This document shows, in pieces, positions 1 through 64,000 of a stretch of DNA of 64,000 bases. Position numbers and translations under genes: made by a program. Source of the DNA: Polytrichum commune (taxonomy: Eukaryota; Streptophyta; Polytrichopsida; Polytrichales; Polytrichaceae); contig OX485804.1 of assembly GCA_950295325.1 (NCBI GenBank), positions 59,610,533-59,674,532 on the forward strand, in the 5' to 3' direction. A model generated the notes under the pieces. The model did not search any database. It worked only from the letters and a program-made list of their open reading frames with translations, and was not told where the DNA came from. The first letter of the stretch is position 1. Every line of letters starts with the position of its first letter.

Positions 1-235
1 CGCCACCATATGTATTATATATATATATATATGATTCTTATACTTTAACAATAAAACTCCATTTGAGGAGCATTTTTTTGTTGGGAAAATGGTCATGAAA
101 AACTATGAAAAACATTACCATGTTGGGCAACTACCTGTGGTTAGGTGCAAACACAACAACATACCGGCCGGTAGGCACACACCCATGCACATGCCACATC
201 AAGTGGGTTATTTTACGACAATGCATGGGGAGAAC

Positions 236-460
236 TAACTACCACACTAATTTGAGTGATTAGTGTGGGTTACCAATTGGAGTTATAATATTTCCATGAG
301 AATATCATTTTTTTACCTAAATTATATAAGTAGTTAGTATGCACACCATAAAATATGATATAAGTTTAGCTGGTAAAAAATGATAATGTCAGCAAAATGT
401 TATAGCATCATGTAACTCCGACGGGTAACCCACACTAATTAGGCAAAATAGTGTCGTTAC
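236..460. mobile_element. Small TIR element (MITE), family unknown
   Basis: The ends are inverted copies of each other. Both carry ATTAGTGTGGGTTACC next to a GTAAC/ACACTA segment, with an AT-rich centre. Similar end motifs recur near 25000-25060 and 52500-52560. No coding capacity is seen. The target-site duplication was not resolved. Confidence 0.5.
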
Positions 461-693
461 AGATGAACTGATTCATTTCTCTAAATCATCAGTTTAGAAT
501 CAAATCTCTATGAAATGAACTAAACCATACATTGAAAATTGTTGTGTAAATTAAAAATATAGACAGTTAAATGAAAAAAACAGTTGTTAACACTCTTGAC
601 GTGGGGATGAATAATTGTTAGACAATAAAGAAGTAAGGATACAGACCGAGTTGGGTCAAATTTTTCCCTGCTCACACTTGTTTGGCGATGTAA

Positions 694-1225
694 GAGCAAG
701 CCTAGTTGTACCTGGATCTGCATCTCCATCTGGGAATGAAAAGCGACCTCCGTCCATGATGCAAATGAAGACCCATTTAAATTGCCACTCATCTTGTATT
801 GTTTTTAATACTAACATTTCAACTCTCTAAAATGATCAGTAATTTTTTGAATAACCGGTTATTCTTAACCACATTCGGATCATCTGTAACTAATAATTTT
901 CATGAAATCCCAAATCTCAATTAGTTATTTCTCAACCTCATCTGGATCATCTATAACTAGTAATTTTTCTAAGGTCTCAAACCTCAACCGGTTATTTCTC
1001 AAACTCATATAATTCATTTATAATTAACTGATTAAAATTTTATTTTTAAATTATATATAACTCTCCTTGCATATTTCTTACATATGGAGGGAGTTCGAGG
1101 CTTTTGGCATAAAATTTAATCTGTGTTTGATATTTACATTAGTGAGTGGACGGCTTCCTTGCATCTACATCTGCATTGCAAATGTTAAAGTGAAAATGTG
1201 GATGCAAGGAGAGTGGGCCTTGCTC
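694..1225. mobile_element. Harbinger-like MITE upstream of eL41 copy 1
   Basis: The element starts GAGCAAGCC and ends GGGCCTTGCTC, a short inverted terminal repeat. It lies in a TAA target: TAA at 691-693, with the second copy surviving at 1618-1620 beyond the nested SINE. The right-arm duplicate reads straight through with a single TAA near 37746, so the insertion is directly visible. A 3-bp TWA target and GAGCAAG ends fit PIF/Harbinger MITEs. The interior contains a block of the ACCGGTT repeat family at about 850-1010. There is no transposase ORF. Confidence 0.75.
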
Positions 1226-1229
1226 AAGG

Positions 1230-1606
1230 CACCACGGGCCTTGGCTTGGTGGTTAGGGCTCATGGCCCCCAATGAGGAGGTTGTGGGTTCTATTCCCCAT
1301 GCCGGCGTGGTGCTCACCACTTCAGTCCACCCAACTATGGTGGGGGGTCCTTGGACCTTGTTGTATGGGTACCTCAAAGCCCTTTGGGGGGATACCATGT
1401 CCGGTATCTTCAAGGCACTAGTGGCTAGCTAGGAACTAGTATAGTGTGTCACTATAGTGTCCATCCTTGAAAGGGGAGAGTAGTATTGTCCCAATGTCCC
1501 CTTGTCCAGTGGGCATCGGGTCATTGGCATTACGAACGGACACTTTATTCACGCCGGCCCCTTGCTAAAAAGGGACCGGAGTTTCTATCTATCTTTCTAT
1601 CTATCT
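1230..1606 (+). mobile_element. tRNA-headed SINE, full length, with target-site duplication
   Basis: The head resembles a tRNA: an A-box-like TGGCTTGGTGG near 1242-1252 and a B-box-like GGTTCTATTCC at 1286-1296, about 45 bp apart, as in RNA polymerase III internal promoters. The 3' part carries a CCTT/AAGG hairpin region near 1466, the motif ATTCACGCCGG, a CCGG-stem hairpin and a TCTATC-repeat tail. It is flanked by GGGCCTTGCTCAAGG (1215-1229) and GGGCCTTGCTCTAAGG (1607-1622), a 15-16 bp target-site duplication with one indel. It inserted at the very end of the MITE just upstream. Confidence 0.85.
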
Positions 1607-1622
1607 GGGCCTTGCTCTAAGG

Positions 1623-1817
1623 CCTTACTCAATTTACATTATGGTCAGGTATCGCCCGTAGCCGCGCGTCAACGGCAGTCTACACCGAGAAATCAGTAGC
1701 GGCAGCTTACGGTTTTAGGGTTTTGGAGTTAGGGCTTTTGTATATACGTCTCCGCCTCTTCTCTGAGACTCCTCTAACCCTGAACAAGCACACGGAGCGT
1801 CGCACAGATTATCGAAG
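1623..1817 (+). promoter_or_regulatory. eL41 copy 1 promoter and 5' UTR
   Basis: A telo-box (TTAGGGTTT, reverse of AAACCCTAA) lies at 1715-1723, typical of plant ribosomal-protein promoters. A TATATA motif lies at 1741-1746 and suggests transcription starts near 1772 in pyrimidine-rich sequence. The region is conserved in the second copy. The SINE/MITE pair ends only about 195 bp upstream of the start codon, so distal promoter elements present in copy 2 are displaced here. Confidence 0.7.
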
Positions 1818-2488
1818 ATGAGGGCGAAGGTATGTTGTCCTGTGCATTGGGTCCACCTTCTACATGTGCTCTTGTAAGTGATGTCCAGGATGTGAATTTG
1901 GCAGATGTAGTGCTCCTCTTTGATGGCTTCATGTTTCTGAGTTCTGAGCTTTGTGCCCGTTGCCATTGGAGTTCTACACTTGTTTTGTTTTTATGTGTAA
2001 ACGCTCGTTCATTGGAAGTTGCATTGAAAGCACCTTATATGAACAGGAAAACTTATTGGCTTTTCTGTTGTGAAGTGGCGTCTGTGCGTTAGGTTTGGTT
2101 AGGGTTTCGCGGTTCATTTCTGTGTCGGCTTTGCACAGTATGTTTGTTGAAGTGGACATACCTTGTTTGTGGTCTATTGGGCGATTGATCCTCGGACCTT
2201 ACGTTCGAAAGGCCTTGTACGAAGAGAAAACCCTTCGCGGGTGTCTGCTGCGAAGCGCAGCCTTTGCCTTCCCTTTTTTTCCTGTTTCTGTTAGGGTTTT
2301 TGGGGTTTTCTTCCTTCTTTTCTGGGAACAGACTGTATCGGTGAAGTGGCGTTGTTTTGTGGTTTATTGAGGTTGAAATTGAATTGCATGCTGATGTCGT
2401 ATTGTCTGTTTGTGTAAAACAGTGGAAGAAAAAACGTATGAGGCGCCTGAAGCGCAAGCGCCGAAAGATGAGGCAAAGATCGAAATAG
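1818..2488 (+). CDS. RPL41: 60S ribosomal protein eL41, copy 1 (two exons)
   Basis: Exon 1 is 1818-1829 (ATG AGG GCG AAG). The intron 1830-2422 has GTATGT and AG borders. Exon 2 is 2423-2488, ending in TAG. The joined product is 25 residues, the usual eL41 length, almost wholly Arg/Lys, beginning MRAKWKKKRMRRLKRK and ending MRQRSK, which is the conserved family sequence. eL41 is a tiny helical protein of the large ribosomal subunit near the inter-subunit bridge. The gene is far too short for ordinary ORF finding. Coding sequence is identical in the inverted copy at 36867-37546. It is probably functional: frame, splice sites and promoter boxes are all intact. Confidence 0.95.
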
Positions 2489-3559
2489 GCGGTTGTGGAC
2501 TTCGCATAGAGTGGATGGCACTTTCACAATCGTTTGTTAGCGACTAAATTGTAGTTGATGTTGCGTTTTGCTTATAACATAGAGAGCTTCGCTAGGGTCA
2601 TCTTGGAAGCTAGTCGACATAGCCAAAGCCCTTTTGTTCCTTCTTTGGTTTCTTAGCCATCAGGTCCCGGTCGCTTCGGACATAAGAGACTCTGCTATTC
2701 GTACTGAGTAAAGATGAAAGGATTTTTGGCAGTCGATGAAAGTAATTTTAGTCGATGGCGGTGACCTTCAAAATCTCAACACAGATTGGCGAGACTGGTT
2801 CGTGTGTTTGGAGATTGAAAATTGACTTGTCTATTCCTGTTCAGCTTTTAATTTGGTGTGATGTATTTAATAGTTTACACTTGGTTTTAAAGTTATCCGT
2901 ATGGTTTTTAGTTCATGGTATCTGTGCACCATCACTTCTCTTAGATTGAAATAGAACTTGAAACATATATCACAAGTCTCCGTTGCCACTTCCTTTCTGA
3001 AAAATTCCGGAAGGAAGTTAGATTGTCAGAAACGATAGGTATAAGTAGTGAGGTTTTAAGGTAGGGCGAATGGCATAACTGATCACTGATTTTTGCGCAA
3101 ATTGAATCCACTACATGCTATGTTCGAAGTGAACATCGAATTGCGCCATGACAGGAGGAAGTGTGACAATGCGTCTTCATGTGTCTACGTTTCCATAGTG
3201 AAAGTTTCACTGCAGCAATGCTGATCTCTCTCATACCTGGTGCATTTCCAGCTAGGGTTCTGGGCGCTTGGTATAGTACTGATGAGGCAATCTGAACAAA
3301 AGCAATTGTCACCTTCCATGAATGTGCTTTATTTGGATGGTTTTAGCAAGTTTACAACTTTATATATAAGTCTACAACCCGAGTTTGAGGGTCGGTTCAC
3401 ATGGGGTCCCAAGTCCGACTTAAATATCCCATAAAAAGTCCTAACATGGAGGCAAAATTGCAACTTTTGAACCTGGAGACACCATTACAATAAGATGACT
3501 TGATAATGAAGACGAATCTTGATAACTTGATGTAAAATGTTGGCGGGACTTCTATTGGG

Positions 3560-4032
3560 AGTTGGGTGTACACTCTAAACTCCGTAGAATGATATTTGTG
3601 GAAACCAAAGTGGACGTGATATTACGGAGGTTTGTAGTTACAACATAGATGCGTAGAGACAATGATTTAGTGTAGCATGTGACATAGAATACTATAATGG
3701 AAATGTCAGGATAATTTGAATTTGTTCTCTCGTCACCTATGCTAGTGTGATCCTCTCCACTTAGCCTTCCCGGGCTATGTGGCGGATGCATGCACCAACA
3801 TACAACAAGTGGCATAAGAAGAATTAGAATAAGAAGGCAACACTCTATTTGTTGACACATGGTGTAATGTGAGGTTGTGGGTTGACTTCTTTGGTGGTTT
3901 GCATTAATGACAAATTTTGTGTATATATGATAGAGAAGTGTGATGATAAGGATTGAGATTTGAACTACAAATATCCATTCTCTAGGGTTTCAGGATATTA
4001 GAGAGTGTATGACATTGTGGGGGTTGATATTA
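3560..4032. repeat. Dispersed direct repeat, copy 1 (pairs with 11930-12275)
   Basis: Both copies share a run of similar sequence, including a shared stretch around CTAGGGTTT near 3983 and 12222, and end at GGTTGATATTA. Copy 1 is longer through an insertion at about 3710-3880. Non-coding. Useful because the downstream pogo-like element interrupts only this copy. Confidence 0.7.
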
Positions 4033-4896
4033 CAGTCCACCCTCTATAAGTGTTAACAATTGGGAGTGGTAATATTGTTAACACTTATAGAAATATAGAG
4101 TTTAACAAATCAAAACATAACACGTATAAATGTAACACAAGTAAAATATTGTTATAATACCAAATGAAGTTCCAAAATACAATTGAGGAGTCTCACTCCT
4201 CCATTTCCACTCCTCTAGGATGGAAGAAGGCATCTATAGAGGTTTGAACTCTGAAGCCTTCCCCATCTCTACTGTCTTAGATTAAATTGAAAGACAGATG
4301 CAAATTGACACAAACCCTATCCACAAACCCTATCCACAAAAAAAATACAGCACCCTCAAAATTAATCAGACAAAACTCGCCGCCGCTGTCGCGGGAGACT
4401 TGGAAGGCAGATTTCGGCCAACCATAACTCACTCGTTAGAAGTCGGAATTCGACAAAACTACTACCATTGGAATCGTCTCCTCAATAGCTTTCTAATGGT
4501 ATGTGATTCGCCCTACAAGTCTGAAATTCGAAAACAACATTCTCAGAAATTCGAACGCTGGTAGACTAGCTCAACCTGCTAGGGTAAACTGAGTTGACGA
4601 GGGAGGGACTTGCAGTCAATATCCTAAACCCTAATAATTTCTAAATGGGGGGTATGTTACAGTATGTTACAGTATATTACATGTGCTATGTTACAGTTGA
4701 TTGTATTGTATGGTATTATATAGTATAATAATAAGTTAACAGATATAGAGGGCAAAATTACAAAGAGGGGAGTAGCCAATCAGTTAACACTTAACACTTA
4801 ACGTTATTGTAGTCTCCCCAAGTAGGGAGTAGAAAAAATGTTAACACTCATGGAATTTTAACACTTATAGAGGTAACACTTATAGAGGGTGGATTG
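4033..4896. mobile_element. pogo-like MITE with TA target
   Basis: The ends are CAGTCCACCCTCTATAAG and its near inverted copy, flanked by TA on both sides (4031-4032 and 4897-4898). The paired repeat near 12274 has a single TA and no element, so the insertion is explicit. The terminal CAGTnnACCnCTATAA pattern and TA target resemble plant pogo/Emigrant-type elements. CTATAAGTGTTAAC tiles are repeated inside both ends. The interior has TGTTACAGTAT-type short repeats and no transposase. Confidence 0.8.
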
Positions 4897-4898
4897 TA

Positions 4899-5537
4899 TG
4901 GAGATTAGGGTGTAGCTTTTTGCTCGACCCAATTCTCAATACAAGTGCCTCACCTCCAAAAAGCTGTCATGTAGACACCAATGTCATACTTGGGACCCTG
5001 TGTGAAGTGGTAAGTTCCAACTTCCGTGCTCTCAACATCTAAGTGACTTGGGACCCATGTCCATTGGCTTGAACCATAGAAGTATCAATTTCTATTTGTA
5101 TTACATAGGTCGTGTAAACTACGGTCACTATTGAATTTAGAATACTTAACAATCTTTAGAGACGTAGTCCAATATTTTTGTGACATGTGTCTTTATAGTG
5201 TTTGCTCTTTCATCGTCACCATACCACATACCAATCAAATTTAGGGGTTCCATTTTAAATGTAATCAAATAACACCTGCATAACTTATGCCTTCCGGTGC
5301 CCTAGCTAGGTTGCACTAAATTGTGACACACAATAATGTGGACTTATTTATCTAGTTGAATTATCGACAAGGGAATGTGGCTTTGCCATGGGAGGCTCTG
5401 TCCTAAATTGACATATTGATTATTTGGAATAATTATTATGTTGGAATTTCATTAAAATTCCACCGAGCTTCACCGAAGCTTATCCATTAAGTTATGGCAT
5501 GCACTACCCGGAAAAAGAAAAGATTAGAAAAGAAAAA
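4899..5537. other. Intergenic, no gene seen
   Basis: AT-rich sequence without a coding pattern or a recognised repeat. Confidence 0.5.
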
Positions 5538-6392
5538 ATAACGCCCGTATATAAATACCGGCATGAATATGAGTCCGTTGGCCTTACATTGATCACGGTA
5601 TTCCGTGATGCAGTATAAGGTGTTATGCCTCCTTTGGGAGGTGGGCTATGGTGATGTACTAGTTATCCTAGTTTGTTAAGGTGGGGGGACATGTGTTTGT
5701 TTATTGTCTAGTTTTCTCTTGTTTAGTACAAGGTATGTGAGGTTTTTGATAACATTATGGTGTATGCCTTTCATGAGGTTTTTAATGCTGGACTTTGGAA
5801 TTTTTAGTTTTGTGAGTTTGTCTATGGAGTGTTCATGTATGGCTCCTCTCACTCCAACTGTGATGGTAATAAGGGGGTTGGTTCTCCATCCATTATTTTG
5901 GATGGCGCTCATTAGTGGGTCATATTTGGTGTGCTTATGTGTGAGGGTTTGTTCGGGGAATCTATCATGGTAGTATGTGAATTCGATGAATTGGATTGTG
6001 TGGTTGGGGGATGGTGATATGGGTGTGTTTGGGTTGGGGCTCCGATCATGCACAAGATGTCTCGTCTTTAGTTTGGCTTGGCATTGGCATAGTTTTTGGG
6101 GGCATGTGCATTGAAGGAGCCAATATGGGACTGTTTGTTCTTGTGGTTGGTTGTTAAGATGGTCTGCATTGGTCAGGGTGAAGAACCGAGTGTTTTTATG
6201 GGCTTGTAATGTCTGAATGATGAGGTGTACTGCCTTGTTATGTCTTGCAATTCTGAGTCCTTTTAGGAATAAGTGTTCACATGTAGATAGGAGGTGGGGC
6301 CATGTGTCTCTTTCATTTTTATGGCATAATGTACAATTAGGATTTTGGTATGTGAGGGGCCAGAAGATGTTTTTCCTATGGTTGCCCTTGTA
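5538..6392 (-). mobile_element. RLE-type LINE, 5'-truncated fragment A
   Basis: Read on the minus strand, this fragment encodes the C-terminal part of the same polyprotein as the larger copy at 46365-49252. It has a C-x2-C ... H-x4-C zinc-knuckle-like segment at about 6280-6345, the ARHNKAVH stretch at about 6215-6250, then a conserved ORF at 5676-6053 with FIEFTYYHD and KYDPL. The 3' region has two hairpins (ATCACGG/CCGTGAT at 5592-5609 and CCTCC/GGAGG at 5628-5641) and a T-rich tail on the minus strand. At least one frameshift lies near the RPD motif (about 6050). The 5' junction at about 6393 abuts the 6393-7600 repeat. Confidence 0.8.
5676..6053 (-). pseudogene. Restriction-like endonuclease C-terminus of LINE A
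   Basis: This is the longest uninterrupted piece of the LINE product: 125 residues, reading FIEFTYYHD (about residues 23-31), then KYDPLMSAI, GVRGAIHEHS and a Lys/Arg-rich end. In the better-preserved copy the same region is preceded by RPDIL. RPD, then E/D in a beta-strand, then K-x-KY fits the PD-(D/E)xK restriction-like endonuclease of R2/NeSL/Dualen-type retrotransposons. Here the RPD part is frameshifted, so the domain is broken. Confidence 0.65.
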
Positions 6393-7600
6393 TTGGATAT
6401 GGAGCCTAGTGTAAAGACTTTGGGTCGAAATTGTTGCTCTCGACCATAAGCCTTGCTTTATTTTCGAGTCTCTTTGGTCTTGGACCCTAACGTAAACCCA
6501 CCCTTACTATGTGTAAAAGGAAAAAAAACGCGGAACAAGGCCGAATACTCAATGCTCATGATGACAAAACATATGTCAAATAAGTTTTTCAAAATTTTCA
6601 TCTCAAAAGTCACTTGCAAGACCTCCGTTACTAAAAATACTTGGGTGCTATTTGGTTACCTTTCTTAATCGGACACCTATATTTGATTGGTGTATGTCTA
6701 GGTGATGATCCAAGTCCAAAACCCATAAAGACATGTGGTTAAAAGAGGTTGGTCCACAATTTTAAATTTTATTAAATACTCCACACTCAATAATGAACAT
6801 AGTTGGGAGGACCTATGTATTCACTTAAGGAATCAAGAAACATACACTTTCAATAACCAAGATTGAATCAAGGTAGGTTCACTTTTCAAAAGACTACTTT
6901 TCTTTATGTTTCATCATAGATTTGCTAATGCAACACTAATGACAAAAGACGTAAACCTAAACCATTAAAGATGGAGAACAAGAATAATGAATTGAATAGC
7001 ATTCGCATACCATACTCAGAACCCCTCTTCATGCATACATAACATTACTAAAAAACTACATGATGGTTTCTTTCCAAAGAAAAAAGTTGGAATTAAACAA
7101 CTCTGATAATTTACAACTCCTTGTTGAAAAGTTCACAATACACTACTTGAATGCTCCCCTGAAATGGACAATCCCGTGATACTTTGTGCCATGGAACGTA
7201 GCCGAGGAGTTGTGTAATGCTAAGTAGAGCTGCGATACCTTAACCCCCATGCTTAAGGAACACATATAAATTAACCCAAGAGACCAAGAGATTTGTGTAA
7301 ATCAGTGTGGTGAACCTTTTCACCGGCATGCTTGACATTGTTCAACTTCCTAGCCTCTTCTTCTTTTTGCGTTTTTTAGAAGAAAAAAATGGATCCATTT
7401 CCGGGGAGATTTTGGGGCATAATCGGTCAAGGTCCTAGTGTTCCCGAGTCCAACTGGCTACATGTTGACATCTTTTGGGTTTTCTTTATTAATTTGAAGT
7501 ATGTTCCTCTAAAATGATTGGTAGTTGTCCTGAAGTCTTGAATTTTGACCGGTTACTTCTCAAACTCAACCAGTTCAGTTGTAACTAGGGGTTGGTTCCA
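6393..7600. repeat. Repeat block pairing inverted with 27040-28195
   Basis: About 1.2 kb shared in reverse complement, including segments near 7201-7440 and 27190-27430 that match almost base for base. The block ends in an ACCGGTT-family repeat (7395-7600). No coding region is seen. It may be a non-autonomous transposon or a further part of the segmental duplications. Confidence 0.8.
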
Positions 7601-7724
7601 AGGCTTCTTTTTTGCACCCATCATAAGTCAAAAGAAAGGCGTATAAAGTCTGTAATTAATCTTGCCCATTGAAAGCAAAAATTAAAAATTAAAAAATCGA
7701 GCACATGAAAAGGCAAAAATAAAA

Positions 7725-10510
7725 TTGCCAAGAAGAAAGTAAAACTATATTCATAAGTTTGACACTGGTGATCAAAATACAACATATGTATTCGCGTCTA
7801 AGGGCACTTGGGTTGCGTATTCTAAATGTGATTCTTCGATGTCATTAAGACATCAACCAATTTGAAAAGTGTTGTCAAAGAACAAGTTAATTGTAGATGG
7901 GGTCACTTTTCACATTATTAAAGAAAATTGAATATTTTTAGCTCAAATATGTTATTTTGAGCATGGAGACGCCCAATTTGTACTTCTTAAACGATTAAGG
8001 GTTAATCTAGTGGGATGAATCAACCATAAAGTTTTTGGGGGTAGGATTTAACCGGACCCTTTTGACATGTTAGCCACGAATCTTAAGCCATAAAGGGTAC
8101 CACCTAAAATGGGATGTCTCTCCTTACCCACAACAATAAGTCATCCATGGCTATTCGGTACACATTCATAACACAATGTGCATGTGGAGGTCTTTTAATG
8201 GAAGTGCTTGTCTGTAAGCAATTTTGGGAATCTCACAAAGTATTCTATATTGTCTATAAATCTACAAATCTAGCAAGTAGTTAAGATGATAGGAAACAAT
8301 GATTTTTTCATGTCAAACAATCGTCGTAAGCATGAATTTTGATGAATAGTTGTGTAATTAGCTTCATCACTAAGATAGCAAGGATCGTCATCTAGGGGTC
8401 AACTCAACTCTTTTGTAGAAATATTTGGTTTGTTTACGCTAGGGTGGGTTGTGGTTGTGGTCGTAGTTGTGGTTTACTTTCATTGGTTCTATTCCATGCA
8501 AAAAGCATAATAAACGTTAAGGCTAATCATAACCATCATGTACCTTGTCAACCCCACTATTCTATGTGGTTTACCATCTTTATGGTGGTTGTTCATGCTC
8601 ATGTGGCATCACTAAAGTCTTCTAAGCCAAGAATTAGGGACAAAGTTGAGGAGCAAACCACTTTAACATTGCAATCCAAGACCAACAAGAATACTAACTT
8701 CTTCTTGAGCCCAAGACCTACAGCAATGATAGAATGCAATTCAGAAGACCAGTCACCCTCCCCCCCCCCCCTTTCAGTCAACCAAGACCACGAAGATTCG
8801 CACAGGACAAGTGTGAATGAAAAAGAAACTGTAGTTGTGGTTGACCACTACCATGCATGACCGCCTCTACATTCGTAAGATGGATGTTGATGATCCTATA
8901 TCTCATTTTAAACGGACACCTATATTTGAGTGGTGAAAAATTGGGTGTGCATTTAAAAACGGACACAAAATAGACATGTTGAAAAGACATTGGACTATCT
9001 GCTCATAAATTATTAACCATTCTAGATACAATAGTAAACATAAGGGGGGGGGGGGGAAGAGGACCTATATGAACATTTTATAACTTGGAAAGATTCACTT
9101 TGACAATGAAAAGAATATTTGCACGAACTCCGAAAATTGTGAGGAATGTGGCTACGGACATGATATGGATTTGCTAATCATCTCTTATTAATTATGTGTT
9201 TCATGTCATACAAGAAGTGGGTGCAGAGAAGCAAAACATAAAATCCATGTTGGCATGCAAAGGAGCATGATTTGAATTATTTATGGTGATCATGAATTTA
9301 GACTAGGCCTAGTCTAAGACCAAAGACACTCCAAAATGAAGTGACCCTATTGGTTGAGACCCTAAGGTGTTTTACCTACACTAGGATTTGAGTCCAACAT
9401 ATGAAAAAAATGAAGTGTTGCTAATGTGGCATCAATTTTCTCCCCATGCATAAGTTATCTCCATTTAAGAAAATATTTCTACTAATAAAATAATTCAATC
9501 TTTAAATTTGAGAAACTAATATGGAGTTTGAAAGCAAGGTCCATTAAAAGGGTGTTGGGATCCCAAGTTTCTTGGACTCAAATCGTATCGTAAATCCATC
9601 CCTTAATCTACAACAAGTAACAAGTAAGATATGGTTGGCAAATGCCCTGGAAACTCAAATTTATGATGTTATTGCAATAAATAAATAAATAAATAAAATA
9701 TCGTCGGGGTTTGGTTTATACACTGACGTGAATGGGAGCTTGTTCCTCTATACTGTGTTCATGTTTGACCAAACGTCACTGTAAGGGTACTTCCTTCCTC
9801 TCGGAAGGTGGGCTCCTTTAGTTTCAAGAAAAAATGCAGTACCTATCATCTAGGGGGGGGGGTCTACAGGGGGTTGTTTGTTGTCTAGCTTCCTCTTGTT
9901 TAGTATTAGGCATGTGAGGTATTTAATGGCAATTTGGTGTAGATGTTTCATAAGTGTTTTGATCTCATTTTGAGTATTTTGAGTTTTTCATAGTCTTTGA
10001 TTAGTTGTTCGTGGATTGACTTGCAACCGGCTGTTCTAAGTGTTTGTGCATTAAAAATGTCCTAAATGCATTAAAATTGTTAGATGCAATAACTTCATTT
10101 GCTTGTCAAGAGTCATTTTTCCAATCCCACATCAACGTTTCACACGTTCCAACCAACCCATGTGTGATATTCCAATGTGTGGTATTATGGTATGATCCCA
10201 CGAGTCCTCATACCCAATTCTAAATTTTTGTCATTGTGTTTTTCACTGCGTGTGGCACAATATGTATGTGTTATTAGTTCCATAATATTCTCTTGATAGT
10301 AAAGAATACAAAGAAAATATACTCTACTTCTTTTTCCATTTATATAACAATGTCACTCCATCCAAATGCTTTGATAATGATGACCTCTACATATTATGGT
10401 GTCTTGACCCAATGTTCAAATGTTTAATATATGTACATATATTGTTCGTCGTGGGGTCATTAGTGTGGGACCCCCCTTTTTTTAGAACATCAACCTAGCA
10501 ACAACCACTA
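7725..10510. repeat. Left arm of second inverted duplication (pairs with 42335-49385)
   Basis: Matches in reverse complement: 7725-7853 with 49255-49385, 7850-9250 with 45000-46354, 9300-9640 with 42850-43190, and 10030-10510 with 42340-42830. The right arm carries a Harbinger-like element and a long LINE where this arm is uninterrupted. This arm carries LINE fragment B. A C12 run (8760-8771) and a G13 run (9044-9056) here are not matched in the partner. No supported gene. Confidence 0.85.
9682..10030 (-). mobile_element. RLE-type LINE fragment B (3' end)
   Basis: On the minus strand this holds the degenerate last part of the LINE endonuclease region (9880-10030, similar to 5700-5850 and 46545-46690) and its 3' UTR. 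The 3' UTR has a perfect CCTTCC/GGAAGG hairpin with a TCTC loop at 9793-9808, the conserved GTGGGCT beside it (plus-strand reading), the CCATTCACGTC motif, and a tail of ATTT repeats. The paired duplication at about 42720-42850 lacks it. Confidence 0.75.
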
Positions 10511-10529
10511 AAAGCAAATGCAATCTTGG

Positions 10530-11090
10530 GCGGGTGGACTCTTCATTGGAAACCTAAATAATGTGTGTGGGTTGATTTGAAATTAAACCCCCTACATATA
10601 AGAAATTTATAGAGAAAAACAAATGTATATGTATCAACGGTAGGCTAGAAAATGAACTCATGTATTTATACTAAGATGTTTAACATAATGTAATAGATGC
10701 CTCCACTACATATACAAAATATATTTTTTGGATTAAGTGAACATTTTTGTCATGTAATATCTACTTTCACTTTCCAATGAGAATGTCATTGAGCATTTTC
10801 TCATTCATAGCATGTAAGTCAATAATTCCATCAAGCAAACAAAGACAAGAGCATAATAAGGTAGCCACAATTCAGAGAGCGAAACTCAATTGGGCCCGTG
10901 AGTGCTTCAAGAGCCTTCGATTTGTAAAAACCTAGAACCCAAATGCAAACCCCAACAAGAATGAACAAGGTACTTGTTGAGGACTATTACCATATGGCAT
11001 CAATGAATGAAAATGTGAATTGGATGAAACTAAAACGTCTCTTGTCAAATTTTCCTCTAAACCCTTAGAGCCCCCTTTTGTACACAATCC
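10530..11090. repeat. Direct repeat, copy 1 (pairs with 23787-24350)
   Basis: Same-strand similarity over about 560 bp, from the ATTGGAAAC region to the CTTAGAGCC region. Diverged and non-coding. Confidence 0.7.
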
Positions 11091-11636
11091 AAAGAAACAT
11101 CTCTTTGTCTATTAAATAAAACTCAAAATGTGATAACATTGGGAGTTTATAAGGAATGGTTTGTGGGCCATGTGGGAAAAAAAAGGATTTTTTTGAAAAT
11201 AATGTCACTTTTGTTGCAATGTGAAAAAAACGTGAAACAAGGTTTATCCACCTATGTGTGGCCTTGTTTCTAGGAAATGGTACATGTGTAAGTTTAATAC
11301 CTATGCTAGTAGGGGGCGGGGGATGCATAGAAACTAGTTTTTAGAGGATTGGTGAGTTGAGTCATGTGCATGGGGTGGAGGTGTTGGGGTGTGATACTAT
11401 TAGTGTGTTGGCGTATGGGAGTCATGTAACGTGTGCAAATAGTTAACAATATTGTGCAAGAAAGGATGAAAAGAAGACATTGACATATGTCATGTAGCAT
11501 AAACATGCGTTTTGCTGGTTGGTGTGTAGGTACCTTGACACAAGGAACGGTTCCAAGTAGAACCCTTCTTTGTCCTCACAAACTCCCTTCTGAAATCATT
11601 TATTTTAAAATCATGTATATCAATTTACTTCAACAT

Positions 11637-11687
11637 GTCGTATGTATGTATGTATGTATGTATGCATGTATAACACACACACACACA

Positions 11688-11721
<34 letters not shown>
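11637..11721. repeat. Compound microsatellite (TATG)n (AC)n (AG)n
   Basis: Three adjacent simple repeats: TATG units at 11637-11664, AC at 11673-11689, AG at 11691-11721. Apparent ORFs across it are low-complexity artefacts. Flanks 11100-11630 hold nothing recognised. Confidence 0.95.
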
Positions 11722-11725
<4 letters not shown>

Positions 11726-11929
11726 TAGCTTTGTGGTGTCCACATAACTCACTAATCGTAGATGACGGGCCTCTGGATTCTTAAAATTAAAATTATTTTT
11801 TCTAAAAAAAATTCTTTGTAGATTGAGGACCATTTCATAGCAACTGATTTCCCTAGACAAACTCAAGATCTCCAAAGGCATTCCCAAAGTCAAAAATATC
11901 TATAATATAATAAAAACAAGCTAAACAAT

Positions 11930-12275
11930 ACACTCTAAACTATTTAATATCATGCTAGTGGCAACCAAAAGTGCACGTGATATTTAGAGTTATGTAGTGT
12001 TAACATGGATGCATAATAAAAGAGAAGTAGTGTAAACCTGTGACACTATGAAATAACACAAAGTCAACATTGTGATAATGTCAACAATTACAATGACGAC
12101 AATGTGATGCTTGCGAGTATGTAATTTGAGCAGTTTGGTTGTTTACCTTAATGTCAAAACCCGTGATGCATGGGAGGAAGACGTGACAATAAGAAGTGAG
12201 ATCTAAACTAAGAACATCCATTCCCTAGGGTTTTGAGATATCAAAGAAGGAATGGCATTAATGAGGTTGATATTA
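11930..12275. repeat. Dispersed direct repeat, copy 2 (empty site for pogo-like MITE)
   Basis: Counterpart of 3560-4032. It reads GGTTGATATTACGGAG without interruption where copy 1 holds the 864-bp MITE. Sequence 12280-12840 contains no recognised gene. Confidence 0.7.
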
Positions 12276-12844
12276 CGGAGTTTAAAATGTACTTCACTGC
12301 CTTTTCTACCTTCCCATTGCCCAATGGTGGAGTTTACATACGTCACACCACCATGAATAAAGCTATGGCCGGCCATTCGGCAAATGATTGGGACATGAAG
12401 TTAAATTGCCTATTCATGAGCACACACCACTAGACTACGGCTACAACTGGCCCACATTCGTACTTAAAACAGTATTCCGTTCACATGTCCTCTTGAGTTG
12501 TTCTCAAATTGCTCCAATGAGGAAGGTCATGAAGTAAAGGAGCTTTGTACGCTTTATGCATCACCTCCAGCCCCGTGAGACTTTGAGTTGGAGTACACTC
12601 TCTTTGGCAGGCTTTTTGGACACTTAAATTCGTGTGTTTCTAAGGTATATGTGCATGCTAGTTTTCTTTGATAATGATCTCCATCTTCTACTGATCGAGA
12701 TTATGTAGTGAAGTTTGCTTTGCGACCATCCGAGGAAACCATGACTTGGCAAACACCAACAACACAAAAACACACCTTATACCACAAACGTAACAGTACT
12801 TTTGGCTGATAGCTGCACCAGGCTATCCTTATATTACTTCTGGC

Positions 12845-12993
12845 TACTATAGTGTCCATCCTCGGAAGGGGAGAGTAGTATTGTCCCAACTTCCCTCTGT
12901 CATGTGGGCATCGGGTCATTGGCATTACGAACGGACACTTTATTCACGCCGGCCCCTGCTTAAGGGACCGGAGTTTCTATCTATCTTTGCTTT
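12845..12993 (+). mobile_element. 5'-truncated SINE
   Basis: Closely matches 1452-1600 of the full-length SINE, from ACTATAGTGTCCATCC through the ATTCACGCCGG motif, the CCGG hairpin and the TCTATC tail. The tRNA-like head is missing. No clear target-site duplication was found. Downstream, 13000-14100 shows nothing recognisable. Confidence 0.85.
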
Positions 12994-14099
12994 GCATTAG
13001 AGTTGTTCGTATAGTGAAGTCGATGAAACCATGAGTTTGTGAGAATCAACAAAGTCACCCAAGTTTTCTTAATGTTTAAACTATCAACCACAAGGAGTGG
13101 TCCTGGGCTATTGAAAACTAGCTTTCTAGTTTGTCCTACTGGAATGGGTGGGCCAAGCTGGCTTTGAATAGGCTGATGTGGGATTTAGGATGAGAGGTCT
13201 CATATGCATACCTTGTTTTAGATCCAAGCATTCTCTCAAAGTCTGAGAGGTGGAAAGAAGAGGTCCCAAAATTTGCATCCAACTTTCAAAAGAATATCCA
13301 AAACACAAGGAGCTAGCGAGCTCTTCATAGAAAGTTTGCTCAAAGAAGGATCAAACCTACAGTTTTTTCCCTCTTTGAAGGACTTTACGGACAACTCTAA
13401 TAACAAAGAGACATATATGTGATGATGAAACATCAACAAAAATTGGATTGAAAATTGGTATTTTCATGATCAGTTATGGTTATTAGAAGCACATGTGTGC
13501 TTATTCTTTTGATGAATGATGAGGTAAGGTAGACAAACCAAAAATGATGAATGACCAATACTAGTGCGCTAGACTAGGGATAGAATGATTATTGTGTGGG
13601 CCCAAAATGGGTAATTATAAAAATGATGGCCCGAAAAAGATGCAGTGATAGGTGGGATGCAATAATTGGCCGAAATAGGTGTTGTTGCACATCACTTGCG
13701 ATCACCTTTGGGTGCCATTGAGTTAACCATTTTGTATGCATTCATATACAAAGTAGGATATTTTGATGCTCAAATTAGGGAGACTCTATTATACAAGTAG
13801 GGGGTTTGACTTACTTGCCTCTTTGAATGTAACAAATTATTTACATAAAAATAAATTATGAAACAACTTGCATTCCTTATCATTCCTCTACTCCATCTTT
13901 GAAAAATATTGCACAAGTTTCAAGCCAATCTTTTTGGTCGAAGCAACTTATTTTCACTATTTCCCAAATATCTATCTTATCCCGATTATAATGAGTGAGA
14001 GTATCACCTCCATACATGTGAGACTTGAAACATGCACTCTCTTGGACATGCGTTCCACATAGGTCATTCATGTGGTTCTATGGTTAGGGATTTCATGTC

Positions 14100-14990
14100 C
14101 ATATTTGTCACGTCATGCATGTCCTATGATGACGACGTGATGCCGGACCAAAAACGTCACATCGGTGGGGGGGGGGGGGTAAATCCGACAATTTACGTGG
14201 GGGTTGATTGACGCAATCAACCCCTTAGTCAACAGTTACTTCGATTGCAAAAGAAAAGAAAAATGCCAAGAATTTTGGACCTTTAGATCTTGCTGACTAC
14301 AAGATCTAATGGTAAAAAAAAATGAAAATTTTGGATTTTTTCTTTTGCTTTAACAATCAACTCGTTGGTCAACTACTCTAGGTTGATTGATGCAATTGAC
14401 AAGAGCAATCTTCTAGCTAATTGATTGCTCAAAACTAATTGCTAGAGTTGACCAAGAGCATACGACTTCTAAGGAAATGCAAAAAAAATCACGCCAAAAA
14501 ATTTACGGACAAGGATTGTACACTAATGTTCATCACGTTGCGTCACATCTTGTGTTGGTAACGTGATGCCAACCCAAAAATGTCACGTCAGGGGGCCAGG
14601 GGGGTCAAAACAATTTATCTCAAAATAAACTATTGACGGCTGGCAAGTAAATGATGGTCTAAATCGGTTGCTCTAGAGCAAGCAACCAGCTAAGTCAATC
14701 AATGGCGAGCAATCGACTAGCTAATTGATTGTTTGCTAGTAGTCGACCAACTAAATTGATTTTCTGCTAGCAGTTGGCCTCTAAACTAGATGACAACTTA
14801 AAAGAAATCGGCCTTGTGTGCCAATTGCTAATGAGCAGTCAACTTAAGAGGTCGATTGCTCATTACCAATTGTATGTCCAAGTTGACAATTTTTTAACAC
14901 TCAACACACCTAGCCAACTGCTCTTCAACAATTGTCTAGTTTAGAAGCTGATCCTCTGCAACAATCGTCTGCCCAAGTCCACTGCATCTA
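14100..14990. repeat. Low-complexity region with repeated CTAATTGATTG/GTTGACC motifs
   Basis: The region is full of short related words (CTAATTGATTG, AGTTGACC, GTCGACC) on both strands. It contains two copies of an ACGTGATGCC...AAAANGTCAC segment, at about 14137 and 14560, the first followed by a G13 run (14167-14179). No coding pattern; it looks like a decayed tandem or palindromic array. Confidence 0.45.
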
Positions 14991-15715
14991 GCATAGTTGA
15001 CAAACCATGCGACTACTCATGAGTAGTCAATATGTGGACCACATGTGGCATCTATGGGTTTGGTGGGGAAGGGTCACATCCAATCAATACCCTCCCTATG
15101 GGTATAGATGGACCCCACTTTCATTCCACCCTCACTTTGATGAGTTCTTGGTTGTTGAACAATTATTGCCACTTGGAGTGTAAGTAAGTTGGAGCACCAA
15201 CATTGTGAGTTTGTGTTTGGGAATTATACTTTCTTGCATCACTTCGACTTACATATGTCATACGTACATACATTCTCCATTCCACACGTGACATCATTGA
15301 AGGCCTTCAAACCCATAATCTTTGACCCACACAACCCACTATCAACGTCAAACTCCATTACATTGAAGTCACACACTACCTTGATAATTTCCTAGAGACA
15401 ACCACACAACCAAAAATTAACAAATACACCCCACTCATTGACGTCATTGCCACTCGTAGCTAGAAAATGTAGCCATTTATTGTCATAACTCCCGGACAAC
15501 GAGGAGGAATTCACACCTCCACCCTCAAACTCTTATTGAACTCTTCACCTCCCCCCCCCCCCCCCCCCAAACAACCGCCGTTTGCTCCTTCTCTACCATC
15601 ATCCTCAACAAACGCAAATCTCAAACCAAGCCTCCAAGCCTCCCTAGTTCCTCCCACTCTACCCCTCCCACCCCTAGTTGGGGAAGTTACTGGTGACTTT
15701 TGACTTGGTTTGTTA
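14991..15715. other. Intergenic, with C18 run
   Basis: No gene recognised. A C18 homopolymer lies at 15551-15568. Confidence 0.6.
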
Positions 15716-15811
15716 CATAGAGTCCACCACCGAAAGGTTGCAGTAGCCCGTGGGCAAAGTGACTCTCCATTCATGCTTGCCCTCAATCGAGGCCGGCATT
15801 TCTATCTATCT
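15716..15811 (+). mobile_element. 5'-truncated SINE, second tail type
   Basis: About 95 bp containing GTCCACCACCGAAAGG, GTAGCCCGTGGGCAAAG, CCATTCATGC, GGCCGGC and a TCTATC tail. It matches three fragments downstream of the CBS-domain gene (58484-59082). It shares the CCACC-hairpin plus ATTCATGC layout with the LINE tails. Confidence 0.75.
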
Positions 15812-15947
15812 TGAGAGTAGAGTACTTAGTAAACTCCTTCAAACACGTGTGTTTAAAGTGTATGTTCTTACATGCACACCTAACCACCCACTGCTCAAAC
15901 GTAAATGTCCATTTACAATTGATGAGTAACCAAATCAGGCCCACCTA

Positions 15948-16971
15948 CAGTCTAACCTTGATAATGTCACCCTTGTTAATAGAACACCTTGATATTGTCA
16001 CCTAAAAGCTTGAAACCGATTTTCATAGTGTAAAACTCCCTCGTTATTGTCCCTATCACCCTTGATAATGTCACTATTTTTTTTCAAAATCCGTAGTGTA
16101 AATGTGATAATATCAAGTATGGATGGATTGTATGGGTGGGCATGGGTTCGATATTATTGTTCATGGGTGAGCATGGGCTAAAGCAAAGCATATTGGGGGT
16201 CATTGAATGAGCTCTCATTCAATGCTTTCGGCATAGTGGGATGCCTTGTGTAATTTCAAATTTGGTATGTGTTTCGGAGTCCAAATGCTCAATTCTACAA
16301 CTCGCAGTTGTCTGTAAGTTGAGGCCAAAGGTGGAAGTTCACAAACACACAGATCTTTGCCATGGCCAATGCAACTCCAACTCCATCTGCATCTCCACTT
16401 TCTCCATGCAGATAATAACACTTTATTCCATGTCGAGTTTTGAAATTTTGCAACCACCCATGAGAAAGCTTGAACTCGGTATCAAATATGCCAAATGAAT
16501 CCCTCAATTCCTTAGCCTTTTGCATAATGACATCATCAGTTACTACTCCCCTGCGTGCTCTGACATGTCCAAACCATAAAACCAAAGCTTTTTCAAGCTG
16601 AGGCCATTTTCCAACTCAAGCGCGTCGTACATTGCCTTCACGCACACATGTATCCATGTTCTACCACTTCTCTTTTGAACAAAGAATCTTGGAAATAGTG
16701 GTCCGATCCACAAGCTTGAATTTATGTTGATCCACCATATACTGTGCAAGGTCTTGTTGTTATTCACAATTTTGAATTAGATTTTACATTCAAAAACATT
16801 GAAGTCTCGTATTTGTTATTTTTTAAAAATTGTAATTATATTTTTATTTTCTACATATTTTTTGATAATATCACATTATGCACAAAATGTGACATTATCA
16901 AGTATGTCACACCTTGTTTATATCACATTTTTTGGTGAAACGGAGGGTGTGACATTATCAAGGTTAGGGTG
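15948..16971 (-). mobile_element. pogo/Tigger-like DNA transposon, internally deleted
   Basis: The ends are CAGTCTAACCTTGATAATG and the near inverted CACCCTAACCTTGATAATG, flanked by TA (15946-15947 and 16972-16973). TTGATAATGTCAC tiles recur inside both ends. The minus strand keeps the DNA-binding part of a pogo-type transposase. At 1024 bp there is no room for the DDE domain, which is absent. A GGGTGGGCATGGGT segment (16133-16185) resembles the interior of the hAT-type MITE at 35243. A 24-bp palindrome lies at 16201-16224. Confidence 0.85.
16360..16760 (-). pseudogene. pogo-type transposase, CENP-B-like DNA-binding region
   Basis: One frame on the minus strand runs through two helix-turn-helix domains. 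The first (about 16760-16665) reads DLAQYMVDQHKF ... RTTISKILCSKEKW. The second (about 16610-16410) reads WPQLEKALVLWFGHVRAR ... IMQKAKELRDSF ... GWLQNFKTRHGIK. This is the CENP-B_N plus HTH_Tnp_Tc5 arrangement of pogo/Tigger transposases and of CENP-B. Two in-frame stops lie in the linker between the domains (TAG and TGA). The catalytic DDE part is missing, so no transposition activity is expected. Confidence 0.8.
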
Positions 16972-16999
16972 TACCTTATATACTTACAAAAGCACCAAA

Positions 17000-17632
17000 C
17001 GAAGCACACTGACTAGGTGAACATCATTGACTCGCCATTGGAATTGACCGGTGGTCGGCTATCCCAATCCCTAGAGATAACAAAATACACCACTCTTACC
17101 TCTTGCAATGAACCTGAAATTGAGACATATCGTGTGTCATAGTGTCCCCTCCACAACTCTATCAAAAATAAGGTTTCCTTCCTTGTTCCACAACGAAACT
17201 CGTAATACAGTCTCAAATCTTTTGTCCGATTGAACCATCAAGTCATATTTACCAAGTCCATCGCACAGAAGCCATTGCACTCCATTACTCTAGAGAAAAT
17301 TAATCTTTTTGCAGACACCATCTTCATCTGTACCACTTTTAGTCTCATTATATTAGCCTTTTGGCTTCTCGGACTCGAGAATCATTTTCGTTTTCGTTGA
17401 AAGATTTGAAGGCAGCAGCTGAATCCACAGCGCCCTGGTTTCACATGGGGTGTACCACACCCAGAGTAAAGTTTGCAGGAAGAACTTCATTTTATGTCTT
17501 GTAAGGAAGTGGGTACGTCCGGTTGTCAGAAGGGGTCTAGCTGGAAAATAAATGGCACCAATCAATTTGACACTTAGGATCATGGTGGACAAGCCTTTCA
17601 TCATAGCCAAGTCCTCAGAAAGGGTGGGGGGG

Positions 17633-17667
<35 letters not shown>

Positions 17668-18690
17668 ATAAACATAAACATAAAAGTTAAGAGGTGACGA
17701 TTCCGAGAGTACCAGGTAGTGTAAGAAATAAACAACAAGAAAGGGTGGAAGGGTTTTAAAGTCCGCCAGCTAGGTCTCTGTCCTTGCCAGGTAGCCTCAA
17801 CACAGTCGATAAACTCAAAGACACTCGTTGTCACATAAATTTCTATCATGCAGCCAGACTGGTCTCATGTGTAACTGAATAGTTTTCATGAGTTCATCTT
17901 TTAGAGCATTGAAAACGTGGATGATTGTGTCACCCTTCTGACTGCGGGATTCCTTTACTCAGCAGCAGATCGCTGTACCATGGGTTTTGGAAATTTTGCA
18001 AGCATAATGCCCCTTTTATGTTGAGTCACCTTCACGATGAGCAACATTTCGCTTGAGAGCTGGTGTTTTTACGTCACTATATAGATAGATTGCCTGCACC
18101 CGGGTGAGCCTTCCCAGAGATACTGAGTTTCTAGATTCTTTATATGGTAGTTAGGCACCTCATTTTCTATGGCAATGTTGGGTTTCGTCATTGCTGAGGG
18201 CCCCATTTGGCCAAGCTACAAACAATGAGAAATTAATCAAGGCTCATTGTTAGAAATTAAAGGTTGCTCGATAAGTGATGATACAAATCTCCTCAATTAT
18301 GTTGGCTATTGAGCTTCGATGGTTTGCATACTTTTGAACACTCAGTCCAATTCTCTTTTTAAAATGTGTTTTTTTCTTTTCTTAATCCACACCCAACCCT
18401 ATACCGCTCAACTATAGGAGTCCATTTAAGACGAGTGACCGAAACATGCTCACTTATCTTAGACATTATTTCACGAAAACCATTGCACTCCATTACTCTA
18501 TGAAATGAGCCTTTTTGACCCACCTTGATGTACTTCTAGTCCCATAACTCTTTTGGCTCCCTAGACTTTAAAATCTAATTTCTTTTAAGTCGATTCATAA
18601 GACCCAAATACGTACTTTGACTCAAAGTCGTCAAATCCCAAGCACCCTTGATGGACAGCCTCCCGGCAAGAGCAATTCCAAAAGCCATCT
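17000..18690. other. Decayed region with a repeated module and A34 run
   Basis: A module beginning CATTGCACTCCATTACTC occurs at about 17273-17420 and, more diverged, at 18481-18600. On the minus strand near 17150-17290 a short coding-like stretch can be read (LCDGLGKYDLMVQSDKRF, then RVSLWNKEGN), interrupted by stops. I do not recognise the family. An uninterrupted A34 run lies at 17633-17666. Probably a decayed gene fragment or transposon. Confidence 0.35.
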
Positions 18691-19295
18691 AACTTACACC
18701 ATCCTCAAGCCATAACAAATCACAATATGACAAAGAATTAAATCAACCCTCAAAGCTTATGAGTCCTTAAGGCCACCATCAGCATGACCGAGGGCCACTT
18801 TACACTAGAGCTTGAGGGCCCTTGACCTATGATATACAAATTATGTGATTGGTCAAGAAGCCAGAGATGGCCCAAGTTCACTATACACTAGACCTTGATC
18901 AGGGCCTGACTAACCAAAGAATATTTGAATGGATGAAATGTCTACATGACAACAAGTGGATAATTCTCATGATCTACCAAATATTGCATTAGGCTCATAA
19001 AAAAGAGGCAGTTTGACGCAAAATTAGGGATTGTGATAACCAATTAAACTATCATTGGCTCCTAAAAATGCTATATTGTCATGGTGGAGTTCCGGACTAC
19101 CTGCTATTTTTTTTATTTTCCATGAAATGTGTTGCAGTCCCTCAACACGGTCCACTTACGCTTTACATTAAGCTAGAGCACCCATCAATTATTACAAAAG
19201 TGGATTTCTATTTCCTACGGTACGGCCTTTGGGTGATTTTCAAGGACCCTTAGATTTTCATGGTCACGATGCAAGCTTAAAGCAGCCCTAAGTTG

Positions 19296-19577
19296 CAAAG
19301 TACCTCCAAAGCCCTCGTATACGTGCTTGCACTTTCACTTAAGTACGCAACTTGAACATGCGCAGTTTGTGCGTATTTAGCTGGTAGGTGCGTACTTTAG
19401 GATTTAGGGTTTCCCAAATCGCGAGCGGTCAACCTCAATGCCAAACGCAAAATTTTTTTTTCAAAACTTACACCAAATGACGATTCACGACATGTTCAAC
19501 TAAGAAATCTTGAACCCTAATTTTTTTGCCAAAAAATGCGTACTTAAACGAGTGCGTACTTAAGCGGGAGGTTACTG
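19296..19577. mobile_element. Possible third pogo-like MITE
   Basis: The right end, read inward on the minus strand, starts CAGTAACCTCCCGCTTAAG followed by two GTACGCA tiles, and is flanked by TA (19578-19579). The left end is degenerate (CAAAGTACCTCC). It follows the CAGTnnACC plus subterminal-tile pattern of the other two elements. No ORF. Confidence 0.45.
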
Positions 19578-19717
19578 TACTTACACATGATATAATTAAT
19601 TACTTCAAGCTTGACATAAGTCCGACATGGAGCAGCCCCAATCTCGGGCTTTAGAAAACAGTTTGCACATGCACAATAAGTTATTGCCCCCCGGATGTTG
19701 GGAGCACACTATCTAAT

Positions 19718-20728
19718 TCATTAACTGCATGGTGTCATGATTTCATCCGTGTCATGCTTAGTATGTAAGTTGTCATGTTTTCATCCAGCCCGTTCTCACG
19801 TGTTATCATCCCACCAAAACACATCCACTACATATTCATGTATTTGTCAAACCACATTTACAAGAAGCAAACGTAAACATTCGCCGACGTCATAATCAAC
19901 ATACAATTTAAGAAATGTATGTCAAGTGTCGTAAATTCTACATAAGCATGTTGCATTGCATCAGACTCCATCCTAATGAACAATCGTTAAATATGATATC
20001 AAATGTCAAAGGTTAATATGAACCTCTAGTGTATTCCACTTCTTGTGACATGGAAATCTTATTTTGTTTTTATGCATTTTTGTTAAGATTATGCACAAAT
20101 AAAACGAGAATTGTCGGATAGTAAGTCGATACGGGCACTTCCATCATTGCCATCACAATTTTCTTCATGCTAAAGCAACGGTGGAGGAGCTCGTGGTGAA
20201 CTTGATGGAGAGATTATTTGTTTTAATAATTGCATGGTGCCATGATTTCATCCGGGCCATGTTGTCATCTAGCTTGTTCTACCGTGATACCCTTGTACCA
20301 AAACGCATCCACAAGATGTTCATATCTATCAAACCACACTCACAAGAAGCAAACGTAAATGTTCACCAATGTCATAATTGACATAAAATTTAAGAAAAGT
20401 AATGTCGAGTATTGTAAATTCTACATGAACTTCTAATTCCAACGAGTTTATTTTTTTGAGCATGTTGCATTGCATTGGATTCCATTTTCATGGGAATAAA
20501 TGAATGAATGAATAGGTCACCAAACATCAATGGTTACTAGACTCTAGTGTATTGTGCCTCTTGTGATATAGAATGTTTATTTTGTTCAATTTTCTTGTTG
20601 CTAAGATTATGCACAAATTAAAGAAGAATTGTTGGATGGTAAGTCTATAAGGGTATATCCACCACCACCATCGCAATTCTCTTCATGCTAAAGTAGCGTG
20701 GAGGAGCTCACAGTGTACTTGGTGAAGA
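19718..20728. repeat. Tandem duplication of a ~495-bp unit
   Basis: Units 19718-20214 and 20226-20728 are adjacent, same strand and collinear throughout, with small indels. Both begin near GCATGGTGYCATGATTTCATCC and end near CATGCTAAAG ... GGAGGAGCTC. No coding pattern. It could be a local duplication or paired terminal repeats with nothing between them. Confidence 0.85.
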
Positions 20729-21130
20729 AATTTCAAACTATAATGACAGGGGCACCACTGTTACAACACCAACTACTACTCTGTATGCACTATATTACAA
20801 TCCCATAGTGTGTAAGTGAAAAACTATGAGTGTGTGAACTAGCATCAAGAGAGCAATATGACATTCTTCCACTGCATGAGTACTTCATAGCCCTTCACCC
20901 TATTATTGTTTTGGAATAGACCAAACCTTATGGAAATTTGTCACTTTCCTAGGCTCTCTCCCCAACCATACCACTAAGAAATGGAGCTTAATGGTCACCT
21001 TGGGTAATTGAACCTGATAATTACTACATTTAGTGTTTCCCATTTATCCTCCAAGTAAGGAGATTCTCCCACTTGAACCAAATCTTAAGTAGGAAGTACC
21101 ATATTCATATTAAGGATTCGGACCTAGAAA

Positions 21131-21293
21131 CACCATATTCGAAATTTTGGGAGATTTCCAGTCTCCCAATTTGATGACAGTTTAGGTGGAGTCGACCTAA
21201 AATGTACCCAGTGGGTACATTTTAGGTCGACTCAACCTAAACTGTATTTTCCCAAAATCATGGAATTTTCCCAAAATTTCAAATATGGTGTTT
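21131..21293. repeat. Foldback element with 33-bp near-perfect hairpin
   Basis: The core at 21177-21245 has two 33-nt arms with one mismatch and a 3-nt loop (AGT). Arms begin ACAGTTTAGG and meet at AATGTACCC. A weaker outer inverted repeat (CACCATATT...AATATGGTG) extends it to about 160 bp. Either a foldback MITE or a source of double-stranded RNA. Sequence 21300-22040 has no recognised gene. Confidence 0.8.
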
Positions 21294-22047
21294 AGAGAAT
21301 CTCAACCTTCAATATGGGATCTCAAAGATGCAGAGGATGAATGGTAAAGTGGTTGAGGAATGCTTTAAACCATGTAGAGGTTAATATACATCGTGAAGGG
21401 CTATGACAAGAACAATGTTCACCAATGAAAGAGGCTTGATTGGGATAGATAACCATTGATAACGTTATATCAAACTAGAGTGCCCATGTTTGTTTTGGTC
21501 CCTTGTTACTTACATTGAGTAGTGTGGAGAAAAGTGTATTGGGATGCAACAATGATCATTATGCCTTAGCTCCCTTTAAAATTGAGAGGAGATATGGTGG
21601 TAGCAGTGGAAACGCTCTAAGAAAACATGCATGTAGCATGAGGCCCATAAACAAAGATGTTAGTTTCGTTTTTTTTCTATCACCGAGTTCTCATGTTGCC
21701 AGTTTGGGGGAAGGCTAACTCCTAAGCATGTACTAAACATCGATCTAAGAGGCCCAATCTGAGCCTCCATGCACAAAGCACCTCCCCATGCACAAAGCTT
21801 GCGTATTCGAACAACATGTTTCTCTTCGATGTTAATTGTGTGAAATACGACCCTACATAGAATCATCTCATACTTCAAATACACTTTTCAAATCAGTTAA
21901 TACTTCAATGTCATTGAAGATCTTAAAATTTTGATCATCAATATCACATAGAAATGTATATTCTTACGTTTTCCGTGACAGAAGGTAAACTCTACATACT
22001 GAATAAAATTTCAAATTGATAAATATATATATACAAAACATGATTTG

Positions 22048-22318
22048 AGGACTTGGTGAGGCTCGTAGTACACAGAGCTCCTTGATCCTTGAGCGGTTAT
22101 TTCTGATGATGGGCCTGGGCCGCAAACAAAAGCATGCTTGTCACACTCTTTTGTCTCCAGTGTTGCCATAACAAGTTCATCACCTTCGCGGCTTATCGCA
22201 GAAGCAGGCAAAATGCTCGTGACCACCAATATTTCACTGCAGAATTCTTGTCTTCTCACCTCTGGCACCTCCTGTACAAATCTCTTTAGAGTTCCAGCTT
22301 CAGACAGGCTTGTCTCCA
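22048..22318 (-). other. Possible terminal exon of an unknown gene
   Basis: On the minus strand, a good acceptor (TTGTTCAG) precedes a roughly 100-codon open frame starting METSLSEAGTLKRF and containing DELVMATLETKECDKHAF. Composition looks more coding-like than the neighbourhood. The family is not recognised and no upstream exon was found. The preceding sequence is a dispersed repeat, so this may be a captured gene fragment. Confidence 0.25.
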
Positions 22319-22329
22319 TCCTGAACAAT

Positions 22330-22560
22330 GAACAGGGAGAACCGACAATCAGTTACAGATGAACCGGTTGAGTTTGAGAAATAACCAGCTGACGTTCAAG
22401 AGTTCAGGAAAATTAATTACCCATCATTTTTAGAGGAATCTATAGACTATACCTCAATCTGGTGAAGAAGACCCAAAAGGTCACAACCTGTAACTAGTTG
22501 GACACTAGGATTTTGACCTATTATGCCCAAGAATCTCCCCGGACACTGATCCTGAATGCT
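22330..22560. repeat. ACCGGTT-family dispersed repeat
   Basis: A 220-bp repeat carrying GAACCGGTTGAGTTTGAGAA near one end and CTCCCCGGACAC near the other. Related copies: 7395-7600, 26370-26495, 27040-27235, 39370-39600 and 60570-60740, plus a block inside the MITE at 694-1225. The palindromic ACCGGT core recurs two or three times per copy. Sequence 22640-23780 shows nothing else. Confidence 0.75.
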
Positions 22561-23786
22561 GCCTCCAGGTCTGCTTCACGGGCTTCATATTAGATATTGG
22601 AGGCCTGCAGAATCCACAAATGAAAGCCCACCAGATTTTGTGTAAGGGATTAGGTGCATGATGTAGAAGTGCCTATGATGGACACTTTGAGCATTTGACA
22701 CACTTAACGTGCTCAAGCAGAACATTTTCACGGAAAACTTCAATGAAAAAACAAAGAAAACTACAGCAAATCCATAAGGAGGTTAATGGATGTGAGTTTC
22801 ATGGAATTATGGCATCTTGTGATCTAGATACGATCATTGAAAGTCAAGGTTTCTATGTGATCGAAAGAGGATCTCAAGTGGGTACATAGCTCTCCCATTC
22901 TCTCTCTCTCACCCCTCCCCCCCAAAAAATATCATGTTCAGTACTAACTTCATCTCTCACTCTCAAGCAATGAGTTGCTTTCTTTAAGTTCTTCAAAATC
23001 GTATGTTACGTTATTCATCTTGAGAAGACGTAGTTGTCCACTGGATTCGATAAAATAGGTGTCGAAATTGCATCATTGGCTAGATTGGGTGCTTCAACCT
23101 TAAACATTGTAAGACGAGAAGCAATATGTAGAGGTTCTAATACAATTGCAACGATATACACAGGCTCATACATTTAATGATTTTCATTGTCATGACATTA
23201 GAAAGTTGATTTTATTAAGTTCTTGCATCTTTGAACTATAGCCATTATCGATCCACATGGCTTCCACAACTATATGAAACGAAATACAATGTTAGACTTG
23301 CTCACTTTTTACTTAGTAGTGTTGGTTTTGTTATTTCTGCTGTGTGAATAAAATAAACCTATTCAAATTGTAAATAGATGTATTTTTCATGTGAAATTGA
23401 TTATGCAATACTATGCCATTCCCTCTTCCAGTATCATAGCATCCTACAATAAGACAAGGTTGTTCTATTTCTAACGTTGGTAATGAAAAGCAAAAGGGCT
23501 CAAATTCAGTCTAAGAAGTCTCAGCTTTGAGCATCTCAAGCCCTAGTCCCTGGGGCACGCTGCACAAACATGAGTTGTTGAGAATTCGTATGAATTTGCC
23601 TTGCCGCATCAATACCAGCATATGAGCCCTAGGCAATTGTCCTATGTTGGTGAAAGAATAGTGCAATTCCAAGGAAGAATATGTGGTGGATTTGCATATT
23701 TTTCAATGAAATGGGACAAGTTTCCAGTGACGCATGATGATTGCCCAGGACCTATATGCTTGTAAGGTAGACATCCATTACTCCCT

Positions 23787-24350
23787 GGGGGGTGGGCACT
23801 TTATTGGAAACTTAAATGACATGCACGGGTCATCATGAAATGAAACCCATATAGAAAAACAATATAAATGAGAAGTCCACAGAGAAAAACAAACGTATAG
23901 GTAGTAACAGCATGATAGAAAAAGGGTTCGTGTATTTATTCTAAGCTTTTCAATGTGATAAAGGCCTCCACTACATATATAAAGTATAAAGCACAAATTA
24001 AATAGGCCTGTATTACACATAGAATCCACTTTCACTTTCAAATGGGAAAGTTATTGAGCACTTTTTCATCCATACTGAGTAACTCAACAATTGCATCAAG
24101 TAAACAAAGCCAAGGGCACAACAACTTAGCCACAATCCAAAACACAAAACTCAAGGGAGCCATGAGTGCTCCAAGAGCCTTCAATAGGTAAAAACCTAGA
24201 ACCCAAATGCAATTCTAACAAGAATGGACATGGTAGTCATTGAGGACTATTACCATATAACGACAATGAATGAACACACATATTTTATGAGACTAACAAA
24301 ATTATTGTCCTTGTTTCTTCAAAATTCTTAGAGCCTCCTTTTGTGCATCT
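23787..24350. repeat. Direct repeat, copy 2 (pairs with 10530-11090)
   Basis: Counterpart of the 10.5 kb block on the same strand. Downstream 24520-24810 resembles 6670-6930 and 8915-9210, part of a further dispersed family with CACCTATATTTGAGTGGT and a GACATGT segment. Related pieces lie near 18300, 34100, 45190 and 53390. Confidence 0.65.
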
Positions 24351-25582
24351 ACCTGTACTTTTAAATTCTTAATAGCCTTATTAAAAGTACACACTAGAGA
24401 AAAAGAATACATCTCCCTCTTGTATACTATTTACACTAATGCCTCCAAAAGTACTCCTTACACTCACACCAGTTCGTACGTGGTATGAAGAGTCCACCCT
24501 TGTGCCTTTTTCAGTTACTTTTCTTACTAGAACACCTATATGTGAGTGGTATGTGGTTTGGTGTGGCTACAACAGCAGATACCAAAAAGACATGTGTTCC
24601 AGAAAAAGATTTGATTGCGTGCTTGAAATATGGTAATCATTCTATGCTCAAAAGTCAACATAATTGATGGGATCCATATGGCCATATAATGACTATGAGA
24701 ATCTCCACTTTCATAACGAATAAGATACTCACATGAACTCCAGATAGTACAAGGAAAGTGACTATGACCTCGATTTGTATTTGCCAACCACTATTTTTTC
24801 TCACATGCTTCATATCTCAGGAGCAGTGGACTACACTATTATCCCATTCAATGCATGCTACTATTCATAGTTACGTAATGTTATAACTATTTAATAAGAA
24901 TGTAATAATTTACCACATAAAGTCAATTATCCAAACAACTTATTAAACATTCATTAGTAAACTTTGAACTCCTGGGTTAGATGATATTGCACTGTGTAAC
25001 TCTGAATAGTAACACACACTAATTGGGATAATCGGTGTAATTGGAAAAAGCAATTACCATGTAAGTCCCATGTACGTACCTTAGTGCACCTGGCTTTTTG
25101 AATCAAAGACTCAAAGTCTTAGTCACAGGTTTGGCACAGTGGTGATGCCCATCATGTCCTTTTTGTGTCGTGCTCAAAAGTGAAGAATTCCATCACAACC
25201 ACTGAGGCGATTTTATATACATAATGTCGAATATACACTCCCAAACTTGCAGGAAAATTATGGGCGTAACAGTCAGGCACAGCTCAGACTGTCTGTCACA
25301 ATTGCAATCAATCAAAGTGTCATGTTGTTGTTGAAGCAGGCTGAACAATGAACGGGGTGAGGAGAACCAACTAGAGCTGCTTTTTGATGAGTCCACATTC
25401 ATTTCATTTCATTTGATGGGTTACTTTGTTTTCTGCCTTTCAATGTGACGGACAACATCAAAAAACCACTTGATTGTCCAATGATGGGTTGAGAAGAAAT
25501 CTTAATCTTTCACACAAAACTGAAGATCAAATCGTATTCTTTTTGAAAATCGATGTGGAGAAGTTTGAACTTCTTACACCAT

Positions 25583-26167
25583 TCAAGCCAAAGTAAGAAC
25601 GCTTCGATTCTTCATGTTGTGCCGTAACTCAAACGGTGTCTTCCAATCCATGTTCTCCACCTCTATCCTGCATTATAATACTTGCAACAAAGCATCCAAA
25701 GTGTCCAACTACAATGAAGCTCGCAAGTGGCTCTTGATAACATTTTGATTTTGAAATCCCCGTTCACAAATTGCAGTACTTGGGCAAATGACAAGTACTT
25801 TTTGCCAAAGTTTCATGAGATGTGGCCAATTGGTACACCACTCGTTGATGCACCCACAAGACTGTCATGCCTCATACAATGATTTGTTTTCACATTCTTG
25901 CCTCCAATTTTCTACAAACTCAAGCAACTCGGCTCTACTTGCATGCTTTCAACCACGGGTCAATCCACATTTTATGATCAATCTCTCCAACCATTACTCT
26001 GACATAGCCATATGAACTTCAACGTCACTTGGATAATACTTTGGAATGAAAAGCTTTGATGCATTGAAAACAGGTAAACCGGGTGACCTTTCGTTCAAGC
26101 TATCCACAACTTCTTGCACATACATAGCTCCCATCATCTTGCATTTGTCTAGTGTGTCCTCCCAATC
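25583..26167 (-). pseudogene. hAT-family transposase, C-terminal part, decayed
   Basis: One 195-codon minus-strand frame has five internal stops but no frameshift. It reads DWEDTLDKCKMMGAMYVQ at the N-side, then LPVFNASKLFIPKYYP, WPHLMKLWQKVLVI, TAICERGF, IKSHLRASL, LDTLDALLQV and ends near MDWKTPFELRHNMKN. The ICERGF...N.IKSHLR...LDTLDALL pattern is the hAT C-terminal dimerisation region, of the subgroup found in ZNF862/KIAA1586-like proteins. The transposase N-terminus is not recognisable upstream (26170-26340). A 60-bp piece is repeated at 26505-26565. Confidence 0.8.
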
Positions 26168-27039
26168 AAAAAATCATCCATGATGCATAGGATGATATGT
26201 GCCTTCAACATCGTCATTTTCCCTCCATCTTAAACACACCATCCACCCAAGCTTGAGACAAAAATTGACCCAAGTTCTTGGTCGATCGTCCAAAGTTAGG
26301 TCCATGACCACATTAAAAATATATCTTCAAAATAGAATTTGGTAGTTACATATAGATTGGTTGAAGCTCAAGACTTTAGGAAAAACCACCAACTTAGTAA
26401 AGAAAAACCGAAAGATCACAAAAGGTAACCGGTTGGACTTGGAAATACTAGGATTTTGACTAATTATGCCCAAAACCTCCCTGGACACTACAAAATATAA
26501 TTGCAACCTCTATCTTGCATAATAATACTTGCAACAAAGCATCCAAAGTGTCCAACTACAATGAAACTATTATTGAGATTTGATATTGCTTCTAGAAACA
26601 TGAGTGGGTCTTAGTTTATGGGAACCATTGCAATTTTTAGTTAGCTCACGTCTAATCTCAAACTCTTAAATGAAACCCTCTTTAATGACCACAATCACAT
26701 TGAAAACTCAACATAAATTCAAATTGGATTTAGTCAGGTGTCACTTACAAGTGTAGAAATTGAAGCGTATCTCCTAAGTCATTGTGAATCAAAGCGTGGC
26801 TTATATATTATGGGATACAACATTGTTTGCCCATAGTTATGGGATATGTGTGACGGGTATTGGTTGAGGGGATCTTTATTCTGGCAGGTTGATTTTTTAT
26901 TTTTGTTTGCCTTGCTATGTGACGAACTTTTCTTTCTTTCTTTTTTGCTTTTCTTTCAATGGACAAAACTAATTTCAGACTCCATACGCCATTATTTTTG
27001 CTTATGATGAATGGAAAAAAAAAACCTTCGAACAGACTG

Positions 27040-28195
27040 TTGGTTACAATGAACCAGTTGAGTTTAAGAAATAGTTGGTCGAAGTTCAAGACATTAGAAA
27101 AATTACCCATGATTTTAGAGAAATATACCTCAAATTAATAAGAAAAACCCAAAAGATGTCAACATGTAGCCAGTTGGACTCGGGAACACTAGGACCTTGA
27201 CTGATTATGCCCCAAAATCTCCCCGGACACGGATCCATTTTTTTCTTCTCAAAAACGCAAAAAGAAGAAGAGGCTAGGAAGTTGAACAATGTCAAGCATG
27301 CCGGTGAAAAGGTTCACCACACTGATTTACACAAATCTCTTGGTCTCTTGGGTTAATTTATATGTGTTCCTTAAGCATGGGGGTTAAGGTATCGCAGCTC
27401 TACTTAGCATCACACAACTCCTCGGCTACGTTCCGTGGCACCAAGTATCACGGGATTGTCCATTTCAAGGGAGCATTCAAGTAGTGTATTGTGAACTTTT
27501 CAACAAGGAGTTGTGAATTATCATAGTTGTTTAATCTCGAATTTTTCTTTGGAAAGAGACTATCATGTAGTTGTTTAATAATGTTATGTATGCATGGATA
27601 GGGGTTTTGAGTATGCTATGCAAATGCTATTCAGTTCATTATTCTTGTTCTCCATATTTAATGGTTCAAGTTTACGTCTTTCATCATTAGCATTGCATTA
27701 GCAAATCTATGATGAAACATAAAGAGAACTAGTAGTTTGAAAAGTGGACCTACCTTTATTTAGTCGTGGTCATTGAAAGTGCATGTTTTGTTGATTCCAT
27801 AAGTGAGTACATAGGTCCTCCCAGTTCTGTTCATTATTGAGTGTGGAGTATTTAATAAAATTTGAACACATGGTCCAACCTCTTTCAAACACATATCTTT
27901 ATGGGTTTTGCTCTTTGATCCTCACCTAGCCATATACCAATCAAATATAGAGCACCCACGTACCTTTAGTAACGGAGGTGTTGCAAGTGATTCTAAGAAG
28001 AAAAATTTGAGAATCTTCTTTGGCATACGTTTTGTCACATGAGCATTGAGTCCTCCGCCCCGGTCCGCACTTTTTGCCTTTTACACATAGTAAGAGTGGG
28101 TTTACCTTAGGGTCCAAGACCAAAGAAACTCATAAATAAAGAAAAGCTTATGGTCGAGAGCAAAAATTTCAACCCAAAGTGTTTATGCTAAGCTC
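27040..28195. repeat. Repeat block pairing inverted with 6393-7600
   Basis: Reverse-complement partner of the 6.4-7.6 kb block, including the ACCGGTT repeat at 27040-27235. It ends near TTTGGATATGGAGC (minus strand), exactly where LINE fragment A begins in the partner, so this copy lacks the LINE. Confidence 0.8.
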
Positions 28196-28199
28196 CATA

Positions 28200-30248
28200 T
28201 CCAAACTCTGAAGAAGAAGAAGAAATGCTATGGTTCCTACATGGGACCACTTTTCCACCAAATTTTGTCAATCTCAACTATTTTGAACGTTGGGTGAAAC
28301 TTTTGAGGCCTCCTCTTTCCACCTCTCAAACTTTGACAGAATTTTAGGATCTTAAAAAAATAGGGTATGTGCATGGGACCCGCCGTCCTAAATCCCATAT
28401 CAGCCTATGCAAGGCTAGCTTGGCCCACCCATCCTAGTTGGACAACCTAAAAAACCAATTTTCAACAGCCCGACACCACTCTTTGTGTATGATAACTTAA
28501 GCATCACGAAAACTTAGGTGACTTTGTGTGAATTCTCAGAAACTCAAGGTTCGGAACTGAACCCATGGTTTCATGTCCTTCACTTTACAAACAACTCGAA
28601 TGTCCAAAACTTGAACCTTTCTTTTTGCCCATCAGATAACGTTTGTGTTGGAGTGTTTTGGCAACAATCTAGAACTTTAGTCTGAGACCATCCACCCCTT
28701 GGCAAAAGACATGCCAAAGGACATGGAAGGATTAAAGGGCCTTATATTCACAACGGTATGAAAATCAATGTTCATTTTTCTTTCCTTTTCTTTTCTTTTC
28801 TTTTCTTGAAGCCCGGGACCGTGGATTAGGTACAAAGGTGCTCAGAAGATACAGACACACACCCAGTGTTGACAGGCAGAGCTGTCTCCAACCCTTTTCT
28901 GTTTCTTGTTTTGTTCGCTGGGATGGGAAAGGGATTTGTCCTTCAAATTCTCATGAATACCGTGTGCTGTGTGGGATAAAAATCGTACTTCTCCTGGTAC
29001 TTCTCCTTACATTTATCGTTTTTACGTAGATTAGGGGGAACGGAGGTGCTGTGTTGGCCCTGAGAAGAGAAATGCTGTCCATTGTGGCTTGTCTTCTACC
29101 GCACACGCAGTTTTCCTACCAATTATTGCATCATTTTCCCAGTTGCTAACCGTCCATTGAAGCTTGGAGAACACACAACCGGTAACCTCCCAGTTGACAA
29201 CCAGATCAAAAGTGATTCATTCTTGGAACTATTGTATTTTGCAATTGGCAAGCAACAACCACTACAAGCACATATATGAGTCACGGGCAATCACCCTACA
29301 TCGATGAAAAGCACAATGCAAATTTATCACTATACTCGATTTGTAGATTTCCTGTGATGTAGGACGAGTTTTCAAGTTTCATATGTTTGTAGCGAACGAA
29401 CAAGATTTTGTCATTGATACCAATTTTTAACCATAGGAGTGTGTGTGTGTGTGTGTGTGTGATGAAGTTTCCAAATGTCTGCCAACCATGTGTCAGTGAG
29501 TGTAATCAAACTCACAAGCACGAGCGTATCGCTTATGCGTCAAGACATGTGTCACAGGCGAATGTGAATAAGTACTTGGAGTAATATGAGCACAAGATTA
29601 GAACAAACGAGCAATTGATCATCCAACTTAAACTTGATAGTTGTCGCATTGGCTCCCTTGAAATCAATTGATCTAAGATGGTCATGTCATGGGTGAGGTG
29701 AAACTCGTAGCCACCAACACTTTCTCTGCATTTTTGAAGCATTTTATCTATGTCAGCCAAAGGCTAGAGGAAGAGAAAGTACATTTTTTTATAGTGTCAT
29801 CTCTTACTGTACTTTAATGAAACCGTCCATTCGGGGAGGGAGTGCTATATTGCATTGTATAGTCTTGCCTAGCTAGCAATGGGCAAGCAATGACTTATCT
29901 ATGAGGTTGTTGGCCTAATGTGCTCCAATAGCAAGGCAATTTGCGTTCCACACATGCTTGAAATGTACTCAAGTAAAGTATGGTAATAACAAATGATTTC
30001 AACATACACAAATTTTGAATTTTGCATGTATTATAGTACACTACATGGATGAGGTACGGGTGGCTAAAGAGACAACACCTCAAGTGTATGTTGATGGTTG
30101 TTCAACATATTCTTAAAGAGTACCTATACTTTTCGCTCAAGACCTTTGCCGTTACAACTTCTATTGAATCATTCTTTAAGGGTTGTCACCGCATCCATTT
30201 TCATGGTTGAGCATTGACCTCAGGGAGTTCTATTCCCTGGTCAAATTA
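28200..30248. other. Intergenic, with (GT)n at 29439-29461
   Basis: No gene recognised. Contains a TTTTC-rich stretch (28770-28806) and a GT dinucleotide repeat. Confidence 0.6.
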
Positions 30249-30647
30249 CTACACTAAATGTGTGTATTTAGTGTCACCGATTCTATTCGTCTTACGCAAT
30301 ACTAATTGTAAACCGCCCGTGTCGTGTCACCGACGCCTAAATGTAAACCTAAAATCAGTTGTCATTCCATCTCTAAAAGCTTGGGCAGTATAGAGTTACA
30401 ATATTGCAAGTGTCATCACTTATAAAGAGATTTTTCATCCAAAACTTTCATCCTCCATGCAATATTTCATTGCATAATTGTTAGGATGCAAGAGCCACCA
30501 AACTTTGGTTCAATAATTGGCCTTTGGATGAACTAAAAGTAAGTTGAGATGACACTACACGTAAACTTATTCATAAGAAGTGTCAGTAGAAAAGTTACCA
30601 CAGTGATATAGAATACGATATGACACTAAATAAAATATTTAGTGTAG
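30249..30647. mobile_element. TIR MITE, ACTACACTAAAT family
   Basis: Inverted ends CTACACTAAAT and ATTTAGTGTAG with subterminal GTGTCA words; 399 bp, no ORF. A second member lies at 44288-44618. The target is probably TA, but flanking palindromy makes the exact end ambiguous. Confidence 0.65.
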
Positions 30648-30649
30648 TC

Positions 30650-32685
30650 ATGATGCATATAGGAGTAAGCATACTCCTAGCCATAACATATTGACTTTCA
30701 TTACATAGTGAACTTATTATTGCTTACGTTTGAGGCACATCTTAGTCACTCCGGTGAGTTTATGCAACCTCAAGATTATTTACATGAACCTTATGACGGG
30801 ATCCCGGGGCCCCGCATAGACTCTGTCTCAAAACGTCATTAATTATTTTTTTGTTGGAGTGTTTATGTTGCAACCTAAATCTATACCTATAGATGTTGGC
30901 TAGAAGTCATTGTTGCATCTCGCAGCGTACCGTTGGATCTCTCTTGCTCTCAACTAAGTCCCATTTAATAACTTCACTCAAAAATATGTTCTTATTTGTT
31001 TTCCCAAAAATCCATCTAAAAAGTGAGCATGATACCCCTAAAAGTGACTAATTGCGTCACCATTAGAAGAAAAAAATTAAAAGAAAAGAAAGAATCATAT
31101 GAATGTCCATGTGTAGCTCATGATGTGAGCAATCAATTATCGCCTTTGTAGAAAGACTTGGAGTTATATTGACAGTGCTACAGAGTTTATGCGAGAGCCA
31201 GGGGCCCATGGGACCCTAGGGTCTTGCCATATGGTTCACATGTGGTAGTGACCTTACTATTCTCGTCACTCATACCAAAGGAATGCGCTCCTTGGAAAAA
31301 CATCTCCCACCCTCAAATTCTTTAATTGGGAAAATGTTAGGGGTTCCATCATCCCCAAAGGTAGAGGATGTGGGCTTGAGTCCCTTGTACCACACAAAAC
31401 ACAAAACAAATGAAACGCCCTCTCCGCACAAGATTCTTATCTCCAAATACCTTGGCAACCCTTCTATATATAAAAATGATGTGTTTAGTCTCCTAGTATT
31501 GTGCTCAACTTTTGGGATATGAATTTTGTTGAAGCAATGATTTTGATTCAATGCTTGGGCGATTCGCCCCAAGGTGATTGTTGGGTGCATTTTGTAACGG
31601 GTACCTTGGGAATGTACTCCTATGATTGCATTGAATGTCATCATGAATATGCTTCGGGGGTGGTGAGTCCTTAACAATAACGATGTCTAGGACAAGTGGC
31701 CAAAGTATTTGGAATTTGGTTCACCTCTTGCCGACCTCGATTCCAAGGAAGCTCTCAAAATTTGATGCGATCCATCACAATTGTGCATGCATCGGCAAAT
31801 TCATCTTGAATCATGACTTCCACTCTCGCTCCAATTTTTATCATAGATTCACTCCGGTTTTCGCCAATTCATTCTCCAACATCGTAATTTAGGAGGATGT
31901 CACTTTTATTTTCTTAACAAAAACAAGCATCTGGATGAATGCTAGAAATTGGTTGAATATAGATTATGACAATGGTTATTATGCACATGTATTATTGTTG
32001 CCTCAGCTACTTGGCTTAGTTGAGTAAGAAATACTCAAGCTTAGCTTGAAGATGTCATTCCATCTACTCCTCCATCTCAGACAACAACTGCTATGTGAGG
32101 CCAAACCCACCACCCTTAAGCGTCCTAGTCCGGGTGATGGTTTTGAGAATCACATGTATTGTATGTATCTTGAAAAATGCTCTCTTCGCATCCCAAAAAA
32201 TTCATGTCATTTTGAATCACTTTGTTTATTAGTAGTAGCCTCTTGGATTGTGACCGAATTGGCCTTCTCAAGGGTCCAACCGGCGGCCTTGGCAACACAA
32301 GCTCTCAAGGATATTCTCCTTGCACCTTTGATTATCCTCTCCTTCACTTTGTCATTGCTAGAGTCCTCCTCTTTCTCCATTGTTATATAAGTGATTGATT
32401 TTTACCAAAGAGGATGTAAGTGTTGAAAAACACTCCCTCAATGGTTAATCGCCAATACATTCAAAAATCACACACGCACCTTTCTCCTAATGAATCCAAC
32501 ACTTACCTAAGAGCTAAGATGGCCTAAAATAATTCTAATATGGTCTAGATTAATTTTTGCAAAGCAACTAAGTTGCTAGGCCTTGATTGATTGATTGCAA
32601 TTCTGCAAAGGTTTAGCCTAACTAATCACCCTAGTAGCTAATCTAACTAATCAAAAGCTAACCTAGCTAATCCTAAGCCTTAATT
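30650..32685. other. Intergenic, no supported gene
   Basis: Open frames near 31270-31680 and 32046-32390 have no recognised domain and look like chance frames. Confidence 0.5.
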
Positions 32686-32689
32686 CCAG

Positions 32690-33035
32690 CTTCGGCTATC
32701 TCGGCCTTGAGCCCATCCAAGTCCCAGCTCCACTGTCGGCCTTGAGCTCGGCTGCTTCCAACTCTACTGTTGGCCTTGAGTCCAGACCCAGCTGATCCCA
32801 GCTTTACTGTTGCCTTGAGCCCAGGTGCTCCCAGCTCTACTGTTGCCTTGAGCCTAACTGCTCCCGGCTCTACTGTTGCCTTGAGCCTAGCTGCTCCCGG
32901 CTCTACTGTCGGCCTTGAGCTCGGCTGCTTCCAGCTCTACTGTTGGCCTTGAGCCCAGACCCAGCTGATCCCATCTTTATTGTTGCCTTGAGCCCAGCTG
33001 CTCCCAGTTCTACTGTCGGCCTTGAGCCCAGACTA
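32690..33035. repeat. GC-rich minisatellite
   Basis: About nine or ten imperfect copies of a roughly 33-36 bp unit built from GCCTTGAGCC, CAGCTGCTCC and AGCTCTACTGT. Markedly more GC-rich than its surroundings. The short ORF through it is the repeat translated (SLAAPGSTVA-type units), not a gene. Downstream 33040-33900 has nothing recognised. Confidence 0.85.
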
Positions 33036-33909
33036 AAGATCAATTCCAGCAGCTTTCGGCTGCTTTAGGCCTTGGCAGCCGTGTAGTATCATTAGCCTCC
33101 TCCAAATACCAACCACCATTAAGTGCTCCTATCCAATGTAAATCCAACACTATAAATCTAAACATCATAAGTCTAAAAATTATAAGAATGAATACTATAA
33201 ATCCAAATACTATAATTCAAATACTAAAAATCTAAATGCTAGAGCTAGGCACTTGTTCATGAATGCCTTGAGTCTAAACCACATCTAATAATGTAAGGCT
33301 AATCTTCAAGACTAATTGATTTTGACTCTTCACCTTATAACCTCGCACACCTACATGCCTCTCTCTTACTCCACACATACACAAGTTCACCCACACACTC
33401 TCACATACTCCCATCTCCTCAAGGGGAGAGTGGAGAGGTGAAGAACCAAAAAAAAATTGAGAGAGGGGAAGATAAGAGGAGAAGGGAGGAGAGCACATGA
33501 GGGAAGGATAGGGTGAGGATTAACACCTCCAATCACCATCCCTTAACTTTCTCCTTCTAAGTAGGGACTCATCCCATCCACAAGGCCTTTCCCATCCTAA
33601 ACTAACAAGGTGGATCCTAATGTGGGCATTTAACCCGCGGAGCTCACCTTGCCTCACTTTGCTCCACGCTCACCTAGTCAAGGTTTTTCCCTAATTGAAC
33701 TTAAACCTTGAAACAATCACACAACACCCCCTAATGTCTAAACTTCAATCCACACCACACTTCACTCTTTTTATATTTTTGTGAACAATCATAACACTTC
33801 AAAGTCTAACTAAAATTGGTTTCAAAGAGTTAAGAACACATGTGAGCACCATTTTGGGCTCACATGCTACAACACCAAACTCAACAACAACTTAATATTA
33901 AAAAAATCA

Positions 33910-34099
33910 ACACCTCCACTTTTTGGTGCATGGTCATTCTTCATGGTCCAGATTCGGTTTACACCTAGTGAAGGGCCCATGAACCATGAAAACTAATATT
34001 TTAGTAACTCGGACCATGAAAGTCGTCCCATGAAGTCGTCCCACGCAAAATAGGCCTCTTACGTGGGACGACTTCATGGTCCATAGTGTAAACCGCCCC
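33910..34099. mobile_element. Harbinger-like element, truncated right end
   Basis: Ends in CCATAGTGTAAACCGCCCC followed by TTA (34100-34102), the same terminus as the complete element at 43548-44996. The interior matches 44820-44996, with TTTTTGGTGCATGGTCATTC and ATTCGGTTTACACC. An 18-bp hairpin, CATGAAGTCGTCCCACG paired with its complement, lies at 34032-34080. The left terminus is missing. Confidence 0.7.
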
Positions 34100-34102
34100 T
34101 TA

Positions 34103-35029
34103 GGTGACCAATCTTCTTAATTGACCACTCATATTTGAGCAGTGTATGACAATATTTGTAGCTTTGAATAATCAACAAGAAGATTTCTAATATGCAATGA
34201 AGGATGTGCACGGACGTGAAGGTTGTGATCACACCGGTCCCCACCAATGTTCCAAAAAGGTGGGACAGCATCTGGAAGTGGGGAAGGGGGAGGGGAACAT
34301 GAGTTCAATACTAGTATATTACAATGAGATTGGACTACATACTGAAAATCCATTTACCATTCCAAGGTTTGGATCACATGTATTACAATGAGATTTGACC
34401 GTTCGGTTGTTGACATAATTGAGAGGGACTATTAAGATCATTTGAAGAGAATGAGGATTAACGTCACACTAACCTCTTATGACTTTTGCCTTCAAAACTT
34501 GAAATGACAATCTTCGTGACCCATTTGCAATTGCTACTTGGAGGAAGCAAACCCCAATCGAATCTAACCATCAAAATTATATGTGGAGTCGGAAGTGCCC
34601 ACAATGGGTCCACATACCTTGCCTTTAACGGAATCCATTGATAGCCATGAGAAATGGCGGTGGCAATTGTAGGCCATGGACCACCATAGGGCACTCTACT
34701 TCATATAACTTACCAACAACCAGTCTTACATACTAGCTAGCATCATGTTTCCCCTTTGATGAAGGGATGATACTTTGCTCCCTCTCTATAAAGCATCATC
34801 ATACCTCCACATGCACACTTCCCACTTTCTTATCGTGGTTCACATGTGACACTGCATTTACAACCTTGTTTTATATACATATATGATATGTGTATAGGTT
34901 GCCTTGTCAAGTCTAGAATTAGTTTCTAGATTAGGGTAAATGGAAATTGCCCCTATTCTAAAAAGTAATTCCTATAGGTTTTTTGGCTCTAGTGATGAGA
35001 GTTGGGTCCAAAGCAAGTGCCACGAATAT
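34103..35029. other. Intergenic, no supported gene
   Basis: Contains a piece of the CACTCATATTTGAGCAGTG dispersed family near 34120. Nothing coding was recognised. Confidence 0.5.
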
Positions 35030-35242
35030 TTTGCCTAAAGTGAAAAAAGATTCGACTTTATTAATAAGACATCTTCTTTTAATGGTTTCTCAAGGCTCAA
35101 AAGTTAGGACTTCGCCTCCATGTTGGGGACTTGGGACCCCAAGCGAACCGGCCCTCAAACCCATAGAGTTGTAGGCATCCCGCAATCACCTAAGTAAATT
35201 ACCTAGATGGAATGTGCAAATTACCCCATCTATACTACCCAA

Positions 35243-35483
35243 CAGAGCCCTACATCGGGCGCCCATACCCATGCCCATGGGTTTTGGGTGGGCATGGGTG
35301 CAATATTATTGTTCATGGGCGGGCATGGGTGGGCATGGCTGCGCTATTATTGTTCATGGGCGGGCATGGGTGGGCATGGGTGCGCACATGTCATGCTATG
35401 GGTGGGCATGGGTGGGCATAAGTCGTTGCTGATGGGCATGGTCTGGGTATGGGTGCAATTAGAAAGGAAAATGTTGGGCTCTG
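35243..35483. mobile_element. hAT-type MITE with internal 41-bp tandem repeat
   Basis: Ends CAGAGCCC and GGGCTCTG, flanked by perfect 8-bp duplications CTACCCAA (35235-35242 and 35484-35491). The left-arm partner near 3270 has the site once, without the element. An 8-bp target and CAGAG-type ends fit the hAT superfamily. The interior is a tandem array: two full 41-bp units starting at 35286 and 35327 (GGGTGGGCATGGGTGCAATA followed by TTATTGTTCATGGGCGGGCA), then partial units. Confidence 0.85.
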
Positions 35484-35863
35484 CTACCCAAGCGCCCAGA
35501 ACCCTAGCTGGAAATGCACTCCATCCCGTGAGTCCTAAACCCATTTACATACCATACTAAACATACCTTCTAGGATCCTTATCTTCAACCCCTATATTAA
35601 TTTTACAAAAAAACAATGCCCCACGTTTAATGTCCATCTAACTTACTTCTAATGGGATTGTCTAAGATATGAGTGACCAGCATTGCTGCAGCAAAACTTT
35701 CACTATGGAAATGTATGCACATGCTGATGCATTGTCATACTTTTTTCCCGTCATGGCGCAATTTCAATGGTCACTTTGAAAATGGCATGTAGTGGATTAA
35801 AATTGCAAAAAAAAACCATTGTCCAATGATGTCATGTGTCCTCACTTAAACCCTCACTACTTA

Positions 35864-36309
35864 GGACCACTTCACACACGAGACTGCGAGCCCGTGACCA
35901 GTACATTTCAAGCACTCTCATTGGTGGAAAGGGCGGAGCTAAGTTCGCTTTACTCTACACTTCAGGGACCAACAGAGTATGTGAATGCAAGATGGATATG
36001 ATGTTTACCTGGATTCCTACGTGACAATGAATGGATCATGTTTCTTGGTCACTTGGACTATTTTCAAAACCCACCTTGGGAAGCGTGCCACAAAACCGGA
36101 AGACCATGCCACTCCGTAGGCTCACAATTGTTGATTTATTCAAATTTATTATGCCGGAGGACCCGCACACATATGACTTTAAAGTACAGTTAGGGTCCGT
36201 GACCGCAGTACATGATTTTGGAGGTGTCTTTGGGACGGCGTTTGGACATTTCCTTGTGGGCCCTATCAATTTCATGGTCACGGCTCTTGGCTCGTGTATG
36301 AAGTGGGCC
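35864..36309. mobile_element. Possible TIR insertion in right arm
   Basis: Imperfect inverted ends of nearly 40 bp (GGACCACTTCACACACGAG and, inverted, GGCCCACTTCATACACGAG, each followed by a GTGACC segment). This stretch is absent from the left arm, where only about 75 bp separate the flanking matches. The target-site duplication is unclear. A 101-codon open frame inside (36031-36336) has no recognised domain. Confidence 0.45.
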
Positions 36310-36866
36310 TTCTCCCTGTCGTTTCTGAGGATCTGAACTTCCTTCCGGAAGTCTTCAGAAAGGAAGACGCAACGCACTGGCTCGTGATATATGTCACGAG
36401 TTTTATTGTAATTTCAGAGAAGTAATGGTGCACAGACACCATGAAATAAAAATTACAAGGATAGCTTTACAACCAAGAATACAATACATGCATCACACCG
36501 AATTCAAAGCTGATCTGAAAACAATGATTTTCAATCTGCAAACACACGAACCAGTCTCGCCAATCTGTGTTGAGATAATGAAGGTCATCGCCATCTACTA
36601 GAATTACTTCCACTGTCAAAAATCCTTTCATCTTTACTCAGTACGAATAACAGAGCATCTTAAGTCCGAAACGACCTAGACCTGATGGCTGAGAAACCAA
36701 TAAAGGAACAAAAGGACTTTTGCAATGTCGACCAGCTTCCAAGATAACCCCAGCGAAGCTCTCTTATCTTATAAGCAAAACGAAACTTCAACTATGATTT
36801 AGTCGCTAACAAACGATTGTGAAAGTGCCGTCTTAGCCATCCTCTATATGCGAAGTCCACAACCGT

Positions 36867-37546
36867 CTATTTCGATCTTTGCCTCATCTTTCGGCGCTTG
36901 CGCTTCAGGCGCCTCATACGTTTTTTCTTCCACTGTTTTACACAAACAGACAATACAATATCAGTATGCAAATCAATAACCTCCACAAACCACACAGTAA
37001 CGCCACTTCTCCGACACACAGTCTGTCCACATAAAAGAAGAGAACACCAAAAACCCTAACAAAACCCTAACAGAAAGAACAGAAACCGTGAAGGCAAAGG
37101 CTGCGCCTCGCAGCAGACAGCCACTAAGGATTTTCTTTTCCTACAAGGCCCTTCGAATGTAAGATCAAAACCCCCAACAAACCACAAACAAGCTATATCC
37201 ACTTCAACAAACACACTGTGCAAAGCCGACACAGAAATGAACCGCGAAACCCTAACCAAACCTAAACAAAGAAACCGCACAGGCGCCACTTCACAATAGA
37301 ACAGCCAATAGGCTTTCCTGTTCATTTAAGGTTCTTTCAATGCAACTACTAATGAACGAGCGTTTACACAGAAAAAGGAAACAAGTGTACAAACCCAATA
37401 TCGACGGACACAAAGCTCAGAACTGAGAAACATCAAACCATTGTAGAGAAATACTACATCGGCTACATTCACATCCTGGACATCACTTACAAGAGCACAG
37501 GTAGAAGATGGACCCAATGCACAGGACAACATACCTTCGCCCTCAT
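36867..37546 (-). CDS. RPL41: 60S ribosomal protein eL41, copy 2 (two exons)
   Basis: On the minus strand, exon 1 is 37546-37535 (ATG AGG GCG AAG). The intron 37534-36933 has GTAT and AG borders. Exon 2 is 36932-36867, ending in TAG. All 78 coding bases are identical to copy 1, giving the same 25-residue Arg/Lys-rich protein. Introns are of similar length (602 against 593 bp) but diverged by substitutions and small indels, so identity is confined to constrained sequence. This copy keeps the promoter without the MITE/SINE insertion and is probably the less disturbed gene. Confidence 0.95.
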
Positions 37547-37745
37547 CCTCGATAATCTGTGCGACGCTCCGAGTGCTTGTTCAGTGTTAGAGGAGTCTCA
37601 GAGAAGAGGCGGAGACGTATATACAAAAGCCCTAACTCCAAAACCCTAAACCCGTAAGCTGCCGCTGCTGATTTCTCGGTGTGGTTCTGCCGTTAACGCG
37701 CGGCTACGGGCGATACCTGACCATAATGTATATTGAGTAAGGCCT
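37547..37745 (-). promoter_or_regulatory. eL41 copy 2 promoter and 5' UTR
   Basis: Telo-box AAACCCTAA at 37641-37649 (plus-strand reading) and a TATA-like GTATATAC near 37618-37624 sit at the same distances from the start codon as in copy 1. Upstream sequence continues uninterrupted through TAAGGCCTTA (about 37738-37748), where copy 1 carries 0.9 kb of transposons. Confidence 0.7.
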
Positions 37746-38620
37746 TACATCGCCAAACAAGTGTGAACGGGGAGGAAATTGACCCAACTCGGTCTGTATC
37801 CTTAAAGGTAGAGGGTGCTTAAACCAACACTTTAAGCTATTGCACATACATATGGCTATGTGGTTGAGATATGAATATTAGCCTTTGGGCTAAACATAGG
37901 TATCAAGAAAGAAAAAATATTTGTAATCTCAATTGAATATTTGATGAATATTCAAAGTCAAAACTACTAGCTCCCTTAAACCAATTCATAGGTCCCGTGT
38001 ATGGCAACCTTGCATGTGATAAGGAACCCCACCATCATTGTTTAGAACCAACACAACATAGTTGGGTACTAGACCCAAACTACATCAAAGCTCAAGTAGT
38101 ATTGGTATGCAAAGCCACACATCTACCTTCATGATCCCACCCGGTTTGCTTGTAAAACCATCACCTTGCATCCCGGGAAATAACCCTCTTGTGCTTTGTG
38201 GGCTACCTCCTTGGCATTGTGAATAGAATGGCTAGAATAGGCATTGACAAGCCACCCTAATCCCACCTTGAACCAACCCAAGATAGAGTGGAGCCCGTTG
38301 CTTACCATACATGAAGGTAGTGGAGGCCATTATGAGGTGGCACCACTAATGACACCTAAAACCGTCACTCCGTGAGCCCAAACACTCCTACACTGCCAAG
38401 TACGGTTCAAGGTCGTAGAGTGTTGGCATGTGCATGGTTGTGTGTACTTACGGGCCAATACATTGTTGAGTTCACACCTGACCACATGTAGTTGCCCAAC
38501 GTAATAATGTTCATAGTTTTCTTTTCTCCCAACCATTTTCCCCACAAAAAATTTGTGAACACAAATGCTCTCAAAATGGAGATTTTATTTTTGAATGTGT
38601 AAGAATTAAAAATATTATTA

Positions 38621-40733
38621 CATAAATATTTAATACAATAATTTGAACGGTGGCAACATTGGTACCGTTTCAAAGTTTCAATACGGTTAGCCGTCCACGG
38701 CAACATGTTGATCCTTAGGGGGAGAGGGGTCACTCCCTTGTACTTACTAGGAACATGTGCAAACACACTATGTTTTCGGGGGGGGGGGGTATTAGATTGG
38801 AGAAGGTCAATATTGTGGACCCTACTATTATATACTTTTCTAACATTTATCACTTTTGAGAACCCTATGGTTAGGTTAACTTCGTATTATCTTCTTCTTT
38901 TACATGAGCATATAGAAATTATAATTTGTGACTTTTGTTGATGTCATGTAAAACTCAATAATTACATATATAAGATCATATTTCACACATCAAAGCAACA
39001 TGCACACAATTTAGCTTCCTAGTATACACTAAACTCATTCAATACATACACACGTGGAAATGGTGATAATTTAATACTTGTGTTTTTTAAAGACGTACAA
39101 ATGCTTTCAAAATGTGTGTTTAAAACCACAATTGCATACATGCATGTAAGTTTATAACACAACCAACCAACACCAATCACAAAGTTTGTTCATGTTTACA
39201 CATTCATGCATGAAGCAAAATGTTTCATTATTCAAGTTATAATGGTTATAACTAAAGAATATGAGAGAACTTCGAAGAGATCACCATCTTCCCAATTGGG
39301 AAGAGAGATCCACCTTCAGTGGACAACATACATGATTGGCTCCAATGAAAGGGGAGAATTGTCTGCTTGTTATAGATGAACCGGTTGAGTTTGAGAATAT
39401 TCAATCGAATTTCAAAACTTCAAGAAAATAACCGATCTTGTCAAATAACATCACCTCTATTTGTTAGTGTGCATTTGGTACCATTGATGTTTTGGATCCA
39501 ACAATCTTGTAGCGTTAAGTTGAGAAATAGCCGGTTGGACTTGGAAACACTAGAATTTTGACTAATTTTGCCCAAAAATCTCCCAAGACGTTGATCGGCT
39601 CTCATGAAAACTTACTCGCTAAACTAGACTCCAAAAAAAAACTCCGAAATGGGTCCGGAACATAAAGCACCCAAACATCAATGCTACCATATGCAAGCTA
39701 CTACAAAGGGTAAGAGGTGATGCTCATCAACTATTAAATGTTCTATTTTTAGTAGTGAAGAAGTTTTTTCATTCTTCCATATGAGATAGCATGGCAACTT
39801 ATTTCACACCACTTAGACTAAATCACAAGGAAAATATGAATATAGATCACGGAGCTACACATGTACTATATCATAGAGTATAGATCCACGGGCTACAACT
39901 AAAATTAGCACTACACGTCCAATATTATAGAACCATGAGCTACACGTCTAGGAGTATAAATCCAAAATCTACACATCCTTGTCACACAATAAGTTCCTGA
40001 ACCCTAAATTTTTTAACTTCACAAGCTATCTTCAAAGCATATTAAAGGAAAAAGAGAGAAGTACTTACAACCTAACCATGCCACCACGCCACTTGCGTAA
40101 TCATAGCCTAATTAACCACATCACCACACCACACTCAAAACTTGCACACCTTCATGAGTTCGCAAACCCTTGTTAGCCACACAATATATGAGATAGATTG
40201 GGGTGGAAATGAGCCTCCATTAGGGTTTCGGGGAGGTTGTTCCTCCTTCATCAAGGATTCCTTTTGTGGATGAAATATTGAATGTTATGAATAATATTAG
40301 TATATTTGGGATGATGAAACAGAGATCATTCTCATTAGGCAAATAGCATAAGGTCTCTCTAAGGTGTGGGACCCTAATAGATGTTATTTTAATTTCCCAC
40401 CCTACCAATCCCAATGGTATATTAGTTTTCAAATTTCCCCAACACGATCAATTTGTAAACATCCTAATATAATTATACCATGGAGATTAATATATAAATT
40501 GCTCTTTGTCAAAAGTACATGTTTTATCATTTGTGGGTCACAACTTTAAAGTGGCCTGATATTTGTTCTCACGTAGTTTATTAAAGTACGGAAGTGACCA
40601 CCATGGGTATTGACTGGACAATTTCACCACCATTTTTTCAATGTGGAACATTTAGATTCACGTTTTTGAAGTTAAGAGGCATGATCCACTTAACCTTGAG
40701 CCGTATATACTTGTTGGAACATAGGAGTTGTTT
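38621..40733. other. Intergenic, with G12 run and an ACCGGTT-family repeat
   Basis: G12 at 38778-38789; ACCGGTT-family copy at 39370-39600. No supported gene. Confidence 0.6.
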
Positions 40734-41728
40734 ACATAATGGACCATGAAGTCGTCCCATACTCCTCTAAATTATGTGATCGGTCATTAAACTCGCCCAA
40801 GGACCAATTCAATTTACATGAAGAAGAAAATGTAAGAGTGATCATGGAACTTGAGGTCCCCAACATGCCTATTTTCAGGCCTACATTATCCAATGTCATG
40901 GTCCAATGGGTTTTGCAGTGAGAGAAGCAAAAGAGGTTCTCTCACTGCAAATGTCACACGGGGACGTCACTCCATTATAAAGTTGAACAACCACATGCGA
41001 ACACTTTACATGTAAACAAATATTTTGTTTACATAAAAAATCACCAAAATGGGTCAAACTTTTATCAAACAAAATTTCATGAGTAGATATACACAATACC
41101 TATTACATAGTAGAAAATGGCAACTCAATTTTATGATTTGTTTATATAAAACATACCGTTTCTAACTAGAATGACGCAAAATTGAACTGATAAAATTACT
41201 ACAAAAATGAAGATGACTAAAAGTTTCAAAAAATATATACAAAAGATACTATCAATGATTATGTATATGTAGGAAAAATATCATAAATTTTAAAATTATC
41301 TATGGCATGCAATATAGGGATAGCAAACTTTATTTGCACGTGGTGTTCAACTTGACAATGCAATGACCTCCCCGTGAGATGTCAAGGGACCATGGTAGAG
41401 AAAGATGTTTTATTTTTATTTTATTTTATTTTATTTTTGCCAAATGTAATTGTAGTTACGAGGAAAGAAAGGAAGATGAAGGGGAGAAGGTCAAACATGA
41501 AGAGAAATCCCAAAACAACTGGTATTGGACATATAATTTGTAAAAAAAATAGCACATCCACTTTTGGGTGCATGGTCACTTCTCTTGGTCCATATTTCGT
41601 TTACACCTTGTGAGGATCCCAAAGGCTTTGAAAATGCATTTTATAAAGAAATCAGACCATTGAAGTGTGACCATGGGAAAGGGCCCTTTGATGTGGTTCA
41701 ACCTCGAGGTCCATGATGTAAAAACCCC
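40734..41728. mobile_element. Harbinger-like element, degenerate copy
   Basis: The left end (GTTTACATAATGGACCATG) and the right end (inverted GGGGTTTTTACATCATGGAC) match those of the 43548-44996 element. Interior segments such as GGGTTTTGCAGTGAGAGA are shared. About 1 kb, no recognisable transposase. The target duplication has decayed. Confidence 0.7.
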
Positions 41729-42334
41729 TAAGAGTTGAGACTCCCCTAAACTAGTCCTCCAGCATATAGTTTACCCACTCGCCCTCCATGCCTCGGGGGT
41801 GAGTTAAGTGATCTTAACTAATGATCATTACTTACGAGATGAGAACATTGTGTAACACCATAGTCCCAACCAGTGGGTAACTCCCCTTTACCTTTTAGAA
41901 TTATTAGATCTCCCCGGGTGGAGTCTTCTAGTCTTATAGATTATAGAGTCTAGTTGGAACTAATAAATAGATACATGTTACACATATCTTATGAATATTA
42001 AGATAAAGTAAATTCTATAGAGATGCCACATTGTTGGAAAGATGATCTCTCTCTTTCTCCATTTATCTATCTATCTATATATATACCTTATGGATTCTTT
42101 GGGTCTTTGGAAAAAATAAAGTTATGCTCAAAGAGATGAAATAATAAAGGATAACATAAGTCATGAAGTGCAACTACTGCTTTGACACAAAAATACTATG
42201 TTGATGGCATTGACAGTCCAAATGAACTCAGTTTGGTTATTATGGCCATAGTGGTCCCCAAAAAAATGCATAGATGACTTAATGGGTCTCTACCTTAACT
42301 TATCCTTCTAGCTAGTTGCCTTACCCCTCGTTGC
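41729..42334. other. Intergenic, no gene seen
   Basis: Short CTAT repeat near 42063-42085. Otherwise nothing recognised. Confidence 0.5.
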
Positions 42335-43547
42335 CCTTTGTTCTTGTTGGTTGTTGCTAGGTTGATAAATACAACAACAAAAATTTGGGGGACCCTACAC
42401 TAATGACCCCACATGGAACAATATATGTACAAATATTGAACATTTGAACAGTGGGTTAGGACACCATAACATGTGGAGGCCGTCATTTGTCAAAGCATTT
42501 GGATGGAATGGCATTGTTAAAGGCAATGAAAAAAAGAAGTAGAGTGTATTTTCTCTCTTTTGTCTTCTATAAATATCAAACTACGCAACTAATAAGACAT
42601 ACATATTGCGCCACACACAAAGTGAAAAACACAATGACAAAAATATAGAATTGGGCACAACACCTCAAGGGATCGTACCATAGTACCTTCACATCACAGA
42701 CTGGTTGGTTGGAACATGTGAAAAATTGATGTTGGCATCGGAAAAGTCGATCTTTGACAAGCGAAGTACCCAAACTGTGAAGTTATTTGCATCTGACGAT
42801 TTTAACGTGACAACATCAAAAATACAAGTTTTAGGGCATTGCCACGTTATGTTACTTATTACTTGTTGTAGGTTAAGGGGTGGATTTATATTAGGATCCG
42901 AGTCCAAGAAACTCGGGATCCTAAACACCCTCTTAAATGGTCCTTGCTTTCAAACTTCATATTAGTTTCTCAAACTTGACGATTGAATTCTCATATTAAA
43001 AGGAAAACTTTCTTAAATGAAAACAACCTTTGTACCAGGAGAAAATTGATGCCACATTAACACCACTTCATTTTTTTCATACATTGGGCCCAGACCTAGG
43101 CTAGTGTAGGTCAACACCTTGGGGTCTTAACCAATAGGGTCACTTCGTTTTGGAGTTTTCTTCGGTCTTAGACCAGGCCTAGTCCGAACTCGTGGTCACC
43201 ATAAAGAAGTCAATTCCTGCGCTTCTGATGCCTATGTGGATTTTTGGAGTCTGACGTGGTACAAAAGAGGCTGACGTGGCCAATATGTCAGGCTGACTCA
43301 TCACTTGGGAGCCTCAGATTTTCCAATGATGGCTTTTTAAATTCCATGTCTAGAATGTTCCGATGTCCGGCCACTGCAAGAATCGAGGGGCAGCAATTCC
43401 AAGGTGGCAATTCCAAGCACAAATTTGTAACCACCTATGAATTGGTGATTTTGTTTACAAAGGGCTATTATTACTAAGGTAAGCGGAACTTAAACGGACA
43501 TTTCTTCCTTGGCACCCACTTCTCGTTCTACATGAAACACATAATTA

Positions 43548-44996
43548 GGGGCGGTTTACACTATGGACCATGAAGTCGGACCAGGCGTTGTAAGAGCGCT
43601 AATTGGTTACTGACCTCGTCCCGGGACCATTTCGGTTTACACTAAGGAAAAACATGGCAGAGGAGCCATGAAGGTTGAGGTCCCTAAAATACAAATTTCA
43701 AGGCCTAATAAATGTACTGACATAGTCAAGTGGGTTTTGCGGTGAGAGAGGCAAGAGAGGTGGTCTAGTAAGAAAAGGCAGAGGCTCATGGCAGAGAAAT
43801 GCCGTTCTAATGTTTTTTTAATTAATTTTTTTGGGGGGGCTTAATTTACAACTCTTACCACTTGGCAAGGCTCACTTTTCAGCATCTATATGATGTAAGG
43901 AATCTTGAGAAGTATGTCCACCCTCTATGCGCCTAGATCATATCATAGCCCATGAGACACACCATTTCTTCCATGCCCTGCGCCTTAAACTTGCTCACAC
44001 ATGTTTCATCAAACAATGTGGGACATCTAGAACTCAAGAATTTGAGTGCATATTTGTTTTTTTGGTCCATCAACTAAAATGTTTGGAATTTGGGGGCTTG
44101 TAATATACTGTTGGAAAAATATTGAGAATACCTTTGCAACGGTGTATTACACGCCCTGAAATTTTTAATAATTACAATTGAAAAACAAAAAAGAAAAAAT
44201 TTGTAGTTGTGTAGTGAATGTAAATCAGGGTGGCCAAAAGAACTGCAAATGGGAAAATGATTGCAGTTCTTTTTCACATAGTTTTCTACTACACTAAATA
44301 GGATATTTAGTGTTTGATACACTAAATATGAATGTATATACTAAATATTAATAACCCTATGAAAGTAAGTAACATTAAGTAAGTAAACTTAAACACTAAA
44401 TATCAACTAAGGTAATATGTGGAAGTTACATGTTTTAATTTAGTGTTAGTAAGGATATGAGAAAAATAAATTAACAATGATAAAAGGAGAATTCCAAGAT
44501 ATCTTCTAGCAAATCTTCTAACACTATTTATCAAAGAATTGAAAATTAGTGTTGAGCAAGATACAATGGTAACAACAATCAAATTTAAACAACCACTAAA
44601 TATCCTATTTAGTGTAGTGACAACACGAGGTACATGTCACATGTACAAATTAAATCACTCATCTTTTTGTATTAATTGTTGTGAGAAGATTTGCAATCCA
44701 CATCTTCAACACATTTAACAAGAAGTGAAGACAAGTGAAGCGCAAGAGAAGACAAGAGAATGGTCAAACTTGAATTTTTTTCCAAAACTGCCCTTTTTGG
44801 GCATGTATTATAAAAAATCAGCACATTCACTTTTTGCTGCATGGTCATTCTTCTTGGTCCACATTCGGTTTACACCTAGTGAGGGGCCCAAGGCTTTCAA
44901 AACTAATTTCTTAAGAAGTCGGACCATGGAAGTTGGACCATTGAAAAAGGCCCTCTTCCATGGTCCGACTTCATGGTCCATAGTGTAAACCCCCCC
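43548..44996. mobile_element. Harbinger-like transposon, non-autonomous, with empty site
   Basis: Starts GGGGCGGTTTACACTATGG and ends with the inverted equivalent (TAGTGTAAACCCCCCC), flanked by TTA (43545-43547 and 44997-44999). The left arm near 9181-9206 reads continuously with one TTA. TTA target, GGG-rich ends and 1.4 kb size fit the PIF/Harbinger superfamily. No DDE or Myb-like ORF can be read. Relatives lie at 33910-34099 and 40734-41728. A smaller MITE is nested at 44288-44618. Confidence 0.85.
44288..44618. mobile_element. Nested MITE, ACTACACTAAAT family
   Basis: The ends ACTACACTAAATAGGATATT and its inverse lie 331 bp apart inside the Harbinger-like element. CACTAAATAT words are repeated internally. 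Same family as 30249-30647. It is younger than its host. Confidence 0.75.
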
Positions 44997-46534
44997 TTAG
45001 AAAGAGATGATTAGCAGATCCATATTGTGCCTGTAGGCCACTTTCTTCGCATTTTTTGGAGTTCGTGAAAATATTCTATTCATTGTCAAAGAGAATATTC
45101 TTCAAGTTATGAATTGATCATGTAGGTTCTTCTTCCCAATTATGTTGACTATTGTATCTAGAGTGGTTAATGATTTATGAGCATGTAGTCCAAATCTCTT
45201 TTCAACATATGTGTATTTGGTGTTTGTTTTTAGATCCACACCCAATCATTAACCACTCAAATATAGGTATCCAATCAACATGAGGTATAGAATCATACAC
45301 ATCCACCTTTACGAACATAGAGGTGGTCGTGGTAGTGGTCAACCACAACTGCAATTTCTTTTCATCCACACTTGTCTTGTGCGAGCCTTCGTTGTCTTGG
45401 GTGATGGGGGGTTGGCCTTCAAAATGGCATTCTATCATTGGTATGGGTCTTGGACTCAAGAAGAATTTAACATACTTATTATCCTTGTTGGTCTTTGAGT
45501 GCAATGTTAAAGTGGTTGTCTCCCTCAACTTTCTCCCCAATTTTTGGCCTAGAAGACTTCAGTGATGCCACATGAGCATGAACAACCACCCAAGGGTGGA
45601 TTAGTGGGGTTGACAAGGTACGTGGTGGTTGTGATTAGCCTTAATGTTTATTATTTTCTTTTCATGGAATGGAACCAATAAAAGTAAACCACAACCACAC
45701 CCACAACCAACCCTAGTGTAAATGACCATTTAATTTTACAACAGAGCCTATTTGATTGGTAGATGACGATCTCTACTATATGAGTGATGAAGCTAATTAC
45801 ACAACTATTCATCAAAATTCCTGCATATTCATTCATAATCTTATAAATTTCTTGTTTTGGATTTGGCAACATCCAGTTGGGTTGTGATCTCTAGGTCATG
45901 GATATGACGATTGTTTGACATTAAAAAAATAATTGTTTCCTATCAGCTTAGTTGCTTCTTATATTTGTGGATGTCACCATCGTTGAAAACTTTGTGAGAT
46001 TCCCAAAATTACTTACAAACAATCACTTCCACATGTACATTGTGTTATGAATGTGTACCCAATATTCATGGACGACTTATTGCCATGGGTAGGGGGCCAC
46101 ATCCCATTATGGGTGTCACCCTTTATGGCTAAAGATTCGTGGCTAACATGTGAGAAGGGTCTGGCTAAAACCTACCCGTAAAGCTTTATGGTTGTTTGAT
46201 CTCAATGGATTAACCCTTGAGCATTGAAGAGGTCCAAATTTGATCTCTCCATGCTCAAAATAATGTATCTGAGCTACACAATTTCAATTTTCATTTGATT
46301 ATGTGAAAAGTGACCCTATCTACCCTTAACTTGTAATTGAAGATTATTTTTCAAATTGGTTGAAGAAAAAAAAGAAAAATAACGCCCGTACATAGTACCG
46401 GCATGAATGTGAGCCCATTACCCAAATGCAAAACATGACTAGTCGTGTTGTGGCATGAGGGGTTATGCCTCTTTTGGGAGGTGAGCTCTATCAGTTGACA
46501 ATTAATCTATAATATCCAGTTTTAGGGAGGTGCA

Positions 46535-46920
46535 ATGGTGGTTTGTTTGTTGTCAAGTTTCCTTTTGTTGAGTATGAGGTAAGTTAGGTAGTTAACGGCA
46601 TTATGATGTATATTTTTCATGAGGTTTTTGATGTTGGTCTTTGGGATGTTAAGTTCATCTAATTTATTAATGGATTGTTCGTGTATAGCCCCTCTGACTC
46701 CTGCTGTAATCGTGATAAGGGGGTTTATTTTCCATCCTTTGTTTCGTATGGCATTAATTAAGGGGTCGTATTTGGCTTGTTTTTGTGTGATGGCTTGTTA
46801 TGGGAATATGTCGTGGCAGTATGTGAATTCAATGAATTATATTGTGTGTGCATTTGAGGGTAGTAAGGGTGTGGGGGTGTGGTTTGGGGCTCCAAGTATG
46901 CAGAGGATGTCTGGTCTGAG
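46535..46920 (-). pseudogene. Restriction-like endonuclease domain of LINE C
   Basis: Reads LRPDILCILGAPN (46920-46880), then TIQFIEFTYCHD (about 46840-46805), then a stop, then KQAKYDPLINAI and GVRGAIHEQS. The pattern RPD ... (I)EFT ... KxxKYDPL matches the PD-(D/E)xK nuclease fold used by R2-like LINEs to nick target DNA. The assignment rests on motif spacing and C-terminal position after the knuckle, not on a database search. Confidence 0.6.
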
Positions 46921-47539
46921 CCTGGCGTGGCATTGGCATTTTGTTTGCTTGCATGTGCACTCTATGAGCCATTCATGGACGGTTTGTGCTTGTCTATTAT
47001 TGTTGAGGGTGCCTGCATTTGTTAGTGTGTAGTATCTAGTGTGTTTGTTGGCTTGTAGTGTCAGTGTAATGATGTGTACCGCCTTGTTGTGTCGGGCTAT
47101 TCTTAGGCCCTTTAGGTAAGGGTGCTCACACATTGATAGTAAATGGGGCCATGTGTCTTTGTCATTTTTGTGGCATAGTGTGCATTTGGGGTTTTGGAAT
47201 TTGAGAGGCCAGAAGATGTTTTTTTTGTAGTTACCCGTGTATTGGGCGTAGCGGAATTTTAAGGTTTGAGTGATTTGGGCGTAAAATATTTTATTGTTTT
47301 TCCAGAAGTGGTTGGAGTGTTTTTGGTTTATTTGGTCGTTTGATAGCCATTTTTCTACGTATGGGTATTTATTTTGGGCCGTTCTTACTTCTCGATAGTT
47401 GTGTGCTTTTGTTACGAATGTGTGTAGATTCTGAATTGCTCCGTCACGTGTGGCGGTTGGGCACCTTGCTAGCTAGTATGGTGTGGCGTGGGCTATATAT
47501 ATATGGGGTGTGGCGGTAGGTTTCTCTTTAAGTGCTCCT

Positions 47540-48345
47540 TCGTTGGCTAGTGTGTCTGCTATTCGTTTCCTATGATGCCTGTGTGGGCCCTTACTTTATG
47601 TATGTGTATTAAGAGCATCCTCAGTCGGTCTAGGTAAAGCTCACTGCAAACCAAAACCTATCTTTTGACTGACCTAAAATTAGAAACTGAAATTACCATC
47701 ATTAGAAGCACACCTAAATAAACGTGAGATATTTCTCAAGAAAAAAGAATTGTAAAAATTTGACGTAGGTGAAATCCCTCATTGAAAACACCACATTTTC
47801 AAAATTTAGAGGGAGTGCACCAAATCTTGCTTAAAAATGGAAAGATCCTCCCACACTCCCTCCAAATTTTTGACATTTAGAGGGAGTGTGGGAGGATCTG
47901 TCCATTTTTAAGCAAGATTTGGTGCACTCCCTCTAAATTTTGAGCATTTTAAGCAAGATAGGTCTTGGTTTGCAGTGAGCTTTACCTAGACCGACTGAGG
48001 ATGCTCTAAGTGTGGTGTCCAATAAATTTGGTGTATTATGGCTGTTATGAGGAGTTTGTCTGGGTGTTGTTGTTGTGAGGTTGGGTGTTGTATGTGGTTG
48101 CTGATTAAGTATATATTGTTAAGGCTATCTGTAAATATGTGTGTGTCTGTTTGGGTGGTTTGTATGTTTTGGATAGCGATGAGTATAGCATTTAATTCCA
48201 CTCTTAGGATATTTTGGTGTCTTGGTAATCCTTCGGCTATGTGTATATTTTTGTTGGGGCTATATACTCCAGATCATGCGGTATCACCCACTATTTGGCC
48301 TTCTGAGTTTTTAGCTGGGGGGATGAATGACCCGTCTGTGTATAT
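47540..48345 (-). pseudogene. RNase H domain of LINE C
   Basis: The four acidic positions of RNase HI can be seen in order on the minus strand: YTDGSF (Asp near 48334), RVELNAIL (Glu), FTDSLNN (Asp), and HTGIIGNE followed by IADTLANEGA (Asp). A TGA stop follows GDTA, and a one-base deletion separates GNE from IADTLA. The 394-bp MITE at 47613-48006 interrupts the domain between the third and fourth motifs; reading across it with one TAA keeps the frame. The domain would remove RNA from the cDNA hybrid during retrotransposition. Non-functional now. Confidence 0.8.
47613..48006. mobile_element. Foldback MITE inside the LINE, Harbinger type
   Basis: Terminal inverted repeats of about 50 bp start GAGCATCCTCAGTCGGTC, flanked by TAA (47610-47612 and 48007-48009). 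A second, inner inverted repeat with arms of about 60 bp and a loop of about 17 nt lies at roughly 47808-47945, so most of the element folds on itself. TAA target and GAGCATC ends fit PIF/Harbinger MITEs. It is younger than the LINE it interrupts. Confidence 0.85.
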
Positions 48346-49385
48346 GCATTGTTGTGGATGGTATTTGTGAGGGTGTTGGTGGTGGTATTAATATGGGAGG
48401 GCCATTTGGGAGATGGTTGTTGGTGGGAGGGTGTTATTTATGGGGGCATTTTTCCATGTAGTTGAGAATTTGACGTGGTAGTTTGTTGCCGTGGGGTTGA
48501 TGGGGGAAAGTGTTTATATGTGTGTTGGTGGTTAGTTCTAGTATTTTTGTGAGTTCTTGTGGGGTTCATAGGTTTATTGTGGGGTTGCTTTGGTTGTGTA
48601 TGCATATTATTGACGTGAGTGTTGGTTCTACGTATTGATAATATTTTGGCCATTATGGCGTGGGGTTGTATTGTATGGTGTGTGGGGGGATGGTTGCGAG
48701 GGTGTGTATGTCGCCATTCTTGGTGAGTGCGATTTGTTGTGGGGTCCAGTCATTGTGGTTAATTATGAGGATGGTGGCTGTGTTTGTATCTTCTTTGGTT
48801 GCCATTCTAGCCCAATGGATGGCTTCCACGGTTGTGTTGTGATCTGTAGGGTATGCTAGGCCTATGCCTTTCCATCTGAAGGTTTGTGCTTGTCCCATGG
48901 AGCCGAATATTTTATCCCGGTTGTGGGGTGAGTGATATTGTGTAAGTTGTGTGGGGCATGTGAGCGGAGATGAGTAATACGAGTGTGTGATTTTATTAGT
49001 TTCTATTAGTGTCTTAATAATTGCCGGGTGGAGTGTGTGGTGCATGTTCTTGGGTTGTATGGTTTTTGGTTTTCTTTTAGGGATTATGGTTATGTATCTT
49101 TGGATGAGCCAGAGTATTTATGTTTCAAAGTTTCGGGGTGGTGGTTGAAGGGGTTTGTTAGCTGGGTGGGTTGGTGGTAGGAGAATTGGTTCCATAGCCA
49201 TTGGAGCCTTTCTAGAGTAATGGTAGCCATGTAATTTCCTTTTTGGTCATAGATTGGTTGAATATCTTAATGGTATTGAAGATTTACGTTCAAATACATA
49301 GCCGGAGTGCCCTTGGATGCAAATACATACATTGTATTGTGATTACCAATGTCAAACTTATTGATATAATTTTCATTTCTTCTTG

Positions 49386-49906
49386 ACAAAAGACAATATA
49401 TATAATAAGGCTTCAAACCCATAATATATAGCATATGATTTTTGAACTTATTTCAGGTCATATATTGAGATCCTATATATCATTTATGGGTTAATTTGGG
49501 GCGTGTGATGTGACAAATGCTTCAATAATAATCCAAACGTAGAAATGGTTTCCAAGTCTATAAAACATTACAAGGGAAGCATTGGTTAGCGAATTGGAGG
49601 GTCTTTCGGAGTGAGAATGAGGGTAGTTACATAGAGCCATTGAACCTATTCATATAACAAGATATTACCCAGTTTCATCATTCAAAAGGGTCCCCCATGA
49701 GACACCTTTATAGATGGCTATCTACATAATTTGATGCTAGTATACATGTACCCAACTTCACCCTTTGCAATGCCTCCTAAGGTCCCTTGAATCTTTCTAT
49801 AGTCCCTTGCACAAGGATTGCGTGAGATAACGCTCTATTGACAAGGAATGGTGCCCCTTTTAAGTGGCATAAATAAGTTATCACTTTCAAGTTGGTACTT
49901 TGTGCA
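49386..49906. other. Intergenic, no gene seen
   Basis: AT-rich, no recognised structure except the left target duplication of the next element. Confidence 0.5.
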
Positions 49907-50031
49907 AGAAAAGGAATGAAAAACCAACGTCGGGCACTCGATGCAAATGTGAGCCCATTGGCCCTACCTTGCTCAAGAGTCCTTCTTGGTGTGGGGTGGG
50001 GTTTACCGTCTACCTTGCGGTAGGTGGGCTC
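49907..50031 (-). mobile_element. Very short LINE/SINE tail insertion with 12-bp target duplication
   Basis: 125 bp flanked by perfect GTACTTTGTGCA duplications (49895-49906 and 50032-50043). Minus-strand content is only the conserved 3' tail: CGAGCCCACC, a CTACC/GGTAG hairpin (50010-50023), GCCCGACGTTGG and a pyrimidine-rich end. A classic severely 5'-truncated target-primed insertion. Confidence 0.8.
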
Positions 50032-50043
50032 GTACTTTGTGCA

Positions 50044-53000
50044 TCTATGGGCATGCTACTTATGTTTGTTGCATGGGGAGGTCACTCAGTAGGATTTTTG
50101 TGTACCACGTGCGGCGGAGGGGTATTTGTTTTGGGGCTATTTACCTCCAAGGTACGAATTAAAAGCTCCCTATAATTACATAATATTCTAAAATGGCCTA
50201 TTTTTTGTACCCTATCATTACTTATAATGCCCATGTCATTGAAATTTTTTGTAGTCTATATTATTTTTGATTAAAAAAACTGAATTTAAGAATGTATGCA
50301 ATGCAAAAGTGATGGGAAAAGCATGGCAACAAAAAAATATAAAAATTACGTACCATTGCAAAAACCAAGTACAAAAACTTAAAGTGAAAATACAAAAAGA
50401 AGACTTAGGATGGAACACAACATAATTGAGTGTGTGTTTACAAACACAACAAGATTGTGTGTGTGTTCACAAACCCAACACCCGTTCCATAAAAATCCTT
50501 TATTCAAAATCACTTTACATGCTAGTGAAGACCAAAACCATATAGTGTGAAACACTTTAAGCTTGGTCATGAATCTTATATAATTCGTTCTGTCACAAAC
50601 TTGGACAGTTGCTCTCAATCATTCCTATCAAGAGTGTACACCTCATTTGTAGAATTGCAACGGGTGCTCCCCAAGCAGGCGGAAGAGAAAGGAGAGGGAC
50701 TGATGAGAGGGAGGGCCAGGGCGTCAGTGATTGAAGGGCCAAAAAGCGCAAACTCAAGTATTGAAGGTAATCACTACTCTCCTTTACAAAAGTGGGAGGG
50801 CGAGGCAAGCGAGCTTTCGCATCATAAAATTCAGCTTAATGAAAATATCGACACAAGATTGGAGAATAGGAGGACAACAAGCAACGCGATATTGGTACTC
50901 TCTACTTGCGCTATGCTTAGTTCCTGCAAAGTTCGGGAGCAAAAACTTACTAACAATCAGAATAACCACGACACTCAATGATCACTAATCTCTGTGGATC
51001 GTTTCAGACCTGCTCTTCAAGGTTTCCGCATCAGATCACGCAGCCTGGCTAAAAAACTCTACACAAGATTGGAGAAGAGGATGATGACAAGCAATCCTAA
51101 ACCCTAAACACAACGGTGAGGCTCAAATGTTGTGCACAAACGGGCGCCCTACAATCGGGTTGAAGAGTTTCAAAAGAGAAGGGGAGAAAAACCACCAAGA
51201 GAAGTCGGGCATAGGGTTAGGCTTCCAATTTCACCCATTTTTGGGTGAATGATGAGTAATTTTTCATCCATCCCTCGTGAGGCATGCGTACAAAATTGAT
51301 TCTACTAAACATACATCCTAAGATCCTTATTTTCAGCCCCTATATTATTTTTACTAAAAGGGAATGGCCCATATTTTATACCTATCTATTTTACTTGTAA
51401 TGGGCTTATGTACTTTTAATGGACCCTTCATTATTTGGAATTCTTTTATAATTTTTATGTCAAATGATTTTAATCCTCCCTATATTATGCCGCACGTCGT
51501 TTTTAAAATGCACTAAGTGACCTCCCCGTGGTTTGTTGCAATCTGGATTAAAGGATGGGACATGAAGAGAGAAAGAGGGACTTATTGCAAAGGTTCCATC
51601 ATACCTCTCATCCATCCAATATAAAAACTTAACCCCCAATTGGTTCATCCAAATTAATTAAATTACACTAATTTGGATCTTCAATGTTAAGTAGATGTCA
51701 AATCAACTGGAAACAATAATATCCAATCTCCATATTGTTCAAGAGTTTTTACGTTATATAAATGAGAGGTACGATTGCATGCGACAATTCCCTCTCCCCA
51801 CGGGACATGCAATTATGTAGTCTTAGAGCAAGTCCCCAACAATCAATAGTTCTTTCTCTACTATCAGTTCTTGAGTTTTATTTAATAGAAAATACATGAG
51901 ATGTATTATATCCAAGATAGTTCATTGCCCACCAACTACATTATGAGGCCTCTGGATGAACAAACTTGTCGTCAAATGTTTGTTCAATCATGCAAATACT
52001 TATCTAGCAAATTAAAAAAATTAAACATAATCATGAACATTTTTACATCTAAGCTTCCAAAACCTCAAATTTTCCCACTCCCACGGTGGGTATGCACTCA
52101 ATAACTACATTAATTATTTCATATAATGAAGGTGGGTTAATAGTGCATGCGGGAAATTAGTGAAGGTGACACTAAATTTCTTTACGCTATGAAATTAATG
52201 CCACCAGAAGATGTAGGGTTTCGGGAGTCCAAAGTGTCAAAGTGCTGGAAACTCTCAATGCTCTCTTCAGTTTCTTGATGAACATTAGGAGATGCCTTGG
52301 GAGAGAGCGGCGCCGACTAAAAAGAAGGAGAAGCGCCTTTTAGCTCACCATAACAAATTACACACTCTATAAACACCTTAGAACATGCACTAATTTTGCT
52401 TGAAATATATCGTGAATGAGCGTGTATTCATGAAATTAGTATCACTTAGTAAAATTTTCAGCCTCACTAATTTTGAGATTTGGCAAAATCGTGTGTGTTT
52501 TGGAAATTAGTACCACACGCACTATTTGGGATAATCAGTGTGCATTAAAAATGGGTACTGTACCAAAAAGGTGAAAGTTTGAGTCAAACACGAGTGATAA
52601 TGGTAGAGCGCTAGATCATCAGCCGCCCATCTCCACACATCTCCTCACCCACATGTCTCTTGTCCTCAAGCTTTTTCCTTAAAAAACCTTCGAAGTTTGG
52701 ATGAGCTTGGGAAGTCAATCAGAACACACCGGGTAAAAACCACCAAAACTGCATATGTCGCACTGGTCCTGTGTGATTTCTTGATCAACTTCCTAGATTC
52801 GTGCGCCTTGAAATGCATTCGTGCAACAAGGCATCACATCCACGTGTGCGCCCTTCAAATTTCTCAAATCCATAAAACCAGAAACTGATGGAATATTCTA
52901 CCACCGCCAACCCTCTCTTAGAATTGTTGAAAGTCTGAATTTCTTCAGTAATTTCCATTGGAAGAATGCAGTAAACATCATAGCAATGCAACTTAATTCC

Positions 53001-53690
53001 AAACTATTTGGAATGACCTGGTCAACTTTGGGCTCCTTGCACTTGCAATGCACTACTGCAGATGAATGTGATGTGCAATAGGTCCCACATACCTAATGCA
53101 TTATTTATATGAACACGGTCAAAGCACTCATTCTTAGTACGCACTCGATATTCTTCAGTCTTGTTATTCTGGACAGCTTATCCTAAAGACAGTTCAGTTT
53201 TATTTTCACTTTATTATTTTCTTGATTTGAGTACCACATGTAATGCAGAAAATTGTACTCTACTTACAATGTTGTAAGTAAACAAGTTTCATCATCACTC
53301 CAGTCCAACATGGCAGGTAAAATGCTTGGCTCCGGGAGAACCCGGATTAAGGTAGACGTATCTAATTTGGTTACTTGTCTTAATTGTACACCTTTAATTT
53401 GAGTAGTATGTAATTAGGTGTGGCTCCACGAATGGATACCCAAAAACATGGGCTAAAAAGAGATTGGACTACATGCTCAAAATGTGATGACTCTTCTAGG
53501 CGACACAATTGGAGCGAAGCAGGTTGAGCTCGGGAAGCATCACCTTTTGCACAGTTGCACGAGGTCAAAGTTCGTTGTTTTTTTTGTGTGTGGTTTTGGT
53601 ATGCCTGGGGTGAGGGAGTGTAGAAGGATTGGTTGGTTTGGAATTGGGAGCTAGGGAGGCCCCTACCCACTTTTCAAACTTACTTAATGT
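50044..53690. other. Intergenic, no supported gene
   Basis: Open frames near 50547-50981 and 52697-53081 show no domain. A 40-bp segment with ACAAGATTGGAGAA occurs at about 50850 and again at 51062. A piece of the CACCTTTAATTTGAGTAGT dispersed family lies near 53390. Confidence 0.5.
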
Positions 53691-54564
53691 TTATTGTTTA
53701 GAACCTGAAGCCCGGGGGGAAATGTAATAAGGAAAGAAGTTGGGTGCTGGTTGGGGGAAGCCTGCAGCTTGCAGCCATTTTTTAATCTGTCTCTGGCATC
53801 AGCACGGAGCAGGTCTGGGAAGTTGTCGGAAGGAAACTTGGATTTCCAGGAGGCCAGAGAATAAAAAGAAACCTGCTTGTCTGTCTGGAAGCCACATCTC
53901 AGCTTGGAGGTTAGGGAGCCAACTTCTAGTCGTGTCTTGGAGTTTCTATAAATTTCCCAACCTCGTGGTTGATCATCAATTTGAACTTCCCGCAGGGGTG
54001 GCAAGTTATAAGTTTGTCCTGTTTTTAGTGGTGGCTGAGAGGGGCTGGTTGCATTGGAACAAGATCTTCGAAGTTCGGAAGAAGCAGCAGCAGCAGCACT
54101 GCACTGCATCTTGGTAGGCTTTCGGGCCGGTGGCATAAGCTAAACTGCTTTGAACCGGATTTGCAGTTGGCAGTTTGCAGTTTGTAGCTTCGGGTGGCAT
54201 TTGGGGCGGGTTGGATCTCACAAACTGCTGTCGTTTTGCTTGGAAGCTTTTTCGGTGTGGGTGGTGCCTGGGAGTTCTGGGGAGGTTGATGGCTTTGCTG
54301 CAGCAATGTCCGTCCTTTGTTGTGGGAATTTAGAGGGATTATGTTGGTTGAGGGGATTCCAAGTAATGTAGGATAACTTTCTGAGCACCACAGCTCTGTT
54401 TCCTGCAGCAATGTGCTTTTCGAGGAAGTAAAGGGTGGTGTGGGGCTCTGTCTGTCTCTGGCTCTCTCTAGGTCTTCAAACTTAGGGGGATGATGGGTTT
54501 TCTCATCACAATCAGAAAGTCTTGCTGAGCAACGTTCTCTGTTGTGGGAACTCAACCCTTTGAG

Positions 54565-54601
<37 letters not shown>

Positions 54602-54631
54602 TTTGGAGCATTGAGTGTAGATAGTGCAACC
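53691..54631 (+). promoter_or_regulatory. Upstream region and leader of the CBS-domain gene
   Basis: GC content rises here relative to the intergenic DNA. A (TC)16 tract at 54567-54598 lies just before the first candidate ATG; CT-rich leaders are common in plant genes. Long frames on the minus strand (to 208 codons) have Ser/Glu/Pro-rich content and no domain, and are treated as chance. No TATA box was assigned. Confidence 0.45.
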
Positions 54632-54929
54632 ATGAGGTGTAGCTTTTGCAAGCCGGAGGAGTTAGAAGAATTCTATCATACAGGATGGCAATTAGAGCAG
54701 TCGCTGAGTGAATGCTACCTTGTCCCTCAAGTTCTCAAGATCCATGTATGTTGTCTATAATTTGTTTTGTTGTCAGTAGTATATGGGGATGATGAACATT
54801 TTGCTCATCCTTTCTGCCTCTAACCAACCCACCTTCACAATCCCCCGCTCCACTTATTGCATTTTGTGCTCCTGTCCATTCCAATTTTGTACCTCCTTCT
54901 AACCACTACTCCATGTGTGTGCAGTGCAG
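54632..54929 (+). other. Possible upstream ORF and leader intron of the CBS-domain gene
   Basis: ATG at 54632 starts a frame (MRCSFCKPEELEEFYHTG...) that reaches a donor, CATGTATGTT, at 54746. Candidate acceptors GCAG/TGCAG at 54924 and 54929 are 5 nt apart. Neither joins this frame to the main CBS frame. With the downstream acceptor the small ORF stops at once (GAATAG); with the upstream one it runs on across the main start codon in another frame. It could therefore be a regulatory uORF. It could also be an unrelated open frame. Confidence 0.35.
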
Positions 54930-55003
54930 GAATAGCATTGTTGGTGGTGGACAGGAGAGAAGGGGTGAATTCTCCAGTCCAGACGAGGGAATTAGTGAGG
55001 TGC

Positions 55004-58000
55004 ATGGCCGGTTTCTTCCATGTGCAGCAGGCTGGCGACCTTGCGTTAGGCAAGCCTCCACTGCGGCGCTTCTCCAAGAACGCCACGGTGGGAGAGGCCC
55101 TCAGAGCCCTCAAGAAATGCAATGAGCTGGAGCTGAGCCTGTGGGAGGAGCTTTGCCCCTTGTCACACAAGCCCATCAAGGAAGTAGAAGCAGCAGCAGC
55201 AGCCCATGGCAAAGAGAAGGAGCATCATGTCCACTCCACTCTCCCCCTCCAGGTAACTTACTTAACTTACATCCAACACGATTGTACAGCCTTGATTTTC
55301 TTCCTCCCATCAAAGCAAATCTTTTTGCTTCTCTCTTTTGCACCAAATTTGTTCCCTTGATGGTTGGTTGATGATTGTAGGGTTACCTTATCCCTTTGTT
55401 TTTAAGGGATAAGGTGGCATTGATGAAACCAACCACATTTACTCTTCTTACTTCGTCAACTCCGATACAAGGCATGGCAAAGTAGTTGAAGGTGTTTGCC
55501 ATTGTGATGATATTTGGAGTTTACTTCCTTCTGTTCTGTTTTGTTTGTAGTTTTTCTCTCTCTCTCTCTCTCTCTCTCTAGTAGGCAATCACTCTTCTTG
55601 CACAAAGTTTGCGCTGGAATCCATACATTGTTTGTCTCCAACGGCTACCTGCGACCTTGTGTTAGGATTGCACTAATAGGAGGGACAATGAGGTGAAAAC
55701 CACACTTCACTTACAGCAACTACTACACCTTCTTGCGTGTATACAAAAATACTTTTTATTAAAGTTTTAAGAATCGAAGTTGAAGGTGGACTTTTAGCTG
55801 TACCCTTTAAAATCCGGCCTGAAAGAGGCAACGAGTCTCTCGAGTTGTCACGAACTCTGGCCAAACCTACCTCAGCCGTCCAAGCAAACAAAAGTTCGGT
55901 GCCCATTCGGCCGGCTTTGTTTAGAGTGATAGATGCATGCTTAGTTCTATCCAGACATAAAAATATGGTTTAAGAGCAACTCCATTTGCAGAACTAGCTA
56001 GGCTAGTGATGTTTGACTAAGAAGAGCTTTCAAATTGTGCAGGGAGGCGAGAAGGAAAGGTTATGGCGATGTGCTGGGAAAGTGGGAATGGTGGACATCA
56101 TCTGCTTCCTGGCGCGGGACGAAAGTCTGGCGGATCTGAGTGGTGCTCTGAACTCTCGAGTTGCCTCTTTGGTCCCTGATAGCGCGTTTGCCGTCCAACA
56201 TGTGGATTCCAACACTAAGTAAGTGTTTCTACTGAGGCAATTCTTCTCTCATTATTCAATCTTCTGGTAAGTTTTTCTGCAGTGGGGTACTCACCCAGGA
56301 GTTTCGTAACTGTATGTACTTTCATTGCAAGTTCTATGGACTGGAAACATTCAGAGATCAGGAGGGTGTATGAATGTGTCCAACAACAATCGAGTCCGAA
56401 GAATCTCACATTGTTGAAGAATTTATCAGAGCCAAAACATGCCAGGCAGTTTACAAAGTAGGTTTCAGAATCCTCTATGGATTCATTAGCACTACTACCC
56501 TAAAGGATTCAGCAAAAGGGAAGACAACAATATCGAAGTCAAATATTTTAAAACGAATCCTAACCTGGTAGCTTCCCCAAGTGAATTGATAACACAGTAG
56601 ATATTAGAAGAGGAAAGAAAATCCAAGTGAATTGATCTTACAATAGTTCCCCTATCAAGCATGCTTAAGTGGTGTAGTGGATGCTCTCCCTAGATAAGCA
56701 TCTTGAAGAGTATGTACTCCGTAAGATTCTTTCTGGCAAGGTCTTTAAGTTGAATATGGGTAGATGGGATCGGAAGCCTTTGTCCGAAGATAGTTAACAA
56801 CCCGTTAACAATGAGGTGTCCACTAATGAGAGCTTGCCATCTTGACTATGCTTGGCATTTATGGATGTAAACAAAGGACCTTGATTTTTGAATTCATTCT
56901 TGAAGCCACAATAGAAAGAGCAACATCCTTGCACATGCTTAAGAATGCCAAGATGGCAAGAGTTTCGTTTGATCAATCAACTTTTTCAACTGCGTTGTTC
57001 ATTTCCTTCTCGATTTGCAGAGAGGAAAAGAGGGAAAGGAATTTGACATGTATTATTTGGGAGTCTTTTTTGAATTTCTGGATTTCCAGATATATTATTG
57101 AAGCTTGATTAGAAAGAGAAACGTCCTTACACAATGCTTAATAGTGCCATGATGTCAGGAGTTTCGTTCCATCGATCGACCTTTTCAGCTGTATTGTTCA
57201 TATCTTTCTCAATTTGCAGAGATGAAGGCAGGGGAAAGGAATTTGATGTGTGTTTTTTGGGAGTATTTTTTAGATTTCTGGCTTTTTGGAGAATAGAAAG
57301 AGACACGTCCTACACATGCTTAAGAATGCTATGATGACAGGAGTTTCGTTCGATTGATCGACTTGTTCAACTGCATTGTCCGTTTCTTCCTCAATTTGTA
57401 GGGATGAAGGGAGGGGGAAGGATTTGACATGTGTTGTTTGGGAAATCTTAATTGCAGGTTATTTGACGCGCTGGGGGAGGTCCTCAATGGTGTGCAGAAC
57501 CTCATCATCTCCATCGACCGCAGCGTTTCCAGTCGGCTGGCTCGCTACAGCACGATGCCTGCACAGCAAAGGAGTGAGGGTAGGGGTATGCCTTTGTCAG
57601 ATTCTGCCAAACTCGACCGACAACATTTGTCTCTTCCCCGGCTGTCAACAGAAGAAACCACGAACATTCTTGAAGAACACGGAGGAGTCCAGGAGTACTG
57701 CTGGCTGACACCCGAGGACATCGTCCGATTCCTGCTCAGCTGCATTGGCCTATTCTCTCCTCTCACCATGATGACCATCCAGCAGCTGGGGATCATCAAC
57801 TCCGACGTCCTCACGGTCGACGTGAACGCGGATGCAATGAGTGCATTGCCTTTGATACAGAAAGCGGCACGCGAAATGTCTGCCGTCGCGGTCGTGGAGA
57901 CGGATGAGGAAACCACCGGGATGCCGAAGCTCGTTGGCGAAATCTCGGCCTTCACCATGAAAGAGTGCGGCGAGACGGCTGCCCTCGCCCTGTCCACACT

Positions 58001-58469
58001 GTCCGTGAAAGGGTTTCTGTCGTTCACGCAAGACTGCGGCGGCCCGTCGCACTCCCTTGTCGAGCTTGTGCACTCGCGGCTGAGCCAAAAGCTGAAAAAC
58101 ATGCACCACTTGTTCTCCACGGGCTCCGCGGAGGATGCGAACATGGAGCTTCTGGCCACCATGTATGGGTTGGAAAGCGGCGATGATTCTTCCGATGAGG
58201 AGTCTGCTACTGTTCACTCGCCCACAGGCCCACTCGGATTCTCGCACGACCTGCCTGCGCGAATTTCAAAGATGCAATCCAACCCTAAGGGCCGAATGGC
58301 TCCGAACCGGTGTCGGCCATGGAGTTCCTTGGTTGCGGTCATGGCCCAGGCGCTCACGCATCGTGTGGGATACATCTGGGTCACGGATGATGACAACTCG
58401 TTACTGGGCATTGTCACCTACATGGACATCATCACCTGCATCTTGGGTACGCTATACTCATCAGAGTAA
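55004..58469 (+). CDS. CBS-domain protein, CBSX5/CBSX6-like (three coding exons)
   Basis: Exons 55004-55252, 56043-56218 and 57458-58469 join in frame (GT/AG borders; donors GTAACT and GTAAGT) to 478 residues. The start MAGFFHVQQAGDLALGKP fits the family opening, in which ...DLxxGKP follows the first residues. First CBS pair: residues about 12-110 (SKNATVGEALRALKK; KVGMVDIICFLA) and 115-235 (NGVQNLIISI; YCWLTPEDIVRFLL). Second pair: 245-300 and the C-terminus (PWSSLVAVMAQALTHRV, residues 429 on; IVTYMDIITCILG). Plant CBSX proteins are thought to sense adenylate nucleotides; the role of the CBSX5/6 branch is poorly known. The product is longer than Arabidopsis relatives of about 400 residues, because of Ala/His-rich (60-80) and Ser-rich linkers. 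Intron 2 and the 3' end carry tandem duplications. Confidence 0.9.
55555..55579 (+). repeat. CT microsatellite in first intron between CBS exons
   Basis: CT dinucleotides within intron 55253-56042. No other element was recognised in that intron. Confidence 0.9.
56902..57457 (+). repeat. Three tandem ~190-bp repeats in the last intron
   Basis: Units begin at about 56902, 57099 and 57290, each at a (T)AGAAAGAG segment followed by CATGCTTAA, GAGTTTCGTT, TTCATTTCC-like and ATTTGACATGTG segments. Each holds a TTTGCAG or TTTGTAG. The third unit runs directly into the functional acceptor ATTGCAG at 57457. Confidence 0.85.
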
Positions 58470-59160
58470 ATCAGTCCAGGTCACAGAGTCCACCATGAAC
58501 AGGCGGCCAGTAGTCCGCAGGTGAAGAGACTCTCCATTTATGCTTGCTTTCTTCAGGAAGGCGACGTTCTTTCTATCTATCTATCAATCATCGGAGTTAC
58601 CATCCCTAACCTCTCTGCAACATTTATGCTATCCTTCTTCAGCTCTCCTGGCTCCGATGATGGACCAGGCGCTCACGCATCGTCTGCCCACATGGACATC
58701 ATCACCTGCATCTTGGGCACCCTACTCTCATCGGAGTAAATCAGTCCAGGTCATTCAATCCACCACCAATAGGTCACCAGTAGCCCGCGGGCAAAGAGAC
58801 TCTCCAATTATGCTTGCTTTTCGCACGAAGTCGGCCTATCTATCTATCTATCTATCTATCTGTCTATCTATCATTGGAGTAACCATCCGTAGCCTCTCTG
58901 CAAGAACCAAAATGCTATCTTTCTTTAGTTCTCTTTGTTGCAGTGGTATACTGTATCCATCGGAGTCAGTCAGTCCAAGTTATAGAGTCCACCGCCGACA
59001 GGTGGCTTTAACCCCGTGGGCAAAGAGAATCTCCATTTTATGCTTGCTTCTTCAGGAAGTTGGCGTTTCTATCTGTACCTATCGTCAGTGTAACCATCCT
59101 CCCTCTCTCGCTCTCGCTCTCTTTGCGACATTCATAATGCTGTCCTCCTTCAGCAGAGGG
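58341..59160 (+). repeat. Tandem triplication of the gene's 3' end with SINE tail
   Basis: Unit 1 begins in the coding region at ATGGCCCAGGCGCTCACGCA (58341). Unit 2 begins at 58660 (ATGGACCAGGCGCTCACGCA). Unit 3, more decayed, begins near 58940. Units 1 and 2 both include ATGGACATCATCACCTGCAT, the last codons and TAA (58467-58469; 58737-58739). In unit 3 the stop position reads TCA. Each unit also has a SINE tail: 58484-58590, 58757-58872 and 58986-59082. The SINE must have inserted beside the stop codon before the duplication. Confidence 0.8.
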
Positions 59161-59844
59161 ATGTCAGAGGAGTAGCGATCCAAAGTGAGTGCATAGACCT
59201 GTACTTTGCTCATTTTTGTGATGTAAATAGTCATCAAGCTTTTTAAAAAGGGTGCTGAAGTAAGTAGGTTCATCGTCAGAGTGGACATTAATTCTGCTCC
59301 TGGAGTGTTTACAAGTGGCGCAGGCTAGTGCAGCCCTGTGCTCGCGGAGGTTCTCTTGAGCGAGCTGTACATGACATTGTAGCTGATCAAATTGTGTACA
59401 ATGCTCACACAAGGTACCTGCCAATGAGTGGTAACTTACTGCATTTGCAGGCCTTGGGAAGTTTTGGAACATGAATGAGAATGAGTCACATGGATAATTC
59501 GTATGAGTCATTCTCTAGAAATCTGATCTGGTGGACTGCGGAGAAGACAACTGTTGTGCAATGTGAAGTTAGATATATTTAAGAACGCTTGTCTGCATGG
59601 GGATGCCAGTTCGTCATGACCCTGTGTTGAAACAAACTAACAGGAATCGAGTTGATCCAGCGGAATTCATCGACATGTCGTTCACTGTTCGAAAGCATTT
59701 GGTACTGATTCCCCTCAAATGTGTCGTTACTTTTGCAAATGCCCATTCACAGAACACCGTGTTCAACTGTTGTTTCGTGAACTGTAGTGTGTGAATGTAG
59801 TCCTGTAGGCTCACTTGCGTCACTCATGCAAGCTGTGTGACACT
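59161..59844. other. Downstream of CBS-domain gene, no gene seen
   Basis: No recognised domain in either strand. Poly(A) signals for the CBS gene were not assigned. Confidence 0.5.
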
Positions 59845-60241
59845 GTTTACATTACTTAGTGTCACATACATAATATTGTCACTTACCCTATTGTGAGGCA
59901 TATGCTTGGTTACACCAATGATCAACAACTTCACCATCAGTGTCACCTCATGACACTTGGCGCTCGAGTGCGCTTTCTAATATCTCGGCATGAGTATAGT
60001 CGACAATGTTGTAAGATGTATGCTTATGTTGCACAAATGCATGGTCTACAAGTTGACTAAAGTGTACACAATGACACTTGACATTAGTATGCCCAAGAAC
60101 ACCATCCCCTTGCATACTAAATTATAAACACATAACACTTGCCATTAGTGTGCTCATTTATATCTTCTCCTTGCATACTACGGCGCAAAACTATTATCTC
60201 AAGTATCCCCAACGTGCTACACTAAACGTCATAATGTAAAC
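59845..60241. mobile_element. TIR MITE candidate
   Basis: Ends GTTTACATTACTTAGTGTCA and, inverted, GTTTACATTATGACGTTTAG. The interior is rich in GACACTTG and CTTGCATACTA words. 397 bp, no ORF. Target-site duplication not resolved. Confidence 0.55.
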
Positions 60242-61497
60242 AAATTTTCACGTAAGAATTGTAATTGTGTTATATTGGTAATTAGTGGACATGACACTTT
60301 GAGACTCCAGGCATCTAGTTTAGGCCCCGGGACCTCAAAAACCAAATTTCCAACTTGGGGTCTGGAAATCAGATAGCTTGTACATGTGTTGTTTCGGTGA
60401 TCTGCCAGAGAACTTCACATCTCCATAACCACCCCAAATTCATGCCATGCAGACAGCTCTGAGTCAGCGGCCATAGCCCATGCCCATCTGTCTTCTTCCT
60501 CAAACGATATCTTGTGAACTCAGTAAGGGTGTGTGTACATCAGGGTCTGGGTCTAAAAATGGTGAGCTTCTTGAGTTTGAGAAATAATCGGTTCAAGTTT
60601 TAGACAGATTGCCGATTGTGTTCTAGGAGAATCTATAGCATATACCTCCGTTCAATAAAGAAAGACTGAAAGATATCAACTTGTAACCGGTTGGATTAGG
60701 AAACATTTGGATCTCGACCGATTTTGCCCATAATTAAGGTCATGTGCACGTAATGTGTACCTTAAATGGACATACAATCTAGGATTGGTTTTCATCTCAC
60801 GTCTGCAATTTAGGATAGATTGTGTCCATTCATGTACATTTTCCATAATAGGTGTGCATATCCCAATGGACTTTGCTTTTGGACTCAAGCTTGGACTCAA
60901 GTTTGAAGATCGGTTTCTCAAACTAGGGTATTTTCCGGGGGGGGGGGGGGAGGTCTAGGTCACATGTTTTACCAATAAAAGCTTTACAATGTTTCCTTCT
61001 AAGAGGTCCAAAATTGAGTTATTGCGGGCAATCGCATACATGTTGAATAAGGGTTACAATCATGTGTGTCAAAATTCTACGTTAAATTTGGTTACATGCT
61101 AAAAAAGATGGTGTTGTGTTTGATGCCCCAAAGCCCACCTATTGACAAATAAGCAGTATGATAATGGGATTTGAACTTGATTTCAGTTGAAGTTCATGTA
61201 TGTTGCTAAGGCCTTCTACAATTCGCTTTCGAATTCATATGTCGCGGATAGCTATGTGTCTCAAGTAGCATATTCTTGCTTTTACTTTTTCTTTTACTTT
61301 ACCTTACCTCCATGTATACTTTTATTTTAACTTCATGTCTAACTATATATTGAGAAGGATGTTCAAATACACCACAATTGAGCACCTTTGACAACCAAGG
61401 GTTTTGAAACTTTGACCCATTTAACAGTGTTTTGAGTTCAATAATTGTTGAGCTTATCAAAGCCATTGGATTTTTTGGGGATGAAATTTAAGGCACC
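60242..61497. other. Intergenic, with ACCGGTT-family repeat and G14 run
   Basis: The repeat copy lies at 60570-60740, and G14 at 60937-60950. No gene recognised. Confidence 0.6.
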
Positions 61498-62253
61498 ATG
61501 TTAAAATTTGGATTAGCCATTCAACCCCAATATGTCGATGTCAAGGAGAAATTGAAAATGGACACATCTAGTGAACACATTGCAGACCCAACTTTGGATT
61601 CTTGTAAAGTCTTTGGATTTTGTGATGGTAGATCCGAGATCCAATACGAGGATTTAACCAAGAGAATAAAACCAAGCAATATACCAATCCCCAATTTTGT
61701 GATGTCAGATTCCTATGAGCAAATATACAAAGACTCATTTGTACAACCACACTCATACATACAAACTCCAAAACAAGTTGGATGTGAATCATCATATTTT
61801 TGCGAATATGACTTGGATAATAGTGACGATGATTGGCTCGAATATGTCAACAACTATGTCTTTGATGACATGGAAGTCATCAAAGATGACACATTTGAAA
61901 GGCTATTGTATGAACTCGAATTATTGGATTTCCAAATCCATACTAAAAATCAGGCAAATGTCGAAGATGAGAATTGCATTTCAACATCACTTGAACTAAA
62001 GGTCGCTCTTCCAAAACTACGCCACATATCCAAGAAGGCTCACGAAATCAAGGCAATCTACAACTATTGGAAAGCTAAGAGACGTCGTTGGAAGAAGCCA
62101 CTTCTTCGTCGTCTTCGGCCACAAACAAATGTGGATGATGAGCACCATTTGCATACCTTCCGTCCATATCATCAACATGTGGAGCATTGGCATGTACATC
62201 ATTACTACGCTCCCGTTTTCATATGCCTTTTGTTTTTGTTTTTGTTTACATGA
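61498..62253 (+). CDS. Enhancer of polycomb-like (EPL1/EPC-type) ORF, intron-free, probable retrogene
   Basis: 251 residues. Motifs in order: IPIPNFV (62-68), YEQIYKDSFVQPHSYIQ (73-89), EYDLDNSDDDWLEYVNN (103-119), DDTFERLLYELELLD (130-144) and IYNYWKAKRRRWKKPLLRRL (187-206), then a degraded FRPY...HVHHY stretch and a hydrophobic end (240-250). This is the EPcA region of plant Enhancer of polycomb-like proteins, subunits of the NuA4-type histone acetyltransferase complex in the nucleus. Plant relatives are over 400 residues and, to my knowledge, their genes have several introns; here about 145 codons of that region are unbroken by introns and the C-terminal half is missing. No poly(A) tail or target duplication was found. 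It could be an expressed truncated protein or an old open pseudogene. Confidence 0.75.
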   Translation: MLKFGLAIQPQYVDVKEKLKMDTSSEHIADPTLDSCKVFGFCDGRSEIQYEDLTKRIKPSNIPIPNFVMSDSYEQIYKDSFVQPHSYIQTPKQVGCESSYFCEYDLDNSDDDWLEYVNNYVFDDMEVIKDDTFERLLYELELLDFQIHTKNQANVEDENCISTSLELKVALPKLRHISKKAHEIKAIYNYWKAKRRRWKKPLLRRLRPQTNVDDEHHLHTFRPYHQHVEHWHVHHYYAPVFICLLFLFLFT

Positions 62254-64000
62254 TAAGTGAAAAGAAATATGGTAATTTGATGAGGAACGATACACTAAGA
62301 GGATTGTAGTTGCTAGACCATTTAATAAAAGCCATCCTTCTCATCCAATTTAGTAATTCTTAAACTTTCGGGGGGTCACTATTTTAACAACATGTACTAC
62401 CATGAGCGTTTTCATGTCAGTCCTTACGGGTGTAGGTTTCATGAGGGTCTTACCTTCTACTGCTTATAGAGAGTCTTGGCATGTAGGCCAATATGACAGA
62501 TGAGAAAAAAATAGGGTGCATACTAGTTTCGTACACAAATTACTGTTAGGTGCCTAAGTTTTATCTCTAAGCGTTAGGAAACTAAACCCTTAATCTCCAT
62601 GAGGTTTTATGTAATTCGAGATAAGTTATAAAACGAGATTTACAAGATTGTTTTATGAAACATTCATGAAGAAAAATCCTAGACGCAAGTCAAAGATCAC
62701 ATCCATACAGTTGGACCTTCTACATAAAGTCATGAGTTGTATGTAAGCATTTTCCCCTTTTTTTGGATAAATTGAAGATGACATTAATTATTTTGAATAT
62801 TTTGTGGATATGTTCATCTTATAAAGGCTTGTGATATCTTTTTTAGTACATGAAATACTATGATCATTTGTATAGAATGTGAACAACATTACTTAATGAT
62901 ATTGAACATTTGCCATTGAGTTCATTAGAGATAATGTTTTGATCCTAACTACCGTACCTTGCAAATATAATCATCTTGGTAATACACTTGTATGTATTGA
63001 TACAATGGGGATGCAACTATATTAGAAGTATTTAAGTTTAATGGTTTGAAAATCAACATCTACATATATTCAATATTTTATTGTATATATTTCCATGAAT
63101 AGAGGAATAAATATTCCCAACAACACCTCTTTGGAGAGAAACACCATTCAAGGACTGAAAGCTAATAAATCTCATGAACACCACGATTCCATTGACAAAA
63201 CCATTCACCAATCACGGCTATGGTTGTCCATCATTCAAGGACAAGTTCGAGGCTAGAATAAGGTTTATCCACATGATCTTAAAAGATAGGAGATGAGCTA
63301 TAATATGGGGGGGGGGGGGATGGCCACAAAGAACGCTTGGGGTTTTTAGACTATAACAAGTGAAGGAGGTAATGCACAAGAAATGCCATAATTTATCCCC
63401 CGAAAAAAGACTTTTGACCAATCAAATTCACCTATAAAATGTGCAGAAGGCTTATGTGATTCATTAAATGAGAACAACTCTATAATTGAGTGTCTCCCAC
63501 AAATTCTCACTAAAATGTGTAAATCATAATAGACCTTGCATTTGTAAGGAAGAATTTATCCATCAAACATGAATTGGTTGCTTGGAAAATTAGGGGTTAA
63601 TGGCTTTGCCGTAGAGCAATGTCATCAGGTTTATTGGGAAAATCTTAGGCCCATAACTTTGTCCTTAAACTAGGACTCACAAAAACTCAAACCAATCATC
63701 AATCGATCTTGACATTGTCCATTTCCCAAGGACTTTTCATGGGGCTTGGCATTTCAATCGGGTGCAACACATGTGACAACTAAGAAATTGTTTGAATTCT
63801 CTAAGTTGGAATTGGTCAAGATATTATAGGTTTTGGTTTGAGTTGGGTTTATACTTAGGTAATAAAAACGCTTGTCATTCTATACAAATGGAAAAACACC
63901 TACATAATCAAAGTAGATAATGTTTTCTTCGTTTTAGGAGCATTTTCTTTGACCACAGAATACCCTTCATAAATAGCAATTCATTGCATAGACATCTTTC
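62254..64000. other. Intergenic, no supported gene
   Basis: AATAAAAG at about 62322 could serve as a poly(A) signal for the preceding ORF. A G13 run lies at 63307-63319. Otherwise AT-rich with no recognised structure. Confidence 0.5.

Follow-up and report, generated by a model that had tools for sequence, protein, structure and literature searches.

The window, a stretch of 64,000 nt from Polytrichum commune (OX485804.1, 59,610,533-59,674,532, forward strand; all positions below are within it), probably contains a retrotransposition pair, consisting of an RNase-H-bearing, putatively RLE-type LINE (Dualen/RandI-like) and two SINE families that carry the same RNA fold at their end. One architecture fits the tails of the LINE, SINE1, and SINE2: an outer clamp (P1) encloses an inner hairpin (P2) and a variable arm (P3), and is followed by a spacer of 2-3 nt, a last hairpin (P4, with ATTCAYGC as its 5′ arm), and a pyrimidine-rich end. 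This shared tail suggests that the short elements borrow the machinery of the LINE.

Every LINE copy present in the window is missing its 5′ portion (Table 1). The four tails have P1, P2, P4, and the pyrimidine-rich end in common, the end being T-rich or (ATTT)n, whereas that of the SINEs is TCTATC. A first-pass annotation of this DNA had described, for three LINE tails, a hairpin with compensating stem changes. Its stems were found as CCTCC/GGAGG (5628-5641), CCTTCC/GGAAGG (9793-9808), and CTACC/GGTAG (50010-50023), each preceded by GCCCA; the tail of LINE B is an additional one. The conserved 3′ motif claimed for the LINE was present as exact ATTCATGCCGG in LINE A (5568) and LINE B (46408) but altered in LINE D (ATTCACGTC) and badly conserved in LINE C (ATTTGCATC). 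Likewise, the motifs claimed for the SINEs held for both SINE1 copies (ATTCACGCCGG at 1547 and 12942), but only for S2a (ATTCATGC) among the four SINE2 copies, the remaining three (S2b, S2c, and S2d) reading ATTTATGC, AATTATGC, and TTTTATGC. Of the inner hairpins that had been ascribed to the SINEs, that of S2b is broken and those of S2a and S2c are short. The tails thus exist and hold more than was first described, the description itself standing in part; P1 and the role of the ATTCAYGC motif in a hairpin are both new.

Table 1. Elements and structured tails in the window.
Feature	Position	Strand	Remarks
LINE A	5532..6430	-	Tail 5532-5648; 5′ end approximate (where similarity to LINE B stops)
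LINE B, 5′-truncated	46365..49252	-	PCIF1-like stretch, RNase H, CCHC, RLE-like C-terminus, structured 3′ tail; from similarity, Pfam, TSD
LINE B, tail	46374-46488	-	P1 GAGCTCA/TGGGCTC, P2, P3, P4 base ATGCC/GGCGT, T-rich end
MITE-like insert inside LINE B	47612-48007		
LINE C, tail-only copy	49907..50031	-	Tail 49918-50031, begins at first base of P1; P1 GAGCCCA 50031-50025 with TGGGCTC 49957-49951; P2 50023-50010
LINE D	9671..10070	-	Both ends approximate; tail 9691-9815, then (ATTT)n
SINE1 copy S1a	1226..1605	+	tRNA-like head; structured tail from 1456
SINE1 copy S1b	12846..12985	+	92% to S1a; similarity begins ~5 nt before P1; LINE-only covariance model E 0.14
SINE2 copy S2a, tail only	15717..15810	+	LINE-only covariance model E 0.007
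SINE2 copy S2b	58485..58585	+	P2 broken; LINE-only covariance model E 5.5
SINE2 copy S2c	58756..58872	+	P1 decayed; from similarity, missed by LINE-only covariance model at E<=10
SINE2 copy S2d	58984..59083	+	LINE-only covariance model E 0.32

SINE1 is of the tRNA-derived type, with Pol III A and B boxes in its head: in S1a, the A box (1242-1252) and the B box (1286-1296) each match the consensus at 10 of 11 positions, the window containing four equally good B-box matches on both strands. No head was seen in the SINE2 copies of the window. The majority of the SINE copies are incomplete or degraded. S2b, S2c, and S2d sit where the 3′ end of a CBS-domain gene is repeated in tandem and, therefore, probably represent one insertion, not three. 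A TCTATC run at 42064 proved to be a plain microsatellite.

The link between the LINE and the SINEs was drawn from a covariance model of the four LINE tails (A, B, C, and D), run on both strands of the window after the SINE locations had been named. SINE tails took ranks 1-3 among 26 non-training matches (S2a, S1b, and S2d, in this order), and five of the six were reported at E<=10. A contextless match at 28706 (E 0.61) ranked above S1a and S2b, and the alignments of SINE1 to the model break three of six P2 pairs. A sequence-only model of the same LINE alignment, which also differs in mode in that its matches are local pieces, reported none of the six SINE tails at E<=10, and nhmmer with the LINE tails reported none at E<=50. 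Because the covariance model finds SINE tails and the sequence-only model finds none, the link lies more in structure than in letters. The earlier proposal that the two kinds of element share a tail is thus upheld at the level of RNA structure, not of primary sequence, and its interpretation is supported in part. The reverse search, with a model of SINE2, was weak: LINE B (E 2.0, rank 6 of 27 non-training matches), S1a (E 2.8), and LINE A (E 6.4) were matched from the edge of P1, but off register, stopping before the 3′ arm of P4; S1b (E 3.9) started at the wrong place, and LINE C and LINE D were missed.

Small hairpins are common, and fitting ones could have been picked by chance. In line with this, a loose descriptor based on pairing only was not specific and barely exceeded shuffled sequence (424 matches versus a mean of 368 and a maximum of 424 in 159 shuffles), covariation was weak on structure-blind alignments, and so was the reverse search. 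Chance is nevertheless very unlikely, given that places named beforehand take the top three non-training ranks on both strands of 64,000 bases, which the sequence-only model does not give them.

The compensating stem changes that had been claimed gained some support, formal covariation from the window alone being only moderate. On a structure-blind alignment of the LINE tails, the covariation score was 0.199, compared with 0.140 when shuffled (a value of 0.199 or more was reached in 12 of 500 shuffles), and five pairs were changed on both sides, compared with 2.9 (48 of 500). Covariation of the P4 base was not significant on the structure-blind ten-sequence alignment (88 of 500 shuffles). Among the seven best covariance-model matches, both partners have changed in 12 of 26 pairs and covariation reaches 0.368 versus 0.188 (0 of 500 shuffles), in an alignment that is fitted to the model. 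Between LINE and SINE, A-U is replaced by U-A, and C-G by U-A, in P1. RNAalifold recovered P1 and P4 both on the LINEs alone and on the seven best matches, on neither of which it recovered P2, and found zero pairs on the structure-blind ten-sequence alignment. In an arm-swapping permutation with five lineages per helix (LINE B, C, D, S1, and S2a for P1 and P4, leaving out A, S2b, S2c, and S2d; A, C, D, S1, and S2d for P2, leaving out B, S2a, S2b, and S2c), 10 of 120 arrangements were as good for P1, 1 of 120 for P2, and 16 of 120 for P4, and 296 of 1,728,000 combined; since both the arms and the representatives had been chosen manually, little weight is given to this test.

These changes also bear on the notion that the SINE tails are fossils, homologous in origin to the LINE tail but without current shared recognition. 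Truncation of the LINE copies and the partial or decayed state of most SINE copies would agree with it, as would the poor folding of SINE2, the tails of which do not fold better than shuffled sequence (z -0.5 to -1.1). A neutral fossil, however, is expected to lose pairs, and P1 and P4 are kept across families by paired changes, which suggests selection in active lineages; we therefore regard fossil tails as quite improbable.

Clear target-site duplications (TSDs) were found for three of seven copies, and their lengths agree: 10 bp for LINE B (TTCAACCAAT, 49253-49262 and 46355-46364), a perfect 12 bp for LINE C (TGCACAAAGTAC, 50032-50043 and 49895-49906; a shared 12-mer in 0 of 5,000 shuffles of the flanks), and 12 bp for S1a (TGGGCCTTGCTC, 1214-1225 and 1606-1617). 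None was found for LINE A, none was clear for S1b, none of at least 7 bp was found for S2a, and LINE D is flanked by an 8-bp repeat only, not a clean TSD. Empty sites were observed for two copies: the joined flanks of LINE B align unbroken to a paralogue around 7761-7950, and LINE D is missing from a paralogous stretch near 42806-42811. The like length of the three TSDs would speak against the SINEs being mobilized by another LINE outside the window (e.g., of the L1 or RTE type), with the likeness of the tails being convergence on a hairpin-rich 3′ end. The unlike tail ends, the zero sequence-level similarity in sequence-only searches, and the weak reverse search would fit such a partner, but a model trained on the LINE alone ranks SINE1 and SINE2 at the top, with matches that run all the way from P1 to the tail. 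A foreign LINE is, accordingly, an unlikely source.

The protein encoded by the LINE contains an RNase H (PF00075; E 2e-6, 28.5 bits versus a cut-off of 25.8, in a LINE piece in which a stop was entered as X) and a CCHC motif. An RLE-like motif, PD...E...K, was read by eye as RPD ... IEFTY ... K..KY; this region had no relevant match in Pfam or in a PDB sequence search. Judged from these motifs, the LINE is probably of the RLE type. RT was not found in the LINE pieces, nor in the 13 of 20 open reading frames of at least 130 aa that were scanned with Pfam. An AlphaFold model of the C-terminal open reading frame of LINE A was unusable (mean pLDDT 33). No relatives of the protein were confirmed in viral_contigs (query, LINE A) or genome_contigs (query, LINE B). 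The order RNase H, CCHC, RLE-like motif recalls that of Dualen/RandI, which makes this clade a candidate for the LINE, as the RLE-like motif is a candidate RLE.

For the pair proposed here, the LINE protein would bind the tail fold on its own mRNA, and target-primed reverse transcription would then start from the pyrimidine end. RNAs of SINE1, with its tRNA-like Pol III head, and of the tail-only SINE2 would be accepted on account of the same fold, formed by different letters. This resembles, by description, the R2 element, in which the protein of an RLE LINE is thought to bind the folded 3′ UTR of its RNA and to carry out target-primed reverse transcription. Three tail-only copies from three families begin at the first base of P1 or no more than ~5 nt from it, LINE C exactly and with its 12-bp TSD, S2a and S1b as judged by loss of similarity, as if the template RNA had been cut down as far as the P1 clamp or shielded from there onward. 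An HDV-like ribozyme in the tail of LINE C was considered because this copy starts at the clamp, and was dropped on layout. More tentatively, the LINE enzyme may read the fold and not the sequence, and the folded tail alone may be a complete mobile unit, that is, a headless minimal retrotransposon of ~115 nt in an RLE system outside the alga for which such pairs are listed; this stronger reading we hold to be doubtful.

If true, SINE and LINE partners would be recognizable by a common fold once their letters have diverged, a partner could be assigned to SINEs that have been listed with no known LINE tail, and the RandI/Dualen-type partnership would extend beyond Chlamydomonas. In addition, a compact RNA (clamp, hairpin, and ATTCAYGC hairpin) would be at hand for testing template choice by RLE LINEs.

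At gathering scores, Rfam had no match anywhere in the window, and a search of the LINE C and S1a stretches at E<=5 brought up no relevant family. Among the papers listed in literature searches, none dealt with a RandI/Dualen SINE pair in land plants. The closest parallel is in Chlamydomonas reinhardtii, where SINEX-1, -2, -4, and -5/6 pair with RandI/Dualen LINEs, the 3′ repeats of RandI being (ATT)n and (CTATTT)n (excerpts of PMC3747384). This LINE group is described as having RNase H and an RLE, with an APE endonuclease in addition to the RLE (excerpts of PMC4640811). In both cases, SINEs would be paired with a LINE bearing RNase H and an RLE, the latter putative in the present LINE; in Polytrichum, however, as set against these excerpts, the shared tail is detectable as structure, not as sequence, the SINE end is TCTATC, and RT and the N-terminal endonuclease are absent from the LINE pieces of the window, all of which are 5′-truncated. 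In plants, ZmSINE2 and ZmSINE3 with LINE1-1_ZM are stringent-type pairs of the L1 clade, and a conserved 3′ hairpin with compensatory changes has been described for a plant LINE lineage (excerpts of PMC3747384). As far as those excerpts go, such a hairpin is common to that lineage and the present tails, but the partners in the ZmSINE pairs belong to the L1 clade, whereas here the LINE is of an RNase H and RLE-like kind and its tail is built from an outer clamp and at least two hairpins.

The tail is ordered, from 5′ to 3′, as the 5′ arm of an outer clamp (P1), an inner hairpin (P2), a variable arm (P3), the 3′ arm of P1, 2–3 nt, the motif ATTCAYGC, the closing arm of the last hairpin (P4), and a pyrimidine-rich end. 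The 5′ arm of P1 is GAGCCCA in LINE C, GAGCTCA in LINE B, AGTGTCC in SINE1, and AGAGTC in SINE2; its 3′ arm is TGGGCTC, GGACACT, or GACTCT. P2 lies directly 3′ of CCA or CCACC; it is broken in S2b, and its loop is of the GNRA type in C, D, S1a, S1b, and S2a (five of 10 tails). The 5′ arm of P4 is the AYGC(C/T) of ATTCAYGC, and the pyrimidine-rich end reads TTTTTC in LINEs A–C, (ATTT)n in D, and TTTCTATC or a near variant in the SINEs. By z-score, folding energy was low in A (−4.5), B (−3.5), and S1a (−3.6) and modest in C (−2.1), D (−1.8), and S1b (−1.6), whereas the SINE2 tails, four in all, did not stand out (−0.5 to −1.1).

Table. Elements and protein matches in the window, with the P2 arms and P4 closing arm of each tail
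Feature	Position	Strand	P2 arms	P4 closing arm	Source
LINE A	tail 5532-5648	minus	CCTCC/GGAGG	GGCGT	
LINE B	46365-49252	minus		GGCGT	
LINE C, tail only	49907-50031	minus	CTACC/GGTAG	GACGT	
LINE D	about 9671-10070, tail 9691-9815	minus	CCTTCC/GGAAGG	GACGA	
SINE1 S1a	1226-1605	plus	UCCUU/GGGGA	GGAGT	
SINE1 S1b	12846-12985	plus	UCCUC/GGGGA	GGAGT	
SINE2 S2a	15717-15810	plus	ACC/GGU	GGCAT	
SINE2 S2b	within 58485-59083	plus		GACGT	
SINE2 S2c	within 58485-59083	plus		GGCCT	
SINE2 S2d	within 58485-59083	plus		GGCGT	
CBS domain	57408-58469				Pfam
Enhancer-of-polycomb-like protein	61492-62253				Pfam

The SINE positions had been named from the sequence before the search with R1, a covariance model trained on the four LINE tails only and run over both window strands with all filters off. 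Besides the training tails, R1 gave 26 matches at E ≤ 10, the first three of which were S2a (E 0.007), S1b (0.14), and S2d (0.32). A match at 28706 came next (0.61), then S1a (1.1) and, lower, S2b (5.5); S2c was not reported window-wide at E ≤ 10. Three of six P2 pairs were broken in the S1 alignments, so P1 and P4 carry these matches. With the base pairs removed from the same alignment (R3), the search missed all six SINE tails while returning 20 non-training matches in the window; the comparison subtracts pairing imperfectly, as R3 also matches local pieces. Nor did nhmmer with the R1 alignment find a SINE tail in the window at E ≤ 50. The SINE–LINE link appears to reside in the pairing pattern; a loose pairing-only descriptor was not specific. 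The stretch 28706-28780 (plus strand), the best context-free match of both R1 and R3, could be a very decayed tail.

The first-pass annotation had proposed a covarying tail common to LINEs and SINEs. The R1 ranking agrees with this, but the reverse search was weak: R2, trained on the four SINE2 tails, placed LINE B (E 2.0), S1a (2.8), and LINE A (6.4) amid chance matches, with all three alignments stopping before the P4 3′ arm, matched S1b (3.9) with a wrong start, and missed LINEs C and D in the window. In a model-fitted alignment of the seven best matches, which leans to the structure, 12 of 26 pairs were changed on both sides and covariation was strong, at 0.368 versus 0.188 (0/500 shuffles). 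In the structure-blind LINE alignment, covariation was moderate (12/500 shuffles as high). The LINE P2 stems described earlier as changing by compensating pairs are indeed present in A, C, and D. From the structure-blind LINE alignment, RNAalifold recovered P1 and P4, and not P2. On the structure-blind alignment of all 10 sequences, covariation of P4 alone was not significant (88/500 shuffles), which also tells against the shared covarying tail, and RNAalifold predicted nothing, in part owing to LINE and SINE P1 arms that stand one column out of register there. A structure-level relationship between the tails is probable; the statistical support for it, drawn from a single window, is moderate.

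The window is eukaryotic nuclear DNA and, to judge from its Pfam matches, probably comes from a plant. At its 3′ end, the CBS gene is duplicated in tandem along with SINE2 copies (58408-59099; repeats about 73–76% alike), so S2b, S2c, and S2d probably stem from one insertion. The A and B boxes of S1a each match 10 of 11 consensus positions. An inverted duplication of 1.4 kb (85% identity) relates 1618-3045 to 36309-37747, and a longer inverted-repeat pair (7725-10518 and 42337-49389), in pieces of 77–81% identity, is broken on one side by LINE B and on the other by LINE D.

Target-site duplications were clear in three of the seven copies examined (A–D, S1a, S1b, and S2a). LINE B lies between two copies of TTCAACCAAT (10 bp), a repeat that alone is not decisive because the flanks share another 10-mer farther out; a paralogue without LINE B aligns unbroken to its joined flanks. 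For LINE C, the duplicated sequence is TGCACAAAGTAC (12 bp; 0/5000 flank shuffles produced a shared 12-mer), and for S1a it is TGGGCCTTGCTC (12 bp), the latter length being slightly ambiguous because S1a occupies the right-hand end of a TIR element. This element (694-1617; ends GAGCAAG ... CTTGCTC with TAA on both sides, by eye) is absent from the paralogous stretch near 37744-37747. LINE D is absent from the paralogous stretch near 42806-42811, and its flanks held no clean duplication; none was found in the flanks of LINE A, S1b, or S2a.

The model for stringent LINEs is that their enzyme recognizes its own RNA by the 3′ end and also takes up a SINE that ends in the same way (available text of PMC3747384). 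In this window, what the tails have in common is a fold, namely, the clamp, the inner hairpin, and the ATTCAYGC hairpin adjoining the priming end. The LINE enzyme would read this fold and would have moved the SINEs; such mobilization is plausible. The 5′ end of LINE C, fixed by its duplication, is exactly the first base of P1; S2a and S1b start within about 3 and 5 nt of P1, respectively, by loss of similarity only. The agreement among these few copies (n = 3) suggests that the clamp often marks the end of the template RNA.

LINE B encodes, in order, a PCIF1_WW-like stretch, RNase H (PF00075, E 2e-6, over the family cut-off), a CCHC motif, and, in the C-terminal part, a PD...E...K pattern resembling that of an RLE, read by eye in translations. 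The match upstream of RNase H to the Pfam cap methyltransferase family PCIF1_WW (48656-49117, minus strand; E 2.7e-6) scored 27.5 bits, slightly below the cut-off of 31.1. Within a LINE, a methyltransferase-like domain would be unusual, and a limited literature search found nothing on one. A MITE-like insert with long inverted repeats (47612-48007) splits RNase H from the CCHC/RLE part.

Dualen, reported from Chlamydomonas and relatives (PMC8226300, in part), encodes APE and RLE, and RNase H is listed for Dualen/RandI in the accessible portion of PMC4640811. The domain order here is compatible with that group, whereas the RLE is putative, read from a motif by eye, and the LINE pieces of the window lack the RT and the N-terminal endonuclease. 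Within a partial coverage of the literature, no report of a RandI/Dualen–SINE pair in land plants was found. In Chlamydomonas, SINEX-1, -2, -4, and -5/6 are listed as partners of RandI/Dualen LINEs, and the RandI 3′ repeats are (ATT)n and (CTATTT)n (PMC3747384, again in its available text). The LINE and SINEs described here would work like a RandI–SINE pair, and the LINE is a candidate member of that group.
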